Positions 1 through 45,952 of a stretch of DNA of 45,952 nucleotides are shown one piece after another. Every line of letters starts with the position of its first letter. Positions within the stretch are counted from its first letter, which is position 1. The DNA is from a virus. Location: IMG/VR virus record IMGVR_UViG_3300029319_000098, positions 1 through 45,952 of that record; one strand, 5' to 3'. Under the pieces are notes generated by a model that searched no databases, was not told the origin of the DNA, and saw only the letters and a list, made by a program, of their open reading frames with translations. The position numbers and the translations under genes were made by a program.

Positions 1-948
1 AGTACACCTCACGCTATGTCTGAGTTTTATAGTTATGACCACGATTTAGCAGGTACATCTTGGAGTGTTGTAGATAACACTGGATTAGACTTACAAGAAT
101 TACCTGGTCAGACTGACGAATCTAATAAAGATGCACAGATGACTGTATCTAATGGTAGTGGTGGTACAAGTTTGTCTTTATCAACAACTGGTGGACCATT
201 TGGTACATTTACAATGGCTACATCTGATAGTGGAGACCCAGGTTTTAATGGTACAGGTAATAGTGGTACAGGATTTATAAGTGTATCATCATCAAATAGT
301 AATAGTTTATTTACTGGACATAATTCAGGTACAAGATTTATTAGAACTAGGTGGGCACACTCGCCTTCTAATAAAGACGGTACAGGAGCATATACATTGA
401 CACTGACTAATAATAGTGTTAGTGCAACTATTACAGGAGATATTAATTTTGCTGGTGGTCAATTTGGTTTTTGTATTTATGAAAACATACCAGTTAATTT
501 AAAAGAAGGAACTGCAAACATACACGAATTAAATATTGGTGATATGATTATGTCTTATAACTGGGAGACTGGACAAGAAGAAGAAGTTGAGATACTACAA
601 ATAGAAAAAAGATTACACGATAACTTGTATAAAATTATGTTATCAGACCCTAATGATGAAACAGAGGGAGAAGAATTAAAAGAATTAATACTTACACAAG
701 ACCACCCAGTATATAAACAAGACGGTACTATGGTATCTGATGACCCAGATAAAGCTAAAGATAATTATAATTTAGATTCAGCTGCTATACAACCTAATGA
801 TTTACTAAAAATATTAGACGGTAAGTATTATGCACAAGTACACAGATTAGAAGGATTTCCAAAGAAACATTGGACATATACAATATTAACAAGTAACAAG
901 AACTTTTATGCAAACGGTGTATTAGTTCACTCAGAAATAGGGGATTAA
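1..948 (+). CDS. Tail-associated protein with C-terminal Hint domain (5' partial)
   Basis: The frame is open to the left edge, and the first codons (STPHAMSEFYSY) align with the inside of the protein at 45,271, so the true start lies outside the window. Numbering from the first internal Met (nt 16), residues 1-150 match the paralogue's glycine/serine/threonine-rich beta domain, including TNNSVS near 131-136. A Hint (hedgehog/intein) domain follows: Cys153 opens block A and leads to NIGD at 173-176, block B reads LTQDHPVY at 226-233 (Thr227, His230), and the last block is NFYANGVLVHS at 296-306. Intein families splice through a C-terminal Asn and a Cys/Ser/Thr extein. Here the protein stops seven residues after VL with no Asn, so cleavage or transesterification at Cys153 is likelier than splicing. 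The role in the virion is inferred from context. Confidence 0.75.
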   Translation, partial: STPHAMSEFYSYDHDLAGTSWSVVDNTGLDLQELPGQTDESNKDAQMTVSNGSGGTSLSLSTTGGPFGTFTMATSDSGDPGFNGTGNSGTGFISVSSSNSNSLFTGHNSGTRFIRTRWAHSPSNKDGTGAYTLTLTNNSVSATITGDINFAGGQFGFCIYENIPVNLKEGTANIHELNIGDMIMSYNWETGQEEEVEILQIEKRLHDNLYKIMLSDPNDETEGEELKELILTQDHPVYKQDGTMVSDDPDKAKDNYNLDSAAIQPNDLLKILDGKYYAQVHRLEGFPKKHWTYTILTSNKNFYANGVLVHSEIGD

Positions 949-949
949 A

Positions 950-1057
950 ATGTACGGAAAAAGAAAAGGTATGGGTAGAAAACCTAAGAAAAAACGTAAT
1001 ATGAAAAAAACACGTCAAGGTAATGGACGTGGTACAAAGAAAAAGTATAGGAGATAA
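950..1057 (+). CDS. 35-residue lysine/arginine-rich protein
   Basis: A short ORF begins MYGKRKGMG and ends KKKYRR. More than half of its residues are Lys, Arg or Gly. It starts two bases after the stop of the Hint-domain gene and ends two bases before the next start. It belongs to a run of very small basic proteins between 0.9 and 2.7 kb on the same strand as the virion genes. A nucleic-acid-associated virion protein is a guess from charge; no domain is recognised. Confidence 0.6.
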   Translation: MYGKRKGMGRKPKKKRNMKKTRQGNGRGTKKKYRR

Positions 1058-1059
1058 TA

Positions 1060-1356
1060 ATGGACGTAGGTAAAGATACTAAATTTACACTATCTATTGA
1101 AACAGCTGTCAGTATACTTGTAACTGTGGGTATGATTATTGGTATGTGGTATTCATTACAAGCAGAAATAGAACTAGCTAAAGAATTACCAGAACCAGAG
1201 GTATCACGTATGGAGTATGACTTAAAAGACCAAATGATACGTGATTCTATATTAAACACAGAGGGTAAAGTAGATAAGCTTGAAGAAAAAGTAGATGATA
1301 TTAAAGAAGATACTAGAGCTATTACAGAAACTCTTATAGATATGAATAACAAATAA
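1060..1356 (+). CDS. Membrane protein with coiled coil, possible lysis-related
   Basis: The 98-residue protein has one transmembrane segment at about residues 15-33 (ETAVSILVTVGMIIGMW), then a charged heptad-like region at about 58-95 (KVDKLEEKVDDIKEDTRAI). A GGAG ribosome site lies seven bases before the ATG. A single membrane anchor followed by a coiled coil recalls phage holin/spanin accessory proteins, but no family is certain. Its stop codon overlaps the start of a second small membrane ORF. Confidence 0.7.
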   Translation: MDVGKDTKFTLSIETAVSILVTVGMIIGMWYSLQAEIELAKELPEPEVSRMEYDLKDQMIRDSILNTEGKVDKLEEKVDDIKEDTRAITETLIDMNNK

Positions 1357-1454
1357 TGAGGTTTACAGATGAACAACAGATTTATATCATACTTGGTATT
1401 AATGCTCTTCTCATCGCTATCTTGGCTGCACTCACAATCAGTCAACTTAACTAG
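1356..1454 (+). CDS. 32-residue single-span membrane peptide overlapping the next gene
   Basis: This ORF starts in a TAATG overlap with the previous stop. It encodes MRFTDEQQIYIILG followed by an uninterrupted hydrophobic stretch (INALLIAILAALTI), a good single membrane helix. It overlaps the first 86 bases of the thioredoxin-like gene at 1369 in another frame. The coupling and clean hydrophobic pattern favour a real gene, but it has no strong ribosome site and may be chance overlap with a signal-peptide-coding region. Confidence 0.45.
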   Translation: MRFTDEQQIYIILGINALLIAILAALTISQLN

Positions 1455-1752
1455 TTTTCAAGAAATACAAGCACTGAATATGCAAGAGTGCTCAGTAGTG
1501 CAAGTAAATGCTTCTTGGAATTTTAAAAATAGAGTAAAGATAGAAAAACTTGCTGACCTTTGTTACGTAGCAGAAATAGATTTAAGTAATAAAACTATAG
1601 GTGCTGTAGTACAGAAAGAGTGGGGTATTAAAGTAGTACCTACTATTATAATTCTTAAAGAAGGTAAAGAAGTTATGAGATATGAACCTGGTATTAGTAT
1701 GAGGTTTGATGAAAAAGAAGTATTTGATAAGATTAAGAAAGAAATCAGATGA
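1369..1752 (+). CDS. Exported thioredoxin-fold protein
   Basis: The 127-residue protein starts with a signal-peptide-like stretch (SYLVLMLFSSLSWLHS, about 7-22). The rest follows thioredoxin order: a VVQVNASWN strand-loop (about 43-51) where the CxxC site normally lies, then DLSNKTIGAVVQKEWGIKVVPTIIIL with the conserved cis-Pro in KVVPT, then KEGKEVMRYEPG. The CxxC redox pair is absent, so it is probably not a dithiol oxidoreductase. Two Cys at about 42 and 65 remain. GAGG precedes the ATG. It overlaps the 1356 ORF upstream and the 1749 ORF downstream (ATGA). Confidence 0.65.
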   Translation: MNNRFISYLVLMLFSSLSWLHSQSVNLTSFQEIQALNMQECSVVQVNASWNFKNRVKIEKLADLCYVAEIDLSNKTIGAVVQKEWGIKVVPTIIILKEGKEVMRYEPGISMRFDEKEVFDKIKKEIR

Positions 1753-1862
1753 TTAAAGTAACTAAATTATCTGGTAAGAGACGAAAGTATAATTTAAATG
1801 GCAAGAAAAAAAAGAAAAGCAAAAAGAAAAAGCTCAGGAAAAAAACCAAATCCTACAAATAA
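1749..1862 (+). CDS. 37-residue lysine-rich ORF nested with the next gene
   Basis: It starts in an ATGA overlap with the thioredoxin-like stop: MIKVTKLSGKRRKYNLNGK, then an almost pure Lys/Arg tail ending TKSYK. It shares 65 bases with the 1798 gene in another frame. The A-rich DNA is basic in both frames, so the overlap could be genuine dual coding or by-product. No ribosome site beyond a weak AAGAAA is visible. Confidence 0.4.
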   Translation: MIKVTKLSGKRRKYNLNGKKKKKSKKKKLRKKTKSYK

Positions 1863-1980
1863 AGCACTATACTCTAGAGTAAAAGCAGCAGCAAAAAGAA
1901 AGTTTAAGGTTTATCCTTCTGCTTATGCTAATGCTTGGTTGGTTCGTGAATATAAAAAACGTGGTGGTAGATATAGCTAA
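1798..1980 (+). CDS. Small basic phage protein (YPSAYANAW type)
   Basis: The 60-residue protein has a Lys/Arg-rich N-terminus (1-20) followed by a conserved-looking helical module: NKALYSRVKAAAKRKFKVYP, then SAYANAWLVREYKKRGGRY. From memory, the pattern of basic residues followed by YPSAYANAW recurs in small proteins of marine phages and environmental viral contigs; function is unknown. It ends in a TAATG overlap with the next gene, so the two are probably translationally coupled. Confidence 0.7.
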   Translation: MARKKRKAKRKSSGKKPNPTNKALYSRVKAAAKRKFKVYPSAYANAWLVREYKKRGGRYS

Positions 1981-2264
1981 TGGCTTACAAAGGTGGTTTA
2001 ACTAAGTGGTTTAAAGAAAACTGGGTAGACATTGGTGCACCTAAGAAAGGTGGAGGCTACAAAAAATGTGGTAGGTCTAAATTAAAAGCCGATAAAAAAA
2101 GAAAATACCCTAAGTGTGTACCAGCTGCAAAAGCTGCTCGTATGACTAAATCACAAATAAGAAGTGCAGTAAGTAGAAAGAGAGCAAGAGCACAGGGTGT
2201 AGGTGGTAAACCTACAAATGTAAAAACATTTGCTAAAAAAACTAATAATAAAAAGAGGAGATAA
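1980..2264 (+). CDS. Small basic protein with KCGR/KYPKCVPAAKA motif
   Basis: The 94-residue protein has an N-terminal GLTKWFKENWVDIGAPKKGG segment, then KKCGRSK, KYPKCVPAAKAARMT, and a basic tail. This motif order recurs, from memory, in small phage proteins of unknown function; I believe a DUF exists (DUF5872 comes to mind) but could not check it. The two Cys in similar contexts (about residues 30 and 46) could bind metal together. It is coupled by TAATG to the preceding gene. Confidence 0.72.
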   Translation: MAYKGGLTKWFKENWVDIGAPKKGGGYKKCGRSKLKADKKRKYPKCVPAAKAARMTKSQIRSAVSRKRARAQGVGGKPTNVKTFAKKTNNKKRR

Positions 2265-2267
2265 GTT

Positions 2268-2378
2268 ATGCCAAAACATACCAAAAGAAAGATGAAGAAG
2301 AAGAAAAACGGTTTAACTAAAAAGCAAAAGACTTTACCAAAGTTTTTACAAAAAGCAATATTAAAAAAGAAAAAGTAA
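2268..2378 (+). CDS. 36-residue lysine-rich peptide
   Basis: The ORF reads MPKHTKRKMKKKKNGL, continues with Lys-rich repeats and ends KKKK. An AAGAGGAG ribosome site precedes the ATG and the stop overlaps the next start (TAATG). It is another member of the basic micro-protein cluster; no function can be assigned. Confidence 0.55.
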   Translation: MPKHTKRKMKKKKNGLTKKQKTLPKFLQKAILKKKK

Positions 2379-2680
2379 TGCCAGTAAAAAGAAAAAGTAA
2401 AAGAGACCCAAGGTTAAAAAGAGCAGGTGTATCAGGTTATAATAAACCTAAACGTACACCTAATCACCCTAAAAAATCTCATATAGTTGTAGCAAAAGAG
2501 GGCAGTAAAATAAAGACTATAAGATTTGGGCAACAAGGAGCTAAGACTGCTGGTAAACCAAAAGCAGGAGAGTCTCGAAGAACTAAAATGAAACGTAAAA
2601 GTTTCAAAGCAAGACATAGAAGAAACATAGCTAAGGGTAAGATGAGTGCAGCTTACTGGGCTAATAAAGTTAAATGGTAA
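2378..2680 (+). CDS. Basic virion-associated protein (GYNKPKRTPNHP family)
   Basis: The 100-residue, strongly basic protein has a core reading SGYNKPKRTPNHPKKSH (about 19-35), then IKTIRFGQQGAKTAGKPKAG and a C-terminal KSFKARHRRNIAKGKMSAAY. The same GYNKPKRTP segment begins the truncated gene at the right edge (45,894), so the phage has two copies. From memory, similar KMSAAYWAN-ended proteins occur in marine phages. The genomic position among virion genes suggests a DNA-binding or structural role; that is inference. Confidence 0.72.
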   Translation: MPVKRKSKRDPRLKRAGVSGYNKPKRTPNHPKKSHIVVAKEGSKIKTIRFGQQGAKTAGKPKAGESRRTKMKRKSFKARHRRNIAKGKMSAAYWANKVKW

Positions 2681-2690
2681 GGAGAATAAA

Positions 2691-2843
2691 ATGAATATAG
2701 TAGTAAGTAAATTGTTAACAAGTTTGTTAAGTGAAAAAATTCTTAAGGCTGTGTTATTAAAACTTGGTGAATATTTCATTAAGAAATCAGAAAATAAACT
2801 AGATGATGAAATCTGGGCTGAAGTTAAAAAAGCATTAAAGTAA
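2691..2843 (+). CDS. 50-residue amphipathic protein
   Basis: I chose the ATG at 2691 because GGAG lies six bases upstream; an upstream in-frame start at 2646 lies inside the previous gene. The product (MNIVVSKLLTSLLSEKILKA, ending AEVKKALK) has a moderately hydrophobic N-terminal helix and an acidic/basic C-terminal helix. It might be a small membrane-active lysis peptide, but no family is recognised. Confidence 0.6.
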   Translation: MNIVVSKLLTSLLSEKILKAVLLKLGEYFIKKSENKLDDEIWAEVKKALK

Positions 2844-2854
2844 AGGAGAAGAAA

Positions 2855-2890
2855 ATGAACTGCGAGTGTAATTGCTGTGGAGGTTGTTAA
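2855..2890 (+). CDS. 11-residue cysteine-rich micro-ORF
   Basis: The peptide is MNCECNCCGGC, with five Cys in eleven residues. A good ribosome site (AAAGGAGAAG) lies just upstream. The stop overlaps the ATG of the 2890 gene in TAATG, as most neighbouring genes overlap. It could be a tiny metal-binding or redox peptide, or a leader peptide controlling translation of the large tail gene. It lies below normal gene-calling length, so confidence rests on the ribosome site and composition. Confidence 0.5.
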   Translation: MNCECNCCGGC

Positions 2891-5064
2891 TGCCTAAACA
2901 GGCTATTAGCATTAAGTCTTTTGATAAAGGATTTATAGATAAAATATCTCAACGTGATTTAACACCTGGTACATTAGCAGAAGCTAAAAATGTAGATGTT
3001 AGTGTGCAAGGTGTTATTAAAAATGGAGACGGATTTTCTGCTGCAGATGCAACATTAACTTCTGGCTCTGGAGGTACAGCTATATCTAATGCAAACCTAT
3101 CCCTGTTGCCAGGGTATGGGATTTTTACGTTCAAATCTGATGTAGCACCTAAATCAAGCAAGAGCTCTGGTGAACACTTAGTATATACTAGTGGTACAGG
3201 TAAAGTATTTATTAATGACTCTGCTTCATCATCAGGCAGTTCAACACTAATAGAGTTTGATAGTGCTGCTGACATAGGTTCTAATGTAAAAGCTGTATAT
3301 TATTATGCAGACGGTGGATTAAGAATATCTTCTACAAACTTTGAAGGTAATACTGATACAAGAAAACAAGCATTTATTAGACAATCAAGAAGTGATAGTA
3401 ACACTATGTATAATACTACGCTTGGTGATAATATGCACTTATTTACTAGTGGATTAGCTGCACCTGTAGTTGGTACATTTACACAATTTACACCAGCTAC
3501 ACCAGACGCAACTTCAAACGGAAGTACAGTAGCTAATGATATTGGTTTAGGTATAGCAGCAGTAGGTACAGACGGACTGTGGCAACCAGGTAATTACGCA
3601 ATAGGTCTTAGCTATGTGTATCACAACAATCAAGAATCTTTAATTACAAATTGGAGTTCTAACTTAGATATTACAGAAGGTCAATATCCTATAATACAAA
3701 TATCAATAGATGATGACGTATTAGATACAGCTACACAAGAAAAGTTTATACAAGGTATGAGAGTATATCTTAGAAACTTAACTGCAGGTGATGAAGAATA
3801 TGTATTGCTAATTGATGTAGACTTTGAACAAGGTTCTAGAATATCTTTGACTGACGAGTTTGATGCTTTTGCTGCTAAAACAGATTATGTAATAACAGAT
3901 GATTCTAGAAATGACGAGTCTGATACTACAGCTTATGAAGTAAAACAAGCAAACATAGAAACATATTCTACTATAAATGGTTTTGCACCTAATGAACACG
4001 CTATACATTTTTACAATGATACGTTTGGATATAAGACAGCAGTAGTAGCTAATCAAAGAGCTTTTGTAGGTAATGTAAAGTATAAAGACGCTGTTAATAA
4101 AACAAAAATTATGGGAGATAGAATACAATATAGCCCTACATTAAGATATGATACATTTCCACAAACATACTTCATAGACATTGGGGCTAATGACGGAGAT
4201 GAGATTGTAAAATTATTAGAATTTAGAGATAGATTATTCGTCTATAAAAAGAATAAACTATTTATTATAAACATATCTTCTAACACAGATGCTGGCTGGT
4301 ATCTTGAAGGAGAGTTTTTAAATCGTGGTGTAACTAATCCTAATGCTGTTATCAAAACAGACATAGGTATTATATGGGCTAATGAGCACGGACTGTTTGC
4401 ATTTTCTAGAGGTATACAAAAACTTTCAGAGTTTATAAAAGAGGAAACTTGGAGAACAAATCTTGATAATGATAATATTATGGTAGGCTTTGTTCCAAAA
4501 AGAAATCAAGTATTAGTTGTAAAAGATTGTGGTAATGTTGCAGACGCTGGATATATTTATGATTTACAAACAAAATCTTTTGTAAACATAGATGAAGATA
4601 ATGTTCTTAGTATGGGTGGTGCAGCAGATAATAGACCTATAAGTAATTTTATATTATTAAATAATGAATTGTGTACTTTTGTAGATGATACATTAAACAG
4701 TGATAACAATAATAAACTTAAGTTCTTTGATGTTGATACAAATGTTTCTCAATCTATAGATATTCAAACACCAGCTTTTACACAAGGTGGAGAATCAGTA
4801 GATAAAAAATATTATTCTGTATATGTGACATATCAAAACAATGGTTCAGGATTACAACTCAAAGCAAAATATAATGACACTACGTATGATGATATATTTA
4901 CTGGTAGTAATTTATTAAACTCAAGTTCATTGATTACTCAAGAGTATGTAATAACAACACCAGTATTTAAAAAATCTATACAACTACAAATAGTAGGAAC
5001 TACAGCAACAGATTTTGAATTACAAGATATAACTATTGTAGCTAGAGCTAAGGGAGTTAGATAG
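2890..5064 (+). CDS. Large tail protein, possible podoviral nozzle/stabilisation type
   Basis: The start is the ATG at 2890, overlapping the micro-ORF stop; an upstream in-frame start at 2872 lies inside that ORF. The 724-residue protein opens FDKGFIDKISQRDLTPGTLAEAKNVDV. It later has alternating strand-rich segments such as LLEFRDRLFVYKKNKLFII, IGIIWANEHGLFAFSRG and MVGFVPKRNQVLVVKD, which resemble propeller blades. Podoviral tail nozzle and stabilisation proteins (P22 gp10, T7 gp12) have propeller folds, and the family opening about assigning values to a list of features is common in marine phages. The exact role is inferred. Confidence 0.65.
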   Translation: MPKQAISIKSFDKGFIDKISQRDLTPGTLAEAKNVDVSVQGVIKNGDGFSAADATLTSGSGGTAISNANLSLLPGYGIFTFKSDVAPKSSKSSGEHLVYTSGTGKVFINDSASSSGSSTLIEFDSAADIGSNVKAVYYYADGGLRISSTNFEGNTDTRKQAFIRQSRSDSNTMYNTTLGDNMHLFTSGLAAPVVGTFTQFTPATPDATSNGSTVANDIGLGIAAVGTDGLWQPGNYAIGLSYVYHNNQESLITNWSSNLDITEGQYPIIQISIDDDVLDTATQEKFIQGMRVYLRNLTAGDEEYVLLIDVDFEQGSRISLTDEFDAFAAKTDYVITDDSRNDESDTTAYEVKQANIETYSTINGFAPNEHAIHFYNDTFGYKTAVVANQRAFVGNVKYKDAVNKTKIMGDRIQYSPTLRYDTFPQTYFIDIGANDGDEIVKLLEFRDRLFVYKKNKLFIINISSNTDAGWYLEGEFLNRGVTNPNAVIKTDIGIIWANEHGLFAFSRGIQKLSEFIKEETWRTNLDNDNIMVGFVPKRNQVLVVKDCGNVADAGYIYDLQTKSFVNIDEDNVLSMGGAADNRPISNFILLNNELCTFVDDTLNSDNNNKLKFFDVDTNVSQSIDIQTPAFTQGGESVDKKYYSVYVTYQNNGSGLQLKAKYNDTTYDDIFTGSNLLNSSSLITQEYVITTPVFKKSIQLQIVGTTATDFELQDITIVARAKGVR

Positions 5065-5432
5065 TGAGAACTAAAGCAACACACGCAGCAGGTACAAGTA
5101 AAGTGCTCAGAAAAGGAGCAGTGAGCACCAATGGTATGAAAAATGGTGAAGAAATATTACAATACCACAACGGTAAACTAAAAGTAATTAGAAAAGAATT
5201 TGGTAAACTATTTGAAATGGAATACAAAAGAGCTGACCATAGAGAGTTAGAAACTTTTGCAAAGTTTTCAGATGTTAAAAGACCACAAAAAAATGCTATA
5301 AAAGTTATCAAAGAAGGTGTAAGAATAGCAGACGACAGAAAATTATTTGCTACACTGCCAGATACATCAGAAGCACAAGCTGAAACAGGAGAAGCAGTAG
5401 TATCTAGTGGTAACATTTTACCAAAACCATAG
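5064..5432 (+). CDS. Hypothetical virion-region protein
   Basis: The 122-residue protein starts at a GTG that overlaps the previous TAG stop. It reads MRTKATHAAGTSKVLRKGAV and is Lys-rich in the middle, then acidic and Ala-rich at the end. No domain is recognised. It lies between the tail protein and the first ejection-type protein, in the same operon. A 54-base AT-rich gap follows with no clear structure. Confidence 0.65.
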   Translation: MRTKATHAAGTSKVLRKGAVSTNGMKNGEEILQYHNGKLKVIRKEFGKLFEMEYKRADHRELETFAKFSDVKRPQKNAIKVIKEGVRIADDRKLFATLPDTSEAQAETGEAVVSSGNILPKP

Positions 5433-5486
5433 ATTATAGTAGAAATGAAGACAAGTATATTTATAAATTAAAGAGGGATTACAATT

Positions 5487-6650
5487 ATGTACGGAAAGTC
5501 ACCAGGACAACAGGCAGTAGAAGACTATACTCTAGTACAACTAGAGGCAGATAGTGCTATGTCCGAAGCAAGATTCGACACAGCTACTGAAGGACTAAGA
5601 AGTGAAGGTATAATCAGAGGCTATCTAAACGATTTTAGAAAAGACGCAGCAGCAGCTTTGGCTAGGCTTAATAAAAAGAAAAAAGGAACAGGAATAGGTA
5701 GATTAGTCGGTGGACTTGTTGGTACAGGTATAGCTCTTGCAAACCCTGCTTTGGGTTTAGCAGCAAGAGCAGCGTTACCAGCAGCTGGTAGTTTATTAGG
5801 TGGAGCAGCAGCAGGTGGATTTAAAGATGTAAAAGTAAACCTTCCTGATAGAGTAAGAGACAAATTAGTTTTTTTAAAAAGCAAAGAAAAAGACGCTTAT
5901 CAACAAGCAGAAGAATTTGAAGCTGCTATAAAACAATCTGATACAGACTTTGAACAAATGCAAGTTATAAAATCTGGAACATCTTTTATAACAAATCTTG
6001 GAACACAAGCTATTTTAGATAATATGAAACTAAATGTTCCAGTAGGTGAAGGTGCTGATGCTATAACTAAAGATGTATCTTTTGCAGAAGCTAGAAAAAT
6101 TTTAGGTGATGATTACAAATTTATAGACTACATAGGAGACGTGCTTACAGTATCAGCAGGTGGAAAGCCAGAAGATACAATAGGTGCTCTTTCAGGAAAA
6201 CTTACAGAAGCAACAAAAGCTGCAGCAAGAGATGATGTATCAACTGTTATAAAAACTGCTACTGATACTAGAACTGCTACTGATACTAGATTTGTAGAAG
6301 GTACTAGATTTGTAGAAGGTATAGGTTATACAGATATTCCAACTCTTGAGTTATCTGACATTTATGAAGAAGTACCAAATGGGTTGTTAAATTTAAATGA
6401 GGAGCAAAGAGATTTAGCTTTAAAAGGTTTAGATAAATTAAGAGGTGGAAGAGAGAACTTTAGTCTTCTTGATAGTTATTTAGAACGTGTACTAGCATTT
6501 GACGACAGGTATAGATTTAATAATATTGAAGGATATTTTGACGGTGCTCCTGATTATGTTAAAGGTGAATATAGCACCCTCCTAAGTGTAACACCTCGTA
6601 TTTTAGATGAATACGATTTTGACGCACTAATAAAGGCAGGGTTAGAGTAA
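5487..6650 (+). CDS. Internal virion / DNA-ejection protein candidate
   Basis: The 387-residue protein has an acidic helical N-terminus, a Lys patch (KKKKGTG about residues 62-68), then a glycine/alanine-rich hydrophobic stretch (about 70-110) that could insert in a membrane. Podoviral ejection proteins combine such Ala/Gly-rich segments with long helices. Residues about 257-280 are four hexapeptide repeats. It is followed by three more genes of the same character, ending with a 1,665-residue protein. The stop overlaps the next ATG (TAATGG). Confidence 0.6.
   Translation: MYGKSPGQQAVEDYTLVQLEADSAMSEARFDTATEGLRSEGIIRGYLNDFRKDAAAALARLNKKKKGTGIGRLVGGLVGTGIALANPALGLAARAALPAAGSLLGGAAAGGFKDVKVNLPDRVRDKLVFLKSKEKDAYQQAEEFEAAIKQSDTDFEQMQVIKSGTSFITNLGTQAILDNMKLNVPVGEGADAITKDVSFAEARKILGDDYKFIDYIGDVLTVSAGGKPEDTIGALSGKLTEATKAAARDDVSTVIKTATDTRTATDTRFVEGTRFVEGIGYTDIPTLELSDIYEEVPNGLLNLNEEQRDLALKGLDKLRGGRENFSLLDSYLERVLAFDDRYRFNNIEGYFDGAPDYVKGEYSTLLSVTPRILDEYDFDALIKAGLE
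6255..6326 (+). repeat. Four 18-bp tandem repeats inside an ejection-protein gene
   Basis: Two exact copies of ACTGCTACTGATACTAGA (6255-6272, 6273-6290) are followed by TTTGTAGAAGGTACTAGA (6291-6308) and a diverged copy. The encoded hexapeptides are TATDTR, TATDTR, FVEGTR, FVEGIG. The unit keeps frame and shares the ACTAGA end, so it looks like in-frame expansion of a linker by slippage or unequal recombination. Confidence 0.85.
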
Positions 6651-7450
6651 TGGCTATAAAACCTTTTAAAATGCCAGACGTAGATGCTGCTTTCAAACAA
6701 TTAAATCCAAATCAAGTTGCACCAGGTAATGCTGCTGGACTTGGTTCTGGTAATTTATTAGGGCAACCAAACCCAGTAACTGCAGAAACTTTTACTATGC
6801 CAAACCTTGTACCTGACCCAATAATAGGAGATGAACCTACAGGGGGCACAACATATGGAGACCCAGATGTAAACGGAGGTATGGGTGGTGAAGAAGATGA
6901 AACTGCAACAGAGCAACCTGGACAAACACCTTTAGAATTATTACAATCTTTCTTTCCTGATGCAGATGTAGCTGAATTAGAGAAGCTTACTCGATTCGTG
7001 TCTGTAATCCCACAAGACATCTATGATGCAGCTGACGCTGATAATGAAATGTATCAGCTTATGCGTCAGGAAAGAACAGCACAGCTTGAAAGTGCAAGAG
7101 ATATGTCAGAGTCTTTGTTAAGAGATTCTTTATTTAGAAACTTAGAGCAAGCAAGAGGTATGGAGGGTAAGAGAGGTTTTGCTTTAGGTAGAAATATATA
7201 TGGTGATGTAAGTGACCAGGCAGCAACAAGATTTATGGGTGTACAATCTGATTTTGGTAGAGGTTTATATAATATAAATGAAGAAATACTAGGTCGTGTA
7301 AGAAGTGCACGTCAATATCTATCAAGTTTAGAAGCAAGACAAAGAGGGGACTTAATAAAGTTAGCAGACTTAGCTGATTTATTTGACCCTAAAGATGACG
7401 ATAACCAATTCGAAGGTTCAGATGACCAAGATGATTACGAACCAAGATAA
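6650..7450 (+). CDS. Virion/ejection-region protein with acidic tail
   Basis: The 266-residue protein has a Pro/Gly/Asn-rich N-terminal half (PNLVPDPIIGDEPTGGT) and a helical C-terminal half rich in Glu, Arg and Leu (about 130-245), ending in an acidic tail DDDNQFEGSDDQDD. It is coupled by overlap to the preceding gene. By size and position it resembles a small ejection or internal core protein; no family was recognised. Confidence 0.6.
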   Translation: MAIKPFKMPDVDAAFKQLNPNQVAPGNAAGLGSGNLLGQPNPVTAETFTMPNLVPDPIIGDEPTGGTTYGDPDVNGGMGGEEDETATEQPGQTPLELLQSFFPDADVAELEKLTRFVSVIPQDIYDAADADNEMYQLMRQERTAQLESARDMSESLLRDSLFRNLEQARGMEGKRGFALGRNIYGDVSDQAATRFMGVQSDFGRGLYNINEEILGRVRSARQYLSSLEARQRGDLIKLADLADLFDPKDDDNQFEGSDDQDDYEPR

Positions 7451-7466
7451 TAAACAGGATTAAAAA

Positions 7467-8678
7467 ATGAGTAAATTGTTGGAAAATATGGCAGTAATAA
7501 GAAGCTTTGCAAATAATGCAGCAGTTCAAAAAGTAGCAAGAGCAGATACTTTAAATCAAGTATTTCAATCTATAGCAGAAATTCCAAACGAAGTTATAAG
7601 ACAAGCTGGTGCTATGCAAATGGAAAATGAAAAAATAGATATGCAAAAACAACAAATAAAATTTAACCAAGAATATCAGTCTAAACAGTTACAATTAACA
7701 GAAGACGGTTTGCTTTTTGAGGCTTTAAAAGACAATAAAAAAGATTCAGTTTTAAACACTACCTATGACCCTTCTATGGAAGGAGCAGTGCAATCAGATT
7801 ATATTGACCCTACTCAGTTTGATACTGATATTTATAAAAATTTAGCAACAAGAACTAATGCAGATTTTAAAAATCAAGCACTTTTTGTGACTGACTACAA
7901 TAAAAAGAAACAAGAGTTAGGTGCTCTTACTAAGTCAGAAAACGAAACTAATTTAGAGTTTTTAGATAGAAAGATGAAAATGTACAAAGAGACAGAAAAT
8001 TTTCTAGCAACTTATTCTAATAAAAATACTGACTTTTATAAAAATGAATTGAAGAGTCTAGAAGATGAAGGAGCAGATTTATTAGCACAAACAACATCTG
8101 AAGTATACATAGACTTTTTAGAAAAAAATGCGTCTGCTTTAAATTTAGAAATAAGCCAAGTAAATCAAATCTCACAAACTTTAAGATATGCTAAAAATAA
8201 TCCAGAACAAGCTAGAGATATTACAAATAAATTTTTAGAAAATATTCAGTTAGATAAGTCTTTAAGTTTAACAGAACTACAACAGTTTACTCAGCTATAC
8301 CAATACGTGATGTCTCCAGATTTTGATTTTAACTTTGACCCAAATGACCCTTTTGTTAATAGTTTAAAAAGCTCTATCATAAAAACTGGTGAAAAATTAT
8401 TAGGAGCTACACCTAAAGAAGAACTACCTACAGAGCTAGAAAACTTTGATAATTTATTTACAGGCAAAAATATTGTAGCAAATGCTCCAGAAGGTTTTCC
8501 AAAAGATAGTCAACTGAAGTTTAACGTAAATGGTAAAGCAGTAATAGTAGGTAGAGGAGTGGTTGACCCACAAGCTTTAATGCCAGTGTATGAATATTTT
8601 GCTTTAGACCCTTCTAATAATACTGTAGTGAAAGTGTCACAACAAGAAGCATATGATTTATATAAACAACGTGATTAA
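7467..8678 (+). CDS. Helical internal virion protein candidate
   Basis: The 403-residue protein is predicted largely alpha-helical. Its N-terminal Gln/Lys-rich segment (IDMQKQQIKFNQEYQSKQLQ) may form a coiled coil, with many Asn/Lys/Glu residues after it. It ends VVKVSQQEAYDLYKQRD. Nothing enzymatic is seen. Position between two ejection-type genes suggests a DNA-ejection or inner-core role. Confidence 0.55.
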   Translation: MSKLLENMAVIRSFANNAAVQKVARADTLNQVFQSIAEIPNEVIRQAGAMQMENEKIDMQKQQIKFNQEYQSKQLQLTEDGLLFEALKDNKKDSVLNTTYDPSMEGAVQSDYIDPTQFDTDIYKNLATRTNADFKNQALFVTDYNKKKQELGALTKSENETNLEFLDRKMKMYKETENFLATYSNKNTDFYKNELKSLEDEGADLLAQTTSEVYIDFLEKNASALNLEISQVNQISQTLRYAKNNPEQARDITNKFLENIQLDKSLSLTELQQFTQLYQYVMSPDFDFNFDPNDPFVNSLKSSIIKTGEKLLGATPKEELPTELENFDNLFTGKNIVANAPEGFPKDSQLKFNVNGKAVIVGRGVVDPQALMPVYEYFALDPSNNTVVKVSQQEAYDLYKQRD

Positions 8679-8689
8679 GGGTATGAAAC

Positions 8690-11600
8690 GTGAGTTTTAT
8701 CCAAGACCTGTTAGACAGAAATAAAGAACAAACTGAACAACCAGAGCCTAATGTTGCAGGTTTTTTACAAAACTATGGCTTAGCACCTGAAACAATATCA
8801 ACAGTAACAAAAGCTCCTCAAGACACTGTATCTAATACTACTGTAGATAGTTTTTTTAAAAAATATAATGTTGAATTACCTAGTAAAAAACGTGACAGAG
8901 ATGTTGATTTACGTCAACAGCCAGAAGGGTTTTTTGATGCAGCTGCCGAAGGTTATGGTAGTGTTGGTTTGTTTATAGAGCCTGATGTTCCTTTCTTAGA
9001 GTTGGAAGGAGCTAGAAGAAAAGCAGGTAGATTTATAGGTGGTGGTACAGCTTTAGTATCTCAACATTTAATTTTAAATTATCTTACAGGTGGTATGGCA
9101 ACCTATGGAACTGCTGCATTAAGTGTTGCAAAAAGTGGTAAAGCTGCAAAACAATCTGCTGCTGTTTTAAAAACATCAGGAGAGCTTTGGAAAGCTGGTA
9201 ACAAATCTTTAGCATTAGCTCAGTCTGGTATTGGTCAAACTTATGGTGCTCGTTTTGGTTTCAAACAATTACAAAATTATAGATTAAATAAATTTTTTAA
9301 CTTAGCAGCAGACGACCCATATGCAGCAGTTAACTATCTAAAAAGAGGTACGACTGTTAAAGAAGCTAGTATGTTTGTAGGATATGGACAAATAGCTACA
9401 ACATCTCAACAACTTCAATCTGATGAACCTTTTGATATTACAAAAAACTTAAAAGCTATACCTTTTGACGCACTTGGTGGTGCTATTTATAATAGATTAG
9501 GCTTTAGGTCTTTACAACAAACTAATATATATAACAGAGTAGGTACAAGGTCTTTAGGAGGATTTGGTGCTGGTTTCTTTTCAACAGGATTAAATAGTGC
9601 CGATGCAACTTTACAAGAAAGACTTGCAAGTGGATTAATGTTTGGTGCTATAGGTTCATTAGTTAATGGTGCTACAATACAAACTACAAGAAATACTTTA
9701 AGTAATTCTTTAAGAGAGTTTGGTCAGATAACAGATGAAGCTTTAATTAATCAATACAGCAAAGCAGCTTTAGTAAAGGCAGAAGATATTTTTAAAAACT
9801 TATCTTTTAAATACAGTGGAACTTCGTATTATTCTAAATCAGGAAACTCTGCTAAATTAAATCAAATATCTTACAACAAAGAAAAAGATGCTTTTGAATT
9901 ATTTTATGACACTTTTAATAAAAGTGGTAAACAAACTAATGTAAATAAAAAGGGTCAAGTAACTCCAAAGAAAGGAACTATAGAAGATTTTTTTGGAAGA
10001 TATAGTGATTTGCCAGATGAAGTTATAAGAATTAGAGGTAATACAAAACCTAATGGAAAAAATAAAACATTTTTTAAAACAGATAAAGATGTAGCTACTT
10101 TTATAGAAAATAAAAAGTGGGGTATAGTGAGTGCTGTTAATGGTCCTTTTAAAAATGTATTACCTGTTAAGCCTGGTCAAAACGTAGAAGATGCTTTAAT
10201 ACAAGAGCTACTATCTAGAGGTTATAAAGAGTCAGACATAATGAAAATATCTACAGACTCATCTATGAAAAACGTATTTAATAGTTTTATTGTAAAAAAT
10301 ATTACAGACAGAGACGCTATTGATATTGCAAGATTGACAGGACAACAGTATGTAAAAACAAATAAAGGTTTGATAGAGCTTCAAAGAAGTAAAGTAAAGG
10401 GTAAAGAGTTTGCATTAGAAAGAGTTTTATATCACTCAAGAATACCAGGTACAGCAGTGGTAGAAGAAGCATTAGAGAGAGGCACAGTTTTAAAAAGCAG
10501 AAGTAGAAAGATTGCACCTGGAGTAAGAATAAGAAGTAAAAGTAGAAGACCAGCAAAAGGAGAACCAAAGTTTACAGTAAAAAATCCTGCTAAATTTGAA
10601 GATATAGATATTGAAATGGTCAAGCTAGAAAACGGAAGAGTAGTAGCTTTTGGTAGTAAATATTCTATAAATAAAAAAGCGACTACAAAAAATGCCAGAT
10701 ACTCTAGTGAACTAAAAGATGAATTAGATTTCTTAAAAATACTTGGTGCATCAAGATTAAAAAATGCTGACGACACAAAACTAGGTTTGTCTAACGCTAT
10801 TAGAAAACAAGAAACTGCTTTAGATATGAGAAACGCTGACGGAAATGGTGCTCACAGAGACCTAAAACTTTTATTATTTGGTAAGACAAAAACAACACAG
10901 TTAACCAATGATGAGGCTACAACATATCTTTCATTATTAAAAGGTATGGACGTTGATGAAACATTTATTTCTAAATGGGTTTCAGGTATTAAAGGTATTG
11001 ATGAATTAGTTGGTCAAGAAATGGTAGGTTTGTCATTACTTAATACATTGAAACTAGGACCGTTATATAGAAAGTATCAAGTTCTTTATGAAAAAACAGG
11101 CTATGCAGGATTTGAAAAGTTTGCTAGCAGTATGGTCAGAAAAGAATTTTTTGCAGACACTATAAAAAGTATGATATATGAACTAAGAATTTCACAAGAG
11201 GCTATACGTAAAAAAGTTTCAGGTGCTGGTTTGTTTGGTCTTCCTAGAAAAGATTTTGATAACATTATGTTTGGATTAATAGACCCTAAATTTGCATATA
11301 GATTACAGGGATACTCAAAAAAAACTATATTACAAGTTCAAGAAGCAGCTAATGAGCACCTTAGAATTATGGAAAAGATAGATAAATTAGCTATAGAATT
11401 TAAAGTTCCTGTTCAAAGACACAACCCTATAACAGGTAGAATAGAACCTGGTAAATGGTTAAGTGAAAAAAATTATATACCATTAACAGTAAGTTCTGAT
11501 TTCTTCAAACTAGTTGATAGAAATTTAGTCTTTAAACAAAGAGTATTAGAAGATTTAAGAGTAAAATACCCTGGTTTAAAAGATGACGAGTATGAAGTGC

Positions 11601-13687
11601 TGTTTAAAAGACTAGGTAAAAACACAGACAGAAACGGTATTTATGGTGCTCAATATTCAAGAACATTTGATTTAGACCCTGTATATTTTATAGATGAAAA
11701 TGGTCAAATAATTAGAACTTCTTCTAAAGATTTTAATAAACAAGTAGGAGACAGTATTGAGGGTACAAAAATTGCTAAAAGAGTAGAAACTTATGATATG
11801 AGATATGACAGAAGTATGGATAGATACGCTGGTAGAATAGCTAATGTAATTTCTTTAGCTAGATATTTTGGTGCAGATACAGAGTTTAGATTGTTTGGAG
11901 AACCTGATAGAATATTGTCAGGGTTTAGTCAGTACGGTAAGTTTTTTAATGATATGTTAAACGAAGTTGATGCTTTTTATGACAGTAATAAAGTAAAGTT
12001 CCCAGGAATAGACAAACAAGATTTAAAAAATATGATTAAAAAAGATGCAGACTTTTTAGTAAGGTCTGATGCAAATAATTTAATAAGTGAATATGTAACT
12101 TATGGTGTAAACTTTACAGCTACTGCAGGATTAAGTGGTTTGATGTCTCCATTACGAAACCTAGTTTTAGGTAACATACAAACATTTGGTACTTTTAGCA
12201 GCTTAAGATTCTTCCAAGTGCTCGGTCAAGTGCTCGGAGATAAAGCTTTTAGAAAACTTTACATTGGTTATACAAGAAAAGCTGGTGGATATTCTGGTGG
12301 TAGAAAACAGTTAGACACAACTTTTGGTGACAATATTGCTTCGAGAGGTTTAACTGTTGGTATGACAGGAGCTGAGTATGGTAACAGAACTCTTGCTGTT
12401 CCTGTTGGTAGATTAACTGCAGAAGATGCACTACAAACTTTATTAAATCCAAAATCTAATCCTCAAAAGAAAACTAAAGCAGCTGCATTATTAAGAGACA
12501 CATTTAATATGGGAGATGATTATGTAGAGGCAGTAAAACGTGGTCACTTTACAGAAGAAGAACTTTTAAATATTATGATAAGGTCTCACGGTACAACTCA
12601 AGGTACAATAGGTAAGCCTTTTATACTACCTCTTATGGATAATCAATATCTAAAACCTTTTACTTTGTTTACAAGAATAGCAGCTATTGTTACTGATAAT
12701 GTTGCAAACAATATAATAAAACCTGCAAGAGAGGGTAATCCAGCACCTTTATTGAAGTATGTAGTAGCTACAGGTTTAGGTGGTGGTGCAACATTTGAAT
12801 TATCACATTGGTTATACAATCAACCTAAAGATTATTTTAGTAATTTACCAGAGACATTTTTTAACTACTTATCATACGGTGAATTTTTAGCAGGGTTTGG
12901 TATACTATATGATATGGCAAACTCTTTAGGTGACCCTAACAGAAATCCTTTTGATACATTTGCAGTTACAAGAACAGGTTGGGCTTTAGCTATGACTGTT
13001 CTTATGGGTGCTCAAAAAGCAGAAATGTATATGTTTGATAATGAAGACATAGGAAGTCAAGTTAAAAACGATATGAAAACTTATGACTTAATACAGCAAG
13101 CTGTAAAAGTTTCTGCGTTATCTAGCAACGCATATAATTTAGCACAAAAAATTAAAAGACCTAATTATCTAGAATATAAAAAATCATTACAAATGCAACG
13201 AGATTTTACAGAAAGATATGGATTACCTATGCCTCCAGTTATGGTTACAAGAGGAGACCAGAAAGAAGAAATATTACCAAGTCAACATAAACAATATTTA
13301 AAAGTTTTATTCTATAGTGAAGCAACTCCTCAAGAGTTTACTAACGCAGTTAGAGCAACTATAGCTTCAGAAACAGAAAAAGATTTATATAATGGTGGTA
13401 ATAATATGCGTGGTGCTCAAGTATATCTACAAAACTATAAAGATATAATGAGTTATTTAGAAAATGATATGACTCCTATTACTCTAAACAAAACACCTAG
13501 CAAGCTTAAAAAGCAAACAGATTATCAGTTGTTCGAAAGAGAATTAAAACTTAGAGACCCAGAAGCTTGGAATAGGTTTGAATCGTTAGTAAAGTTTCAC
13601 AAGTCACAATTAAGTTACTACCTAAGAAGCGATGAATTTAGAAAAGGCATACAAGAAGATATGCAGTTTTATAGAAATCAACGTTAA
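8690..13687 (+). CDS. Giant internal virion (ejection) protein
   Basis: The largest protein of the ejection block has 1,665 residues and starts at GTG with an AAGGG site upstream. An ATG at 8683 is in another frame. It has a disordered N-terminus, an Ala/Gly-rich hydrophobic segment at about 115-165, long helical charged regions, and a second hydrophobic part near the C-terminus (LKYVVATGLGGGATFELSHW, FLAGFGILYDMA). Podoviruses such as T7 and P22 carry one very long ejected protein; some include a transglycosylase, but none was identified here. Its end overlaps the leftward helicase stop by four bases. Confidence 0.65.
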   Translation: MSFIQDLLDRNKEQTEQPEPNVAGFLQNYGLAPETISTVTKAPQDTVSNTTVDSFFKKYNVELPSKKRDRDVDLRQQPEGFFDAAAEGYGSVGLFIEPDVPFLELEGARRKAGRFIGGGTALVSQHLILNYLTGGMATYGTAALSVAKSGKAAKQSAAVLKTSGELWKAGNKSLALAQSGIGQTYGARFGFKQLQNYRLNKFFNLAADDPYAAVNYLKRGTTVKEASMFVGYGQIATTSQQLQSDEPFDITKNLKAIPFDALGGAIYNRLGFRSLQQTNIYNRVGTRSLGGFGAGFFSTGLNSADATLQERLASGLMFGAIGSLVNGATIQTTRNTLSNSLREFGQITDEALINQYSKAALVKAEDIFKNLSFKYSGTSYYSKSGNSAKLNQISYNKEKDAFELFYDTFNKSGKQTNVNKKGQVTPKKGTIEDFFGRYSDLPDEVIRIRGNTKPNGKNKTFFKTDKDVATFIENKKWGIVSAVNGPFKNVLPVKPGQNVEDALIQELLSRGYKESDIMKISTDSSMKNVFNSFIVKNITDRDAIDIARLTGQQYVKTNKGLIELQRSKVKGKEFALERVLYHSRIPGTAVVEEALERGTVLKSRSRKIAPGVRIRSKSRRPAKGEPKFTVKNPAKFEDIDIEMVKLENGRVVAFGSKYSINKKATTKNARYSSELKDELDFLKILGASRLKNADDTKLGLSNAIRKQETALDMRNADGNGAHRDLKLLLFGKTKTTQLTNDEATTYLSLLKGMDVDETFISKWVSGIKGIDELVGQEMVGLSLLNTLKLGPLYRKYQVLYEKTGYAGFEKFASSMVRKEFFADTIKSMIYELRISQEAIRKKVSGAGLFGLPRKDFDNIMFGLIDPKFAYRLQGYSKKTILQVQEAANEHLRIMEKIDKLAIEFKVPVQRHNPITGRIEPGKWLSEKNYIPLTVSSDFFKLVDRNLVFKQRVLEDLRVKYPGLKDDEYEVLFKRLGKNTDRNGIYGAQYSRTFDLDPVYFIDENGQIIRTSSKDFNKQVGDSIEGTKIAKRVETYDMRYDRSMDRYAGRIANVISLARYFGADTEFRLFGEPDRILSGFSQYGKFFNDMLNEVDAFYDSNKVKFPGIDKQDLKNMIKKDADFLVRSDANNLISEYVTYGVNFTATAGLSGLMSPLRNLVLGNIQTFGTFSSLRFFQVLGQVLGDKAFRKLYIGYTRKAGGYSGGRKQLDTTFGDNIASRGLTVGMTGAEYGNRTLAVPVGRLTAEDALQTLLNPKSNPQKKTKAAALLRDTFNMGDDYVEAVKRGHFTEEELLNIMIRSHGTTQGTIGKPFILPLMDNQYLKPFTLFTRIAAIVTDNVANNIIKPAREGNPAPLLKYVVATGLGGGATFELSHWLYNQPKDYFSNLPETFFNYLSYGEFLAGFGILYDMANSLGDPNRNPFDTFAVTRTGWALAMTVLMGAQKAEMYMFDNEDIGSQVKNDMKTYDLIQQAVKVSALSSNAYNLAQKIKRPNYLEYKKSLQMQRDFTERYGLPMPPVMVTRGDQKEEILPSQHKQYLKVLFYSEATPQEFTNAVRATIASETEKDLYNGGNNMRGAQVYLQNYKDIMSYLENDMTPITLNKTPSKLKKQTDYQLFERELKLRDPEAWNRFESLVKFHKSQLSYYLRSDEFRKGIQEDMQFYRNQR

Positions 13688-15084
13688 AATAAAGTATTCG
13701 CATACTCTTCAGTGCTCAGTGCTCTACCTTCACTCTTTGCTTTTGCTTCTTCAGGTGAATCTAAAATGCTCGCACTATCTCCGTCGTAACCTAAATCAAA
13801 CTTACAAGTTGTTCCATATCTATTCTTAGCAACAATCAGTTGTGTTCCATACTCACCGTGCTCAGCGTTTTCATATTCGTATACGTATGGATAATAATTA
13901 AAGATAACTATTTCTGCATCTTGTTCAAGATTACCAGACTCAGCAAGGTCGCTGAGTCGTGGAATCTTATCTACTCTATGCTCAATATTTCGATTTAGTT
14001 GTGAAACGAGAATCACACAGCAGTCAATTTCTTTAGCAAGCCACTTGTATCTTCGAGTAATTTCAGCGATACGATGCCTTACATCTTGTTTGTCATAATG
14101 TGGAAACTCTATAAAACCAATATGGTCATCGATGATAACGTCTGGTTGAATACGTTTTGCTTCATTTAACGCTTCATCTAGTGTTCTTAAATTATCAAAT
14201 AAATGTAATGATTTGTAATGTTTTTTTACAAATTCTAAACCTTTTTTAATTTCATCTTTATACTTATGAGCATTACTACGCATATCTCTGTTTTTTACTT
14301 TTGTGTGCATAGCAATAAACTTTTTTATAATCTCTACGTTAGGCATTTCTCTAGATATTAACATAACTTTCTTGCCGTCGAGCACCAAGTTTTTAACTAC
14401 ATTTAAAACAAAAGTGCTCTTACCATTACCAGGTCTACCAGCGACAATAGATATTTCCCCCTTAGTCATACCGACTATTGCTCTATCAACTCTACCAATA
14501 CCTGTTTGTATTAAGTTCTTCTTTTCAAATATAGATTTTTCTAGGTCCTCTGTAATAGCACCCATACTTTTTTCATCAAGAGATATGGCTGATTGAAACT
14601 TCTCAGCCATTTTAGAGAGCAGGTTAATATCTGTTGATACATCTTTATATGAAGACAGCTCTCTTAATCTCTTTTCATATCCCATAATTTTTTCATATAG
14701 TTGTCTTCTTACATATAAATCATAAACAATTTTTGCGTGTGTCTGTAAATTAGCTGTTGTTACATACTCTAAACCTGTTACATAATAAGTTAATTTAAAA
14801 CCTTTTTCTGACAAGTGATTACATATAGTAGCTACATCTATAGTCTTGTTGCTTTTATATAAAGCATACATACTTTTCCATATCTTTTCGTGGTCAGGAA
14901 AATAAAAAACTTTTGAAGTTGGTATATATTTTATGACATCTGTAATCATATCTTGATTCTTAATGAGCACCGAGAGCACTTCTCTCTCAGACATACCACT
15001 AAACATCTTAGTTGTTTCGTGATTAGGTAATGCTGGGTGGTAGCTTGTCAAGTCTGCTTGACTCTTGTTTTCTTTTTTCGTCAT
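13684..15084 (-). CDS. dnaB: Replicative DnaB-type helicase
   Basis: The 466-residue protein has an N-terminal DnaB-like helical domain (about 27-130), a linker, and a RecA-like ATPase core. Motif H1 is AGRPGNGKST at 215-224, followed by LISREM. A Walker B-like strand is DVIIDDHIGF, then VILVSQLNR, the DLAESGNLEQDAEIVIF segment and VAKNRYGT with the arginine region. Length and motif order fit DnaB/gp4-like hexameric helicases. It should unwind the fork for a host polymerase, since no phage polymerase is visible. The N-terminus is uncertain: no strong ribosome site precedes 15084. It overlaps the upstream gene by 62 bases. Confidence 0.93.
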   Translation of the reverse strand: MTKKENKSQADLTSYHPALPNHETTKMFSGMSEREVLSVLIKNQDMITDVIKYIPTSKVFYFPDHEKIWKSMYALYKSNKTIDVATICNHLSEKGFKLTYYVTGLEYVTTANLQTHAKIVYDLYVRRQLYEKIMGYEKRLRELSSYKDVSTDINLLSKMAEKFQSAISLDEKSMGAITEDLEKSIFEKKNLIQTGIGRVDRAIVGMTKGEISIVAGRPGNGKSTFVLNVVKNLVLDGKKVMLISREMPNVEIIKKFIAMHTKVKNRDMRSNAHKYKDEIKKGLEFVKKHYKSLHLFDNLRTLDEALNEAKRIQPDVIIDDHIGFIEFPHYDKQDVRHRIAEITRRYKWLAKEIDCCVILVSQLNRNIEHRVDKIPRLSDLAESGNLEQDAEIVIFNYYPYVYEYENAEHGEYGTQLIVAKNRYGTTCKFDLGYDGDSASILDSPEEAKAKSEGRALSTEEYANTLF

Positions 15085-15367
15085 ATTTTTTACTTTCGTT
15101 TCTTAAAATTCCTATAAAATAATACACATCATAACCTCTGTTTTTCAGACCTCTTCTCTCCCATATTTGTAGAGCATACTTTATTACCTCTGTTCTTGTG
15201 TCAGTACAAGCTTTCAATAAAGTATAAGCTGTTAAATCATTAAGTTCAGTTAGGAAATGTTTGTTAAGTAATTCTAGAATATCGTCATCAATATTCTTTT
15301 TTAATTGTATGTTTTTCTTTGGGTAGTTTTTTAATGTGTTTGACCAACCACAAGCTGGACAACGCAT
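15023..15367 (-). CDS. Small zinc-motif protein upstream of helicase
   Basis: The 114-residue protein begins MRCPACGW, a CxxC knuckle without an obvious second pair. A helical, basic remainder contains RTEVIKYALQIWERRGLKN. The tight overlap with the helicase suggests a helicase-loading or replication accessory role, but no known loader motif or Walker site is present. Confidence 0.65.
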   Translation of the reverse strand: MRCPACGWSNTLKNYPKKNIQLKKNIDDDILELLNKHFLTELNDLTAYTLLKACTDTRTEVIKYALQIWERRGLKNRGYDVYYFIGILRNESKKYDEKRKQESSRLDKLPPSIT

Positions 15368-15558
15368 TAGTTAATATACCTGTAAGTTAAATATTCGTGT
15401 CGTTCATCAGCACATTTTTTACAATAGTATTCATCAAACTCTTTTGCAAAGTAATATGCTATGGAATCAGACTGGTCTTTCTCTGGTATTTCATTTTCAC
15501 AGGACTGACAATAATATTTTACTTTTTTCTTTCGTGACATATCAGTTTTTTTGGACAT
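15367..15558 (-). CDS. Zinc-ribbon protein, 63 residues
   Basis: Two CxxC pairs are present: YCQSCENEIP at about 16-20 and YYCKKCADE at about 45-49, consistent with a small zinc ribbon. GGAGGAAAAAAG precedes the ATG. The pairing with CxxC proteins on both sides points to a small cluster of metal-binding accessory proteins near the helicase. Confidence 0.72.
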   Translation of the reverse strand: MSKKTDMSRKKKVKYYCQSCENEIPEKDQSDSIAYYFAKEFDEYYCKKCADERHEYLTYRYIN

Positions 15559-15854
15559 CTTTTTTCCTCCATTAATACACCTCTGCCTAAAAATTCTCTT
15601 AGTGGAACTTTACCTTTTGGTAGTGTATAATAACGCCAAGCTCTTTTACAGTCAGGACATCGATAAGGTTGGAACTTTGTAGATTGATAAGCTACTTCGT
15701 TTTTCTTTCTTCTTTCGCTTTCTATATACTCGTCGTCAAACCAATCGTCGTCTTTAAAGTAAGCCTTTAACGTCTCTTTAGAATATACACTTTCTCTTAG
15801 ATACAGTAAAGCCTTTTCGACAAACTTAAATATTTTAGTCGTCACATACTTCAC
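15519..15854 (-). CDS. Zinc-finger-like protein
   Basis: The frame is 111 residues long. Its C-terminal half has YRCPDCKRAWRYY (about 63-72) and RCPKKLICHERKK (about 99-111), giving a possible four-Cys metal site. The start is uncertain: GTG at 15854 gives the longest frame but has a weak ribosome site. It overlaps both neighbours. Confidence 0.55.
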   Translation of the reverse strand: MKYVTTKIFKFVEKALLYLRESVYSKETLKAYFKDDDWFDDEYIESERRKKNEVAYQSTKFQPYRCPDCKRAWRYYTLPKGKVPLREFLGRGVLMEEKRCPKKLICHERKK

Positions 15855-16041
15855 AATTAGGATTTACCTGTGATAATTGTAAGTCTTCTTTTGTATAAGC
15901 TTTACCTGTAACTTTATCTTCATCGTCTACTATAACAAAACCTAATTGAAAGCATACTATAGCCAGCCTATCACGGAAGTTTTTTTTATCTTGTTCGTTT
16001 AAAGGCAAGCCGTTTTTTTTTATTACACTAATTTTTTCCAC
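15835..16041 (-). CDS. Hypothetical small protein
   Basis: The 68-residue protein is MEKISVIKKNGLPLNEQDKK, then a helical region and an acidic C-terminus with a CEVC pair. No function is recognised. It overlaps the neighbouring genes at both ends, as do most genes in this replication-side cluster. Confidence 0.6.
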   Translation of the reverse strand: MEKISVIKKNGLPLNEQDKKNFRDRLAIVCFQLGFVIVDDEDKVTGKAYTKEDLQLSQVNPNCEVCDD

Positions 16042-16246
16042 TATCAGACCTCACATAACTATATTCTGCAACTACTTTACCTTGTTTGGTTGCAATATGT
16101 TTTGTCTTAATAGGGTGACCCTCATTTCGTAAGTCCCAAATGCGAGCACTTAATCTGAAGCACCCAAACTTTTCAAGTGCTGTCAAAGGAGTAATTCTTT
16201 CTCCGTTTTTTAATGCAACTAATATCATATCATTTTGATTCATCAT
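16028..16246 (-). CDS. Winged helix-turn-helix DNA-binding protein
   Basis: The 72-residue protein fits a small phage HTH domain: NQNDMILVALKNGERITPLT, then ALEKFGCFRLSARIWDLRNE, and GHPIKTKHI with a beta-wing-like YSYVRSD end. Similar families place a recognition helix in the RLSARIWDLR region and are annotated in phages as helix-turn-helix (HTH_39-like). It could regulate the leftward arm or act in initiation; which one cannot be seen. Confidence 0.72.
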   Translation of the reverse strand: MMNQNDMILVALKNGERITPLTALEKFGCFRLSARIWDLRNEGHPIKTKHIATKQGKVVAEYSYVRSDSGKN

Positions 16247-16442
16247 CTTCTCCTGATTCTATTCTATTGATTAGTCTTTGAAATGTAACCAGAGAACCTT
16301 TTAAACGTTTATATACTTGTTTATCATACTGGTCTTCTGTTGAGTTACACAACTCTTGTCTTTTATCTGCTTCTTCTACTACAAGTTCAAAACATTTTTT
16401 GTAATAGTCTAAGGCGTCACTTTTCTTTACTGGTATCTTCAT
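16230..16442 (-). CDS. Hypothetical helical protein
   Basis: The 70-residue protein is Lys/Glu-rich and probably entirely helical: MKIPVKKSDALDYYKKCFEL, ending INRIESGEDDESK. It overlaps the HTH gene and the next upstream gene. No family is recognised. Confidence 0.6.
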   Translation of the reverse strand: MKIPVKKSDALDYYKKCFELVVEEADKRQELCNSTEDQYDKQVYKRLKGSLVTFQRLINRIESGEDDESK

Positions 16443-16689
16443 TTTTCACTTCTTCCTTTTTGTTTAGCTCAAGCATAATTTTAGCAACATAATCGTTAAT
16501 CAAAATATGATTCTCAACAAGTTTGGTTTCTATTTTAACCTGTTGTTGCTTTAACTCAAGTGCTCTGCTGTATAACCCTTGTACCACAGCACTTGATTCA
16601 TTTAAATCAAACGTAGCTTGTTCTCCTTGGTCATTAGTTACAGTGACATCTAATGTTTTTACTTCTTTATTTTTATTTTTTTTTGACAT
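16417..16689 (-). CDS. Hypothetical protein with coiled-coil segment
   Basis: The 90-residue protein has a basic start (MSKKNKNKEVKTLDVTVTN) and a middle heptad-like helix (LYSRALELKQQQVKIETKLV), ending in an acidic tail. It overlaps the resolvase gene upstream by 17 bases. No known domain was recognised. Confidence 0.6.
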   Translation of the reverse strand: MSKKNKNKEVKTLDVTVTNDQGEQATFDLNESSAVVQGLYSRALELKQQQVKIETKLVENHILINDYVAKIMLELNKKEEVKNEDTSKEK

Positions 16690-17014
16690 CGTTTATCTCC
16701 TTAAGGTTGTCTTTTACAAATGTTAATAGTAACAAGAAATAATCTTGTCTCATTATTGCTAAATCTTCACCTCTGTCTTCTCCGACAAATTGGACGTGAA
16801 GTTCTGGTATAGGCTTCAAGTGCTCAGCAATTTTTTTTCTTTTCTTACACTGAACATACACATTATCTTCGATAATCATATCTACTTCTTGGTGTAAACC
16901 TCTGCTTCTACCGTCTGAGCCCCAGGTTCTTTCTGCTTTTAAATCAAAACCCTTAGCTCTTTCTACACATTTTCTTTCGTAGGTAGTCCCACGTCTTTTG
17001 TTTTTAGCTGACAT
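16673..17014 (-). CDS. Holliday-junction resolvase-like PD-(D/E)XK nuclease
   Basis: The 113-residue protein matches the archaeal Hjc-type pattern: GTTYERKCVERAKG near residues 9-22 with the catalytic Glu in YER, then RTWGSDGRSRGLHQEVDMII with Asp, and VYVQCKKRKK with the QxK triad. Hjc enzymes cut four-way junctions as dimers. Together with the ERF protein, SSB-like protein and RecB/Cas4-like nuclease it suggests recombination-dependent replication or resolution of concatemers before packaging. A short length (about 110-130) is usual for this family. Confidence 0.75.
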   Translation of the reverse strand: MSAKNKRRGTTYERKCVERAKGFDLKAERTWGSDGRSRGLHQEVDMIIEDNVYVQCKKRKKIAEHLKPIPELHVQFVGEDRGEDLAIMRQDYFLLLLTFVKDNLKEINDVKKK

Positions 17015-17153
17015 TGAACTCTCCTTTTTGTACTACTTTTTTGTGCATATTTTCTTTTAACAATTCTTTATATCTTTCTTTACCTAGTTTACCTAGCTTT
17101 CCTTTTTTATCTAGCTGTTTATACGTTAGCAACACGTTCATAATTCTTGACAT
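17004..17153 (-). CDS. 49-residue basic protein
   Basis: I place the start at the ATG at 17153 (MSRIMNVLLTYKQLDKKGKL) because GGAGAAAAATAT precedes it; the frame extends upstream to 17246 but that extension contains a dubious CCCY-rich segment. It is Lys/Leu-rich and may form one or two helices. It ends ten bases into the resolvase start. Confidence 0.6.
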   Translation of the reverse strand: MSRIMNVLLTYKQLDKKGKLGKLGKERYKELLKENMHKKVVQKGEFNVS

Positions 17154-17174
17154 ATATTTTTCTCCTGGTTTAGA

Positions 17175-17234
17175 GTAGAGGGGTAGGATATAGGTATAAC
17201 AACAACAACGAAAGGAAAACCTACCCTCATCTAC
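17175..17234 (-). promoter_or_regulatory. Stem-loop between SSB-like gene and 49-residue gene
   Basis: GTAGAGGGGTAGG (17175-17187) and CCTACCCTCATCTAC (17220-17234) can pair as a long imperfect stem around a loop carrying CAACAACAAC. It lies in the 99-base gap between the SSB-like stop and the ATG of the next gene, just before the ribosome site. It could be an attenuator or RNA-stability element; no uridine run follows. Confidence 0.45.
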
Positions 17235-17252
17235 CATTGACGACACACAAAT

Positions 17253-17768
17253 TTAAAACGGCAACTCGTCTTCTTCGACTTCTTGTTTAGGTACTGTTTT
17301 ATTTACTGATAATACTTTAACAACTCTAGGTGTTTTCATCTCATTACCGTTTCTACCAGTCCAACTTTCTATTACTACTTCTACCTCAAACTTCATTGTA
17401 TTTAACATATCTAATGTTAAAGGAGGTAAAAGCATTTTTCCGTCTTTCTCTTGAGTGAGCTTACACATATTCATAAACGCATAATACCCACTGTTAGAGC
17501 CCATATCTTCTTGTAAGTGAGGGTACAGTGAGGGGTCAGGTTTTTTGAACCTAAATAAACCTTTGTGTTTTACGTCAACTCCATTAATCTTAAACACTGG
17601 TTCAAAAATATCAGCCAAGAATTTTCCTTGGACTTCTTTATTTTCTTTTACATTTAAACCAGTTACTGTAGCTGTATATTTACCCTCGTCAATCGGTGAA
17701 CTATTTTCATCTTTCACTTCATACCAAGCGTCTTCATTTAACAAATCATCTAATAAATCACTTACCAT
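17253..17768 (-). CDS. Single-stranded DNA-binding protein analogue
   Basis: The 171-residue protein starts MVSDLLDDLLNED after an AGGAGG-type site. Its middle is beta-rich (PIDEGKYTATVTGLNVKENK, FEVEVVIESWTGRNG), compatible with an OB-like fold, and it ends EVEEDELPF. An acidic tail ending in Pro-Phe is the hallmark by which bacterial SSB proteins recruit partners. It does not look like the standard SSB family; phage analogues of this kind usually lie beside a recombinase, as here (overlapping ERF). Function is inferred from the tail and context. Confidence 0.72.
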   Translation of the reverse strand: MVSDLLDDLLNEDAWYEVKDENSSPIDEGKYTATVTGLNVKENKEVQGKFLADIFEPVFKINGVDVKHKGLFRFKKPDPSLYPHLQEDMGSNSGYYAFMNMCKLTQEKDGKMLLPPLTLDMLNTMKFEVEVVIESWTGRNGNEMKTPRVVKVLSVNKTVPKQEVEEDELPF

Positions 17769-18411
17769 TTTTTCCCTCCTTGGTTTTTGATTCTTTATAT
17801 TCTAACAGCCAGTCCATATAGTTATCTTGGTGTAACTTTTGAGCCTTAACTGCTTGTGTTACCTTGTCTCTGAACTCTTCATTTTCATCTTTTACTGTAT
17901 CAATTACAGTCTTGAATTGTTCATCGGTTAGTGGTTTGGTTGTTGGTGTAGGTTTCTTAACTTCTTTTTTTTGTACGTTACCGTCTGTATCTTCATCACT
18001 AGCAATACCAACAAAAGAAGCTAAGCTATATCTTTTAAAATAAGTTATAGCACTACCCATAGATTGATATTTATTTTGTGCTTGTATGATTTGAGTTTCT
18101 ACTTTACTAGAAATATATTCACCAGACGTGTGCATATATAAAGTAATTACACCCACGTTTTCATTGTCCCCACAAGGCATTTGAATAAAAGATATTCCGT
18201 GCTTAGACAAGATAGGTCTAAGATACTGAACTAATTTATCAAACGTAGTATACTTGTGAGCAAAGCCCTTACTTTCTTTAGGTAAGTCTTTGATTTCTTT
18301 TTGGACTTTTGTCTGAGCCAAAGCAAGTTTTGCTATTGAACTAGACATTTCAAAGTGTAATGCTGGTCGTGTTAGCATAGACACTTCTTCTTCAGATTTT
18401 TTTGTCGCCAT
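17758..18411 (-). CDS. erf: ERF-family single-strand annealing protein
   Basis: The 217-residue protein matches the ERF superfamily: KYTTFDKLVQYLRPILSKHG (about 53-72) with ISFIQMPC, then GSAITYFKRYSLASFVGIAS (about 119-138) followed by DEDTDGN. ERF proteins form rings on single-stranded DNA and anneal complementary strands. The C-terminal third is Lys/Thr-rich, often the variable part. It is adjacent to the SSB-like gene (11-base overlap) and downstream of a RecB/Cas4-like nuclease, a typical phage recombination cassette. The upstream promoter-like element has the cleanest -10 of the leftward arm. Confidence 0.93.
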   Translation of the reverse strand: MATKKSEEEVSMLTRPALHFEMSSSIAKLALAQTKVQKEIKDLPKESKGFAHKYTTFDKLVQYLRPILSKHGISFIQMPCGDNENVGVITLYMHTSGEYISSKVETQIIQAQNKYQSMGSAITYFKRYSLASFVGIASDEDTDGNVQKKEVKKPTPTTKPLTDEQFKTVIDTVKDENEEFRDKVTQAVKAQKLHQDNYMDWLLEYKESKTKEGKNGK

Positions 18412-18444
18412 ATTTTTCTCCGTTATTGGTTATTATTGTGACCT

Positions 18445-18473
18445 ATTTTATTCACGTTATTTATTAATGTCAA
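18445..18473 (-). promoter_or_regulatory. Putative sigma70-type promoter for the ERF gene
   Basis: On the minus strand CTTGACA (TTGACA at 18473-18468) is followed after 17 bases by TAAAAT (18450-18445). The start would fall about 25-30 bases before the ERF ATG. The -35 box overlaps the last codons of the upstream nuclease gene. It has the best -10 among six similar leftward elements. Confidence 0.65.
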
Positions 18474-19347
18474 GTATATTCTTTTGGTACGGACACAAAC
18501 TTCTGACTTCACAGTAAGCCTCACATTTTTTTCCCTCCCAAGTTTCTACAACATTACACTTTGGAGGTGTTCTTTTATCAGCTAAGTGCTCAAGCAATAG
18601 GTCTCGTTTGTAAGTATAAAACTCTACGAGTTCTTCATCATCTACTAAAGGAACATCAACAAAATAAATATTTCTATCTATTCCTCTATCTTTTGACATA
18701 GCAGTAGAGGCGTCTCTAATATTCATTTGCAGTTTTTGAGCCCTTACTTTATAGCCCTCTTGCTCTAACAAATATCGATACATATTTATTTGCAAAAGCC
18801 AATCACCAAAATCAGCTATGCTTTCATCACGATACCATTGTTTGATTTGTTTTATTTGACCAGCTCTTCCCCATTTACCACTACGTTTATAGCGAGCACC
18901 AGAGGGGTCAGGAACAAGCGTGTGCGTCATACCCAATACTTTCATCGCCTTAAAACTTCCAGTGTTTTTATAGTCGATAAGAGTTTCTGTTTCTTTATCA
19001 TAAAAATCCAGAATACCTGTAATGTCTAATCCTTCAAGTTGGTGCTCAATCAAATACTTATCCTTCGACAAGTCTTGTTTCTCTAAATTTTCGTGGTGAA
19101 TTGTTCCCATAAGTGCGTATGCACGTTCTTGAGGGTTGATATAATATTCTGTTGTGCGTTTGAGATATGATTCGCAAGTGCCTACCAAGAGTTCGGTAGT
19201 GCTCGGTGGTCGGTCGTCAGGTCTTTGTTCTGACATAGCTTTAAGAGTTGCTACAGACATACAGCGTTCAACCATACGACATTTTTCAAAGCAGTGCTCA
19301 AAGCTAGTTGTTTCTTTATCAGGGCAGATAAATCCAATAGCTCCCAT
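18457..19347 (-). CDS. RecB/Cas4-like PD-(D/E)XK nuclease with Cys cluster
   Basis: I choose the ATG at 19347 because GAAAGGAAAG precedes it by nine bases; the frame is open to 19452. The 296-residue protein shows the RecB-family order: MGTIHHENLEK (His about 84-85), ITGILDFYD (Asp about 114), LIDYKNTGS (Asp125, Lys127) and a QINMYRYLLEQEG helix. Cys occur at about 8, 19, 23 and 29, with a C-terminal group (KKCEAYCEVRSLCPY). The N- plus C-terminal Cys arrangement is the one that binds an iron-sulfur cluster in Cas4/AddB relatives. It probably resects ends to feed ERF annealing. Confidence 0.85.
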   Translation of the reverse strand: MGAIGFICPDKETTSFEHCFEKCRMVERCMSVATLKAMSEQRPDDRPPSTTELLVGTCESYLKRTTEYYINPQERAYALMGTIHHENLEKQDLSKDKYLIEHQLEGLDITGILDFYDKETETLIDYKNTGSFKAMKVLGMTHTLVPDPSGARYKRSGKWGRAGQIKQIKQWYRDESIADFGDWLLQINMYRYLLEQEGYKVRAQKLQMNIRDASTAMSKDRGIDRNIYFVDVPLVDDEELVEFYTYKRDLLLEHLADKRTPPKCNVVETWEGKKCEAYCEVRSLCPYQKNILDINK

Positions 19348-19350
19348 AGT

Positions 19351-19415
19351 GTGTCTTTCCTTTCGGAAGAGGTTACCAGGTTGGGTGAGAGTTCCTCTCT
19401 TAGTTTCCTGGTAAC
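19351..19415 (-). promoter_or_regulatory. Structured 5' leader of the RecB/Cas4-like nuclease
   Basis: GTTACCAGG (19372-19380) pairs with CCTGGTAAC (19407-19415), and the loop holds an inner hairpin GAGAG-TTC-CTCTC (19387-19399). Directly downstream in the transcript, TTCC-GAAA-GGAA forms a small GNRA-capped hairpin containing the purine-rich ribosome site. The arrangement suggests control of translation initiation, possibly by the nuclease or a phage regulator. Confidence 0.55.
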
Positions 19416-19464
19416 TATTTCTTCCTTTGCTTTTCGTACACATAAAATACACACATATAACAAA

Positions 19465-19490
19465 AAAGGCAAGTATTTCTACTTGCCTTT
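19465..19490 (-). terminator. Intrinsic terminator
   Basis: AAAGGCAAGTA (19465-19475), loop TTTC, TACTTGCCTTT (19480-19490): a perfect 11-bp stem. In the leftward direction it is followed by TTTTTTG, a good U-run. It lies between a putative promoter at 19624-19652 and the nuclease gene, so it may insulate or attenuate. On the minus strand TTGCCT (overlapping the stem) and TATTTT 17 bases on could serve as a promoter just past it. Confidence 0.8.
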
Positions 19491-19648
19491 GTTTGCAAAG
19501 GAGTCGATGATATGTCTTACTATATCAAAGACAATGAAAAAAGTCTAGCTAGCTAGAGAAACTAATGGAAATCAAAACAAGTGTTAATAGTGAGTGTTTG
19601 CCCTAGCTTGCTAGCTATAGTTAGTTTACTATCTTTGTTATCAACTTG
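19491..19648. other. Non-coding spacer with CTAGC palindromes
   Basis: No gene is supported here (the whole non-coding stretch is 19348-19648). It contains a perfect 14-bp palindrome TCTAGCTAGCTAGA at 19544-19557 and CTAGC-TT-GCTAG near 19603-19614. Similar CTAGCTAG dyads occur in the 27.9-kb control region, so they may be binding sites of a phage regulator. Confidence 0.5.
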
Positions 19649-19652
19649 TCAA
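19624..19652 (-). promoter_or_regulatory. Putative leftward promoter
   Basis: On the minus strand CTTGACA (TTGACA at 19652-19647, overlapping the stop of the 19649 gene) is followed after 17 bases by GTAAAC (19629-19624). The -35 is perfect, the -10 weak. The transcript would run into the terminator at 19465-19490 before the nuclease gene. Confidence 0.45.
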
Positions 19653-19870
19653 GAATTATTTTTTTTCTCGTCACAAATTATTTTTATTTGTGCCTTGTTT
19701 AAATCAATTCCAGTTTGGTTGATGAACTTTTTCAGTGCACTTTTTTTATCTGTTGCTACGCACTCAAAAAAGAACCTACCGTTCTGATAGTTTTTATTTT
19801 GCTTTGCTAAAATAACAAAGCGTTGAGCACTTCCAAGACTCAACTTGTTAGTTGTGTATGTATCGAGCAT
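19649..19870 (-). CDS. Hypothetical protein, 73 residues
   Basis: The protein starts MLDTYTTNKLSLGSAQRFVI after a GAGG site, has an alpha-beta character (FFFECVATDKKSALKKFINQ), and ends KIICDEKKNNS. No family is recognised. It stands alone between a striking 33-bp dyad upstream and a promoter-like element at its stop. Confidence 0.6.
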   Translation of the reverse strand: MLDTYTTNKLSLGSAQRFVILAKQNKNYQNGRFFFECVATDKKSALKKFINQTGIDLNKAQIKIICDEKKNNS

Positions 19871-19905
19871 AGTTGTAAATCCTCATATTGTTAAAGTTAG
19901 AGCAT

Positions 19906-19938
19906 TTTATACAATATACAAAAGTTTTATTGTATAAA
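19906..19938. promoter_or_regulatory. Perfect inverted repeat, operator-like
   Basis: TTTATACAATA (19906-19916) and TATTGTATAAA (19928-19938) are a perfect 11-bp inverted repeat separated by 11 bases, so the half-site centres are 22 bp apart, about two helical turns. It lies about 35 bases upstream of the 19649 gene's start (read leftward). TATACAAT-like -10 boxes lie within the arms. It looks like a dimeric repressor operator overlapping a promoter. Confidence 0.6.
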
Positions 19939-19947
19939 TCAACACTT

Positions 19948-20040
19948 TTATTTTTCGAGTTTATCAATAGACTCGAGCCCTTTTTTGATACCATATATGA
20001 CACCAATAAGTGACGTTATTGCTATAAAATAATCAAACAT
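19948..20040 (-). CDS. 30-residue membrane peptide
   Basis: A short ORF, MFDYFIAITSLIGVIYGIKK followed by GLESIDKLEK, has one membrane-length hydrophobic stretch and a charged C-terminus. GGAGGAAAAG precedes the ATG and the start overlaps the stop of the upstream gene. It belongs to a chain of coupled micro-ORFs (20,645 to 19,948). Confidence 0.5.
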   Translation of the reverse strand: MFDYFIAITSLIGVIYGIKKGLESIDKLEK

Positions 20041-20221
20041 TTTTTCTTTTCCTCCTTATACCACTGATACGATTATACCACATAAACTCAAAGCCAAGCT
20101 TTTCAAGTTTGGCAATAAGATTATCTATTTTCTCTTGTAAATCAAGAGCTTGTTTTGCTGTTTTTATTTCATCTAACATTTTTGAATCTATAATATCACG
20201 TTCTATATTTTTATCAGTCAT
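20033..20221 (-). CDS. 62-residue coiled-coil protein
   Basis: The protein MTDKNIERDIIDSKMLDEIK continues as a probable coiled coil (QALDLQEKIDNLIAKLEKLG) and ends with a basic RRKRKNV. A GGAGGAG site precedes the start. No known domain. Confidence 0.58.
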   Translation of the reverse strand: MTDKNIERDIIDSKMLDEIKTAKQALDLQEKIDNLIAKLEKLGFEFMWYNRISGIRRKRKNV

Positions 20222-20224
20222 ATC

Positions 20225-20425
20225 TTAACTCCTCCAATTTGTTTCTTTTTCAACAAACTTAATATTATTAAGTTCATCTTCTGTTTTGCATTGTTCAATT
20301 AAATGTACATTATGCCACATTTCTTTTAATACCATATCATCACCAATTTCAATCATATCTAAATAGTCATTGAAAAATTCAAATATAGCATTTTTTTTTA
20401 GTTGTTCTATATCCTTATTACTCAT
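20225..20425 (-). CDS. 66-residue acidic protein
   Basis: I choose the ATG at 20425 (MSNKDIEQLKKNAIFEFFND) because GGAGGAACACAAG precedes it and it overlaps the upstream ORF's stop (ATGA). The open frame extends upstream to 20461 inside that ORF. Helical and acidic; unknown function. Confidence 0.6.
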   Translation of the reverse strand: MSNKDIEQLKKNAIFEFFNDYLDMIEIGDDMVLKEMWHNVHLIEQCKTEDELNNIKFVEKETNWRS

Positions 20426-20550
20426 CTTGTGTTCCTCCAAAATAATTTTATTATTTCCCACATTAATATTACAATCATTATTGTAAGTAGTAGTTCAGCT
20501 TGTGTCATACAAGCCCAGTATACTACGTCTAAGTCTACGTCATAATACAT
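20422..20550 (-). CDS. 42-residue membrane protein
   Basis: This short ORF reads MYYDVDLDVVYWACMTQAEL, then LLTIMIVILMWEIIKLFW and ends RNTR. The C-terminal hydrophobic helix followed by basic residues suggests an inner-membrane peptide with its N-terminus outside. GGAGGTATAAGTG is its ribosome site, and it is coupled at both ends. Confidence 0.55.
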   Translation of the reverse strand: MYYDVDLDVVYWACMTQAELLLTIMIVILMWEIIKLFWRNTR

Positions 20551-20645
20551 CACTTATACCTCCTTGAGTATAGTCTTGTTATCGTTATCTCCAAGAGCCT
20601 AAGGTCGTGAAGAATCTTTGCTAATTTTTTTTGTTTACAATTCAT
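20550..20645 (-). CDS. 31-residue basic peptide
   Basis: The ORF reads MNCKQKKLAKILHDLRLLEI, then TITRLYSRRYK. It has an excellent ribosome site (AGGAGGGGAAT) and ends overlapping the next ATG by one base. It may serve mainly as a coupling leader, or be a small regulatory peptide. No homology recognised. Confidence 0.5.
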   Translation of the reverse strand: MNCKQKKLAKILHDLRLLEITITRLYSRRYK

Positions 20646-20657
20646 ATTCCCCTCCTA

Positions 20658-20686
20658 TGTGGATATGTGTATAAAATTGTGGATAA
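20658..20686 (-). promoter_or_regulatory. Two DnaA-box-like sites
   Basis: TTATCCACA (20686-20678, minus strand), a perfect DnaA-box consensus, and ATATCCACA (20666-20658) lie 20 bp apart in the same orientation, in an AT-rich leader directly upstream of the 20,645 micro-ORF. Two phased boxes can bind host DnaA, as an origin element or as regulation of the operon. Confidence 0.45.
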
Positions 20687-20690
20687 GTAT

Positions 20691-20716
20691 GAGAAACGCC
20701 CCAAAAGGGGCGTCTC
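20691..20716 (-). terminator. GC-rich hairpin after the 20,754 gene
   Basis: ACGCCCC (20696-20702), loop AAAA, GGGGCGT (20707-20713), extended by GAG/CTC with a bulge. It lies just past the stop of the leftward gene at 20754. In that direction no strong U-run follows, so it may act as an RNA-end stabiliser or factor-assisted terminator. Confidence 0.6.
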
Positions 20717-20753
20717 TGTGTGTCGTCGACTAACTGATAACAACAACATAAAT

Positions 20754-21017
20754 CTAGCTCTGAGCTTGTTGATTTAGCTTTGCTACCTCTTCTTCAGTCT
20801 TCCTGATAGCCTCTTGAGCCTCAGGTGTATAGATAGCATACCAAATTCCAAAGAGATTCTCTCCTAGGAATTTCATATCATCAGAGTTAGAGGGCTCTTT
20901 ATCTTTGAGCACATCACTAGCTACAGCTAGTGCTTGTCCAAAGATTAACTGACCTCTAGGGGTTTTAGCAAAAGCTCTAGCTTTTGCTATAGATTCATCA
21001 TTTACTTTTTTAGGCAC
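20754..21017 (-). CDS. Hypothetical protein, 87 residues
   Basis: The GTG at 21017 is preceded by GGAGGTGGCAA. The product MPKKVNDESIAKARAFAKTP is helical, contains FLGENLFGIWYAIYTPEAQE and ends in a Glu/Lys/Gln-rich helix. It overlaps the upstream gene by eight bases. No family recognised. Confidence 0.65.
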   Translation of the reverse strand: MPKKVNDESIAKARAFAKTPRGQLIFGQALAVASDVLKDKEPSNSDDMKFLGENLFGIWYAIYTPEAQEAIRKTEEEVAKLNQQAQS

Positions 21018-21435
21018 TTGCCACCTCCTTTGAGTTTACTAAGTGTTTGGTTGAATTTACTTCAGCGTCGATAAGTTTCATATCATTTAGAGCTTTATCA
21101 AACTCATCTCGAAGACTTTCTACAATGTTTAACAGTCTTTCAGACTGCATAGTCTTGTGTTTCACTGCAACTTTTTGTGTACCTATGGTACAGTCGTTCA
21201 TCTTATCTACTTGTTCAGAACCTACTTCTTCTTTAGAAGACTCGTTCCATTGTTTTTCTTTTTCAAGACCAAGACCCATTGAAAATATATTGAGCACCGT
21301 TATAAGCTCCAGAGGAGTACACATACTCAGTGCTTTAGATGTCATCATCTTTATCTCTTCATATTCAGGTCTTTTTAATAATTCTTCGTCAAGAAAAGCG
21401 AAGAACTCTATTGAATCAGGTTTTTGCATAGCCAT
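21010..21435 (-). CDS. Hypothetical protein, 141 residues
   Basis: The protein starts MAMQKPDSIEFFAFLDEELL after an AGGAGG site; a CAA-repeat leader and a TTGACA promoter precede it. The sequence is helical and acidic, with a C-terminal coiled-coil-like LLNIVESLRDEFDKALNDMK. It heads a leftward transcription unit. Function unknown. Confidence 0.65.
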   Translation of the reverse strand: MAMQKPDSIEFFAFLDEELLKRPEYEEIKMMTSKALSMCTPLELITVLNIFSMGLGLEKEKQWNESSKEEVGSEQVDKMNDCTIGTQKVAVKHKTMQSERLLNIVESLRDEFDKALNDMKLIDAEVNSTKHLVNSKEVASA

Positions 21436-21457
21436 TTGAACCTCCTATCGGTTTGGC

Positions 21458-21530
21458 GTTGTTGTTACGTATATAACTTAAGCGTTTCATTTTGTACTTG
21501 TCAAGGATTTATTTTCTACGTAGTAGAAAA
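21458..21530 (-). promoter_or_regulatory. Promoter cassette A: dyad, CTTGACA promoter, CAA leader
   Basis: Read leftward: a dyad TTTTCTAC-TAC-GTAGAAAA (21530-21512), CTTGACA (TTGACA at 21504-21499), 17 bases, TTAAGT with TATATA just downstream, then an AACAACAAC leader (21466-21458), AGGAGG and the ATG at 21435. The same arrangement recurs at 24.2 kb. The dyad sits where an operator or activator site would, and the palindromic TACGTAGTA core is shared. Confidence 0.6.
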
Positions 21531-21578
21531 AAAATACTTGCTAATATAGGTGAAACCCAAATTGTCAAAAATAATATT

Positions 21579-21791
21579 TCAATCAAGGTCTTCACCTACA
21601 GTCCACAACTCCCCAGTTTCAGGGTCTGTAACCCCAATATAAAAACTGTTTTTCATAGGGTTATGAGCCTCAACACTAGGTCTAAAACCTAGGTCGTGTA
21701 TATTATTTACAGCTGTGTTCATTTTCTTCATCTCTCTACGAAGAGCTCTTTCTCTTGTAGATAACTTTCTATAAGGTTTATCTAGTTTCAT
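21579..21791 (-). CDS. Hypothetical protein, 70 residues
   Basis: The product MKLDKPYRKLSTRERALRRE is basic at the N-terminus and then reads PTDPETGELWTVGEDLD-like at the end (FYIGVTDPETGELWTVGEDL). An AAGGAG site precedes the ATG and the start overlaps the upstream stop. Unknown function. Confidence 0.62.
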   Translation of the reverse strand: MKLDKPYRKLSTRERALRREMKKMNTAVNNIHDLGFRPSVEAHNPMKNSFYIGVTDPETGELWTVGEDLD

Positions 21792-22063
21792 TTCTTTCTC
21801 CTTTTTAGTTTCTTTTTTTGTTCGTCGGTCAAATTAGTCAACTCGTATTTAGTCTTTAGCTGACGGTTAAACTCAACCAACAGTTCATCATATTCTAGGT
21901 CGCTTAATAACTCAGCGTATTGAGCACGCTGGTTTTGATGTTCGTACATTTCCTCAGGACTAGCTCCTGGCTTTAGTAACGGAAACATTTCACGCATTAG
22001 TACACTCTCAAGCACCCAGCTACCATTTAGTTCTACGTCTATAACTTTCTTCTTACTCTTCAT
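21788..22063 (-). CDS. Hypothetical protein, 91 residues
   Basis: I choose the ATG at 22063 (MKSKKKVIDVELNGSWVLES) because GAGG lies six bases upstream and it overlaps the preceding stop; the frame extends to 22183 but that part lies inside the 22,053 gene. It has helices rich in Glu/Tyr/Leu and a Lys-rich end. No domain recognised. Confidence 0.62.
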   Translation of the reverse strand: MKSKKKVIDVELNGSWVLESVLMREMFPLLKPGASPEEMYEHQNQRAQYAELLSDLEYDELLVEFNRQLKTKYELTNLTDEQKKKLKRRKK

Positions 22064-22424
22064 CAATAGCCTCCACTTTGAGCACCTTAACAATCTCCTT
22101 GTTATCATAGCCCAGTCCAGCTTGTGTTCTGTTCCAGAAACTTTCGTATCTGTCTTCAACATCATAACGAGTTTTGCAGTCACTAAATAGTTCGTTCTCT
22201 TCAGTGTCTATAATCTCTTGTCTTATACCACTTTTATCTCCACAATCACGAGGAACACTTGGATACCATAACGTAGTTATGTTTGCTGTTAGTTTATTAT
22301 CGTCGGTAATAAAGCTTTGGTAGATATTGGTTTGGTATTTCTCCTCTCTCAATACACTACCGTTAGCAGTGCCCTCTCTTTTTTGTAGTCTTTTAATACA
22401 AATTGCTGTTACTCTATATATCAT
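22053..22424 (-). CDS. Hypothetical beta-rich protein, 123 residues
   Basis: The protein starts MIYRVTAICIKRLQKREGTA after a GGAGG site. It contains NIYQSFITDDNKLTANITTL and a C-terminal DNKEIVKVLKVEAIDEE, suggesting beta strands. It overlaps both neighbours. Its role is unknown. Confidence 0.62.
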   Translation of the reverse strand: MIYRVTAICIKRLQKREGTANGSVLREEKYQTNIYQSFITDDNKLTANITTLWYPSVPRDCGDKSGIRQEIIDTEENELFSDCKTRYDVEDRYESFWNRTQAGLGYDNKEIVKVLKVEAIDEE

Positions 22425-22789
22425 CTATAACCTCCTATAGGTTCTTGCCATTTATCTTTATCATAATCAGGATAAGTATCGTCCCACCAGTCTTGATAGA
22501 GTTCGTCGAACTCTTCATACTTGAGACTGTTTGAGAGACGTTCGTCTCGAAGAACCTCAGCGTCTTCTTCAAATACTTTGAAGTCTCCAGCTCCAGCATT
22601 AGGGTGCTCAGAGTCTTCTATCCAAGCAAGACCGTCTTTCTGATTATCCAAGATTTTTGTAACCTCTTCTTCAGAAGAGGCTATAATGTCCTGATAGTAG
22701 ACCTTGGTTACTTTCTCTTCAGCAAAGACTCTGAAGACCTTTTTATTGAATCTGTTGTAATTGATATTTTCTGTATTTATTTTACTCAT
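22421..22789 (-). CDS. Hypothetical acidic protein, 122 residues
   Basis: The product MSKINTENINYNRFNKKVFR contains a strand-rich EEKVTKVYYQDIIASSEEEV, then an acidic Asp/Glu/Trp-rich C-terminus (ELYQDWWDDTYPDYDKDKWQ). Its acidity could mimic DNA, as in phage anti-defence proteins, but that is speculation. A GGAGG site precedes the start. Confidence 0.6.
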   Translation of the reverse strand: MSKINTENINYNRFNKKVFRVFAEEKVTKVYYQDIIASSEEEVTKILDNQKDGLAWIEDSEHPNAGAGDFKVFEEDAEVLRDERLSNSLKYEEFDELYQDWWDDTYPDYDKDKWQEPIGGYR

Positions 22790-22994
22790 TGATTACCTCC
22801 AATATATCGTCGACATATATCGACCCAATCTCGTCGAACATACCAACCTCAGAGCCCTTAACGTCGACTAAGAGCACTGTCTTGTACCCTCTACCTTGTT
22901 TGATAGACTCCATAGCAACAGCATTGGTAGGTATACCAAGCTGTCCAGTGATTAACTTTGTTCCTTTTTTGATGTTCTTAAATGATTCTTTCAT
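22782..22994 (-). CDS. Hypothetical protein, 70 residues
   Basis: The product MKESFKNIKKGTKLITGQLG continues as a probable small beta barrel (YKTVLLVDVKGSEVGMFDEI, then IYVDDILEV). A GGAGG site precedes the ATG, which lies directly after the upstream stop. Unknown function. Confidence 0.62.
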   Translation of the reverse strand: MKESFKNIKKGTKLITGQLGIPTNAVAMESIKQGRGYKTVLLVDVKGSEVGMFDEIGSIYVDDILEVINE

Positions 22995-23228
22995 CTATTC
23001 GTCCTCCTCGTTGTAAAAGTGTAAGTGTTTCACTACTTCCATTAACTGGAAGATAGCGTTTAACTCCTCTTCTCCTTGATATTCCATAGCCTCTTCGAGA
23101 CCTCCAGTCTCCTCGATTACTGTCAAGCAATCTTTAAGACTAGTTAGAGTATGTCTAAAGACATTACTAACATATCTAGGGTGATTAAATAACTCTCTAT
23201 CGATTAAACTACCGTCTTCATAAGCCAT
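22995..23228 (-). CDS. Hypothetical acidic helical protein, 77 residues
   Basis: The product MAYEDGSLIDRELFNHPRYV is Glu-rich and helical (LEEAMEYQGEEELNAIFQLM). The leader carries an AACAACAACAA element (23254-23244) and AGGAG. No function recognised. Confidence 0.62.
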   Translation of the reverse strand: MAYEDGSLIDRELFNHPRYVSNVFRHTLTSLKDCLTVIEETGGLEEAMEYQGEEELNAIFQLMEVVKHLHFYNEEDE

Positions 23229-23265
23229 AGTTTTCTCCTTTTATTGTTGTTGTTAATAAATTTTT

Positions 23266-23329
23266 GCCCCTATCTAAACCAATCTCTCTACGGCTAGTGC
23301 TCAACCAAGAGAAAGGGAACTCAAGGGGC
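23266..23329 (-). promoter_or_regulatory. Stem-loop in intergenic leader
   Basis: GCCCCT (23266-23271) pairs with AGGGGC (23324-23329); an inner TCTCT/AGAGA stem closes a loop containing a GTGCTC copy. It sits in the 129-base gap between the 23,358 stop and the next start, and may end or stabilise the upstream message; the run after it is A/T-mixed, not a clean U tract. Confidence 0.45.
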
Positions 23330-23357
23330 GTTAGTTTACTTCGAGCTATTTTTTGCA

Positions 23358-23771
23358 CTACTTAAGTCCTCCTACTACTTTGTAGTAGATATTAATCCCT
23401 GAGGGGGATTCAGCCTCTTCGTGTGAATATCTCACACCAAAGGTGACGAGTTTTTCGTCTTCATCTAACTCTTCTCCAGAGTTAGCATACGTCCAGAGAC
23501 TTCCAGTCTCAGCATACGTTGGTTTTATCGGCACAGAAACCCAGTTAATGTTCAGGTTTCTCTCCAAATCTATGTTGTAGTGTTTGCATATCGAAGATAT
23601 GCAGTAAGACAACTTGTAAAAGAGTTCTTCATTTATCTGAAGTATACCACCAAAATCTTCATCTAGATTGTGAGGTAATCTACCAAAGCCAAGGTCAGAG
23701 ACACTGAAGTCCTCGTCCAGTTTAACCTCAACGGAATTAATGTAATGCTTTACTAAAGAACTGATAGTCAT
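23358..23771 (-). CDS. Hypothetical protein, 137 residues
   Basis: The product MTISSLVKHYINSVEVKLDE ends with KVVGGLK. It has an acidic N-terminus and beta strands such as KLVTFGVRYSHEEAESPSGI. AGGAG precedes the ATG. The gene lies in the early cluster of unknowns, and no family was recognised. Confidence 0.62.
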   Translation of the reverse strand: MTISSLVKHYINSVEVKLDEDFSVSDLGFGRLPHNLDEDFGGILQINEELFYKLSYCISSICKHYNIDLERNLNINWVSVPIKPTYAETGSLWTYANSGEELDEDEKLVTFGVRYSHEEAESPSGINIYYKVVGGLK

Positions 23772-23782
23772 TTGTTTCTCCT

Positions 23783-24109
23783 TTATTTGTTGTCGATAAA
23801 TGCTCTGAGCATATTCTCTAGATTACTTCTAGAGTTGTCTCCAAATTTGTCTCCGTATATCTGAATCGTAGATTCAATAGCGTCCTCTTCTGTATCAGAA
23901 GTAGCCAAACAAGTATTGAACCAGTCCCACATCTCAAGGCTTTCCTTGAGTTCATCTATTTCATCTTTTAAAGAACTTATTGAATCAAGTAATTCTTGAG
24001 GTCTATCCTCTCCTGATGAAATCAGCCTATTATAGTCCTCGGCTCTGTCAATAATATCGTCTACCAGTTTTCCTGGTAGTAGTAAATGGTTGTCATTATA
24101 ATCTGGCAT
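23783..24109 (-). CDS. Hypothetical acidic helical protein, 108 residues
   Basis: The product MPDYNDNHLLLPGKLVDDII has a coiled-coil-like middle (LLDSISSLKDEIDELKESLE) and a C-terminal helix DNSRSNLENMLRAFI. It heads a leftward unit served by promoter cassette B, with CTAGGAGGTAACA before the ATG. Function unknown. Confidence 0.63.
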   Translation of the reverse strand: MPDYNDNHLLLPGKLVDDIIDRAEDYNRLISSGEDRPQELLDSISSLKDEIDELKESLEMWDWFNTCLATSDTEEDAIESTIQIYGDKFGDNSRSNLENMLRAFIDNK

Positions 24110-24136
24110 TGTTACCTCCTAGGTAAAGTTGAAAAT

Positions 24137-24218
24137 TTGTTGTGTTGTTTGCTGTCATCTCCTATTAACTTCGTAAACTTTTTCGGTAATTGTCAAGAAA
24201 TTAATTTACGTAGTAAAT
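24137..24218 (-). promoter_or_regulatory. Promoter cassette B: dyad, CTTGACA promoter, CAA leader
   Basis: Read leftward: dyad ATTTAC-TAC-GTAAAT (24218-24204), TTCTTGACA (TTGACA at 24196-24191), 17 bases, weak CGAAGT (24173-24168) with TTAATA just beyond, then AAACAACACAACAA (24150-24137) and CTAGGAGG. Flanks match cassette A, including AGCAAGTA upstream of the dyad. The duplication is diverged, so the shared parts are probably under selection. Confidence 0.6.
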
Positions 24219-24236
24219 AAATTACTTGCTGAACCT

Positions 24237-24340
24237 CGTACACACGGACACAGGGGGCAAGCCCTTTCCCTCCCAAGGGATTTTGTGCGTGCATACAAAT
24301 TCAAGAGGTTAGGCTCTTGTAATTTGTCCCTCCGTGTACG
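24237..24340 (+). ncRNA. Structured RNA candidate followed by its own terminator
   Basis: A closing stem pairs CGTACACACGGA (24237-24248) with TCCGTGTACG (24331-24340), with a two-base bulge. Inside are a 13-bp hairpin, ACAAATTCAAGAG (24295-24307) with CTCTTG-T-AATTTGT (24314-24327), and a G/C-rich arm closed by CACA (24249-24252) with TGTG (24284-24287), in which GGG-CAAG-CCC and CCCTT-AAGGG are mutually exclusive. The plus-strand reading ends directly in a strong terminator. The minus strand would also fold, so orientation is not certain. No known RNA family was recognised. Confidence 0.5.
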
Positions 24341-24344
24341 TGTA

Positions 24345-24384
24345 AAAAAGCAGGTGCTTCTTTTCAAGAAGCACCGTGCTTTTT
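24345..24384. terminator. Strong bidirectional terminator
   Basis: GGTGCTTCTT (24353-24362), loop TTC, AAGAAGCACC (24366-24375), flanked by AAAAAGCA (24345-24352) and TGCTTTTT (24377-24384) pairing around a single bulged G. Uridine runs are produced in both directions. It ends the AAA+ partner gene on the left-going strand, and could end the plus-strand structured RNA. Confidence 0.85.
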
Positions 24385-24395
24385 GAGCACCAAGT

Positions 24396-25406
24396 CTAAT
24401 CACTGAGCACCCCACTAACTCCAGTTACAATAGTCTCGAGATTGTCATTGTAGCCGATGTAAACATCGGAGTCAGTAAATTCCTGGAAGAACTCTTGGTT
24501 CTTCTCTGGTTTAGCTAACGAGTAAAAGCTAGCTCCCATACCACCACCAAAACCGAGACAGTAGTAACGGAAACTGAAGATGAAGTCCCTGAAGATACTT
24601 GCTGAAGAGAAAGTCATCATCTTGGTTTCATTGATAGTTTCGTCTGGTCTCTTGCCGACGAAAGAGATACAAGAAACCAGGTCTTTGCTGTTGCTAAAGT
24701 TGGTTGTGCCGAACTTAATCTCAGTAGAATATCCTCGAGATTCAAGCTGTTTAGCAACGGCAACAGCAACACAGCTAGACTGTAAAACAGTCTCTGGTCT
24801 CTCATCTCCTAGCCTTGCTAGGTCGATGAAGAAACGAACAGTCATAGACTGGTTGTTCCTCTTCATTGACTCCATAGGGTCAATGCCAGACATAGCTTTG
24901 TCTATGTTGACGAGATAGCCAGCTAAATCAGCTCGACGTTTACGTCGGCAATCTTGACCAATAGAGCCGAGTTTCTCTAAAGTGTCAGGGTTAGACTCCA
25001 GTCTAGACTGGACGTTAGTATAGTAGTCGAATATACTCTGAGTAGTAAAGCCTCGGTCTACTATCTCTAGCTGGTGCTCTCTTCCTCTGATGTCGAGGAC
25101 ATCAGAATTAGTCCAGTCCTCTTCATACTCTGTCGAGGTATTCGTCCAGCAATCATAGCCCAGAGTGCTAAAGTCGACACCATTAGCTCTTTCACCTTGT
25201 TCTACCAACGATAGAAAGTCCTCGAAACTCTGGAACTCAAACCGTTTACTGTCGGTAACGGAACGACTGAGCACTCTGTGAGCCTCTCTGGCAAACTTTG
25301 GTTTACCGTCGATAAACGTCAGCTTGTCTCGGAGAGCTCGAGAATCGAGCTCTCTAGTCTTGAAGTCGACGAGTTCAGCGATATTAGATTTAACCTTAAC
25401 CGACAT
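24396..25406 (-). CDS. AAA+ partner protein (DUF7192-like, degenerate VWA-like core)
   Basis: The 336-residue protein follows the AAA+ gene after a one-base gap with GGGAGGTAG as ribosome site. It has FEFQSFEDFLSLVEQGER near 56-73. The C-terminal half reads RRADLAGYLVNIDKAMSGID, then MTVRFFIDLARLG and SCVAVAVAKQLESRGYSTEI, an order that resembles VWA-like folds but lacks a DxSxS metal site. From memory it resembles phage proteins annotated DUF7192; this was not searched. By analogy with CobS/CobT and MoxR/VWA pairs it would be the ATPase's partner. Confidence 0.62.
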   Translation of the reverse strand: MSVKVKSNIAELVDFKTRELDSRALRDKLTFIDGKPKFAREAHRVLSRSVTDSKRFEFQSFEDFLSLVEQGERANGVDFSTLGYDCWTNTSTEYEEDWTNSDVLDIRGREHQLEIVDRGFTTQSIFDYYTNVQSRLESNPDTLEKLGSIGQDCRRKRRADLAGYLVNIDKAMSGIDPMESMKRNNQSMTVRFFIDLARLGDERPETVLQSSCVAVAVAKQLESRGYSTEIKFGTTNFSNSKDLVSCISFVGKRPDETINETKMMTFSSASIFRDFIFSFRYYCLGFGGGMGASFYSLAKPEKNQEFFQEFTDSDVYIGYNDNLETIVTGVSGVLSD

Positions 25407-25407
25407 A

Positions 25408-26790
25408 CTAAGCTACCTCCCTAAGAAACTGACTAGTGAAGTTGTAACTAAACATATCGAGCTTAGAGTCGTAGTCTCGGTTAACTCCTATCGTCTTTAA
25501 CTGGTCGTCGGTCCAGTTCTGAAGATACAGAGCAACAGCTAAATCAGAACTAAAGTTCTGTTGTCTGATTAGCTTAGCTCCTTGAGCATAAGCTCTGACT
25601 CCTAATAGCTGTCGAATATTACGTCTTGAGTCGTCGATACAACTCTTGATGTAATCAAGCTTTAGCCTTAAGGCTACTACCTCAGTGTCAACAGGTAGAG
25701 TCATATCTCGATACTGTATGGACTCTGGGTAACTTACTTTCTCGTCGGTAAGTCCCATAACGAAGTTAGTAATTCGTCTATCTTGTCCCATATAGAACTT
25801 AGAACCGACGAATCTATCCAGCGTAGCTGAGTCCAGTTGTTTTCTTTGGTATCCAGAAGAGCCCCCTGAACCATTTCCCCAGGTATTTGCTGTGCAAATA
25901 ATGTAGCAATTCTCGTTACGAATTGCTTGCTCAGCTCCTCTTCTCAATGGACAGCTTATTAGGTCGTTAGCTAATAGACTGTTGAGCCCTACTAGGACAT
26001 CAGGGTCGGCATTGTCGAACTCGTCGAGGAGTATAACTCCTCCGTTCTCAACTATGTTGAGGAATTCAGTGTCGAGGAATTCCCCAGTCATAACCATACG
26101 ACCAGAGAGATGAGCCTCGGAAACTCCACTACTTAGTGAGATAGAGTAGAACTCTTTGTCGACGTCAAAGCCTAGTTTCTGAGCTATTGTCTCGGCAATA
26201 GTCGTCTTACCAGAACCAGCTCCACCGACGATAAGAGCTTGTCTATTCGTCTCGACAATAGCCTGAAGTAACGGTAATTGCCAGTGCTCAAGCTTATCAC
26301 TACTCGACGGTGTAGTGACTTGATTAGGTTGCTTTGCCGTCATTAAAGCCTGGTGAATCATCTGGTTCACCTCGTCTTTGGTTACAGTATCGTCACTACT
26401 GTCTGGACTAGACTGTTCAGTGTCGTTACTACTGAGCTCCTCAGCTTGCTGAGCTAGGTTAACTCTCTCGACGTTAGGTTTACTAGTCGACGGTGTAGTA
26501 GGACTACCAGACGGTGTAGGGTTACTACTCGACGGTGTAGTACCTCCAACTGTCGACGGTAAGTTATTGTCCTCACAAAGCTCCTTGAGGTTCTTCGTGA
26601 TACTAACTACGTCGGCTTTAGGGGCTCGCTTTATAGCGTCCCTCAGGTCTTTGACCTGGTCTCGACTGAGGTTACCATTGTCACTCAATGTCGTTACTAA
26701 TTGCCTAGCAAATGGTCTAAGCTCTTTTTTGAGGTTCATACCTCCAATGTCGTCACTATTGGGTGACGCTTTCAATGTAGTTTTCAACAT
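25408..26790 (-). CDS. MoxR/CobS-like AAA+ ATPase
   Basis: The 460-residue protein has a helical N-terminus, a long Ser/Thr/Pro linker (about 80-165), and an AAA+ core. The Walker A is GGAGSGKTT (189-197), Walker B is ILLDEFD (253-259), sensor 1 is CTAN (299-302) and an arginine finger candidate is in LDRFVG (about 325-330). The insert EAHLSGRMVM is typical of MoxR/CobS-like members. These ATPases remodel a partner carried by the adjacent gene, here the 24,396 product. The DNA is visibly GC-richer than the structural arm. A CAA-repeat leader precedes it. Confidence 0.88.
   Translation of the reverse strand: MLKTTLKASPNSDDIGGMNLKKELRPFARQLVTTLSDNGNLSRDQVKDLRDAIKRAPKADVVSITKNLKELCEDNNLPSTVGGTTPSSSNPTPSGSPTTPSTSKPNVERVNLAQQAEELSSNDTEQSSPDSSDDTVTKDEVNQMIHQALMTAKQPNQVTTPSSSDKLEHWQLPLLQAIVETNRQALIVGGAGSGKTTIAETIAQKLGFDVDKEFYSISLSSGVSEAHLSGRMVMTGEFLDTEFLNIVENGGVILLDEFDNADPDVLVGLNSLLANDLISCPLRRGAEQAIRNENCYIICTANTWGNGSGGSSGYQRKQLDSATLDRFVGSKFYMGQDRRITNFVMGLTDEKVSYPESIQYRDMTLPVDTEVVALRLKLDYIKSCIDDSRRNIRQLLGVRAYAQGAKLIRQQNFSSDLAVALYLQNWTDDQLKTIGVNRDYDSKLDMFSYNFTSQFLREVA
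26297..26545 (-). repeat. Short repeats coding the Ser/Thr/Pro linker
   Basis: Variants of CTCGACGGTGTAGT recur about four times (near 26302, 26492, 26510 and 26531 on the plus strand), encoding TTPSS-like units of the ATPase linker. The repeats are coding, in frame, and look like local slippage or recombination events. Confidence 0.65.
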
Positions 26791-26844
26791 TTTGAAAACT
26801 CCTTTCCCCTCGGTAAAGAGGGCGTTGTTGTTGTTGGTTTGCCG

Positions 26845-27438
26845 TTATAAAACCTGGCTTGCAATCTGGTTGACAAATTCCCTATCCTCGTCGGTCATAG
26901 AGTCCCAGCGTCTGAAATTTTCCAGGTCGGTGAAACTTGCTATATCGTCAGGATAGTGACTAGGTACAGCGATTGCCTCATCTTCGATGACGATGAGCTT
27001 GAACTCATCTTTGTCGTCGATAAAGAGGGGCTCAGCGTTAAGCTCAGCCCTCTCACTTACTACGTCGGTTAAGTCTACAACGTCGGTTGTAGTGTCACCA
27101 ATGTCGACACTATTGAGCTCAGCTTGAGCACCAATCTCGTCGATATTGTTTGCTACCTCGATACAGTAGCCGATGAACTCCCTTACTGGGTCTTTGTCGT
27201 CGGTAAAGCCCATTAAGCTGGTGAGCTCCGTTACTATATCGTCGGCTATAGTGATTCCTGCCTCGTCGATAAACTCGTTACAATAGGCTGGGTCAATCTG
27301 GCTAATGCCGTCGGTATTAGTGCCAAACTCGGTTACATTGAGCACCAAATCCCTTATACCGTCGGCATAAGAGCTCTGGAGGAACTCGATAGCGTTGTTT
27401 GCACTGTCATTATCGTTACAAAATGTGTTATTTTTCAT
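26845..27438 (-). CDS. Acidic early protein of unknown function
   Basis: I choose the ATG at 27438 (MKNNTFCNDNDSANNAIEFL) because AAAGGAAAA lies ten bases upstream; the frame extends to 27552 but that part reads as basic, low-complexity sequence. The 197-residue product is very acidic, with ten or more Asp pairs and repeated VVDLTDVV-type segments. It is the first gene of the leftward arm and so probably early. Its acidity would suit a DNA-mimic or inhibitor of host enzymes, which is speculative. GC content is higher than in structural genes. Confidence 0.65.
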   Translation of the reverse strand: MKNNTFCNDNDSANNAIEFLQSSYADGIRDLVLNVTEFGTNTDGISQIDPAYCNEFIDEAGITIADDIVTELTSLMGFTDDKDPVREFIGYCIEVANNIDEIGAQAELNSVDIGDTTTDVVDLTDVVSERAELNAEPLFIDDKDEFKLIVIEDEAIAVPSHYPDDIASFTDLENFRRWDSMTDEDREFVNQIASQVL

Positions 27439-27523
27439 TGTCTTTTTTTTCCTTTTTCGAGACGTTACGTTACCCCTCAGGGTCTCCCTCGAGGTGTCTC
27501 GGTTTGTCCTCGAGAGGTATATA

Positions 27524-27552
27524 AACGTATGGAGACTTTTCGAAAGTGTCAA
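27524..27552 (-). promoter_or_regulatory. Putative first leftward promoter
   Basis: On the minus strand GCTTGACA (TTGACA at 27552-27547), 17 bases, TACGTT (27529-27524), with TATATA just downstream. It would give a leader of about 80 bases before the acidic early gene at 27438, containing CTCGAGG inverted repeats. The -35 is perfect, the -10 poor, so an activator may be needed. Confidence 0.5.
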
Positions 27553-27625
27553 GCACTAATTTGCTTTATCGTCGGTAAAGGAGGGTTGTTTTCTAGCTGG
27601 AACGAGGACAAATTAGAGGAAAAAG

Positions 27626-27790
27626 GTGCTCAAAAAAAGTGCTCAGTGCTCATTAAAAACCGACTAGCTGGTCGGTTTAAGTCATTGGTCTAAGTGCTCA
27701 TATTGCTAACGTTACCGACGGTGCTCAACGAACTTTTTCTAACGTAATCTAGGCACAGGGGGGGCTTTGCACACAAAAAAAGAGGAGCAC
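27626..27790. repeat. Cluster of RGTGCTCA elements
   Basis: GTGCTC occurs at 27626, 27639, 27646, 27694 and 27721, and inverted (GAGCAC) at 27785. The extended form is R-GTGCTC-A in five of six. Spacing of the first three is 13 and 7 bases. The cluster is non-coding, so codon use does not explain it; about 59 copies occur in the window. It resembles iterons or protein-binding sites. Confidence 0.65.
27657..27678 (-). terminator. Hairpin terminator in the control region
   Basis: AAACCGAC (27657-27664), loop TAGCTG, GTCGGTTT (27671-27678). In the leftward direction it ends GTCGGTTTTT, giving a five-base U-run. It would terminate transcripts from the 27,936 promoter after about 250 bases. Confidence 0.7.
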
Positions 27791-27810
27791 ACATAGTTAC
27801 GTTATTTTTT
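27740..27810 (+). other. Long-loop stem followed by a T-run
   Basis: TAACGTAA (27740-27747) pairs with TTACGTTA (27797-27804), followed by TTTTTT (27805-27810). The roughly 49-base loop contains CACAGGGGGGG and GCACACAAA, resembling a part of the structured RNA at 24.25 kb. It may be a rightward terminator or an RNA domain. Confidence 0.45.
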
Positions 27811-27861
27811 AGGTTTTACTAGGTCTCTGTAAGTATTGATATTGCTAGAGATAGAAATTCT

Positions 27862-27905
27862 GATAACTATATAACTATACTAGCTAGTAGGTTGGTGTAG
27901 TTATC
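27862..27905. other. 44-bp imperfect palindrome
   Basis: GATAACTA (27862-27869) and TAGTTATC (27898-27905) flank the perfect palindrome TACTAGCTAGTA (27878-27889); all share one centre. CTAGCTAG dyads also occur near 19.55 kb. It lies just downstream of a leftward promoter and could be an operator or a cruciform at an origin. Confidence 0.55.
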
Positions 27906-27912
27906 CTAACTA

Positions 27913-27941
27913 AAGTTAATAATTAAAATAACTGATGTCAA
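27913..27941 (-). promoter_or_regulatory. Putative leftward promoter of the control region
   Basis: On the minus strand TCTTGACA (TTGACA at 27941-27936), 17 bases, TAACTT (27918-27913). It points leftward into a region without genes and towards the terminator at 27657-27678, so it could make a small RNA of about 250 bases. Confidence 0.5.
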
Positions 27942-27983
27942 GACCTTTATATTACGTTATTACATAAAAATTAAAAAAAAATA

Positions 27984-28011
27984 TTGACAACAATCAATAA
28001 TAGTGTATAAA
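27984..28011 (+). promoter_or_regulatory. Rightward promoter, apparently giving a leaderless message
   Basis: TTGACA (27984-27989), 16 bases, TATAAA (28006-28011). The ATG of the first rightward gene is at 28019-28021, eight bases beyond the -10, so the transcript would begin at or next to the start codon. No ribosome site is present. Alternatively the real start codon lies downstream. Confidence 0.7.
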
Positions 28012-28018
28012 CTACAAT

Positions 28019-28237
28019 ATGGCAATACCAAAAAAACAAAAGCCGACCAAAAAGGATTTAGTTTACAATATAGCTCTCTTAAGACAAGAAATGTTCAGAG
28101 TGACAGAAAAATTTATGTTACTTGAGTCAGTCATATATAAATATATAGAAATGAAAAAAGATACCGATAATTTTAATAAATATTTACAAAATGAACTGGA
28201 GAACAGAGAAAATGAAGAAGAAGCTAAAAATTCCTGA
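28019..28237 (+). CDS. First rightward gene, 72-residue protein
   Basis: The product MAIPKKQKPTKKDLVYNIAL is basic at the start and then a coiled-coil-like helix, ending ENRENEEEAKNS. It starts directly at the putative transcription start. It overlaps the next gene by 26 bases. Function unknown; being first in the rightward arm it may be a small regulatory or structural accessory protein. Confidence 0.6.
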   Translation: MAIPKKQKPTKKDLVYNIALLRQEMFRVTEKFMLLESVIYKYIEMKKDTDNFNKYLQNELENRENEEEAKNS

Positions 28238-28553
28238 TAGTCCCTTTGACCTAGAGATAAATGACCACAACTATACGGTGCGTTTTATTGAAGGACGTAA
28301 AGCTGAGTATGGTAGCGATGACGCTGAAATACTTGGTGCTATATCTATGCGTAATTGTGATATAATTATAGAAAGAGATATGGTAGACTCAAAAATACTA
28401 GAAGTGCTTATACACGAAGTGCTACACGGTATTACCTATGGAACAAGCCTAGGATTAACAGAAACACAAGTACAAGTATTAGCCAATTCGTTATATAGGC
28501 TAAATTTTGGAGAATACTTATGGACACGTATGGGAGGAGAATATGATTCCTAA
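28212..28553 (+). CDS. Zinc-metallopeptidase-like protein (HExxH)
   Basis: I choose the ATG at 28212 (MKKKLKIPDSPFDLEINDHN) because GGAG lies ten bases upstream; an in-frame ATG at 28191 has no site. HEVLH at residues 68-72 in ILEVLIHEVLHGITYGTSLG is a zincin motif. Related small phage proteins (SprT/ImmA-like) carry the same strand-helix context. It could process a phage or host protein, though many such phage proteins are uncharacterised. Confidence 0.7.
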   Translation: MKKKLKIPDSPFDLEINDHNYTVRFIEGRKAEYGSDDAEILGAISMRNCDIIIERDMVDSKILEVLIHEVLHGITYGTSLGLTETQVQVLANSLYRLNFGEYLWTRMGGEYDS

Positions 28554-28860
28554 TTATGACGCTATAGTTAAATCAGCTAAGCTATTATGTGACAGTAAGA
28601 ACGTCGATTATGCTCAGCTAGAAGAACCATTTAGTAATTTTGAAATGGTAGAGTCTTTGAAAATATGTAATACAAGTACAGGTATACTTGTTCGTATATC
28701 AGATAAGATTGCAAGAATAGCAAACTTACTAGAAAGAAATGGTGAGGCTGCTGTTGTAGAAGAAAAAGTAGAAGACACTATGTTGGATTTAATAAATTAT
28801 AGTATAATTTTATTAAGCTACTATATGTACAATAAGGATTACGATGATAGTACCAGGTAA
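28543..28860 (+). CDS. MazG/DUF1599-like all-alpha NTP pyrophosphohydrolase candidate
   Basis: I choose the ATG at 28543 (MIPNYDAIVKSAKLLCDSKN) after AGGAGGAG-type site; the frame extends back to 28507. Residues VRISDKIARIANLLERNGEA and VEEKVEDTMLDLINYSIILL reproduce the conserved helix pair (ExxxD...DLINY) of the all-alpha NTP pyrophosphatase group. Such phage enzymes clean up nucleotide pools. Family assignment is by motif only. Confidence 0.65.
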   Translation: MIPNYDAIVKSAKLLCDSKNVDYAQLEEPFSNFEMVESLKICNTSTGILVRISDKIARIANLLERNGEAAVVEEKVEDTMLDLINYSIILLSYYMYNKDYDDSTR

Positions 28861-29587
28861 AATATTAGAACATAATACAAAAAAAAGAAAAATTAACTTA
28901 CATTGTCTTACAGATGTGCACGTAGGTAGTAAAGCTTTTGATAGAGTATTGTTTTTAGAAGCAATCAAAACTATTAAGAACGACCCTAATGCACTTTGGT
29001 TTGCAAATGGTGATATGTTAGAGTTTATTCCACCTAACTATCACATACCAGAGGGTGACCAACTGTTTGATAATAACGAACAATACTCACAATACGTAGA
29101 AATGATTAGACCAATCATTAATAAATGTATTTTTATGCGTGGAGGTAACCACGATACGCTACGTTCTGTTAGATTAGCAGGTATTGATATAGTAAGAGTA
29201 ATGTGTGACGACCTAGAAGTGCCTTATTTTCCATTTCCAGGCTACACAGTGCTCAATTATGGCACTAATAGGTTTACATTTGCTAGTGGTCACGGTAAAA
29301 GTGGTGCTAAAAACGGAGATATGGAGCTAACAAGACTTAGAAACATATTTCCTGAGGCAGATATGTACTATTTAGGACATAATCACCAGCTTTATGCTAA
29401 ACCTGTAGACTCTTTTGAGATTATGCAAGACAATGAAGAGGTAAAACGACAATGGTTTGTTAGAGGTGGGTCATTTATAGGCTATGCAGAGTATGCAAGG
29501 TATGCTATGTTTGAACCACAGACAAAAGGTTGGGTAGAAGTAAGGTTAAGTGATAAAGACCCAGAGTATATTGTACATCGTAAATGA
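28844..29587 (+). CDS. Calcineurin-like metallophosphoesterase
   Basis: The 247-residue protein carries the full motif set: DVHVG (24-28; Asp24, His26), ANGDMLE (GD 56-57), RGGNHD (GNHD 101-104), SGHG (His150) and GHNH (178-181). These bind two metal ions. Substrate cannot be read from the sequence; phage relatives act on nucleic-acid ends or nucleotides. AAGGA precedes the ATG. It overlaps the previous gene and lies immediately before the terminase genes. Confidence 0.9.
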   Translation: MIVPGKILEHNTKKRKINLHCLTDVHVGSKAFDRVLFLEAIKTIKNDPNALWFANGDMLEFIPPNYHIPEGDQLFDNNEQYSQYVEMIRPIINKCIFMRGGNHDTLRSVRLAGIDIVRVMCDDLEVPYFPFPGYTVLNYGTNRFTFASGHGKSGAKNGDMELTRLRNIFPEADMYYLGHNHQLYAKPVDSFEIMQDNEEVKRQWFVRGGSFIGYAEYARYAMFEPQTKGWVEVRLSDKDPEYIVHRK

Positions 29588-30342
29588 AAAAAAGAATTGT
29601 AAAAGGCAAGGAGCACATCTTATACGATAATATTGACGAAGCCAGGGTGGCTATACCCAATATCATAGTACAAGATGACTGGAGAGAAGCCAAAACAGCT
29701 GATTGGATTATTACAGATGACGGAAAGGTTTGTGAAGTTCTAGAATCTGGCACGTTGAACGGTCAACGCTATGTACGCACAGTCGTTGGTATGTTTAGAT
29801 GTGCTTCTTCTATAAAAATAGAAGGAGATATGCGTGCTAATATATATAACTTCCAAGGTTTGAACTCTAATACAGTTACAAAAAATAGAATAAAGCCTAC
29901 TAGGCAAGAACATTTGTTTGCAAAGTATGTAATAAAAGGTGACAATGTTATAGATGCTTTTAAAAAAGCATATCCAAAAGCAAAGTCACCTTCTTACATA
30001 AAAGAAAAAACAAATTTGTTATTAAGAACAGAAAGGGTACAAGAGTTGATAGATAAAGAAATACAAAAATTGTTAGAAGAAACAGATATTAGTCCTAAAT
30101 ATTTATTATTAAAAGCAAAAGAAATCGTTGATAACGAAGAAGGTAGAGATAGCGATAAACTTTCTTCATTAAAAATTTTAATGGAAATATCTGGTATGCT
30201 AGGTAAAAAAGAACAAAAAACAGAATCAATCCAGTTGTTTCAAGGGTTTTCACCTGAGCAGCTAAAAGTGTTAGAGGGTGGAGATGTCAAAAAAATCGCA
30301 GAGCAAACTCGTGAATTGCCTGATGTGCCAGAAGAAGACTGA
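29584..30342 (+). CDS. terS: Terminase small subunit candidate with N-terminal extension
   Basis: The C-terminal half (about residues 105-215) reads TRQEHLFAKYVIKGDNVIDAF, KKAYPKAKSPSYIKEKTNLL and LRTERVQELIDKEIQKLLEE, the helix-turn-helix/helical pattern of phage small terminase subunits (terminase_2 type). The N-terminal 100 residues form an extra domain without a recognised family (SH3-like strands, TADWIITDDGKVCEVLESGT). It lies one gene before the large subunit, as usual. ATGA overlap with the preceding gene. Confidence 0.75.
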   Translation: MKKRIVKGKEHILYDNIDEARVAIPNIIVQDDWREAKTADWIITDDGKVCEVLESGTLNGQRYVRTVVGMFRCASSIKIEGDMRANIYNFQGLNSNTVTKNRIKPTRQEHLFAKYVIKGDNVIDAFKKAYPKAKSPSYIKEKTNLLLRTERVQELIDKEIQKLLEETDISPKYLLLKAKEIVDNEEGRDSDKLSSLKILMEISGMLGKKEQKTESIQLFQGFSPEQLKVLEGGDVKKIAEQTRELPDVPEED

Positions 30343-30520
30343 GTGTGTAAAGAACGCTAGGTTCGCAAACTTTATAAATTATTTCTTTGAAGGTGTTGTA
30401 GCAGAAGTAGAGCAAGATACATATATGGTTATTGATTGTCCTTGTTTTGCTATCTATGATGAAGATGATGAAATACTTGGAATATCAAAACAATTTGTAA
30501 AAGACCACGGAGACGCATAA
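30284..30520 (+). CDS. Cys-rich small protein between the terminase genes
   Basis: I choose the ATG at 30284 (MSKKSQSKLVNCLMCQKKTE) preceded by GGGTGGAG; the frame begins upstream at a GTG. It has CLMCQKKTEC and DCPCFAIYDED, giving five Cys that could form a zinc site. It overlaps the end of the small terminase gene by 59 bases and the start of the large terminase gene. Unknown function; possibly a packaging accessory. Confidence 0.6.
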   Translation: MSKKSQSKLVNCLMCQKKTECVKNARFANFINYFFEGVVAEVEQDTYMVIDCPCFAIYDEDDEILGISKQFVKDHGDA

Positions 30521-32076
30521 TGACAGTATCAGAAAAAGAACTATTACTACATAAAGCATCTAAAGATTTAATACTGTTTGGTAAATTATTTTTACCAAAT
30601 GATTTTTTACATAAATCTGAATCACCTCCCTTTCATTATGAGTTAGGTAAAAAATTAATTAGCACAAAACCTGGGGCACGTATTTGTAATGTGCTACCAA
30701 GAGGTTTTGGCAAATCTGTATTAATGAAAGCAGCCATAATGCACAAACTATGTTTTACTCCAAAAGACCAAGCACAGTTTATGGCGTGGGTTGCAGAAGA
30801 ACAAGGTCAGGCTATTGACCATTTAAAATATATACGTTCACATTTAGAAAACAATGATGCTATAAGATATTACTTTGGAAACTTATGTGGTGGTGATGAA
30901 AAACTACGTTGGACAGAAAAAGACTTAGTAACTACAAAAGGACATAGAATAATTGCAAAAGGTACATCACAAAGACTTAGAGGTCGTTCTGAAGTAGATT
31001 CTAGATATACTGGTATAATACTTGACGACTTTGAGTCAGAGTTAAATACAAAGACAGCAGATAGAAGAGATGAGATTAAACAATGGATTGTATCTACAGT
31101 ATACCCAGCATTAGAAGAATCACCAGGAAAAGAAGGTTGGATATGGTTGTCAGGTACTATTGTACACTATGACGCTTTCTTGCAAAACATACACGACGGT
31201 TACTTAGATTCACAAAAAGCTAGAAAGAAATATCCCTGGGACGTTACTTTTATTAGAGCTATTGAAAATGGTAAAGCAGTATGGAAAGAACAGTTTCCTT
31301 TAAAAAAGTTGGAACAAAAAAGACAAGAGTTTATTGAAGCAGGTAAGATAGATAAATTTGCACAAGAGTATCTAAATGATGCTAGAGATGTAGAAAGTGC
31401 AACATTTCAAATGGACAGACTACGTTATCATAGACACGAGTTTGTAAACAATAAAGGTTTTGCTTGTCTACGTAATGATACAGAAATCATACCAGTAAAT
31501 GTTTATATGGGAGTAGACTTAGCACATACAGCTACAAAATCATCTGACTATCAAGTTATTATGATTATGGGTATAGACGCAAATAAAAATAGATATGTAA
31601 TAGATTATTATCACGATAAGATACCAGCTTTTGATATGCCAGATAAAATATTAGAATATGCAAAAAAATATGCACCTATTAAAAGAGTTGCCGTAGAAAC
31701 AGTAGGTGCTCAAGAAATGGTACGTGATATGGTAGAACGTATGGCTGTAAGAGAAAAAAGATTATTACCTGGTATTAATAAAGGTGTAAGACCACCACAC
31801 GGTATTAAAAAAGAAGATAGATTAGAAATGACATTAGGTTCTATAGTAAATGGTAGAAAGTTATTGATAAGAAAAGAACACTCTGAATTAGTAGACGAGT
31901 TGTTTCAGTTTCCAAAAGGTAGACACGATGACTTGCTTGACGGATTGTATTATTCAGACTTCTATGCAAAACCACCCAGAACAAAAACTATGGAGATAGA
32001 TAACAACGAAAGACCTGATGATTTTATAACTAAAACAAGAAAACAAATAAATTGGGTGACAGGACTAAAAGTATGA
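30520..32076 (+). CDS. terL: Terminase large subunit
   Basis: The 518-residue protein is the packaging motor and nuclease. The ATPase has a Walker A-like LPRGFGKS at 59-66 and Walker B ILDDFE at 167-172. The nuclease has GVDLAH (Asp333), VAVET (Glu393) and GRHDDLLDGLYY (Asp470/471/474), a RNase H-like fold. The order and length fit the podoviral/P22-T7-like terminases. The start codon overlaps the preceding stop (TAATG), so the packaging proteins are made in coupled amounts. Confidence 0.95.
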   Translation: MTVSEKELLLHKASKDLILFGKLFLPNDFLHKSESPPFHYELGKKLISTKPGARICNVLPRGFGKSVLMKAAIMHKLCFTPKDQAQFMAWVAEEQGQAIDHLKYIRSHLENNDAIRYYFGNLCGGDEKLRWTEKDLVTTKGHRIIAKGTSQRLRGRSEVDSRYTGIILDDFESELNTKTADRRDEIKQWIVSTVYPALEESPGKEGWIWLSGTIVHYDAFLQNIHDGYLDSQKARKKYPWDVTFIRAIENGKAVWKEQFPLKKLEQKRQEFIEAGKIDKFAQEYLNDARDVESATFQMDRLRYHRHEFVNNKGFACLRNDTEIIPVNVYMGVDLAHTATKSSDYQVIMIMGIDANKNRYVIDYYHDKIPAFDMPDKILEYAKKYAPIKRVAVETVGAQEMVRDMVERMAVREKRLLPGINKGVRPPHGIKKEDRLEMTLGSIVNGRKLLIRKEHSELVDELFQFPKGRHDDLLDGLYYSDFYAKPPRTKTMEIDNNERPDDFITKTRKQINWVTGLKV

Positions 32077-32630
32077 GATTTCGAGTAATAAAAGGTGTTA
32101 ATTTTTTCAGGGGTATGTATAGTATAAAAGAATACATTGACTACTTAAAAAGGGTAGAGGGTTATGCGAACAAAGTAGGGGACAAGTTTTTTCCCTATGA
32201 TTCGCCTGAAGGTGGATTAAAAACTATAGGGTATGGATATAAAATTAAAACCCTTGAAGAACAAAACACTTTAGAAAAAACAGGATTATCTTCAACGGAA
32301 GTAGAAGAGATACTGCAAGAAGAGGCAGAAAAATCTTATCGAGGTGCTCAAAAATTTTGTGAGCAAAAAAATATAGATTGGGAAAGTATAGATATTAGAC
32401 TTCAATTTGCATTAGCAGACTATGTCTTTAATGTTGGTAGTCTAAGAAAATTTCCAACTACTGTTAAATGTTTAGCTGCAGGAGATGTTGAAGGTGCAGT
32501 AGCAGATGATAAAGGTAGACCAGGCTTTAAAGAATACGAAAGAGTTTACCGTGATAAAAACGGAGTAAGAAAACCATTAGGTAGAAACAAAGAGTTCTAC
32601 AAAGAGTTTTTAAAACCATATTTAGTTTAG
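32073..32630 (+). CDS. Endolysin, GH24 (T4-lysozyme-like)
   Basis: I choose the ATG at 32073, in an ATGA overlap with terminase and with AGGA upstream; the frame is open upstream to a TTG at 32052. The 185-residue protein has the GH24 triad: Glu29 in KRVEG, Asp43 in PYDSP and Thr51 in LKTIGYGYK. It cleaves peptidoglycan at the end of infection. No clear signal peptide or SAR anchor; a short basic/hydrophobic N-terminus precedes. It sits among packaging genes rather than next to a holin. Confidence 0.92.
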   Translation: MRFRVIKGVNFFRGMYSIKEYIDYLKRVEGYANKVGDKFFPYDSPEGGLKTIGYGYKIKTLEEQNTLEKTGLSSTEVEEILQEEAEKSYRGAQKFCEQKNIDWESIDIRLQFALADYVFNVGSLRKFPTTVKCLAAGDVEGAVADDKGRPGFKEYERVYRDKNGVRKPLGRNKEFYKEFLKPYLV

Positions 32631-32639
32631 GAGAACAAT

Positions 32640-32867
32640 ATGATGTATCAAGATAAAATGGGTTTATTTAAAAAAGGTAAAAAGAAACTAAAAAATAAAC
32701 TCAAAGAAATCAAAGGAAGATTCAATATAGATTATGCTAATCAACAAATAGATACTTTAAATAGACAACAAGGTACTAATGTAGATTTTTTAAGTAGAGA
32801 AACTATGCAACTACAAAAAGCTAAAAGAGACGCTAGAGCAAGAAGAAGAGATTTCCGTGGCAATTAG
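32640..32867 (+). CDS. Small basic protein upstream of portal
   Basis: The 75-residue product MMYQDKMGLFKKGKKKLKNK has basic ends and a Gln-rich helical middle (YANQQIDTLNRQQGTNVDFL). AGGAG precedes the ATG. It overlaps the portal start by 11 bases. Possibly a head-assembly accessory; no family recognised. Confidence 0.6.
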   Translation: MMYQDKMGLFKKGKKKLKNKLKEIKGRFNIDYANQQIDTLNRQQGTNVDFLSRETMQLQKAKRDARARRRDFRGN

Positions 32868-34857
32868 AGAAGACGACAAAGCAAGACTCAATAGAGAAAT
32901 ATTTAGAAAATACGCTGACGCAAGAAAAGACTGGGACGTAAATGCAAGAGAAGCTATAGACTTTACTCTTGGTAATCATTTTACTGCAGAAGAGTCAGAA
33001 GTATTACAATCAATAGGACAAGCAGATTTTACGATAGATAGAATATATGCAGCGATAGATAAGTTAAAATCTTTGATGACATCTAGACCTGTAAAGTATG
33101 GGATTACAGCACGAGAAGATTCTGATACCAAACTAGCAAATGTTTGGAAGACTCTTTTAGAGTATATATTCGATATATCAGACGGGCAGCATCATTTCAA
33201 ACAAGCAGTTCACGACTACGCAACTACAGGGTTAGGTTATTTTTATGCGTATATAGAACCAGAAGCTGACTATGGAAGAGGAGAAGTTAAGTTTACACAC
33301 TTAAATCCTTTTAGGGTATATGTAGACCCTGCATCTAGAGACAGATATTTTCAAGATGCTGCCAGTATAATTATGTCAACTATCTTAACACAAGAACAGT
33401 TGATTAATTTATATCCAGACGTACTACCTTTTCTTAAAGACATAGAAACATTTAGTCAACAAGATGTGTACGATGATTATCCTAATTCACAAAATAAAAA
33501 CACCAACACTGTATTTACTCCAGCTGAAGTAGATTCAAAAGATTATGATATATCTATTACAAGTAGATATAGAATACTTGAACGTTTTAGTAAAGTAAGA
33601 GTACCATTTTTTAGAGTTGCATCTATCAGAGACGACGCTGAACAAATAATGAGTGCAGAACAGTTTGGTGTTTTTATGGAACAAAATGAAAAAGAATTTA
33701 ATAATGGTATCTATCAATTTGTAGAAATACCTCAAACAAGAATTAAAGTAACAGCATCTATAGGACAAGTATTATTATACGAAACAATTTTAGATACTGA
33801 TATATATCCTATTATTCCAATACCAAATATTTGGACTAATACACCATATCCTAAATCAGATGTAAATAAAGTAAAAGATATGCAAAGACTTTTAAATAAA
33901 TTATTTAGTTTAGCTTTATCTCACGCACAAACAGCAGCTGGTTTAAAACTTATGATACCTCAAGGTAGTGTAGAAGATTTATCTCAAATAGAAAAAGATT
34001 GGGCTAATCCTAATGCTGTTATTGAATATGACCCAAGTTATGGTGAACCACATTTAGCTCAACCACAACCATTGTCTGGTGAGTTTTATGCTTTGATTAA
34101 TCAAGTAGAAAGATATATAGATTTAAATTTTGGAGTGCCAGAATTGTTACAAGGTTTTAAATCTGGTGCAGCAGATAGTGTACGTGGTACTATGTTATTA
34201 GCACAAATGGGTGAAGGTAGAGGTGCTAGTAAACTTAGAGATATAGAAATGTCACTACAACAATTAGGTAAAGTATTATATCAAATGTCAAAAGGACATT
34301 ATACTTTTGAGAAAAGTTTTAGAATTGTACAACCAAATAATGATATTACAGAGTTTACAATTAATAATCGTTTGTATGATGATAAGAAAAAAGAAATACT
34401 TACAATACAAAATGATATAACATCAGGACAATTTGATGTTAGAATTATGGCTGGTTCTACAATGCCTTCTAATAAATATGCAGAATATCAAATGTATATG
34501 GAAGCATATCAGTTAGGATTAATTGATAAAGTAGAAGCATTAAAGAAAACAGAAATATATGATAAAGAAGGTGTGCTTCAAAGAACAGGAGAAGTACAAA
34601 GACTTCAAAGTATTATTGGTCAATTACAAGACCAAATTAAAGAGCTTTCTGGCGATTTACAAACAGCACAAAGAGAGTCTGTATCTGATAGAAAACGTGT
34701 GGAAGTTGAGAAGTTCAAATCGAAACTTAACAAATCACAAGTAGGTGTAGATGCTCAGTTGAAAATAGACGCAGAAAAACAAAGACAAAAACAAAATCAA
34801 GAGGTGACGTCCTCGTTAGAGAACTTTCAGAACCCTGAAATAGTATTGGACGAATAG
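32857..34857 (+). CDS. Portal protein
   Basis: The 666-residue protein starts at GTG with AAGAAGAG upstream. It has the portal-type N-terminal region (EIFRKYADARKDWDVNAREA, then DRIYAAIDKLKSLMTSRPVK), a central HLNPFRVYVDPASRDRYFQD segment, and a helical C-terminus containing GAADSVRGTMLLAQMG and a coiled-coil-like LQDQIKELSGDLQTAQRESV. These match P22-like/T7-like portal architecture. The product forms the dodecameric ring for DNA passage and terminase docking. Confidence 0.85.
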   Translation: MAIREDDKARLNREIFRKYADARKDWDVNAREAIDFTLGNHFTAEESEVLQSIGQADFTIDRIYAAIDKLKSLMTSRPVKYGITAREDSDTKLANVWKTLLEYIFDISDGQHHFKQAVHDYATTGLGYFYAYIEPEADYGRGEVKFTHLNPFRVYVDPASRDRYFQDAASIIMSTILTQEQLINLYPDVLPFLKDIETFSQQDVYDDYPNSQNKNTNTVFTPAEVDSKDYDISITSRYRILERFSKVRVPFFRVASIRDDAEQIMSAEQFGVFMEQNEKEFNNGIYQFVEIPQTRIKVTASIGQVLLYETILDTDIYPIIPIPNIWTNTPYPKSDVNKVKDMQRLLNKLFSLALSHAQTAAGLKLMIPQGSVEDLSQIEKDWANPNAVIEYDPSYGEPHLAQPQPLSGEFYALINQVERYIDLNFGVPELLQGFKSGAADSVRGTMLLAQMGEGRGASKLRDIEMSLQQLGKVLYQMSKGHYTFEKSFRIVQPNNDITEFTINNRLYDDKKKEILTIQNDITSGQFDVRIMAGSTMPSNKYAEYQMYMEAYQLGLIDKVEALKKTEIYDKEGVLQRTGEVQRLQSIIGQLQDQIKELSGDLQTAQRESVSDRKRVEVEKFKSKLNKSQVGVDAQLKIDAEKQRQKQNQEVTSSLENFQNPEIVLDE

Positions 34858-34879
34858 GAACATCTCGGAGGAGTTAAAA

Positions 34880-35608
34880 ATGGCAGATGTGCAAGAAAAA
34901 ATACAAGAAGAAACTTTAGAAGGTTCTGAAACTTCTGAAAACAATACCTTAAGTGAGCCTGAAATCATAGAAGATTCGAGTTCTGACGCAGATGAAGTGC
35001 GTAAATTCCAGTCTATGTATGATAAAGCTCAGGCTGAGTTAGGCAAATTAAGACCAGTAGCAAAGCTATTTCAGGATAATCCTGAGTTGGTTGACGTTGT
35101 TAGAAACCACTTAACAGGGGGTAAAGGACAAGATAAAGAACAAATACAAGTTAAATCAGAGGATTTTAATCCTTGGGACGCATATACAAATCCACAGTCT
35201 GAATCATATAAAATGAGACAGCAAGAGATTGATAGTGCAGTAGACGACAAAATGAAAGCATATATGGGAAGATTAGAACAACAGAGACAACAAGATACCT
35301 TGAAGTTTCAAGTTCAAAATGATTATAAATTAAGTAATCAAGAAGCTTCCGAGTTTGTAGATTTTGTTACTAGACCTAAAGAGACACTTCCTCTAGATAC
35401 TTTATTTAAGGTGTGGAGAGGTGATACTCCTGAAAGCAAAAGCTCACAAAACATTGACAGCGTTAGAAAGGCTCAGGATAAACCTAAGTCTGCTGGTTTA
35501 ATCCAAGGAGGACAACCAGAAAGACCTAAAGCTGATGATGATTTATGGGGTAGAATTATGCGTGCAGGTAACACTTCTAGCATCGGAAGTAATATTAAAA
35601 AACAATAA
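34880..35608 (+). CDS. Capsid scaffolding protein
   Basis: The 242-residue protein has an acidic, disordered N-terminus (EEETLEGSETSENNTLSEPE), a helix-rich middle (KFQSMYDKAQAELGKLRPVA), and a short basic end. It lies between portal and capsid genes, with CGGAGGAG upstream, the classic podoviral position and character of a scaffold. It would be lost from the mature head. Confidence 0.82.
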   Translation: MADVQEKIQEETLEGSETSENNTLSEPEIIEDSSSDADEVRKFQSMYDKAQAELGKLRPVAKLFQDNPELVDVVRNHLTGGKGQDKEQIQVKSEDFNPWDAYTNPQSESYKMRQQEIDSAVDDKMKAYMGRLEQQRQQDTLKFQVQNDYKLSNQEASEFVDFVTRPKETLPLDTLFKVWRGDTPESKSSQNIDSVRKAQDKPKSAGLIQGGQPERPKADDDLWGRIMRAGNTSSIGSNIKKQ

Positions 35609-35630
35609 AATTCTTTAGGAGGAATTTAAA

Positions 35631-37025
35631 ATGGCAATTACAAAAGGCACAATGAACGCTATACCTGTAGCTAATGAATCATTAGGTTCATTTAATACAG
35701 CTGTAACTGCTGCTGACTATGGACAAAGACCAGACCAAAGACGTAGATATAATTTTGGTGACAGAATCGCTGAATTAGCACCAGAAGAATCACCGTTTTT
35801 CGTTTATCTTAGTCAAACTGCTAAGCTTCCTACTGATGATAGTTTGTTTCGTTATCTTGAAGATAGAACAAAAATCGACTACACCAGTAGAGAGTTCCAA
35901 GTAAAATCAGACTTCGGTGGAGTATCAAGCTTAACAGCTGGTACTACTTTTACTATGGAAGTAGAGACATTAGACAGTACAGCAGCATCAGTTGACTTTT
36001 TAGTTAAAGGTATGGTACTTGCAGTTAAAACTGCAGCAGCATACGGAAACGCAATCTTAAGAGTAGAAGACGCACCAGCAGACCACGGTGCACACAGTTC
36101 TTTTACAGCTAAAGTAATTAGTGTTTCTGCAGCATCAGGTTCAGACGCAGTAGCAGCAGAAGACAGATGTCAAATTATTGGCTCTGCTTATGCAGAAGGT
36201 ACTGGTTCACCTGACGTATTTTCAGACAGCTTTGATGACAACTATGGGTATACCCAGATTTTCAAAACAGCAGCTGAAATTACAAATACAGCTATGGCTA
36301 CAAATATGAGAGGCGTAGCTAATGAGTTTGAAAGAGTATTAGCACAGAAAATGAGAGAACATAAAATCGACATTGAAAGAGCTATGCTTTTTGGACAAAA
36401 AGCTAGAGTTGGTGGTATTCAATACACAGAAGGTCTAGTTGGACATATTATTAAAAACAGTACATTTGTAGACGCAGGAGCAAGTGCTCCTTCAAATGCT
36501 TTATCTTATGAATCAGGTAAAGCGTATGCTAAAACATACACTACAGGTGAACTTACTTATGACAACTTGCTTTCTGACTTTGAAGTTCTATTCGACCCTG
36601 CAAGAGGTGGAAGTAATGAAAGATTAGCATTAGCTTCTCTTCCTGTTATTTCATACTTCAATAAAATGGGTGGTACTTCTTTCTCAGAAAACAGCACAAA
36701 TGGTTCACAGTACAGATTAAATATGGACGAATTAGCAGGTAGCTTCGGACATAAATTAATGGAAATTGATACTGTGCACGGTTCTGTTTACTTAGTGAAA
36801 GAGCCTCTATTTAGAGGTCACTCATCTGGATTAATGTTAATGGCAGATATGAGCAAATTATACTACAGACCATTAGTTGGTAATGGTATGAATAGAGATA
36901 CTGAGGTTATCGAAAATGTACAAGGTGCAGACGAAGACCTACGTAAGGATATGATTATTACCGAAGCTGGTCTTGAAGTATGCTTACCAGAGTCTCATTA
37001 TCTAATTAATTTAGAAGGAGTATAA
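35631..37025 (+). CDS. Major capsid protein
   Basis: The 464-residue protein has a strong AGGAGGA site. It opens GTMNAIPVANESLGSFNTAV with RIAELAPEESPFFVYLSQTA, has long E-loop-like and P-domain segments, and a C-terminal LLFRGHSSGLMLMADMSKLYY-type strand pattern ending SHYLINLEG. Position after the scaffold, size and abundant codons support the major capsid protein; it is probably HK97-fold but this was not tested. Highest-expression ribosome site in the region. Confidence 0.88.
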   Translation: MAITKGTMNAIPVANESLGSFNTAVTAADYGQRPDQRRRYNFGDRIAELAPEESPFFVYLSQTAKLPTDDSLFRYLEDRTKIDYTSREFQVKSDFGGVSSLTAGTTFTMEVETLDSTAASVDFLVKGMVLAVKTAAAYGNAILRVEDAPADHGAHSSFTAKVISVSAASGSDAVAAEDRCQIIGSAYAEGTGSPDVFSDSFDDNYGYTQIFKTAAEITNTAMATNMRGVANEFERVLAQKMREHKIDIERAMLFGQKARVGGIQYTEGLVGHIIKNSTFVDAGASAPSNALSYESGKAYAKTYTTGELTYDNLLSDFEVLFDPARGGSNERLALASLPVISYFNKMGGTSFSENSTNGSQYRLNMDELAGSFGHKLMEIDTVHGSVYLVKEPLFRGHSSGLMLMADMSKLYYRPLVGNGMNRDTEVIENVQGADEDLRKDMIITEAGLEVCLPESHYLINLEGV

Positions 37026-37027
37026 TA

Positions 37028-37501
37028 ATGGCTAAAGCAAGAATACTAGAACAAAATAGTGGTGCATTTGGAAAAGAAGTGTACCCTATTATTAAAGTAC
37101 AAGACTCAACTTCAGTAGTTGAATTATCAGTAGACCAAAGTGGTTCATTGGTAATCTTAAGAGCAAATGGTGGTAATAGATTAGTTAACTTACCTGACGC
37201 TGCTGACAATGCTGGAGTTTATTATGAGTTTATGGTTAACGAAAACCTAGACGGAACAGTATCAGTACAGTCTTTAGACGGTACTGACTTTTTCTTAGGT
37301 TTTGTATCTGACGCAGAAGTTGATGCTCAAGCAGAAGTAGCATTTAATGGTACTTCTCACGACCAAATGGTTTTTGCATCAGGTGCTGGTAAAGGTGACA
37401 TACACGTAAAGTGTATTTGTGACGGAGACAACTGGCTAGTTATTGGACAAGCTAACGATATATCTGATATATCTGCTGGCACAAGTTCAAGCAACACATA
37501 A
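37028..37501 (+). CDS. Capsid decoration / head protein candidate
   Basis: The 157-residue protein, beta-rich throughout (KVQDSTSVVELSVDQSGSLV), begins two bases after the capsid stop. Its size, beta character and position suggest a decoration protein or head-fibre component. Two Cys occur in KCICDGDNWL. No family is certain. Confidence 0.55.
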   Translation: MAKARILEQNSGAFGKEVYPIIKVQDSTSVVELSVDQSGSLVILRANGGNRLVNLPDAADNAGVYYEFMVNENLDGTVSVQSLDGTDFFLGFVSDAEVDAQAEVAFNGTSHDQMVFASGAGKGDIHVKCICDGDNWLVIGQANDISDISAGTSSSNT

Positions 37502-37522
37502 ACCGTATAGTACAAGCTACTG

Positions 37523-37543
37523 GGGGCAGGCATAGCTTGCCCC
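37523..37543 (+). terminator. GC-rich hairpin after the capsid genes
   Basis: GGGGCAGGC (37523-37531), loop ATA, GCTTGCCCC (37535-37543) makes a nine-pair stem with one G-T. It follows the capsid/decoration gene. The bases after it are CAAAAGC, not a T-run, so it may act as an RNA-processing or stability element that sets the capsid message apart from the connector genes. Confidence 0.6.
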
Positions 37544-37581
37544 AAAAGCTTGAAAGAATTTTTAACATATAGGAGAAAAAA

Positions 37582-37773
37582 ATGGCAAACTTTGATACAG
37601 AAACAAAGGTTATTATAAAAGAAATAGATGACAGAGCTTTTACAGCTACTGGCTCTTTAGCTAAAGAAATTAATGACCATATTGAGACTATCGATGACGC
37701 TAAGCTAGTAGATATAAAAGCAGTAAAACTAGACGGCACAAGAATTGCTTACATAGTTGTTAGCAAAGTATAA
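37582..37773 (+). CDS. Hypothetical protein, 63 residues
   Basis: The product MANFDTETKVIIKEIDDRAF is acidic and beta/alpha-mixed, ending AYIVVSKV. AGGAGAAAAA precedes the ATG and the stop overlaps the next start. Unknown function within the head-to-tail gene run. Confidence 0.6.
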   Translation: MANFDTETKVIIKEIDDRAFTATGSLAKEINDHIETIDDAKLVDIKAVKLDGTRIAYIVVSKV

Positions 37774-38018
37774 TGGCTAAATGTCAGCATTGTAATACAC
37801 CAAATCCAGAAGGTCATTTTAATTGTAGGTCTTGTGGTAAGAGAGCACACCCTCCAAGGTGGAGCACTCAGTTTGTTGTAAGAGATACTCCTATGGCAAC
37901 AGCAATTAGGAAAGACCTAATTAATTTTAGAGAAGTAGATATGGCAGAACATATGAAAAAGACTAAAGAAAAGAACGACCCACACGTAGAAGTGGATAAA
38001 CTATTTAAGGATAAATAA
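37773..38018 (+). CDS. Zinc-ribbon protein
   Basis: The 81-residue protein has CQHCNTPNPEGHFNCRSCGK at residues 4-23: two CxxC pairs that make a zinc ribbon. A basic strand follows (HPPRWSTQFVVRDTPMATAI) and the end is Lys/Glu-rich. It is coupled by TAATG on both sides. Zinc ribbons of this type occur in phage head-completion regions, but its partner is not visible. Confidence 0.75.
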   Translation: MAKCQHCNTPNPEGHFNCRSCGKRAHPPRWSTQFVVRDTPMATAIRKDLINFREVDMAEHMKKTKEKNDPHVEVDKLFKDK

Positions 38019-38668
38019 TGGCAACATTTGGAACACAAGTAGAAGACTTAACAGGAAGTTTGAGTGACAATACTGCACTTACTCAGTGGCTAACTGACGG
38101 TGCTCGTATGGTGCTCGATAATTTACCACTAGATAAGTTAGAAAGAGTTACAGAACACGTAGATTTTACTAATTCTGTTTCTAGTCAAGGTAAACGTATA
38201 CATCAAGTATTAAGACAAGATGCTAGTAATGGTAATAAACAAATGCCTTGTAGAAAATTAAGTCCTGCATTTTTAGGTAAAGTAAATGATACAGATTATA
38301 TGGAAGCAGCAACTACAAGTGACCCTGCATACATATTACACAATCATCTTATACAGACTTTTCCTGCTAGTGCTTCAGGTTCAGATAGTAGAGTAATATA
38401 TATAGATACTAGTATTACTGTAGCGTATGACGCTAGTCCTGGAAGTATAGAGGATTTGCCACAAGAAGCTGAATCAGTTATTGTATTATATGCAGCAAGA
38501 AATGGTTTAGAAAGATTAATTAGTAATGCTAATGTAGATGAAGACCCAGAATTAGTAGCATCTTTGATTGCTCAATATCAATTAGTTGATAGACAGTATA
38601 AAGAAGGTTTACAGATATTGGGTATAGATAAACTATATATAGAAAAAGATTTACCAGATAGACGATGA
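38018..38668 (+). CDS. Head-tail connector / adaptor candidate
   Basis: The 216-residue protein is helical: DNTALTQWLTDGARMVLDNL, a beta-rich middle (SDSRVIYIDTSITVAYDASP), and a helical end (SVIVLYAARNGLERLISNAN). A short N-terminal amphipathic helix followed by beta strands and C-terminal helix suits podoviral adaptor (gp4/gp11-like) proteins. Position between capsid and fibre genes supports it. Not a recognised family by motif. Confidence 0.65.
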   Translation: MATFGTQVEDLTGSLSDNTALTQWLTDGARMVLDNLPLDKLERVTEHVDFTNSVSSQGKRIHQVLRQDASNGNKQMPCRKLSPAFLGKVNDTDYMEAATTSDPAYILHNHLIQTFPASASGSDSRVIYIDTSITVAYDASPGSIEDLPQEAESVIVLYAARNGLERLISNANVDEDPELVASLIAQYQLVDRQYKEGLQILGIDKLYIEKDLPDRR

Positions 38669-38868
38669 GTGTAAAAACAAACTGGACACCACAAGCTATA
38701 TCCCCTAACACTACTTGGGGTAAAGAAGCTATAACTCCTAATACTACTTGGGTAGAAGAAGTTATAGCACCTTCTACTATATGGGCAGAGGTATTAGAAC
38801 AGTTTCAACTTTGGAACGACGGTAACGTTTTTTGGCAAGATGTAAATAGTAATTGGGAGGACTTATAG
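38665..38868 (+). CDS. Small protein with three Trp repeats
   Basis: The 67-residue protein begins MSVKTNW and then has three 11-residue units: TPQAISPNTTW, GKEAITPNTTW, VEEVIAPSTIW. A further tail has WNDGNVFWQDVNSNWEDL. It starts in an ATGA overlap and ends overlapping the next GTG. Similar Trp-repeat proteins are found, from memory, between connector genes of marine phages; function unknown. Confidence 0.68.
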   Translation: MSVKTNWTPQAISPNTTWGKEAITPNTTWVEEVIAPSTIWAEVLEQFQLWNDGNVFWQDVNSNWEDL

Positions 38869-39173
38869 TGGCAGCTATAGAATTTAACGGTAAAAAAATA
38901 TACTCTAGAGTATTGCAAGCAGTACCAGATGTATCAGAAAATTATGTAAAGAATTTAATAAATGAAGCATTGGTTGATTTAGGACAATATGATTTAAAGA
39001 CTGAATATGCAAAGGCTAATTTAAATAATGGTCAGATGTGGTATGGTTTAGCAGATGATAGAGCAGTAACAATTAATAAAGTATATAGATGTAGTATCTT
39101 GACTGATGAAGGAGAGTATGTAAGAATACCAAGATTACTACAACAAGATATTAAAATTACAGATACGGAGTAA
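38868..39173 (+). CDS. Hypothetical connector-region protein
   Basis: I place the start at the GTG at 38868 (GGGAGGA six bases upstream, overlapping the preceding TAG); the frame extends to a TTG at 38853. The 101-residue product contains FNGKKIYSRVLQAVPDVSEN and RVYRCSILTDEGEYVRIPRL-like strand segments. It belongs to the head-to-tail genes; no family recognised. Confidence 0.63.
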   Translation: MAAIEFNGKKIYSRVLQAVPDVSENYVKNLINEALVDLGQYDLKTEYAKANLNNGQMWYGLADDRAVTINKVYRCSILTDEGEYVRIPRLLQQDIKITDTE

Positions 39174-39176
39174 AAA

Positions 39177-39629
39177 ATGGCAGCAGTAACAAGCACTTTT
39201 AAAAATCCTGAATCTACTTTTGTATGGTGGATTGAGGGTGATAAAATAGCAATAGCAACAACAGAGGGTGATGCAGATACAAGAAATACACAACTTGGTC
39301 AGTATAAAGCAGCTGTTATAGGAAGTGGTAGCGACTATGTAGAAAATGGTATGCTTATATCTTACTATGCAGAACCTGATGAATATACAAGTATGACAGC
39401 AGAAATAGATATTGATAACGCATTTCACCCTGCAATTATATGTTATGTAAAAGCAAAAGCACTTATGGATAAAGCTGCTTCTACAAATAATCCACAACTA
39501 GCACAAATTAAAATGGCAAATGCTCAAGCACTTATGGCTGAATATAAAGAAATGGTAAGAAAATTTGGAGCAAAAAGAAGAGATAAAACTGCAGGAACAA
39601 GAGCTGTTGTTCCAGCTAATATGAGATAG
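39177..39629 (+). CDS. Hypothetical head-tail/tail adaptor protein
   Basis: The 150-residue protein begins MAAVTSTFKNPESTFVWWIE and includes FHPAIICYVKAKALMDKAAS and QIKMANAQALMAEYKEMVRK, a helical C-terminal half. It lies immediately before the giant fibre gene. Adaptor-type function is inferred from location. Confidence 0.58.
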   Translation: MAAVTSTFKNPESTFVWWIEGDKIAIATTEGDADTRNTQLGQYKAAVIGSGSDYVENGMLISYYAEPDEYTSMTAEIDIDNAFHPAIICYVKAKALMDKAASTNNPQLAQIKMANAQALMAEYKEMVRKFGAKRRDKTAGTRAVVPANMR

Positions 39630-39631
39630 GT

Positions 39632-42600
39632 ATGGCAACGTTAACAAGTAGAAAAGTATCAGATACATATAAAGATTTATTACAAGTATCAAATAGTAAC
39701 AGTGGAATCACAGGGAGTTTAACAAATGTTGAAGACGGAGAGGGTACAGCTAGTGTATTACAACTTAGTACAGGTGCTGTTAATATTACAGGAGCAGGTA
39801 CATTACAGTATGCTGGTACTGCTATTACTGCTACAGCAGCTGAGATAAATGTATTAGACGGATATACTGGTAGTGTTACAGAACTAAACTACCTAGATAC
39901 ATTACACGCTACAGGCGTAACTGCTACTGAGTTTGATTACTTAGACGGAGTTACATCAAATATACAAACACAATTAGATACTAAAATTGAAGCTACATTA
40001 ACGACTGAACAAGTTCAAGATATAGTTGGTGCTATGTTTACTGGTAATACAGAGACTAGAATATCAGTTTCATATGAAGACAGTGACGGAACTATAGATT
40101 TAGTAGTAGACGATATGACAGCTCACCCAAGTATATCAGCAGCTAGTTCTTCTAATAACAGTGGCAGAACATATATACAAGATATAACATTAGATTCTAA
40201 CGGTCACGTAACTGGAATAGCTACAGCAACAGAAACAGTGACTGATACAAATTTAACCACCGAAGAAGTACAAGACATAGTAGGAGCTATGTTTACTTCA
40301 AACACAGAAACACGTATTGCTGTTGAATACCAAGACGGTGACGGTACTATTGACTTAGTGGTTGACGATATGACAGCAGACACTAATACATTTAGAACTG
40401 TAACTGCAGGTGGTAATACTTTAGGTGCTACAGAAACATTAGCTTTTACAGAGGGCTCAAACATAACTATAAGTGAATCTGGTGGTGCTGTTACGATAGC
40501 AGCTACAGATACTAACACACAACTATCTACCGAAGAAGTACAAGATATTGCTGGACCTCTTGTTGCAACTGGAGGTACAAAGACTGGTATTACAGTTACT
40601 TATGATGATGCTAACAACAATATGGACTTTGTTGTTGACCACGATGCTGCTTCTAATTTTGTAGCTAATGAACACGTAGACCACACATCAGTAAGTATTT
40701 CTACAGGAACTGGATTATCTGGTGGAGGAGATATTAGTTCAACAAGAACTTTAAGTGTAGATGCAGCACAGACAGGCATAACTTCTGTAGTAAATAGTGG
40801 TTTAGAAATAGGTCGTGATGCTGATAATAGAATTAAGTTTGGTACAGATAATCAAATAATTTTTGAAGTAGACGGTGGAGATAATGTAATATTTAAAACT
40901 AGTGGAGAAATAGAAGCTAGCTCTCTAGACATATCTGGAGATGCAGACATAGACGGAACACTAGAGGCAGACGCTATTACTGTTGGTGGTACTGCATTGA
41001 ATACAGTTATAGCAGGAGTTACAGTATCAAATGCAACATTAGCTGCTACAGCTACAGTATCAGACAGCACAGCAAACACAAACTTTCCAGTTGTATTTCA
41101 CGATGAATCAAATGGTTTGTTAGATGATACAGGAGCATTAAGATATAATCCAAGTACAGGAACATTATTAGCTCCTAATTTAGTTGTGGCTGGTACAACT
41201 ACAACTGTAGATACAGTAACTATGGAAGCATCAAATGCTATTGTATTTGAAGGAGCTACTGCAGATGCAAATGAAACAACATTGTCTATTGTAGACCCTA
41301 CTGGTGATAGAACAATAAATTTACCAGATGTATCAGGTACTATACCAGTATTAGCAGCAGCATCTACTACACAAATTTCAGCTACACCAGAAGAATTAAA
41401 TATACTAGACGGTGCAACTGTCGTAGTAGGAGAGATTAATGCTTTAGACTTAGGCTCTACAGCAGTTGGTAATGCTATTGCTTCTAAAGCTGTTGTACTA
41501 GATTCTAATAAAGATTATACAGGTATAAGAAACTTAACTATTACAGGAGAATTAGACGCAGCTAGTTTAGATATATCAGGAGATGTTGATGTAGACGGCA
41601 CTCTAGAAGCTGATGCTATCACTGTAAACGGAACTGCTTTACCAGTTGTAAGTAGAATTATAGCTATAGACCACACTACTGATTCTTTAACAGTTCCAGT
41701 TACTGGCACAGATAAATTTATATTTGTAGATGCTGATGACAGTAACAATCTTAAAATTGGTCTTATACCTTCAGCATTAACTAGTGAGCAAGTTCAAGAT
41801 ATAGTTGGTGCGATGTTCACAACCACTAATACTGAAACTGGTATTACAGCAACATATCAAGATAGTACAGGAGATATAGATTTAGTTGTAGGAACTTTAA
41901 ATCAAGACACTACTGGTAATGCAGCAACTGCTACAGCTTTAGAAACAGCAAGAAATATTGGTGGAGTTTCTTTTGACGGTACTGGTAATATTAATTTACC
42001 TGGTGTAAATACTTCAGGTAACCAAGATACTAGTGGTACTGCAGCTAACGCAACACACGTAACTGTTACTGACAATGAAAGTACAAATGAAGATAATTTA
42101 ATACCATTTATAGAAAATGCTTCTGCTACAGGTAATGTTGGTCTTGAATCAGACGGTGACCTACATTACAACCCTAGCACAGGTACAGTTACAGCTACAA
42201 TATTCAAAGGTAATATTGATGCTGTAGACGGAGATTTTGACGGCACACTTGAAACAGATGCTTTGACTATTGGTGGAGTTACATCAAACGCATTTACAAC
42301 TACACTTAAAAATAAACTTGACGGAATAGAAGCTAGTGCTACAGCAGACCAGACAGATGCAGAAATAAGAGCAGCAGTAGAAGCAGCTAGTGATTCAAAC
42401 GTATTTACAGATGCAGACCATACTAAATTAAACGGTATAGCTTCTAATGCTACTGCTAATGCTGGTACAGTGACATCTGTAACAGCTGGTGACGGTATGA
42501 CACAAAGTGGAACTAGTTCTGTAAATCCTACTTTAGATGTAGTTGGTGGAACTGGTATTACTGCAAATGCTAATGATATTGCAATAACTGCTGCACAAAC

Positions 42601-45274
42601 TGGTATTACTTCTATACTTAATACATCTTTAGTTGTGGGTAGAGACGGTGATAATCAAATAAAGTTTGGAACTGACAATCAGATTATATTTGAAGTTAGT
42701 GGTGGAGACAATGTTATCTTCAAAGCAAGTGGTGAGATTGAGGCATCAAGTTTAGATATTAGTGGAGATGTTGATGTAGACGGAACTTTGGAGGCAGATG
42801 CTATTACAGTAAATGGTACATCACTACCTAATGTAAGTCAAATATTAGCTACTGATGTGACTACAGATTCTTTGACTGTTCCAGCTAGTGGTGACAAAGT
42901 AATCTTGATTGATGCTGATGACAATGATAGTCTTAAAGTAGCAAACTTCCCAAGTGATACAGTAAGAACAGTTACTGCTGGTGGTAATACCTTAGCTGAT
43001 AATGAAACGCTAGCATTTACTGCTGGGTCTAATATTACTATCTCTGAATCAGGAGGAGCTGTAACTATAGCAGCTACTGATACAAACACTCAGCTTTCAA
43101 ATGAACAAGTACAAGATATTGTTGGAGCTATGTTTGATTCGAATACTGAAACAAGAATAACAGCTTCATACCAAGACAGCGACGGAACGATAGATTTGGT
43201 TGTAGATAATGATTTATCTAACTACGATAACAGTAGTTCAGGATTTTTAACTGCACACCCTAACATATCAGCAGCTTCAACATCTAACAATAGTGGTAGA
43301 ACTTATATACAAGACATTACTCTAGATAGTAATGGTCACGTAACTGGTATTGCAACTGCTACAGAAAGTGTAACAGATACTAATACAAACCAACTAACAA
43401 CTTTTACTCTTACAGCAGATAGTGGTAGTAATCAAACAATAGCACACGGAAACACTTTAGATATTGCAGGTGGTACTGGAATATCAACTTCAGTTGGTGC
43501 TACAGATACAGTTACTGTAACTTTGGGTAATCATAGTGCAGATTTATTAACATCTGGTACTGTTGATGCTGCAAGATTACCAACTATTGATATTTCATCT
43601 AAGACTAACCTAAGTGCTGGAACAAACATTTCTCTCAGTGGAGATACTTTAAATGTTGATGATGCTTTCTTAAAAAATGATGCTGATGATACTACAAGTG
43701 GTACTATAACTGCTGGTGGATTTACAACAACTGGTACTGTTACAGCAGGAGCTTCTAATAATAACATTAGATTAAGAACAGTAAGTAATGCTTCTAATAT
43801 AGCAGATACTTTTTCTGGCAACACAGACCAATCATACATTGATTTTCAAATAAACAATAGTAGTAATGACCCTGGTTACATTATGCACGAAACTAGAAGT
43901 GGTGAAGCAAATGAGGGAGTAATCCACATTTGTCCGTCAGACGATAATGCAGACGGAGATTATGTTTCTATACACGGAACAAATGATGCTGATAGTTTAA
44001 AACTACATACATCTGGTAAAATAGAAGGTGTTTCAACATTAGTAGCTGCAGATTTAGATATTAGTGGAGATGTAGATGTAGACGGTACATTAGAAACTGA
44101 TGCTCTAACTATTAATGGAAGTGCAACATTACCATTTTCATCAGATGATAGAGTTAAGTTAGACGGTATAGCTACTAGTGCTACTGCTAACACAGGAACT
44201 GTAGATACAAGTGGTAGTCCTGTAGACAATGACTTTGCTAAATTTACTGATTCTAATACTATTGAGGGTAGAAGTGTATCTGAAGTAAGAAGTGATTTAG
44301 GTTTAGGTGATTTAGCATTAGCAGATGATATTGCTGCAAGTAAAATAGTTAGTGGTACTATTGCAGATGCTAGAATAGCTGCATCAAGTATTACACAACA
44401 TACAGACTCAAAATATTTAAGAAGCGATGCTGCAGATACAGCATCGGGGGCAATAACATTTACAGCAAGAACTACTTTTGATGATAGTGGAGCTGACGGT
44501 GTTTTATTTAAAGCATCAGATAATGCAAGTAATTCTTCAAGAGCATTTTTTGACGGAACTTCTACTTCTTGTATATTCCAAGAGGGTAATGATTTAAGTT
44601 TTAGAAGTGGAGCTACTACTGGTAGTTCAAGTGGTACTGAAAGATTTTTTATTAATTCAAGTGGTCCACAAGTTCCAACTGGCTCACAACTTTATGTAGA
44701 TGATATATATGGACAAAGTAATGGAACAAATAGATTAGTATTAGATGATGACACAAATTCTGAAAATGCAAATGGTGTATCATTAACTGGTGTAAATCAT
44801 ATTTATTTATGTCCAGATGAAACAAACAACGGTACTGGAGAAGTAAGAGTTATCACTGGTACTGATAATGATTTAGATAGTGGCACAGCAGATGCAGTTG
44901 CAAAAATTACAAATGCTGGAGAAGCACATTTCAAAGGAGATGTTGTAGCATTTAGTAGTTCTCCGTCTGACAGAGAACTAAAAGAAAACATTTCTACGAT
45001 AGAAAATGGACTTGATAAAGTAATGAAATTAAGAGGTGTTGAGTTTGACTGGACTGCTACATCAAGAAAAGGACAACACGATATTGGATTAATTGCACAA
45101 GAAGTTGAAGAAGTATTACCAGAAGTAGTTTCTGTTAAAACTTTAAGAGTTGGAGAGTTTGGGCGTGACGGAGATGAAAAAGACTTTAAAACAGTAAACT
45201 ATGAAAAAATGGTTGGTGTATTAGTAGAAGCTGTAAAAGAACTTAAAGCAGAAATAGAGGAATTAAAAAAATGA
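39632..45274 (+). CDS. Giant tail fibre with S74 intramolecular chaperone
   Basis: The 1,880-residue protein is dominated by repeated beta units. VQDIVGAMF recurs at least four times (near nt 40,014, 40,269, 41,796 and 43,110, with a variant near 40,540), and LDISGDVDVDGTLEAD recurs five times with variation. The last 102 residues (from Ser1779: SDRELKENIS, DIGLIAQEVEEVLPE, VNYEKMVGVLVEAVKEL) are a Peptidase_S74 domain, which folds the fibre trimer and then cleaves itself off at its N-terminal Ser-Asp. It is the likely host-recognition fibre. Confidence 0.9.
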   Translation: MATLTSRKVSDTYKDLLQVSNSNSGITGSLTNVEDGEGTASVLQLSTGAVNITGAGTLQYAGTAITATAAEINVLDGYTGSVTELNYLDTLHATGVTATEFDYLDGVTSNIQTQLDTKIEATLTTEQVQDIVGAMFTGNTETRISVSYEDSDGTIDLVVDDMTAHPSISAASSSNNSGRTYIQDITLDSNGHVTGIATATETVTDTNLTTEEVQDIVGAMFTSNTETRIAVEYQDGDGTIDLVVDDMTADTNTFRTVTAGGNTLGATETLAFTEGSNITISESGGAVTIAATDTNTQLSTEEVQDIAGPLVATGGTKTGITVTYDDANNNMDFVVDHDAASNFVANEHVDHTSVSISTGTGLSGGGDISSTRTLSVDAAQTGITSVVNSGLEIGRDADNRIKFGTDNQIIFEVDGGDNVIFKTSGEIEASSLDISGDADIDGTLEADAITVGGTALNTVIAGVTVSNATLAATATVSDSTANTNFPVVFHDESNGLLDDTGALRYNPSTGTLLAPNLVVAGTTTTVDTVTMEASNAIVFEGATADANETTLSIVDPTGDRTINLPDVSGTIPVLAAASTTQISATPEELNILDGATVVVGEINALDLGSTAVGNAIASKAVVLDSNKDYTGIRNLTITGELDAASLDISGDVDVDGTLEADAITVNGTALPVVSRIIAIDHTTDSLTVPVTGTDKFIFVDADDSNNLKIGLIPSALTSEQVQDIVGAMFTTTNTETGITATYQDSTGDIDLVVGTLNQDTTGNAATATALETARNIGGVSFDGTGNINLPGVNTSGNQDTSGTAANATHVTVTDNESTNEDNLIPFIENASATGNVGLESDGDLHYNPSTGTVTATIFKGNIDAVDGDFDGTLETDALTIGGVTSNAFTTTLKNKLDGIEASATADQTDAEIRAAVEAASDSNVFTDADHTKLNGIASNATANAGTVTSVTAGDGMTQSGTSSVNPTLDVVGGTGITANANDIAITAAQTGITSILNTSLVVGRDGDNQIKFGTDNQIIFEVSGGDNVIFKASGEIEASSLDISGDVDVDGTLEADAITVNGTSLPNVSQILATDVTTDSLTVPASGDKVILIDADDNDSLKVANFPSDTVRTVTAGGNTLADNETLAFTAGSNITISESGGAVTIAATDTNTQLSNEQVQDIVGAMFDSNTETRITASYQDSDGTIDLVVDNDLSNYDNSSSGFLTAHPNISAASTSNNSGRTYIQDITLDSNGHVTGIATATESVTDTNTNQLTTFTLTADSGSNQTIAHGNTLDIAGGTGISTSVGATDTVTVTLGNHSADLLTSGTVDAARLPTIDISSKTNLSAGTNISLSGDTLNVDDAFLKNDADDTTSGTITAGGFTTTGTVTAGASNNNIRLRTVSNASNIADTFSGNTDQSYIDFQINNSSNDPGYIMHETRSGEANEGVIHICPSDDNADGDYVSIHGTNDADSLKLHTSGKIEGVSTLVAADLDISGDVDVDGTLETDALTINGSATLPFSSDDRVKLDGIATSATANTGTVDTSGSPVDNDFAKFTDSNTIEGRSVSEVRSDLGLGDLALADDIAASKIVSGTIADARIAASSITQHTDSKYLRSDAADTASGAITFTARTTFDDSGADGVLFKASDNASNSSRAFFDGTSTSCIFQEGNDLSFRSGATTGSSSGTERFFINSSGPQVPTGSQLYVDDIYGQSNGTNRLVLDDDTNSENANGVSLTGVNHIYLCPDETNNGTGEVRVITGTDNDLDSGTADAVAKITNAGEAHFKGDVVAFSSSPSDRELKENISTIENGLDKVMKLRGVEFDWTATSRKGQHDIGLIAQEVEEVLPEVVSVKTLRVGEFGRDGDEKDFKTVNYEKMVGVLVEAVKELKAEIEELKK

Positions 45275-45894
45275 CTTTGACTTCATCAGGACAAATTAGC
45301 ATTAGTGATATAAATGGAGAGTTTGGCAGAAGTGGTACAACTGCAAATAGTTCATTAGAAGATTTATCTGATGGTACTGTTGCAACTATAAATACTGCAA
45401 ATGATGCAGATGATCGTCCAGACGGCTCTGCTCCTCACTCTATGAGTGAATTTTATAGTTATAATCATAGTGCTGCAAGTACATCTTGGAGTAATGTTCC
45501 AGCAGACTTTAACTTACACGCAACTGCAACCTCTGGTGTAGATTCTGTTACTTCTTCTGCAAAGACTATTACTCTATCTAATGGTAGTGGTACTACAAGT
45601 GTAAATTGTCAGCAACCTAGTAATGGTAATATTGAGTTGAAAGTCGCTGTTTCTACAAGTGGAGATCCAGGAACAAGTGGTACTGCAAATAGTGGTACTG
45701 GCTTTGGTAATAATGCACCAAGTATATCTTTTACATCTGGAACTTTATATTTGAGATTTAAGCTAATAGAAGTAAAAGCTAATTCTGGAAATCTAAGTGC
45801 AGAGAATAGAACTATTACTTTTACAAACAATAGTGTAAGTAATACAGACTTGCAGATTAATTGTAAAGTTGAAGCTGGAGGACTATTCCCATAA
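45271..45894 (+). CDS. Tail-associated protein, paralogue of the left-edge gene without Hint
   Basis: The 207-residue protein starts in an ATGA overlap with the fibre. It opens LTSSGQISISDINGEFGRSG, a start typical of marine phage tail proteins, then SMSEFYSYNHSAASTSWS, which matches the left-edge gene. It ends KVEAGGLFP at the point where the left-edge protein continues into its Hint domain. Role: probably fibre-tip or tail-associated; not enzymatic. Confidence 0.72.
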   Translation: MTLTSSGQISISDINGEFGRSGTTANSSLEDLSDGTVATINTANDADDRPDGSAPHSMSEFYSYNHSAASTSWSNVPADFNLHATATSGVDSVTSSAKTITLSNGSGTTSVNCQQPSNGNIELKVAVSTSGDPGTSGTANSGTGFGNNAPSISFTSGTLYLRFKLIEVKANSGNLSAENRTITFTNNSVSNTDLQINCKVEAGGLFP

Positions 45895-45952
45895 TGGCTA
45901 TTACTTACAGAGGAATAAGATTTGCAGGTTATAATAAACCTAAGAGAACACC
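45894..45952 (+). CDS. Basic GYNKPKRTP protein, 3' truncated by window end
   Basis: The ATG at 45894 overlaps the previous stop (TAATG). The readable 19 residues are MAITYRGIRFAGYNKPKRT, matching the 2378 product at GYNKPKRTP. The rest lies outside the window. Confidence 0.65.
   Translation, partial: MAITYRGIRFAGYNKPKRT

What the first reader, a model, noticed from the sequence alone, without database searches (positions are those of the whole stretch)
1..948. Hint domain appended exactly at the end of a tail-protein domain
The left-edge protein and the 45,271 protein share the N-terminal domain through TNNSVS and AGG; one then stops, the other goes on into Cys153 and a Hint domain (LTQDHPVY, NFYANGVLVHS). 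The domain boundary is sharp. The C-terminal Asn and +1 nucleophile needed for splicing are missing, which points to a cleaving, BIL- or hedgehog-like variant on a virion protein, perhaps for maturation or covalent attachment.
Basis: partly seen in the sequence, partly recalled or inferred. Interest (0 to 1): 0.8.

Follow-up and report, generated by a model that had tools for sequence, protein, structure and literature searches.

The report
Self-cleaving Hint domain on phage tail protein
Many uncultured marine phages carry, at the end of one protein encoded next to the tail fibre, an intein-like (Hint) domain that kept the parts needed to cut itself off but lost the parts needed to splice, so it probably trims, or possibly attaches, that virion protein; nobody has yet tested this in the laboratory.

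Summary
Window 1-948 (5' end cut by the contig edge) ends in a Hint domain starting at Cys153 (base 472), right after a Gly-rich linker where a homologous protein (45271-45894) stops. The AlphaFold model (pLDDT 89) matches the Tetrahymena BIL2 intein-like domain (Z 21.0), NrdJ-1, CthBIL and hedgehog. In relatives from IMG/VR, Cys1, Thr B:7 and His B:10 (step 1) are invariant; the terminal Asn and F-block His (C-terminal cleavage) are gone, and an invariant Ser-Glu pair stands just before the stop. Hint dN/dS is 0.12, against 0.29 for the rest. Cutting before Cys1 would leave ends (GGF, GGL) like the natural ends of Hint-less homologues (GL*, GF*, GFP*). The gene occupies one slot behind the S74 tail fibre, filled by Hint-less, Hint or S74-ending alleles, with four gains or losses on the tree and one Hint scar (93/94 nt). 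Most likely: N-terminal self-cleavage maturing a virion-associated protein; BIL2-like covalent transfer is not excluded. It works like a BIL but is not shown to be one. New variant of a known kind. In passing: the animal AXH domain (ataxin-1, HBP1) looks homologous to this Hint family.

The parts
1..948 (+). Virion-associated (tail-region) protein with C-terminal Hint domain; 5' end (about 52 codons) lost at the contig edge
   Evidence: complete homologue L003 5845-6948
1..447 (+). N-terminal part: conserved module (..PHAMSEFYSYDHD..) and predicted beta domain, homologous to the Hint-less protein
448..471 (+). Gly-rich linker FAGGQFGF ending in Phe, the predicted cleavage-site -1 residue
472..945 (+). 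Hint domain (158 aa)
472..474 (+).
694..705 (+).
901..930 (+). Block F/G end NFYANGVLVH; the usual F-block His before NF is Lys here (Asn/Asp/Lys/Ser/Glu/Trp in relatives)
931..936 (+). Invariant Ser-Glu at the place of the intein's terminal Asn/+1 residue; only Ile-Gly-Asp and the stop follow
45271..45894 (+). Hint-less homologue, ends EAGGLFP*; probably the other allele of the same gene slot
39632..45274 (+). Upstream tail fibre with C-terminal Peptidase_S74 (intramolecular chaperone) domain; precedes this slot in relatives
1060..1356 (+). Downstream 98-aa protein with a hydrophobic stretch, conserved neighbour of the slot
1369..1752 (+). Downstream 127-aa protein, conserved neighbour of the slot

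Best explanation
The Hint domain is a C-terminal, self-removing autoprocessing domain. After folding, Cys1 attacks the Phe(-1) carbonyl (N-to-S acyl shift aided by Thr B:7 and His B:10), and the thioester is then resolved, most simply by water, releasing the Hint. The mature virion-associated protein ends in a short Gly-rich tail, ...AGGQFGF. With no Asn cyclisation and no C-extein, splicing cannot occur. In this gene slot it plays a part comparable to the S74 self-cleaving chaperone domain that ends other alleles. Shown: fold, invariant step-1 residues, loss of step-3 residues, purifying selection, modular gain and loss, matching C-termini. Inferred: the cleavage itself, hydrolysis as its outcome, presence in the virion, and the purpose (maturation or folding).
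For: Fold: Hint model pLDDT 88.9, pTM 0.84; Z 21.0 to Tetrahymena BIL2, 17.4 NrdJ-1, 17.1 CthBIL, 15.4 hedgehog, with Cys on intein residue 1. Profile E 4e-10 to BIL2 and NrdJ-1. Invariant C1, T75, D77, H78 down to 27% identity; chance that C1, T75 and H78 all fall among 17 invariant of 158 positions is 0.001. Asn absent in 68/68, Ser-Glu in 68/68, Cys in all 64 with the junction present. Median dN/dS 0.12 for Hint against 0.29 for the rest. -1 residue Phe 37, Leu 17; Gly-rich ends in 50/54 (background 20%); Hint-less natural ends FP* 13/29, GL* 5/29, GF* 1. S74 domains at the same C-terminal place in L111, L120, L126, L102. Type B BILs without intein-like block G do cleave (PMC4031507).
Against: No biochemical or virion data. 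The F:4 position is Thr, not the Asp usual in class 1 inteins, so step 1 may be tuned differently. The matching C-termini could merely mark where the Hint joined. Invariant Ser-Glu is not needed for simple hydrolysis and asks for another role. Hint-less phages do without it, so cleavage is not essential to the protein's basic function.
Confidence: 0.55

Rival explanations
1. Transfer instead of hydrolysis: the Cys1 thioester of the N-terminal domain is taken by an amine or other nucleophile (a lysine of another virion or cell-surface protein), attaching the protein covalently by its Gly-rich tail, as hedgehog does to cholesterol and BIL2 to lysine.
For: The closest structure by a clear margin is BIL2 (Z 21.0 and 23.0), reported to join ubl4 to lysine by an isopeptide bond (PMC8616854). 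The linker is flexible and Gly-rich. Very Lys/Arg-rich small proteins are encoded next door.
Against: Nothing after the Hint to bind an acceptor; no partner gene seen only beside Hint alleles in the neighbourhoods listed; Hint-less alleles serve the same slot.
Confidence: 0.2
2. Inactive relic kept as a structural or folding domain (e.g. a C-terminal cap), with no bond cleavage.
For: No activity shown; Asp F:4, His F:13 and Asn are replaced; Hint is absent in several lineages.
Against: Cys, Thr and His of the active site are invariant across 27-100% identity, -1 is Phe or Leu (Ala in L066), and the Hint is under strong purifying selection.
Confidence: 0.15
3. Acyl transfer inside the domain: the N-terminal domain moves from Cys1 to the invariant Ser154, giving a lasting branched ester because Asn cyclisation is missing.
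For: Ser154-Glu155 invariant in 68/68 although the preceding His is not; the profile aligns them with the SEI C-extein of NrdJ-1, leaving only the Asn as a gap (native exteins NPC/SEI in PMC13123727).
Against: Structure alignment places Ser at the Asn position, not at +1. Esters are labile and reversible; branched intermediates tend to decay to cleavage products (PMC4031507).
Confidence: 0.07
4. An ordinary splicing intein.
For: Hint fold and blocks A, B, F.
Against: No terminal Asn or Gln and no C-extein: only 1-14 residues after Ser-Glu in every relative.
Confidence: 0.01

Closest known systems
BIL2 intein-like domain, Tetrahymena BUBL1 locus (PDB 6Y75, 6TMM)
   Same: Closest fold (Z 21.0, 147 aa, 1.9 A, 23% id) and profile hit (E 4e-10); acts on the domain N-terminal to it
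   Different: BIL2 has a C-terminal Asn (N143) and a C-flanking ubl domain; here Ser-Glu and stop, on a phage protein
Bacterial intein-like (BIL) domains, types A and B (CthBIL, PDB 2LWY)
   Same: Hint fold (Z 17.1), Cys1 and TxxH kept, no +1 splicing arrangement; type B cleaves without intein-like block G
   Different: Clear F/G-block end NFYAxGVLVH is kept, then Ser-Glu instead of His-Asn; carried by marine phages; no C-flank
NrdJ-1 split intein (PDB 8UBS), from a marine metagenome
   Same: Z 17.4; ending NFFANDILVH[N]SEI against NFYANGVLVH-SEI
   Different: NrdJ-1 is split and splices, using Asn and Ser+1; here Asn is missing and there is no C-extein
Hedgehog Hog/Hint autoprocessing domain (PDB 1AT0)
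   Same: C-terminal Hint that cuts off the preceding domain by a Cys thioester, no Asn step
   Different: No sterol-recognition region follows; Z 15.4
S74 intramolecular chaperone domain (Pfam PF13884)
   Same: C-terminal autoprocessing domain in the same position of the same phage protein family (L111, L120, L126, L102)
   Different: Unrelated fold and chemistry (Ser-Lys autoproteolysis, general knowledge)
AXH domain of ataxin-1 and HBP1 (PF08517)
   Same: L066's Hint matches AXH over its whole length, 60.5 bits, E 2.8e-16
   Different: AXH is an animal binding domain without the final F/G hairpin or intact catalytic set

Membership tests
Hint (hedgehog/intein) superfamily | Hint fold | tested here: met
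   Model pLDDT 88.9; Z 21.0 to 13 against dozens of inteins, BILs, hedgehog
Hint (hedgehog/intein) superfamily | Block A Cys/Ser and block B TxxH | tested here: met
   C1, T75, H78 invariant
Splicing intein | C-terminal Asn (or Gln) and +1 Cys/Ser/Thr of a C-extein | tested here: not met
   No Asn/Gln at the end in 68/68; no C-extein
BIL type A | C-terminal His-Asn | tested here: not met
   His/Asn/Ser followed by Ser-Glu
BIL type B | No similarity to intein block G | tested here: inconclusive
   LVH is kept but Asn lost; no BIL-B profile was available to compare
BIL type B | Cleaves without splicing | not testable with these tools
   Needs expression
Hedgehog Hog domain | Sterol-recognition region after Hint | tested here: not met
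   Stop codon 1-14 residues after Ser-Glu
BIL2-like protein-conjugating domain | Isopeptide transfer of the upstream domain to Lys | not testable with these tools
   Structural similarity only
Phage tail protein | Virion or tail localisation | not testable with these tools
   Inferred from gene order after the S74 fibre and from S74-ending relatives

The most novel reading that the evidence does not exclude
The Hint domain covalently fixes the phage protein to another virion protein (or to its own Ser154), so that a marine phage uses an ATP-free, intein-derived conjugation reaction in virion assembly, like BIL2's ubiquitin dispensing.
Probability: 0.2. Interest if true: 0.8.

Novelty: new variant of a known kind. 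Interest (0 to 1): 0.55.

Why it matters
It would show intein chemistry domesticated as a maturation or attachment device for a phage structural protein, in a gene slot that also uses the unrelated S74 self-cleaving domain. It gives a clean natural family in which the N-cleavage residues are conserved and the C-cleavage residues lost, useful for Hint mechanism and as an N-cleaving or thioester-forming tag. Isolates are lacking, but the reaction can be tested in E. coli at once.

Tried and rejected
Splicing intein: rejected (no Asn, no C-extein). Chance Hint-like letters: rejected (profile E 4e-10, structure Z 21). Tandem duplicate genes in this phage: not excluded, but less likely than two alleles at the contig ends, since none of 20 related records has more than one such gene. 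Isolated phages: tblastn found no relative of the Hint part, of the Hint-less protein or of L103; L066 found only inteins and other Hint-like stretches of other phages. Cellular genomes: one distant match, L211, not followed. Defence-system profiles: none. NCBIfam: none. A wider search for L066-like Hints found only itself. A genome-wide AXH search could not be started. The AXH fold did not appear among the rows shown of the structure searches; this does not exclude it.

Full report
What is there. The left-edge ORF (1-948, 315 aa, open at the 5' end) and the right-edge ORF (45271-45894, 207 aa) are homologous in their N-terminal part (43% over 144 residues, E 1.2e-20). The right-hand protein stops after ...EAGGLFP. 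The left one continues from ...FAGGQFGF into Cys (base 472) and a 158-residue domain. The real start is outside the window: L003, 98% identical, gives the whole 367-aa protein.

It is a Hint domain. With the single window sequence, Pfam gives only sub-threshold matches (PT-HINT 0.016, Hint 0.14, Intein_splicing 0.18). With a profile of 22 relatives the best solved matches are BIL2 of Tetrahymena (3.9e-10), NrdJ-1 (4.2e-10), gp41-1 (3e-6) and the Clostridium BIL (7e-6). One relative passes the PT-HINT cut-off (L202, 27.8 bits against 27.7). AlphaFold predicts it well (pLDDT 88.9, pTM 0.84). The model matches BIL2 with Z 21.0 over 147 residues at 1.9 A, then mini-inteins, NrdJ-1 (17.4), CthBIL (17.1) and hedgehog (15.4). 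Model residue 9 (Cys) lies on intein residue 1, and model residue 162 (Ser) on the terminal Asn place. Z to BIL2 is 23.0 with the full-length model.

Active site. In 22 sequences down to 27% identity, C1, D24, E38, H49, T75, D77, H78, P79, P92, Y99, T135, Y136, T140, A147, L151, S154 and E155 are invariant. That includes the step-1 set Cys A:1, Thr B:7, His B:10. In 68 distinct C-terminal sequences the end is always x-Ser-Glu (His 64, Asn 2, Ser 2 before it), never Asn, with the stop 1-14 residues later. Cys is present in all 64 that include the junction (block B was part of the selection there, so its invariance rests). The F-block His before NF is Asn, Asp, Lys, Ser, Glu or Trp, and F:4 is mostly Thr. 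Roles of these residues follow PMC4031507. So the N-terminal reaction centre is kept and the C-terminal one is lost. Selection agrees: median dN/dS 0.12 in the Hint against 0.29 in the N-terminal part, over 12 pairs.

The junction. In 54 distinct Hint proteins the residue before Cys is Phe (37) or Leu (17), and the last seven residues are Gly-rich in 50 of 54 (20% of other 7-mers). Hint-less homologues end by nature in FP (13 of 29), GL (5), GF (1) and similar. Cleavage before Cys1 would therefore give an end like that of the Hint-less proteins.

The gene slot. In relatives the order is S74 tail fibre, often an about 80-aa gene, this protein, 98-aa protein, 127-aa protein. Each of 20 related records has at most one gene of this kind and at most one Hint. 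L082, 96% identical to the right-edge protein, shows that the Hint-less allele also leads into the 98-aa gene. So the window's two copies are best read as two alleles at contig ends. Other alleles end in S74 domains (L111, L120, L126, L102). L202 and its relatives carry a Hint on an N-terminus without the usual domain, in the same slot; the same Hint in L201 is 86% identical to that of L038. On the tree of the N-terminal part the Hint label needs four changes, three forced by well-supported branches, and L028 (Hint) is sister to L059 (none). L063 is a fossil: behind a Hint-less gene lie 94 bp, 93 of them identical to the 3' end of L042's Hint gene and its downstream sequence. This is best read as replacement by recombination.

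How it likely works. Cys1 forms a thioester with Phe(-1). Without Asn cyclisation or C-extein, the thioester must be resolved by water (my best explanation), by another nucleophile (as hedgehog and BIL2 do; PMC8616854), or by the invariant Ser. The last point is odd: the ending VH-SEI equals NrdJ-1's VH[N]-SEI with the Asn missing (exteins NPC/SEI in PMC13123727). Sequence alignment thus suggests loss of Asn before a kept +1 Ser, while structure alignment puts Ser at the Asn place. Either the domain descends from an intein at that ribonucleotide-reductase site, or the likeness is chance; not settled.

Known or new. Hint domains in phage enzymes are known as inteins, for example in terminases (PMC3556154, PMC5259590), and the viral structure library holds many Hint-bearing phage proteins, few with a stated function. 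I found no paper on a C-terminal cleaving Hint on a phage structural protein in the library searched, which lacks most subscription journals. It is filed as a new variant of Hint/BIL-like autoprocessing, not as a member of BIL type A (feature not met) or B (not decidable).

Side finding. L066's Hint matches Pfam AXH (ataxin-1/HBP1) with 60.5 bits, E 2.8e-16, cut-off 33, and 16 of 25 members match at E 0.01 or better. PDB searches with L066 list HBP1 and ataxin-1 AXH (7e-6 to 2e-5) above CthBIL; HBP1 shows CFLKGT and DHPFYV at the Cys1 and block B places. Without L066 in the profile ataxin-1 is at E 0.01. No paper in the library holds both terms. AXH may be a decayed Hint domain; this deserves its own study.

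Noticed in passing
L066:3206-3631 and relatives in alignment A3: Pfam AXH (ataxin-1/HBP1 module) matches this phage Hint family, L066 at E 2.8e-16 over the whole AXH model; HBP1 keeps Cys and DHP at the Hint active-site places. The animal AXH domain may descend from a Hint domain.
   Followed up: partly
L063:5363-5457: Remnant of a Hint gene's 3' end behind a Hint-less allele, 93/94 nt identical to L042: scar of allele replacement.
   Followed up: yes
window 1-948 and 45271-45952: Both contig ends lie in the same variable gene slot with different alleles; many related 44-50 kb records also end near this gene, suggesting assembly breaks at a hypervariable locus.
   Followed up: partly
window 948-2843: Cluster of very small Lys/Arg-rich proteins next to the Hint gene, also in relatives, of unknown role.
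   Followed up: no
L202:3410-3646, L063:4504-4743: About 80-aa protein (M[AS]K.I....VEIKHT.) encoded between the S74 fibre and the Hint protein in many relatives, absent from the window; possible assembly chaperone.
   Followed up: no
window 30520-37025: Terminase-like, P22-type portal and SU10-type capsid genes; the nearest named phage by portal is Thalassomonas phage BA3 at 22% identity, so the group has no close isolate.
   Followed up: no
C-terminus VHSEI, window 925-939: Same letters as the C-extein SEI of the marine NrdJ-1 intein with the Asn missing; possible origin from an intein of ribonucleotide reductase.
   Followed up: partly

Follow-up and report, generated by a model that had tools for sequence, protein, structure and literature searches.

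A short GTGCTC motif dispersed over the early half of an uncultured phage genome and arrayed in its control region

The question raised by this locus is why a single short word, GTGCTC (GAGCAC on the other strand), should recur dozens of times in a phage genome, inside and outside genes and on both strands. The window, i.e. the whole 45,952 b stretch of DNA analysed here, is a linear IMG/VR virus record (label G000) from a podovirus-like uncultured phage. Its leftward early arm lies between two rightward blocks, the labels 'early' and 'late' being assigned from gene content, and a non-coding control region is located at ~27.55-28.02 kb. Minus strand genes encode a DnaB-like helicase (13684-15084), an Erf annealing protein (17758-18411), a PD-(D/E)XK exonuclease (18457-19452), a DUF7192 protein (24396-25406) and, adjoining it, an AAA_5 (MoxR/CobS-like) ATPase (25408-26790); a winged-helix HTH_39 protein (16028-16246), the terminase large subunit (30520-32076), the portal (32857-34857) and the major head protein (35631-37025) are also encoded. 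A scan of the window found no tRNA and no Rfam family. No close relative was found among annotated phages: all terminase matches were below 60% identity (~26% among the matches listed), the portal matched one phage at 22%, and neither the exonuclease nor the DUF7192 protein had a match. A terminase search of GTDB genomes for a host returned nothing, and no relevant paper naming a GTGCTC motif was found in the literature. The window phage is a member of an uncultured lineage.

Exact counting gave 61 hexamers in the window (37 GTGCTC and 24 GAGCAC). The sequence-only reading had put the octamer RGTGCTCA at about 59 copies, a figure that suits the hexamer but overstates the octamer, which is present in full only 33 times against one copy of its reversed-pattern control; the positions it named are right except that 27341 is 27340, and its estimate of about ten expected hexamers is too low, as Markov models of order 1-3 give 13-20 (15-20 under order 2 and 3). 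Under a maximal-order Markov model GTGCTC is the top over-represented hexamer, with 61 copies versus 27.4 expected (z 6.4). Codon bias, which the same reading had discounted while naming a codon-preserving shuffle as the refuting test, is ruled out: synonymous-codon shuffling within genes yields 15.8 +/- 3.3 hexamers (maximum 24 in 300 shuffles) versus the 55 observed in ORFs, and 4.6 octamers versus 28.

The copies are unevenly distributed over the window. Nine are found in positions 1-9500, sparsely placed among tail and internal-protein genes at 1488-9251 (1488+, 2188-, 4384-, 5103+, 5123-, 6184+, 6544+, 7921+ and 9246+), while 37, on both strands, fall in a motif-rich domain at 9500-27600 that takes in the 3' part of the ejection gene and the entire leftward early arm. 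This domain includes a plus strand pair in the ejection gene (12218-12235), 12 b apart and each in frame as GTG CTC (Val-Leu), in agreement with the CTC Leu pair reported at 12218 and 12230. Six copies form the control-region array at 27626-27790 (27626+, 27639+, 27646+, 27694+, 27721+ and 27785-), five of them RGTGCTCA, which gives exact limits to the six non-coding copies previously placed at 27.63-27.79 kb. A further nine, all those in 27800-38116, are spread at roughly background density over the rightward structural genes (29249-38116), and there are none to the right of 38116, consistent with the absence noted for the last 7.8 kb of the window. Clustering in the control region, as first described, is therefore real, but enrichment extends further, through the entire early arm and into the ejection gene (3' part).

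An IMG/VR terminase search returned 80 related loci of 62-99% identity, whose genes were called as mechanical ORFs with a minimum of 40-60 aa. Whole related records sort into two main sets, here called clade A and clade B; these names are labels of this analysis, and not every gene tree shows A as a single clade. The two sets share replication and structural genes, and identity between their terminases is ~80%. Enrichment extends to the relatives in clade A only: GTGCTC ranks first or second among hexamers in most clade-A records of useful length, with 54-92 copies in relatives above 35 kb and a weaker signal in partial records with little early arm, whereas the clade-B sister has only background numbers (9-19 copies in 37-64 kb) and no array. 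Within the early domain the densities are 3.12/kb and 0.12/kb respectively, a 26-fold difference; hexamers with a single mismatch differ by no more than ~3-fold between clades where B has more than a few copies, ruling out a general bias towards GC-rich hexamers. Clade B has its own outstanding word, CGTTTAAA/GTTTAAAC, with GTTTAAAC concentrated in the same early domain (24-30 copies of the palindrome versus ~2 expected in records containing the early arm), as well as a gene cassette different from that of clade A. The clade-B word is oriented (73:18) and 3.6x denser in non-coding DNA, and it may differ in kind from the clade-A motif. Neither word reaches a high density in more distant relatives (exonuclease 45-54%). 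In the exonuclease tree B sits next to some A members, with moderate support, other gene trees lack resolution, and the A/B contrast amounts to one or a few evolutionary events only.

Across clade A, the motif reaches 7-9/kb in the control region and ~3/kb over the early arm and into the ejection gene, or about one site per 330 bp in the early domain; towards the left its density declines with distance from 2.8 to 0.6/kb, and right of the control region it steps down sharply to 0.2-0.7/kb. Plus and minus copies balance along the leftward early arm (142+ vs 149-), and 4-kb bins across the domain show no significant strand bias, with a plus bias in the array only. Coding and non-coding DNA of the domain are alike (3.1/kb vs 3.8/kb), and all six coding frames exceed the synonymous shuffle, by 2- to 14-fold, which bears out the earlier observation of copies in several frames and on both strands and, together with the motif-free sister clade, the argument against codon bias. 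The preferred flanks are R on the 5' side and R-A on the 3' side, giving R-GTGCTC-R-A, with C at +7 in 1% of sites; this preference is lost right of the control region. In 13 pairwise alignments conservation of the sites is 1.1-2.2x that of GC-matched hexamers (33% vs 29% in the closest comparison, 61% vs 30% in another), and although many sites turn over, their better conservation is read as selection on the word and its density. Spacing outside the array is near random (CV 0.89), with no clear cooperative spacing. The data show selection on the DNA itself, for a sequence-specific element that is arrayed in the control region.

An equivalent array of 3-6 copies is present in 14/14 clade-A records, and clade-B records have 0 copies in this region. 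Direct repeats of the array adjoin an AT-rich conserved block, which clade B retains without GTGCTC copies. A putative leftward early promoter, TTGACA-17-TACGTT, is found on the minus strand at 27520-27565, the array lying upstream of it; in six A1 genomes the -35 element of this sigma-70-like match and the closest array copy are 57-78 b apart. It is a consensus match that a stricter promoter scan did not list, and in subclade A2 no leftward promoter could be recognised. In most clade-B genomes, which have no array, the match is closer than in most A1 genomes, all of these promoters being consensus matches only. A putative rightward promoter, TTGACA-18-TAAACT (27984-28013, plus strand), is situated just 5' of the ATG at 28019 and outside the array. 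Other viruses were scanned for arrays of three GTGCTCA copies; the densest of the matches listed proved one-sided for the extended motif, a pattern that coding repeats would give.

The best explanation, to which we give a probability of about one half, is that the early half of the genome is the target of a sequence-specific DNA-binding protein confined to this lineage, with R-GTGCTC-R-A as its short asymmetric site. This reading draws on the enrichment beyond codon usage, its presence in six frames, the A/B contrast, conservation, flanks, the array and its distance from the promoter, and also on clade B, where GTTTAAAC is concentrated in the corresponding domain and the cassette is a different one. 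It is weakened by the fact that no binding protein was identified and that outside the array there is no clear clustering or strand bias; among the functions first proposed, a protein-binding signal is nonetheless the best supported. The proposed protein, either phage-encoded or a host factor exploited by the phage, would prefer AGTGCTCAA over a scrambled site. Binding at the array would determine how active the leftward early promoter is, binding at dispersed copies would block elongation through the early region or organise it, and the whole set would act as a dense, non-oriented operator/stoperator set. Activation would fit a promoter match that is weaker in most A1 genomes and has the array upstream, while roadblock repression would fit copies throughout the transcribed region.

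Iterated profile searches identified only two early-arm families, the DUF7192 protein and the AAA_5 ATPase, that are absent from clade B and A-universal, i.e. found in all clade-A genomes with a contig extending to the cassette locus; for G015, the lack of both is probably due to a contig that stops short of the locus as placed in its sister G020. Presence and absence of the pair match the motif perfectly within the family, yet the pair is not claimed as the motif reader, since distant AAA relatives occur in other phages without GTGCTC enrichment and the A/B contrast represents few events; as a pointer to the reader, co-occurrence of cassette and motif is suggestive but weak. Neither protein belongs to a known DNA-binding family, and the AlphaFold model of DUF7192 is unusable (pLDDT 40.6). 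The HTH_39 protein was rejected as specificity factor because it is nearly identical in A and B and so does not explain the word switch. Among the proteins scanned there was no clade-A-specific candidate with a known DNA-binding domain, and no repressor or integrase was identified in this phage.

The main rival is a Chi-like signal, raised in the sequence-only reading and rather unlikely: host RecBCD or AddAB would read the motif, protecting phage DNA and stimulating recombination, and the hosts of A and B would differ in their Chi word. Recombinase-positive lambdoid phages without RecBCD inhibitors over-represent Chi (PMC3784561). The phage studied here encodes Erf and an exonuclease, its word is short, asymmetric, independent of gene structure, found in every frame, conserved and restricted to one side of the control region, and palindrome avoidance (TCGA, CGCG) is partly different in A and B, which suggests different hosts. 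Chi, however, acts in a single orientation, whereas enrichment over the early arm is equal on the two strands and the 4-kb bins revealed an orientation bias in the array alone. Furthermore, a density of ~3/kb greatly exceeds that in E. coli phages (0.2/kb), a non-coding array beside a promoter is not expected of Chi, and the clade-B motif is oriented and preferentially non-coding.

Two further readings are somewhat less probable than Chi. A self-recognition system, in which a strand-neutral, high-density hexamer tags only the early half and a lineage-specific factor reads the tag, is a doubtful proposition; seen in this way, the tag word of the sister clade differs wholesale along with the control-region cassette (MoxR-like ATPase plus DUF7192). 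Similarly tentative are DNA-organising or partition sites, whereby many weak sites would nucleate at the array and cover the early half, serving compaction, silencing, partition or first-entry protection and not the regulation of a single promoter. The flat density over coding and non-coding DNA and both strands, the near-random spacing and the sharp step at the control region would all agree with such a role, but no ParA/ParB, HU-like or nucleoid protein was present among the proteins scanned and no spacing rule was seen.

Replication origin iterons in the control region, with dispersed copies as secondary initiator sites, are also less likely than Chi and indeed improbable: direct repeats do adjoin the AT-rich block, but clade B has that block without GTGCTC, and iterons would not be expected to include 40 or more copies scattered across the early half. 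Packaging and methylation, both suggested at first sight, have no support, given dozens of copies with only background levels around the terminase genes in the first case and, in the second, strong enrichment of the motif where restriction or methylation targets are depleted, with no methyltransferase among the subset of ORFs whose proteins were scanned. A by-product of codon or dinucleotide bias or of restriction avoidance is very improbable despite the strong avoidance of several palindromes in these phages, as it is refuted by the codon-preserving shuffle and single-mismatch controls and contradicted by the non-coding array and the sister clade.

If the copies are indeed binding sites, as the preferred protein-binding reading holds, they would constitute an unusually dense dispersed regulatory or tagging set for a phage, covering half the genome irrespective of strand or coding. 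Sister clades with the same backbone and different words and cassettes would then offer a natural experiment in which specificity changed at dozens of sites at once.

Among known systems, the stoperators of Cluster A mycobacteriophages (L5, Bxb1) are comparable, being short asymmetric sites in 20-30 copies, dispersed and at the early promoter, with different words in related phages and with orientation reported as a criterion (PMC6550527). The likeness lies in one asymmetric site with many dispersed copies plus copies at an early promoter, here a consensus match. Clade B has the other word GTTTAAAC in the same domain, but that word is oriented and denser in non-coding DNA and may be a different kind of site. 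The GTGCTC set differs in its higher copy number, its shorter word, its equal coding and non-coding density, its lack of orientation with transcription outside the array and the absence there of the clear cooperative clustering of classical stoperators; with the strands equal in the leftward early arm, the motif is not filed as a stoperator set, though it would work alike. Chi is likewise a short asymmetric word found throughout coding DNA and, in lambdoid phages, is enriched in one genome section, between the replication genes and the terminase according to Bobay et al. (PMC3784561). The present motif differs from it in lacking strand bias over the early arm, in its promoter-side array and in a density ~15x that of E. 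coli Chi in phages. The C1 operators of phage P1 are asymmetric repressor sites scattered over the genome, longer, fewer and mostly non-coding; by analogy the GTGCTC copies would resemble them in being scattered and asymmetric, with a shorter word, more copies and no C1 homologue seen. Finally, DNA uptake sequences and HIP1-type tags mark host genomes with a short all-or-none word, dense and independent of reading frame, features that GTGCTC shares, except that here it is half a phage genome that is tagged, together with an array beside a promoter.

Besides GTGCTC, the leftward early arm carries another lineage-specific element, with a CCGWCGG-like core, between positions 21800 and 27730 of the window. 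CGTCGG occurs there at 18 sites, one example lying at 27563-27580, and several of the CCGWCGG-like cores are flanked by arms that are self-complementary yet variable, such as CTTTACCGACGATAAAG. In the corresponding region of subclade A2, within the window's own clade A, GAACGCGTTC/CGCGTTC is present. In the sister group, clade B, a AGAGCGTTTAAACG-type element is dispersed along the leftward arm (e.g. records L113-L115 and L109-L110), where it is mostly oriented along transcription and enriched in non-coding DNA; its possible role in clade B is that of a promoter or operator. A more distant relative, L157, has its own repeated word, AGCTAAACGG, at 3485-8509, with copies often paired at a spacing of about 20-27 bases.

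At 27984-28021 on the plus strand, the putative rightward promoter is followed almost at once by the ATG at 28019, which would leave the first rightward mRNA with hardly any leader; relatives look similar in this layout. Two partly similar proteins, both with MSEFYSY, lie one at each end of the record (16-948 and 45271-45894). By eye, the former has residues resembling a Hint/intein domain, but no Pfam match was found for it.

Several restriction-type palindromes are extremely avoided throughout the window and its relatives. GATC was counted 5 times against 905 expected in clade A and 0 times against 750 expected in clade B, and GGCC, GCGC and GGTACC are likewise almost missing from the window and its relatives, while avoidance of CGCG and TCGA is confined to clade B. 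This pattern suggests that the hosts possess many restriction systems, partly different between clades A and B.

Follow-up and report, generated by a model that had tools for sequence, protein, structure and literature searches.

We identified a family of nano-genes that recurs at one operon position, in the late tail/lysis block, across dozens of genomes from uncultivated phages. Each encodes a predicted peptide of 9–13 residues with 4–5 cysteines, of the form MNC[E/D/N]CxC(x1-3)C, and codon-level comparison shows that this is a real, evolutionarily maintained family of predicted protein-coding genes. The member described here lies on a 45,952-base virus contig (the whole stretch is referred to as the window) that encodes a P22-type portal and an SU10-type capsid protein, both with remote matches only among cultured phages. 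A first-pass annotation of the window had described an 11-residue, five-cysteine micro-ORF, MNCECNCCGGC, with a good ribosome site and a TAATG overlap with a 724-residue ORF, and all of these features were confirmed in the sequence (Table 1). The nano-gene reads ATG AAC TGC GAG TGT AAT TGC TGT GGA GGT TGT TAA, with the ATG at 2855–2857 and the stop codon at 2888–2890, and cysteine accounts for 5 of the 11 residues. The properly spaced ribosome-binding site expected of a genuine small-protein gene is present (AAAGGAG). Its Shine-Dalgarno (SD) sequence has a predicted anti-SD pairing energy of −8.7 kcal/mol, equal to the family median (−8.7), compared with −0.9 at random positions. Exactly one ORF of this type (SD-led, 6–20 aa, ≥4 Cys, ≥30% Cys) occurs in the real window versus none in 150 dinucleotide-preserving shuffles. 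Cysteine is scarce in this phage's large proteins: over 12 large ORF stretches it makes up 14 of 7,777 residues (0.18%).

Table 1 Nano-gene of the window and the features around it
Feature	Position	Strand	Remarks
Secreted thioredoxin-fold-like protein without CxxC	1369..1752	+	Regular upstream neighbour; weak Pfam Thioredoxin match, E 0.012
Basic 100-aa protein (phrog_7595)	2378..2680	+	Frequent neighbour of the nano-gene
50-aa protein (phrog_402)	2691..2843	+	Usual left neighbour; used to fetch the unbiased sample
Nano-gene Shine-Dalgarno AAAGGAG	2842..2848	+	Overlaps the stop of the upstream gene; 6 nt 5' of the ATG
Nano-gene MNCECNCCGGC*	2855..2890	+	Frame, Cys positions and SD conserved; only third-position variation outside codon 6
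Second SD, GGAGG, for the tail gene	2879..2883	+	Mostly within Gly codons GGA GGT plus the preceding base; 6 nt before the tail ATG
Tail-type protein (putative), 724 aa	2890..5064	+	ATG shares the last A of the nano-gene stop (TAATG; TAGTG in relatives)

To avoid the bias of peptide patterns, we fetched 80 loci solely through the upstream phrog_402 protein. In 65 of these, the next SD-led ORF, 8–13 nt downstream of the phrog_402 gene, is a member of the nano-gene family. The other 15 loci (L294-L302, L307-L312) carry one unrelated long gene in its place, a 255–258 aa ORF beginning MKLKKRGIVIPDQHYPLED... with its own SD, which is perhaps a phosphoesterase. Chance or a single-genome assembly artefact is the default expectation for an 11-codon ORF and has nothing else left in its favour. 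It is rejected by the 65 of 80 separately assembled contigs with a family member at the same site, together with the shuffles, and we regard its probability as negligible.

We followed codon positions across the 38 unique contexts of this sample on a tree built from 160 nt of upstream DNA. Codons 1–7 of the nano-gene underwent 4, 4 and 26 changes at positions 1, 2 and 3, respectively, and all eight changes outside third positions fall in codon 6. The last Cys codon shows 0, 0 and 6 changes. Nano-gene length changed five times on the tree, each time by whole codons, and the wider context set agrees with the codon-position result. Because the length changes all involve whole codons and the substitutions are mostly at third positions, selection acts on the peptide, and this is the codon-type evolution expected of a genuine small-protein gene. 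A pure ribosome-loading ORF, in which translating any short ORF suffices and the peptide sequence is incidental, could account for the strong SD and for the abutting stop and start. It does not account for amino-acid-level conservation with free third bases in the Cys codons, so the codon-position test disfavours this explanation, which we consider improbable.

The first-pass annotation had staked its proposal on conservation in related phages, and the frame, the SD and the cysteines are indeed kept in all relatives that hold the junction, with one clade lacking one cysteine through an in-frame codon deletion. The peptide MNCECNCCGGC recurs in relatives with 76–98% tail-protein identity, and the clade that lost the Cys codon (79% tail identity) has MNCECNCGGC. 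In a relative at 62% tail identity, MNCNCVCGLCLN sits one gene further upstream, 5' of a holin; a frame of this kind is close by in every tail-gene relative that still holds the junction. When 2.9 million viral contigs were scanned with patterns, the matches listed included MNCECGCGC (the commonest peptide), MNCECGCGCVR, MNCDCGCGGCVNA, MNCECGCGLCLS-like peptides and MYCDCGCGICLS. Among the matches listed, the family analysed comprises at least 73 distinct sequence contexts and at least 22 peptides; the contexts are related to each other and the counts are not independent events. Cysteines 3, 5 and 7, and hence the CxCxC alternation, are present in 73 of 73 contexts among the matches listed. 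The last cysteine lies 2–4 residues further, residues 2, 4, 6 and 8 vary, and at most two cysteines adjoin. We note that N2, C3, C5 and C7 are partly fixed by the search patterns in this wider set, which is not the case in the upstream-neighbour sample.

No cultured phage with a nano-gene was found. Two downstream proteins of the relatives had no cultured-phage match, short-DNA searches for cultured relatives gave chance-level matches only, and no nano-gene accompanies the holin homologues of six cultured or named phages. A scan of the genomes of 84,980 species yielded two matches, one of them due to chance and the other a short ORF from Saccharibacteria whose context is unrelated. The latter, on the minus strand of the metagenome-assembled genome WRLL01000001.1 near 7439–7471 (locus L232), has 13 residues (MNCDCGCGCECGG) with AGGA upstream, and is perhaps convergent with the nano-gene family. 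The company of the contigs and the matches of neighbouring genes to seawater phages, rather than sample metadata, suggest that the group is marine. Of note, one 71.6-kb viral contig (locus L167) carries the block of thioredoxin-like, phrog_402, nano-gene and tail-type genes twice, ~10 kb apart.

The left neighbours of the nano-gene are small late genes, namely those for phrog_402, phrog_7595, the thioredoxin-fold-like secreted protein and a small membrane protein. The active-site region of the thioredoxin-fold-like protein reads SWNFKN. We considered and rejected a special link between it and the nano-gene: this neighbour is usually present, yet it also occurs without the nano-gene, in 13 loci (145 versus 13, with biased sampling). 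Loci fetched via phrog_7595 (L011-L090) mostly have no nano-gene because the phrog_7595 gene is widespread in other contexts. In Shigella phage Sf13 (locus L314, 1950–2518), a phrog_402 relative lies directly 5' of the holin, a position that hints at a place for phrog_402 in the lysis region. Further upstream in the window, 16–948 encodes a product whose C-terminal half looks like a HINT (intein/hedgehog-like) domain (PT-HINT in Pfam, a weak match, E 0.078).

On the downstream side, the next start lies −16 to +9 nt from the nano-gene stop in all 73 contexts among the matches listed. Overlapping or abutting stops and starts are the mark of a translationally coupled pair, and because the next start overlaps or nearly abuts the stop, a ribosome finishing the peptide is in position to initiate on the next gene. 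The first-pass annotation had coupled the micro-ORF to the tail gene. A conserved, SD-led gene placed for coupling to its neighbour stands, whereas the restriction to tail genes does not. A tail-type protein is the most frequent right neighbour; in one branch the neighbour is a 3TM GTA-type holin (PF11351) followed by the tail gene, and in other phages of the group it is an MSDKKTTML protein or an 87-aa protein. The "tail" label of the 724-aa protein comes from the first-pass annotation and is itself putative, an assignment by position and weak homology. No match to this protein came from Pfam, PHROG or 50,697 records of cultured phages; one relative tail-type family matches a PHROG internal virion protein, and the tail-type families are locally similar to each other. 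Anti-SD pairing at the tail start of the window is strong (−10.0 kcal/mol), as it is in the rest of the window's clade and a few others. In most family members the SD of the next gene is weak (median −4.4), whereas that of the nano-gene is strong throughout. Residues after the last cysteine (VR, LN/LS/LD, VNA) coincide with overlap onto the next start, as in GTGTCAGATAA, ATGCCTAAACTAA and ATGCCTAG. Because such C-terminal extensions are by-products of this overlap, the functional core would end at the last cysteine. Stop-codon readthrough or a frameshift fusion to the next gene was rejected, as the frame relation differs between clades.

RNAalifold detected no consensus RNA structure across the family, single-sequence folding gave z-scores of −0.1 to −1.4, and searches for Rfam elements and tRNAs returned nothing. 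In the largest clades the start codon of the next gene is 0.14–0.30 unpaired, versus 0.47–0.48 for ordinary starts used as controls. Codon choice appears to favour a start-codon hairpin in the offset 0 and offset +3 clades (mean percentiles 0.22 and 0.28), compared with 0.71 in the window's clade, where the tail start is not unusually buried for its peptide. The third-base choice at Gly8 in the MPRR/MPKQM clades (GGG) seems linked to base pairing of the RNA around the start of the next gene. A start-codon hairpin may modulate coupling in the GGG-TGY clades and not in that of the window. As a universal explanation such a hairpin was rejected, since there is no consensus fold and no support from codon choice in the window's clade. 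The same local hairpins are what favours an RNA or DNA signal, such as a hairpin, a packaging site or a protein-binding site, whose reading frame is open by accident. The three-base periodicity of changes, the whole-codon length changes, the varying 3' part and the missing consensus fold all count against such a signal, and we regard it as highly improbable.

Two facts must be explained together, namely residue-level selection with a fixed CxCxC, and strict proximity to next genes that change. We propose, with moderate confidence and from sequence comparison, that the product is a thiol- or metal-binding peptide encoded by the gene that opens a translationally coupled tail/lysis block, which would explain the residue-level selection and allow the proximity. 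The peptide would be made alongside the late proteins, and its evenly spaced thiols would do the work, with coordination of a soft metal ion (Zn, Cu(I) or Fe) as the likeliest mode. As a minimal CxCxC thiolate ligand, it could act either unattached within the cell or bound to a partner protein from the tail/lysis block. This reading draws on the unbiased recovery, the codon test, the fixed Cys spacing, the clade with in-frame loss of a Cys codon and the near-avoidance of cysteine elsewhere. Peptides of the same type stand ahead of at least four kinds of downstream gene, which argues for an autonomous product. Against it, a stand-alone peptide does not need the stop–start proximity kept in all 73 contexts among the matches listed, third-base choice at one codon (Gly8) appears tied to RNA pairing, and free 9-residue peptides are usually degraded fast. 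More tentatively, the nine-residue, four-cysteine product may rank with the smallest proteins conserved in any virus, as an autonomous nano-protein with metal or redox activity heading a coupled tail/lysis block whose downstream genes differ by lineage.

The main rival is a peptide-dependent regulator acting in cis on the next gene. Here the nano-gene would load ribosomes for the tail or holin gene through termination-reinitiation, with the coupling tuned by the Cys-rich nascent peptide or by the Cys codons in response to, for instance, cysteinyl-tRNA, metal or redox state. Such a leader would explain the proximity and, if the peptide matters, the residue-level selection. It fits the narrow range of next-start positions across several unrelated downstream genes, the pairing of a strong nano-gene SD with a usually weak downstream one, the more frequent pairing of downstream starts in the largest clades and the near absence of cysteine elsewhere in the phage. 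Against the leader, codon counting would need neither fixed CxCxC spacing nor conserved N2 and E4, and neither a consensus fold nor an Rfam element was detected. In the window's clade a strong SD belongs to the tail start itself, which is not unusually buried. The C-terminal codons are the most variable part of the nano-gene, whereas it is usually there that arrest peptides are best conserved. The fixed CxCxC and residue-level selection fit a peptide-level role, fit the counting of Cys codons poorly and are compatible with a cis-acting nascent peptide. On balance we consider the cis-acting leader possible, if somewhat doubtful.

The family indicates that a widely conserved gene has been invisible in these genomes, since ORFs this short are discarded by gene finders, and that comparison alone can support a 9-codon ORF as coding. 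The peptide is very small and synthesizable, so its metal or redox chemistry and its effect in cis are directly testable. If it is a regulator, it would constitute a peptide-dependent coupling device for tail and holin genes.

We compared the family with known systems. By motif alone, it is like metallothioneins and short CxC metal-thiolate peptides in its dense CxC motifs (CxCxC(x1-3)C); described metallothionein domains are far longer than 9–13 residues. In 2022, Fremin, Bhatt and Kyrpides reportedly predicted small-gene families in global phage genomes, finding unannotated micro-genes by conservation, and the nano-genes could in principle be among them. Neither the string MNCECGCGC nor a similar phage family was found in the literature searched, the 2022 catalogue, as the most relevant one, apart. 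According to a review (PMC12548453), translational coupling works best when the spacing is short, and ribosomes can be delivered by short uORFs, which also favours the cis-acting leader. The nano-genes are like the coupled uORFs of that review in the overlap or abutment of stop and start and, in most clades, in the strong upstream and weak downstream SD. Unlike those uORFs, which are proposed to act solely by being translated, their peptide is under residue-level selection. The polycysteine uORFs of mycobacteria are said to be leaderless, to have consecutive Cys codons and to stand before sulfur-related genes. They are cysteine-responsive attenuators, as summarised in a citing article (Canestrari 2020, cited in PMC9094748), a precedent for the cis-acting leader, and as summarised there they share with the nano-gene a tiny Cys-dense ORF directly before an operon gene, conserved across species. 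In contrast to these leaders, the nano-gene has a strong SD at an internal operon position, its cysteines alternate (CxCxC) rather than forming a consecutive run, and it precedes tail-type proteins, the PF11351 holin or phage proteins of unknown function instead of sulfur- or cysteine-metabolism genes. The mycobacterial uORFs are thus the nearest functional analogue, whose defining features the nano-genes do not share, and, set against the literature searched, we file the latter as a new family of phage nano-genes of the coupled micro-ORF type.

Follow-up and report, generated by a model that had tools for sequence, protein, structure and literature searches.

Background

The put antitermination RNAs of phage HK022 are phage-encoded, cis-acting RNAs of adjacent hairpins in early regions, and the put sites are located just after early promoters, upstream of terminators. 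Orphan candidate structured RNA motifs have been catalogued by comparative genomics (PMC2864571).

The locus described here, positions 24237–24384 of virus record IMGVR_UViG_3300029319_000098, was analyzed within the whole 45,952-nt stretch (the window). The original prediction, a structured RNA with a plus-strand terminator and possibly an independent phage small RNA, was supported in part: the segment is a conserved, structured, non-coding element, and the plus-strand small RNA did not hold up. With moderate confidence, we read it as a putative cis-acting RNA element of the leftward read-through message, part of an inter-operon control region.

Genome context and relatives

The 45,952-base virus record belongs to a tailed phage that encodes a P22-like portal, an SU10-like capsid protein, a DnaB helicase, and an Erf annealing protein. 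From 27.5 down to 13.7 kb, the supported genes are read leftward (ORF list); on one side of the element is a three-gene operon (unknown; AAA, CobS-like; DUF7192), and on the other the next operon, both leftward. The first of these genes (26845–27552, minus strand) is a mechanical ORF with a homologue in relative L003, its likelier start being an in-frame ATG near 27438; the second encodes an AAA ATPase, CobS-like/AAA_5 (25408–26790, minus strand; Pfam AAA_5, E 8.8e-16; phrog_249, E 3e-32), in a gene order that matches the relatives; the last, DUF7192 (24396–25406, minus strand; Pfam DUF7192, E 3e-7; homologues in the same gene order), lies directly upstream of the element. The next operon opens with a gene for a 108-aa protein of unknown product (23783–24109, minus strand; ORF list). 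The expected placement was thereby recovered: the element has a transcription unit on either side, with a leftward terminator at one end and a TTGACA promoter at the other.

Two features of the operon are recorded separately. The DUF7192 protein (24396–25406, minus strand), beside a CobS-like AAA protein, has the look of a putative degenerate von Willebrand A domain partner (FFIDxA... segment). The first gene (26845–27438, minus strand) has 61% amino-acid identity with L003, yet 83% identity at fourfold sites (two operon neighbours, 53–62%); this value, unlike that of the neighbours, suggests that a nucleotide-level constraint may act on the gene.

Relatives were collected by querying with the AAA and DUF7192 proteins and with alignments of them; the gene pair turned up in roughly a dozen other IMG/VR loci. 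DUF7192 identity is about 66% for the nearest, L050/L003, 51–53% for L010, L007, and L008, and 41% for L009; more distant are L012, L013, L011, and L014/L015, then L004/L005 (35%). The intergenic region is ~90% identical between the window and L050 over 298 aligned columns; fourfold degenerate sites are 53% identical in the flanking AAA gene and 62% in the DUF7192 gene. Read leftward from DUF7192, the loci repeat one architecture: the terminator comes first, followed by TGAGCAC motifs, then a hairpin whose sequence varies and a block rich in GC; an AT-rich palindrome with TTGACA at its end leads into the promoter. The palindrome is absent at L012, L013, and L015. No close relative was found among annotated phages by DNA or protein (region, DUF7192 protein), and no match among cellular genomes by palindrome pattern or DUF7192 profile.

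An RNA following DUF7192 in every relative, as with Ro60 and Y RNAs, was considered and rejected: the L005/L004 intergenic region lacks the shared fold, and L012, L013, and L015 are near background. At the equivalent intergenic place, L005 (8378–8840) and L004 (5793–6229) carry a 460-nt run of hairpins (z −12.6), the stems of which differ between the two yet remain paired; a 140-aa open frame spans this run, and 2-nt indels shift its frame. Operon leaders often have a long closing stem just before a AAAATTTAATAACnACGAAGGAG-like sequence containing the ribosome site (L010, 8740–8940; L012, 9010–9120, e.g., CCGAGGG...CCCTCGG; L013, 8950–9090; L015, 8600–8750; window, 27437–27540); these closing stems are possibly leader RNA.

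Folding of the segment

The predicted pieces were all located: the closing stem, the 13-bp hairpin with one bulge (ACAAATT-CAAGAG/CTCTTG-T-AATTTGT), the alternative pairings GGG-CAAG-CCC and CCCTT/AAGGG of the G/C arm, and the terminator. The 13-bp hairpin (24295–24327, minus strand) has the loop CCUAAC, and its core CAAGAGCCTAACCTCTTG is identical in L050. The outer closing stem was rejected as a conserved helix; it is partly gapped and broken in L050, and a different, inner helix is the conserved one.

The strong folding of 24237–24384 is real. The 148-nt stretch reaches −63.2 kcal/mol on the plus strand (z −6.7) and −65.7 kcal/mol on the minus strand (z about −7.4 to −7.7), values matched by 0 of 200 shuffles on either strand; a scan of the record in 619 windows of 148 nt puts it at the top for the minus strand and third for the plus strand. 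Some of this signal is regional, as the surrounding 19.4–27.5 kb is itself hairpin-rich (mean minus-strand z −2.0, vs. −0.4 outside it). Another candidate non-coding segment, 27655–27910, is unstructured (z −0.35).

The view that no gene lies in the element was upheld. A hidden gene was sought in a 69-aa minus-strand ORF, the frame of which is broken in the nearest relative, L050, by gaps of 1, 2, and 5 nt. The suggested comparison with Rfam gave no matching family in the window (Rfam 15, gathering and permissive searches; best sub-threshold match, E 0.14). Identity as a tRNA or tmRNA was searched for and rejected.

Terminator

The intrinsic terminator of the AAA-DUF7192 operon is located at 24344–24384 (minus strand; hairpin 24353–24375, U-tract just to its left). 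On the plus strand, the hairpin is GGTGCTTCTT-ttc-AAGAAGCACC with outer A/T tracts; read leftward, it consists of a GC-containing stem and a short loop, GGTGCTTCTT-gaa-AAGAAGCACC, followed by the U-run TGCTTTTTT. In the window, the terminator qualifies in both directions. Seven relatives (L007, L008, L009, L010, L012, L013, L015) have a terminator at the equivalent place with a clear U-tract leftward only, and its position at the operon end is conserved; because the U-tracts of the relatives point leftward, the terminator is assigned to the AAA-DUF7192 operon. The leftward strand also bears both the upstream and the downstream genes. The strong plus-strand terminator of the original prediction therefore stands as a rightward-qualifying signal in this record, and does not stand as one dedicated to that strand. 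In L050, the stem is kept, with two-sided compensatory changes at 3 of 16 pairs relative to the window, and the U-tract is lost; read-through should thus be the rule there.

An independent plus-strand phage small RNA ending at this terminator (24353–24384) is, on these results, very improbable. The T-run next to the hairpin and the plus-strand z of −6.7 in this record speak for it; against this, the plus-strand T-run is missing in L050, and the seven other terminators face leftward. A sigma-70 scan gave no plus-strand promoter match near the element; in a separate comparison, candidates reach only 8–9 of 12 positions and are poorly placed, that at the palindrome being TTGTCA-18-TAAATA (8/12). 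The plus-strand consensus fold of the conserved core, described below, is also weak.

Conserved three-way-junction core

The conserved part of the element is a core of ~66 nt (24234–24299, minus strand) that is predicted to form a three-way junction of a closing helix, a UCCCU/AGGGA hairpin, and a GGG/CCC hairpin. The same fold is found in the window and L050, and a related one in L007. The junction is the minimum-energy fold of the excised core in the window (−24.8 kcal/mol) and L050 (−25.5 kcal/mol); the core of L007 (−21.4 kcal/mol) has a like closing helix and one inner hairpin. The complementary strand takes other folds, at −21.3 (window), −15.6 (L050), and −12.2 kcal/mol (L007). Z-scores of the single sequences are modest (−2.2, −2.1, and −1.7).

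Covariance folding of both strands, as had been proposed, favors the minus strand, in three genomes only. Given the window and L050, RNAalifold selects three structures: the terminator stem, six base pairs at the core of the CAAGAG hairpin, and the inner three-way junction. For the three-sequence core, it gives −18.99 on the minus strand vs. −6.46 on the plus strand, with column-shuffle z-scores of the consensus fold of −4.3 (0 of 300) and −1.0 (43 of 300), respectively; on the plus strand, the consensus fold thus collapses. In this alignment of three sequences, 6 of 25 pairs have changes on both sides, the compensatory pattern of a structured cis RNA on the minus strand; 86.7% of cells pair, and 0 of 500 letter shuffles attain the observed pairing. 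The inner hairpins are invariant between the window and L050 and hence contribute no covariation between these two. The minus-strand fold is kept through G.U changes in the three genomes; over the whole element, a G.U strand test gives 8:1 with one reference and 1:4 with the other, its direction flipping with the reference. A covariance model of the core, run over 12 full records and 456 kb of fetched loci, matches these three genomes only, and the fold is absent from L008, L010, and L009 despite the same gene order and promoter palindrome.

The 13-bp hairpin (24295–24327) and the junction share positions 24295–24299, so that the two structures compete; this echoes, at another place, the mutually exclusive pairings first noted in the G/C arm.

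The compact conserved fold and the lack of an ORF would also suit an independent, trans-acting RNA of the minus strand, either cut from the read-through message or transcribed from a promoter that escaped recognition. We consider this improbable, as no convincing promoter match follows the terminator and no leftward terminator follows the core. With no promoter between terminator and element, transcription of the core in this record would be by read-through only; from gene order and read-through, we infer that its leftward transcription is likely.

Promoter and palindrome

Left of the core lies an operator-like, AT-rich palindrome (24194–24228; 24191–24228 including TTGACA on the minus strand), which overlaps the −35 hexamer TTGACA of the next leftward operon (24191–24196, minus strand) and is found in five relatives. 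The −10 is weak in this record; in L007, L008, and L010, the −10 TAAGAT sits 18 nt beyond TTGACA, and spacing is 17 or 18 overall. The palindrome is nearly invariant, AAGTAATTTATTTAC-NNN-GTAAATTAATTnCTTGACA, with one or two promoter-like sites per genome, and is likely a phage operator. Two sites each occur in L010 (8716 and 10391), L007 (8615 and 10504), and L009 (8562 and 10030). In these three relatives, the second palindrome-TTGACA copy is at a promoter-like site without the GC-rich block or the element, which makes the palindrome-TTGACA unit a separate module.

This bears on the main rival explanation, control at the DNA level, by which the conserved stretch would be the upstream part of the next operon's promoter (with sites for a phage regulator, or a piece of a replication origin), its fold being incidental. 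That is a possibility to be taken seriously, though we do not favor it. The stretch abuts the palindrome and the −35, lies upstream of the promoter's start site, and is conserved at the sequence level in invariant blocks, all of which speaks for this reading; preservation of the fold through G.U changes, specifically on the minus strand and in three genomes, speaks against it, and in three relatives the second palindrome-promoter copies do without the stretch.

Hairpin-rich tract

Perfect short inverted repeats amount to about 10–14 per kb across 19.4–27.5 kb (fewer at the edges) vs. about 2 in shuffles, a five- to sixfold excess; outside the tract, counts are near background. Against synonymous-codon shuffles, the AAA gene has 18 vs. 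2.9 and the DUF7192 gene 12 vs. 3.2, values reached by 0 of 100 shuffles. Over the tract, perfect stems number 62 vs. 13.5 in synonymous shuffles, stems with one G.U 11 vs. 6.5, and stems with one A.C 11 vs. 8.6. Turnover between relatives affects many of these hairpins, but some are conserved and carry motifs.

Template switching can create and mend perfect stems (PMC8794818), and the excess of perfect over wobble stems fits such a process. The element might then be a functionless by-product of hairpin-making mutation over the whole 19–28 kb tract; the regional enrichment, the preference for perfect stems, and the turnover all point that way. Since the stretch is more conserved than adjoining synonymous sites, and its closing helix is kept via G.U pairs, which this process does not favor, we judge the by-product explanation unlikely.

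A distinct class of dispersed stem-loops was observed on the sense strand, with YRACR at the centre of a loop of 7 or 9 nt and a variable stem of 5–7 bp, as in CTTTA(ccgacga)TAAAG. They are located in early genes of the window (20754–27575, minus strand) and of L003, L007, L008, L009, and L010. The tract genes of the window hold 12 vs. 0.5 in synonymous shuffles, and none occurs in its other genes; the window and the five relatives have 12, 8, 10, 11, 6, and 10 vs. 0.25–0.95 in synonymous shuffles. The sense-to-antisense ratio is 57:7. The shape of the stem-loop is close to that of an anticodon arm.

The heptamer TGAGCAC occurs 37 times in the window vs. 4.5 expected (eightfold), e.g., at 27626–27727 and 24384–24410. 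It is 10- to 20-fold over expectation in the members of the AAA-DUF7192 clade examined, and absent or at expectation in unrelated contigs and outgroups.

It may tentatively be proposed that the early leftward messages are built as RNA as well as code, the junction separating operons and the YRACR hairpins being recognition hairpins written through synonymous codons. If so, a phage or host RNA-binding partner for the hairpins, or a decoy for an RNA-cutting defence, would be expected; the hairpins would then be an RNA signal within the coding regions of a double-stranded DNA phage, and their binding partner could be searched for.

Proposed role and comparison with known systems

The preferred reading, a cis-acting element of the read-through message, places a control segment between two leftward early operons. 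The intrinsic terminator ends the AAA-DUF7192 operon, followed by the conserved stretch, the operator-like palindrome, and the sigma-70-like promoter of the next operon. As minus-strand RNA, the stretch would fold into the ~66-nt three-way junction, preceded by a hairpin competing for five bases. In messages that pass the terminator, the core may act in cis as a barrier or as a processing or stability signal that parts the messages of the two operons. A riboswitch or leader would lie between promoter and gene, whereas this element precedes the TTGACA promoter. With a terminator before it and a promoter after it, its position fits neither a leader nor a small RNA driven by a promoter. Action in cis on read-through is the most economical reading. 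Should the core prove to be a genuine RNA, this uncultured phage lineage would have a new structured RNA acting in cis, at a point where two early operons need separation though one reads toward the other.

The core resembles the orphan motifs known from comparative genomics (PMC2864571) in being a short intergenic fold with compensatory changes and no assigned function; it differs in having three members only, in phages, with no Rfam match, and in following a terminator rather than lying in a leader. The terminator agrees with intrinsic (Rho-independent) terminators in its GC-containing hairpin and U-tract at the operon end, leftward in nearly all relatives; unlike these, it is bidirectional here, and the nearest relative, L050, keeps the stem without the U-tract. 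With the HK022 put RNAs, the element shares a phage origin, a proposed action in cis, and adjacent hairpins in an early region; unlike the put sites, it is located after a terminator and before a promoter.
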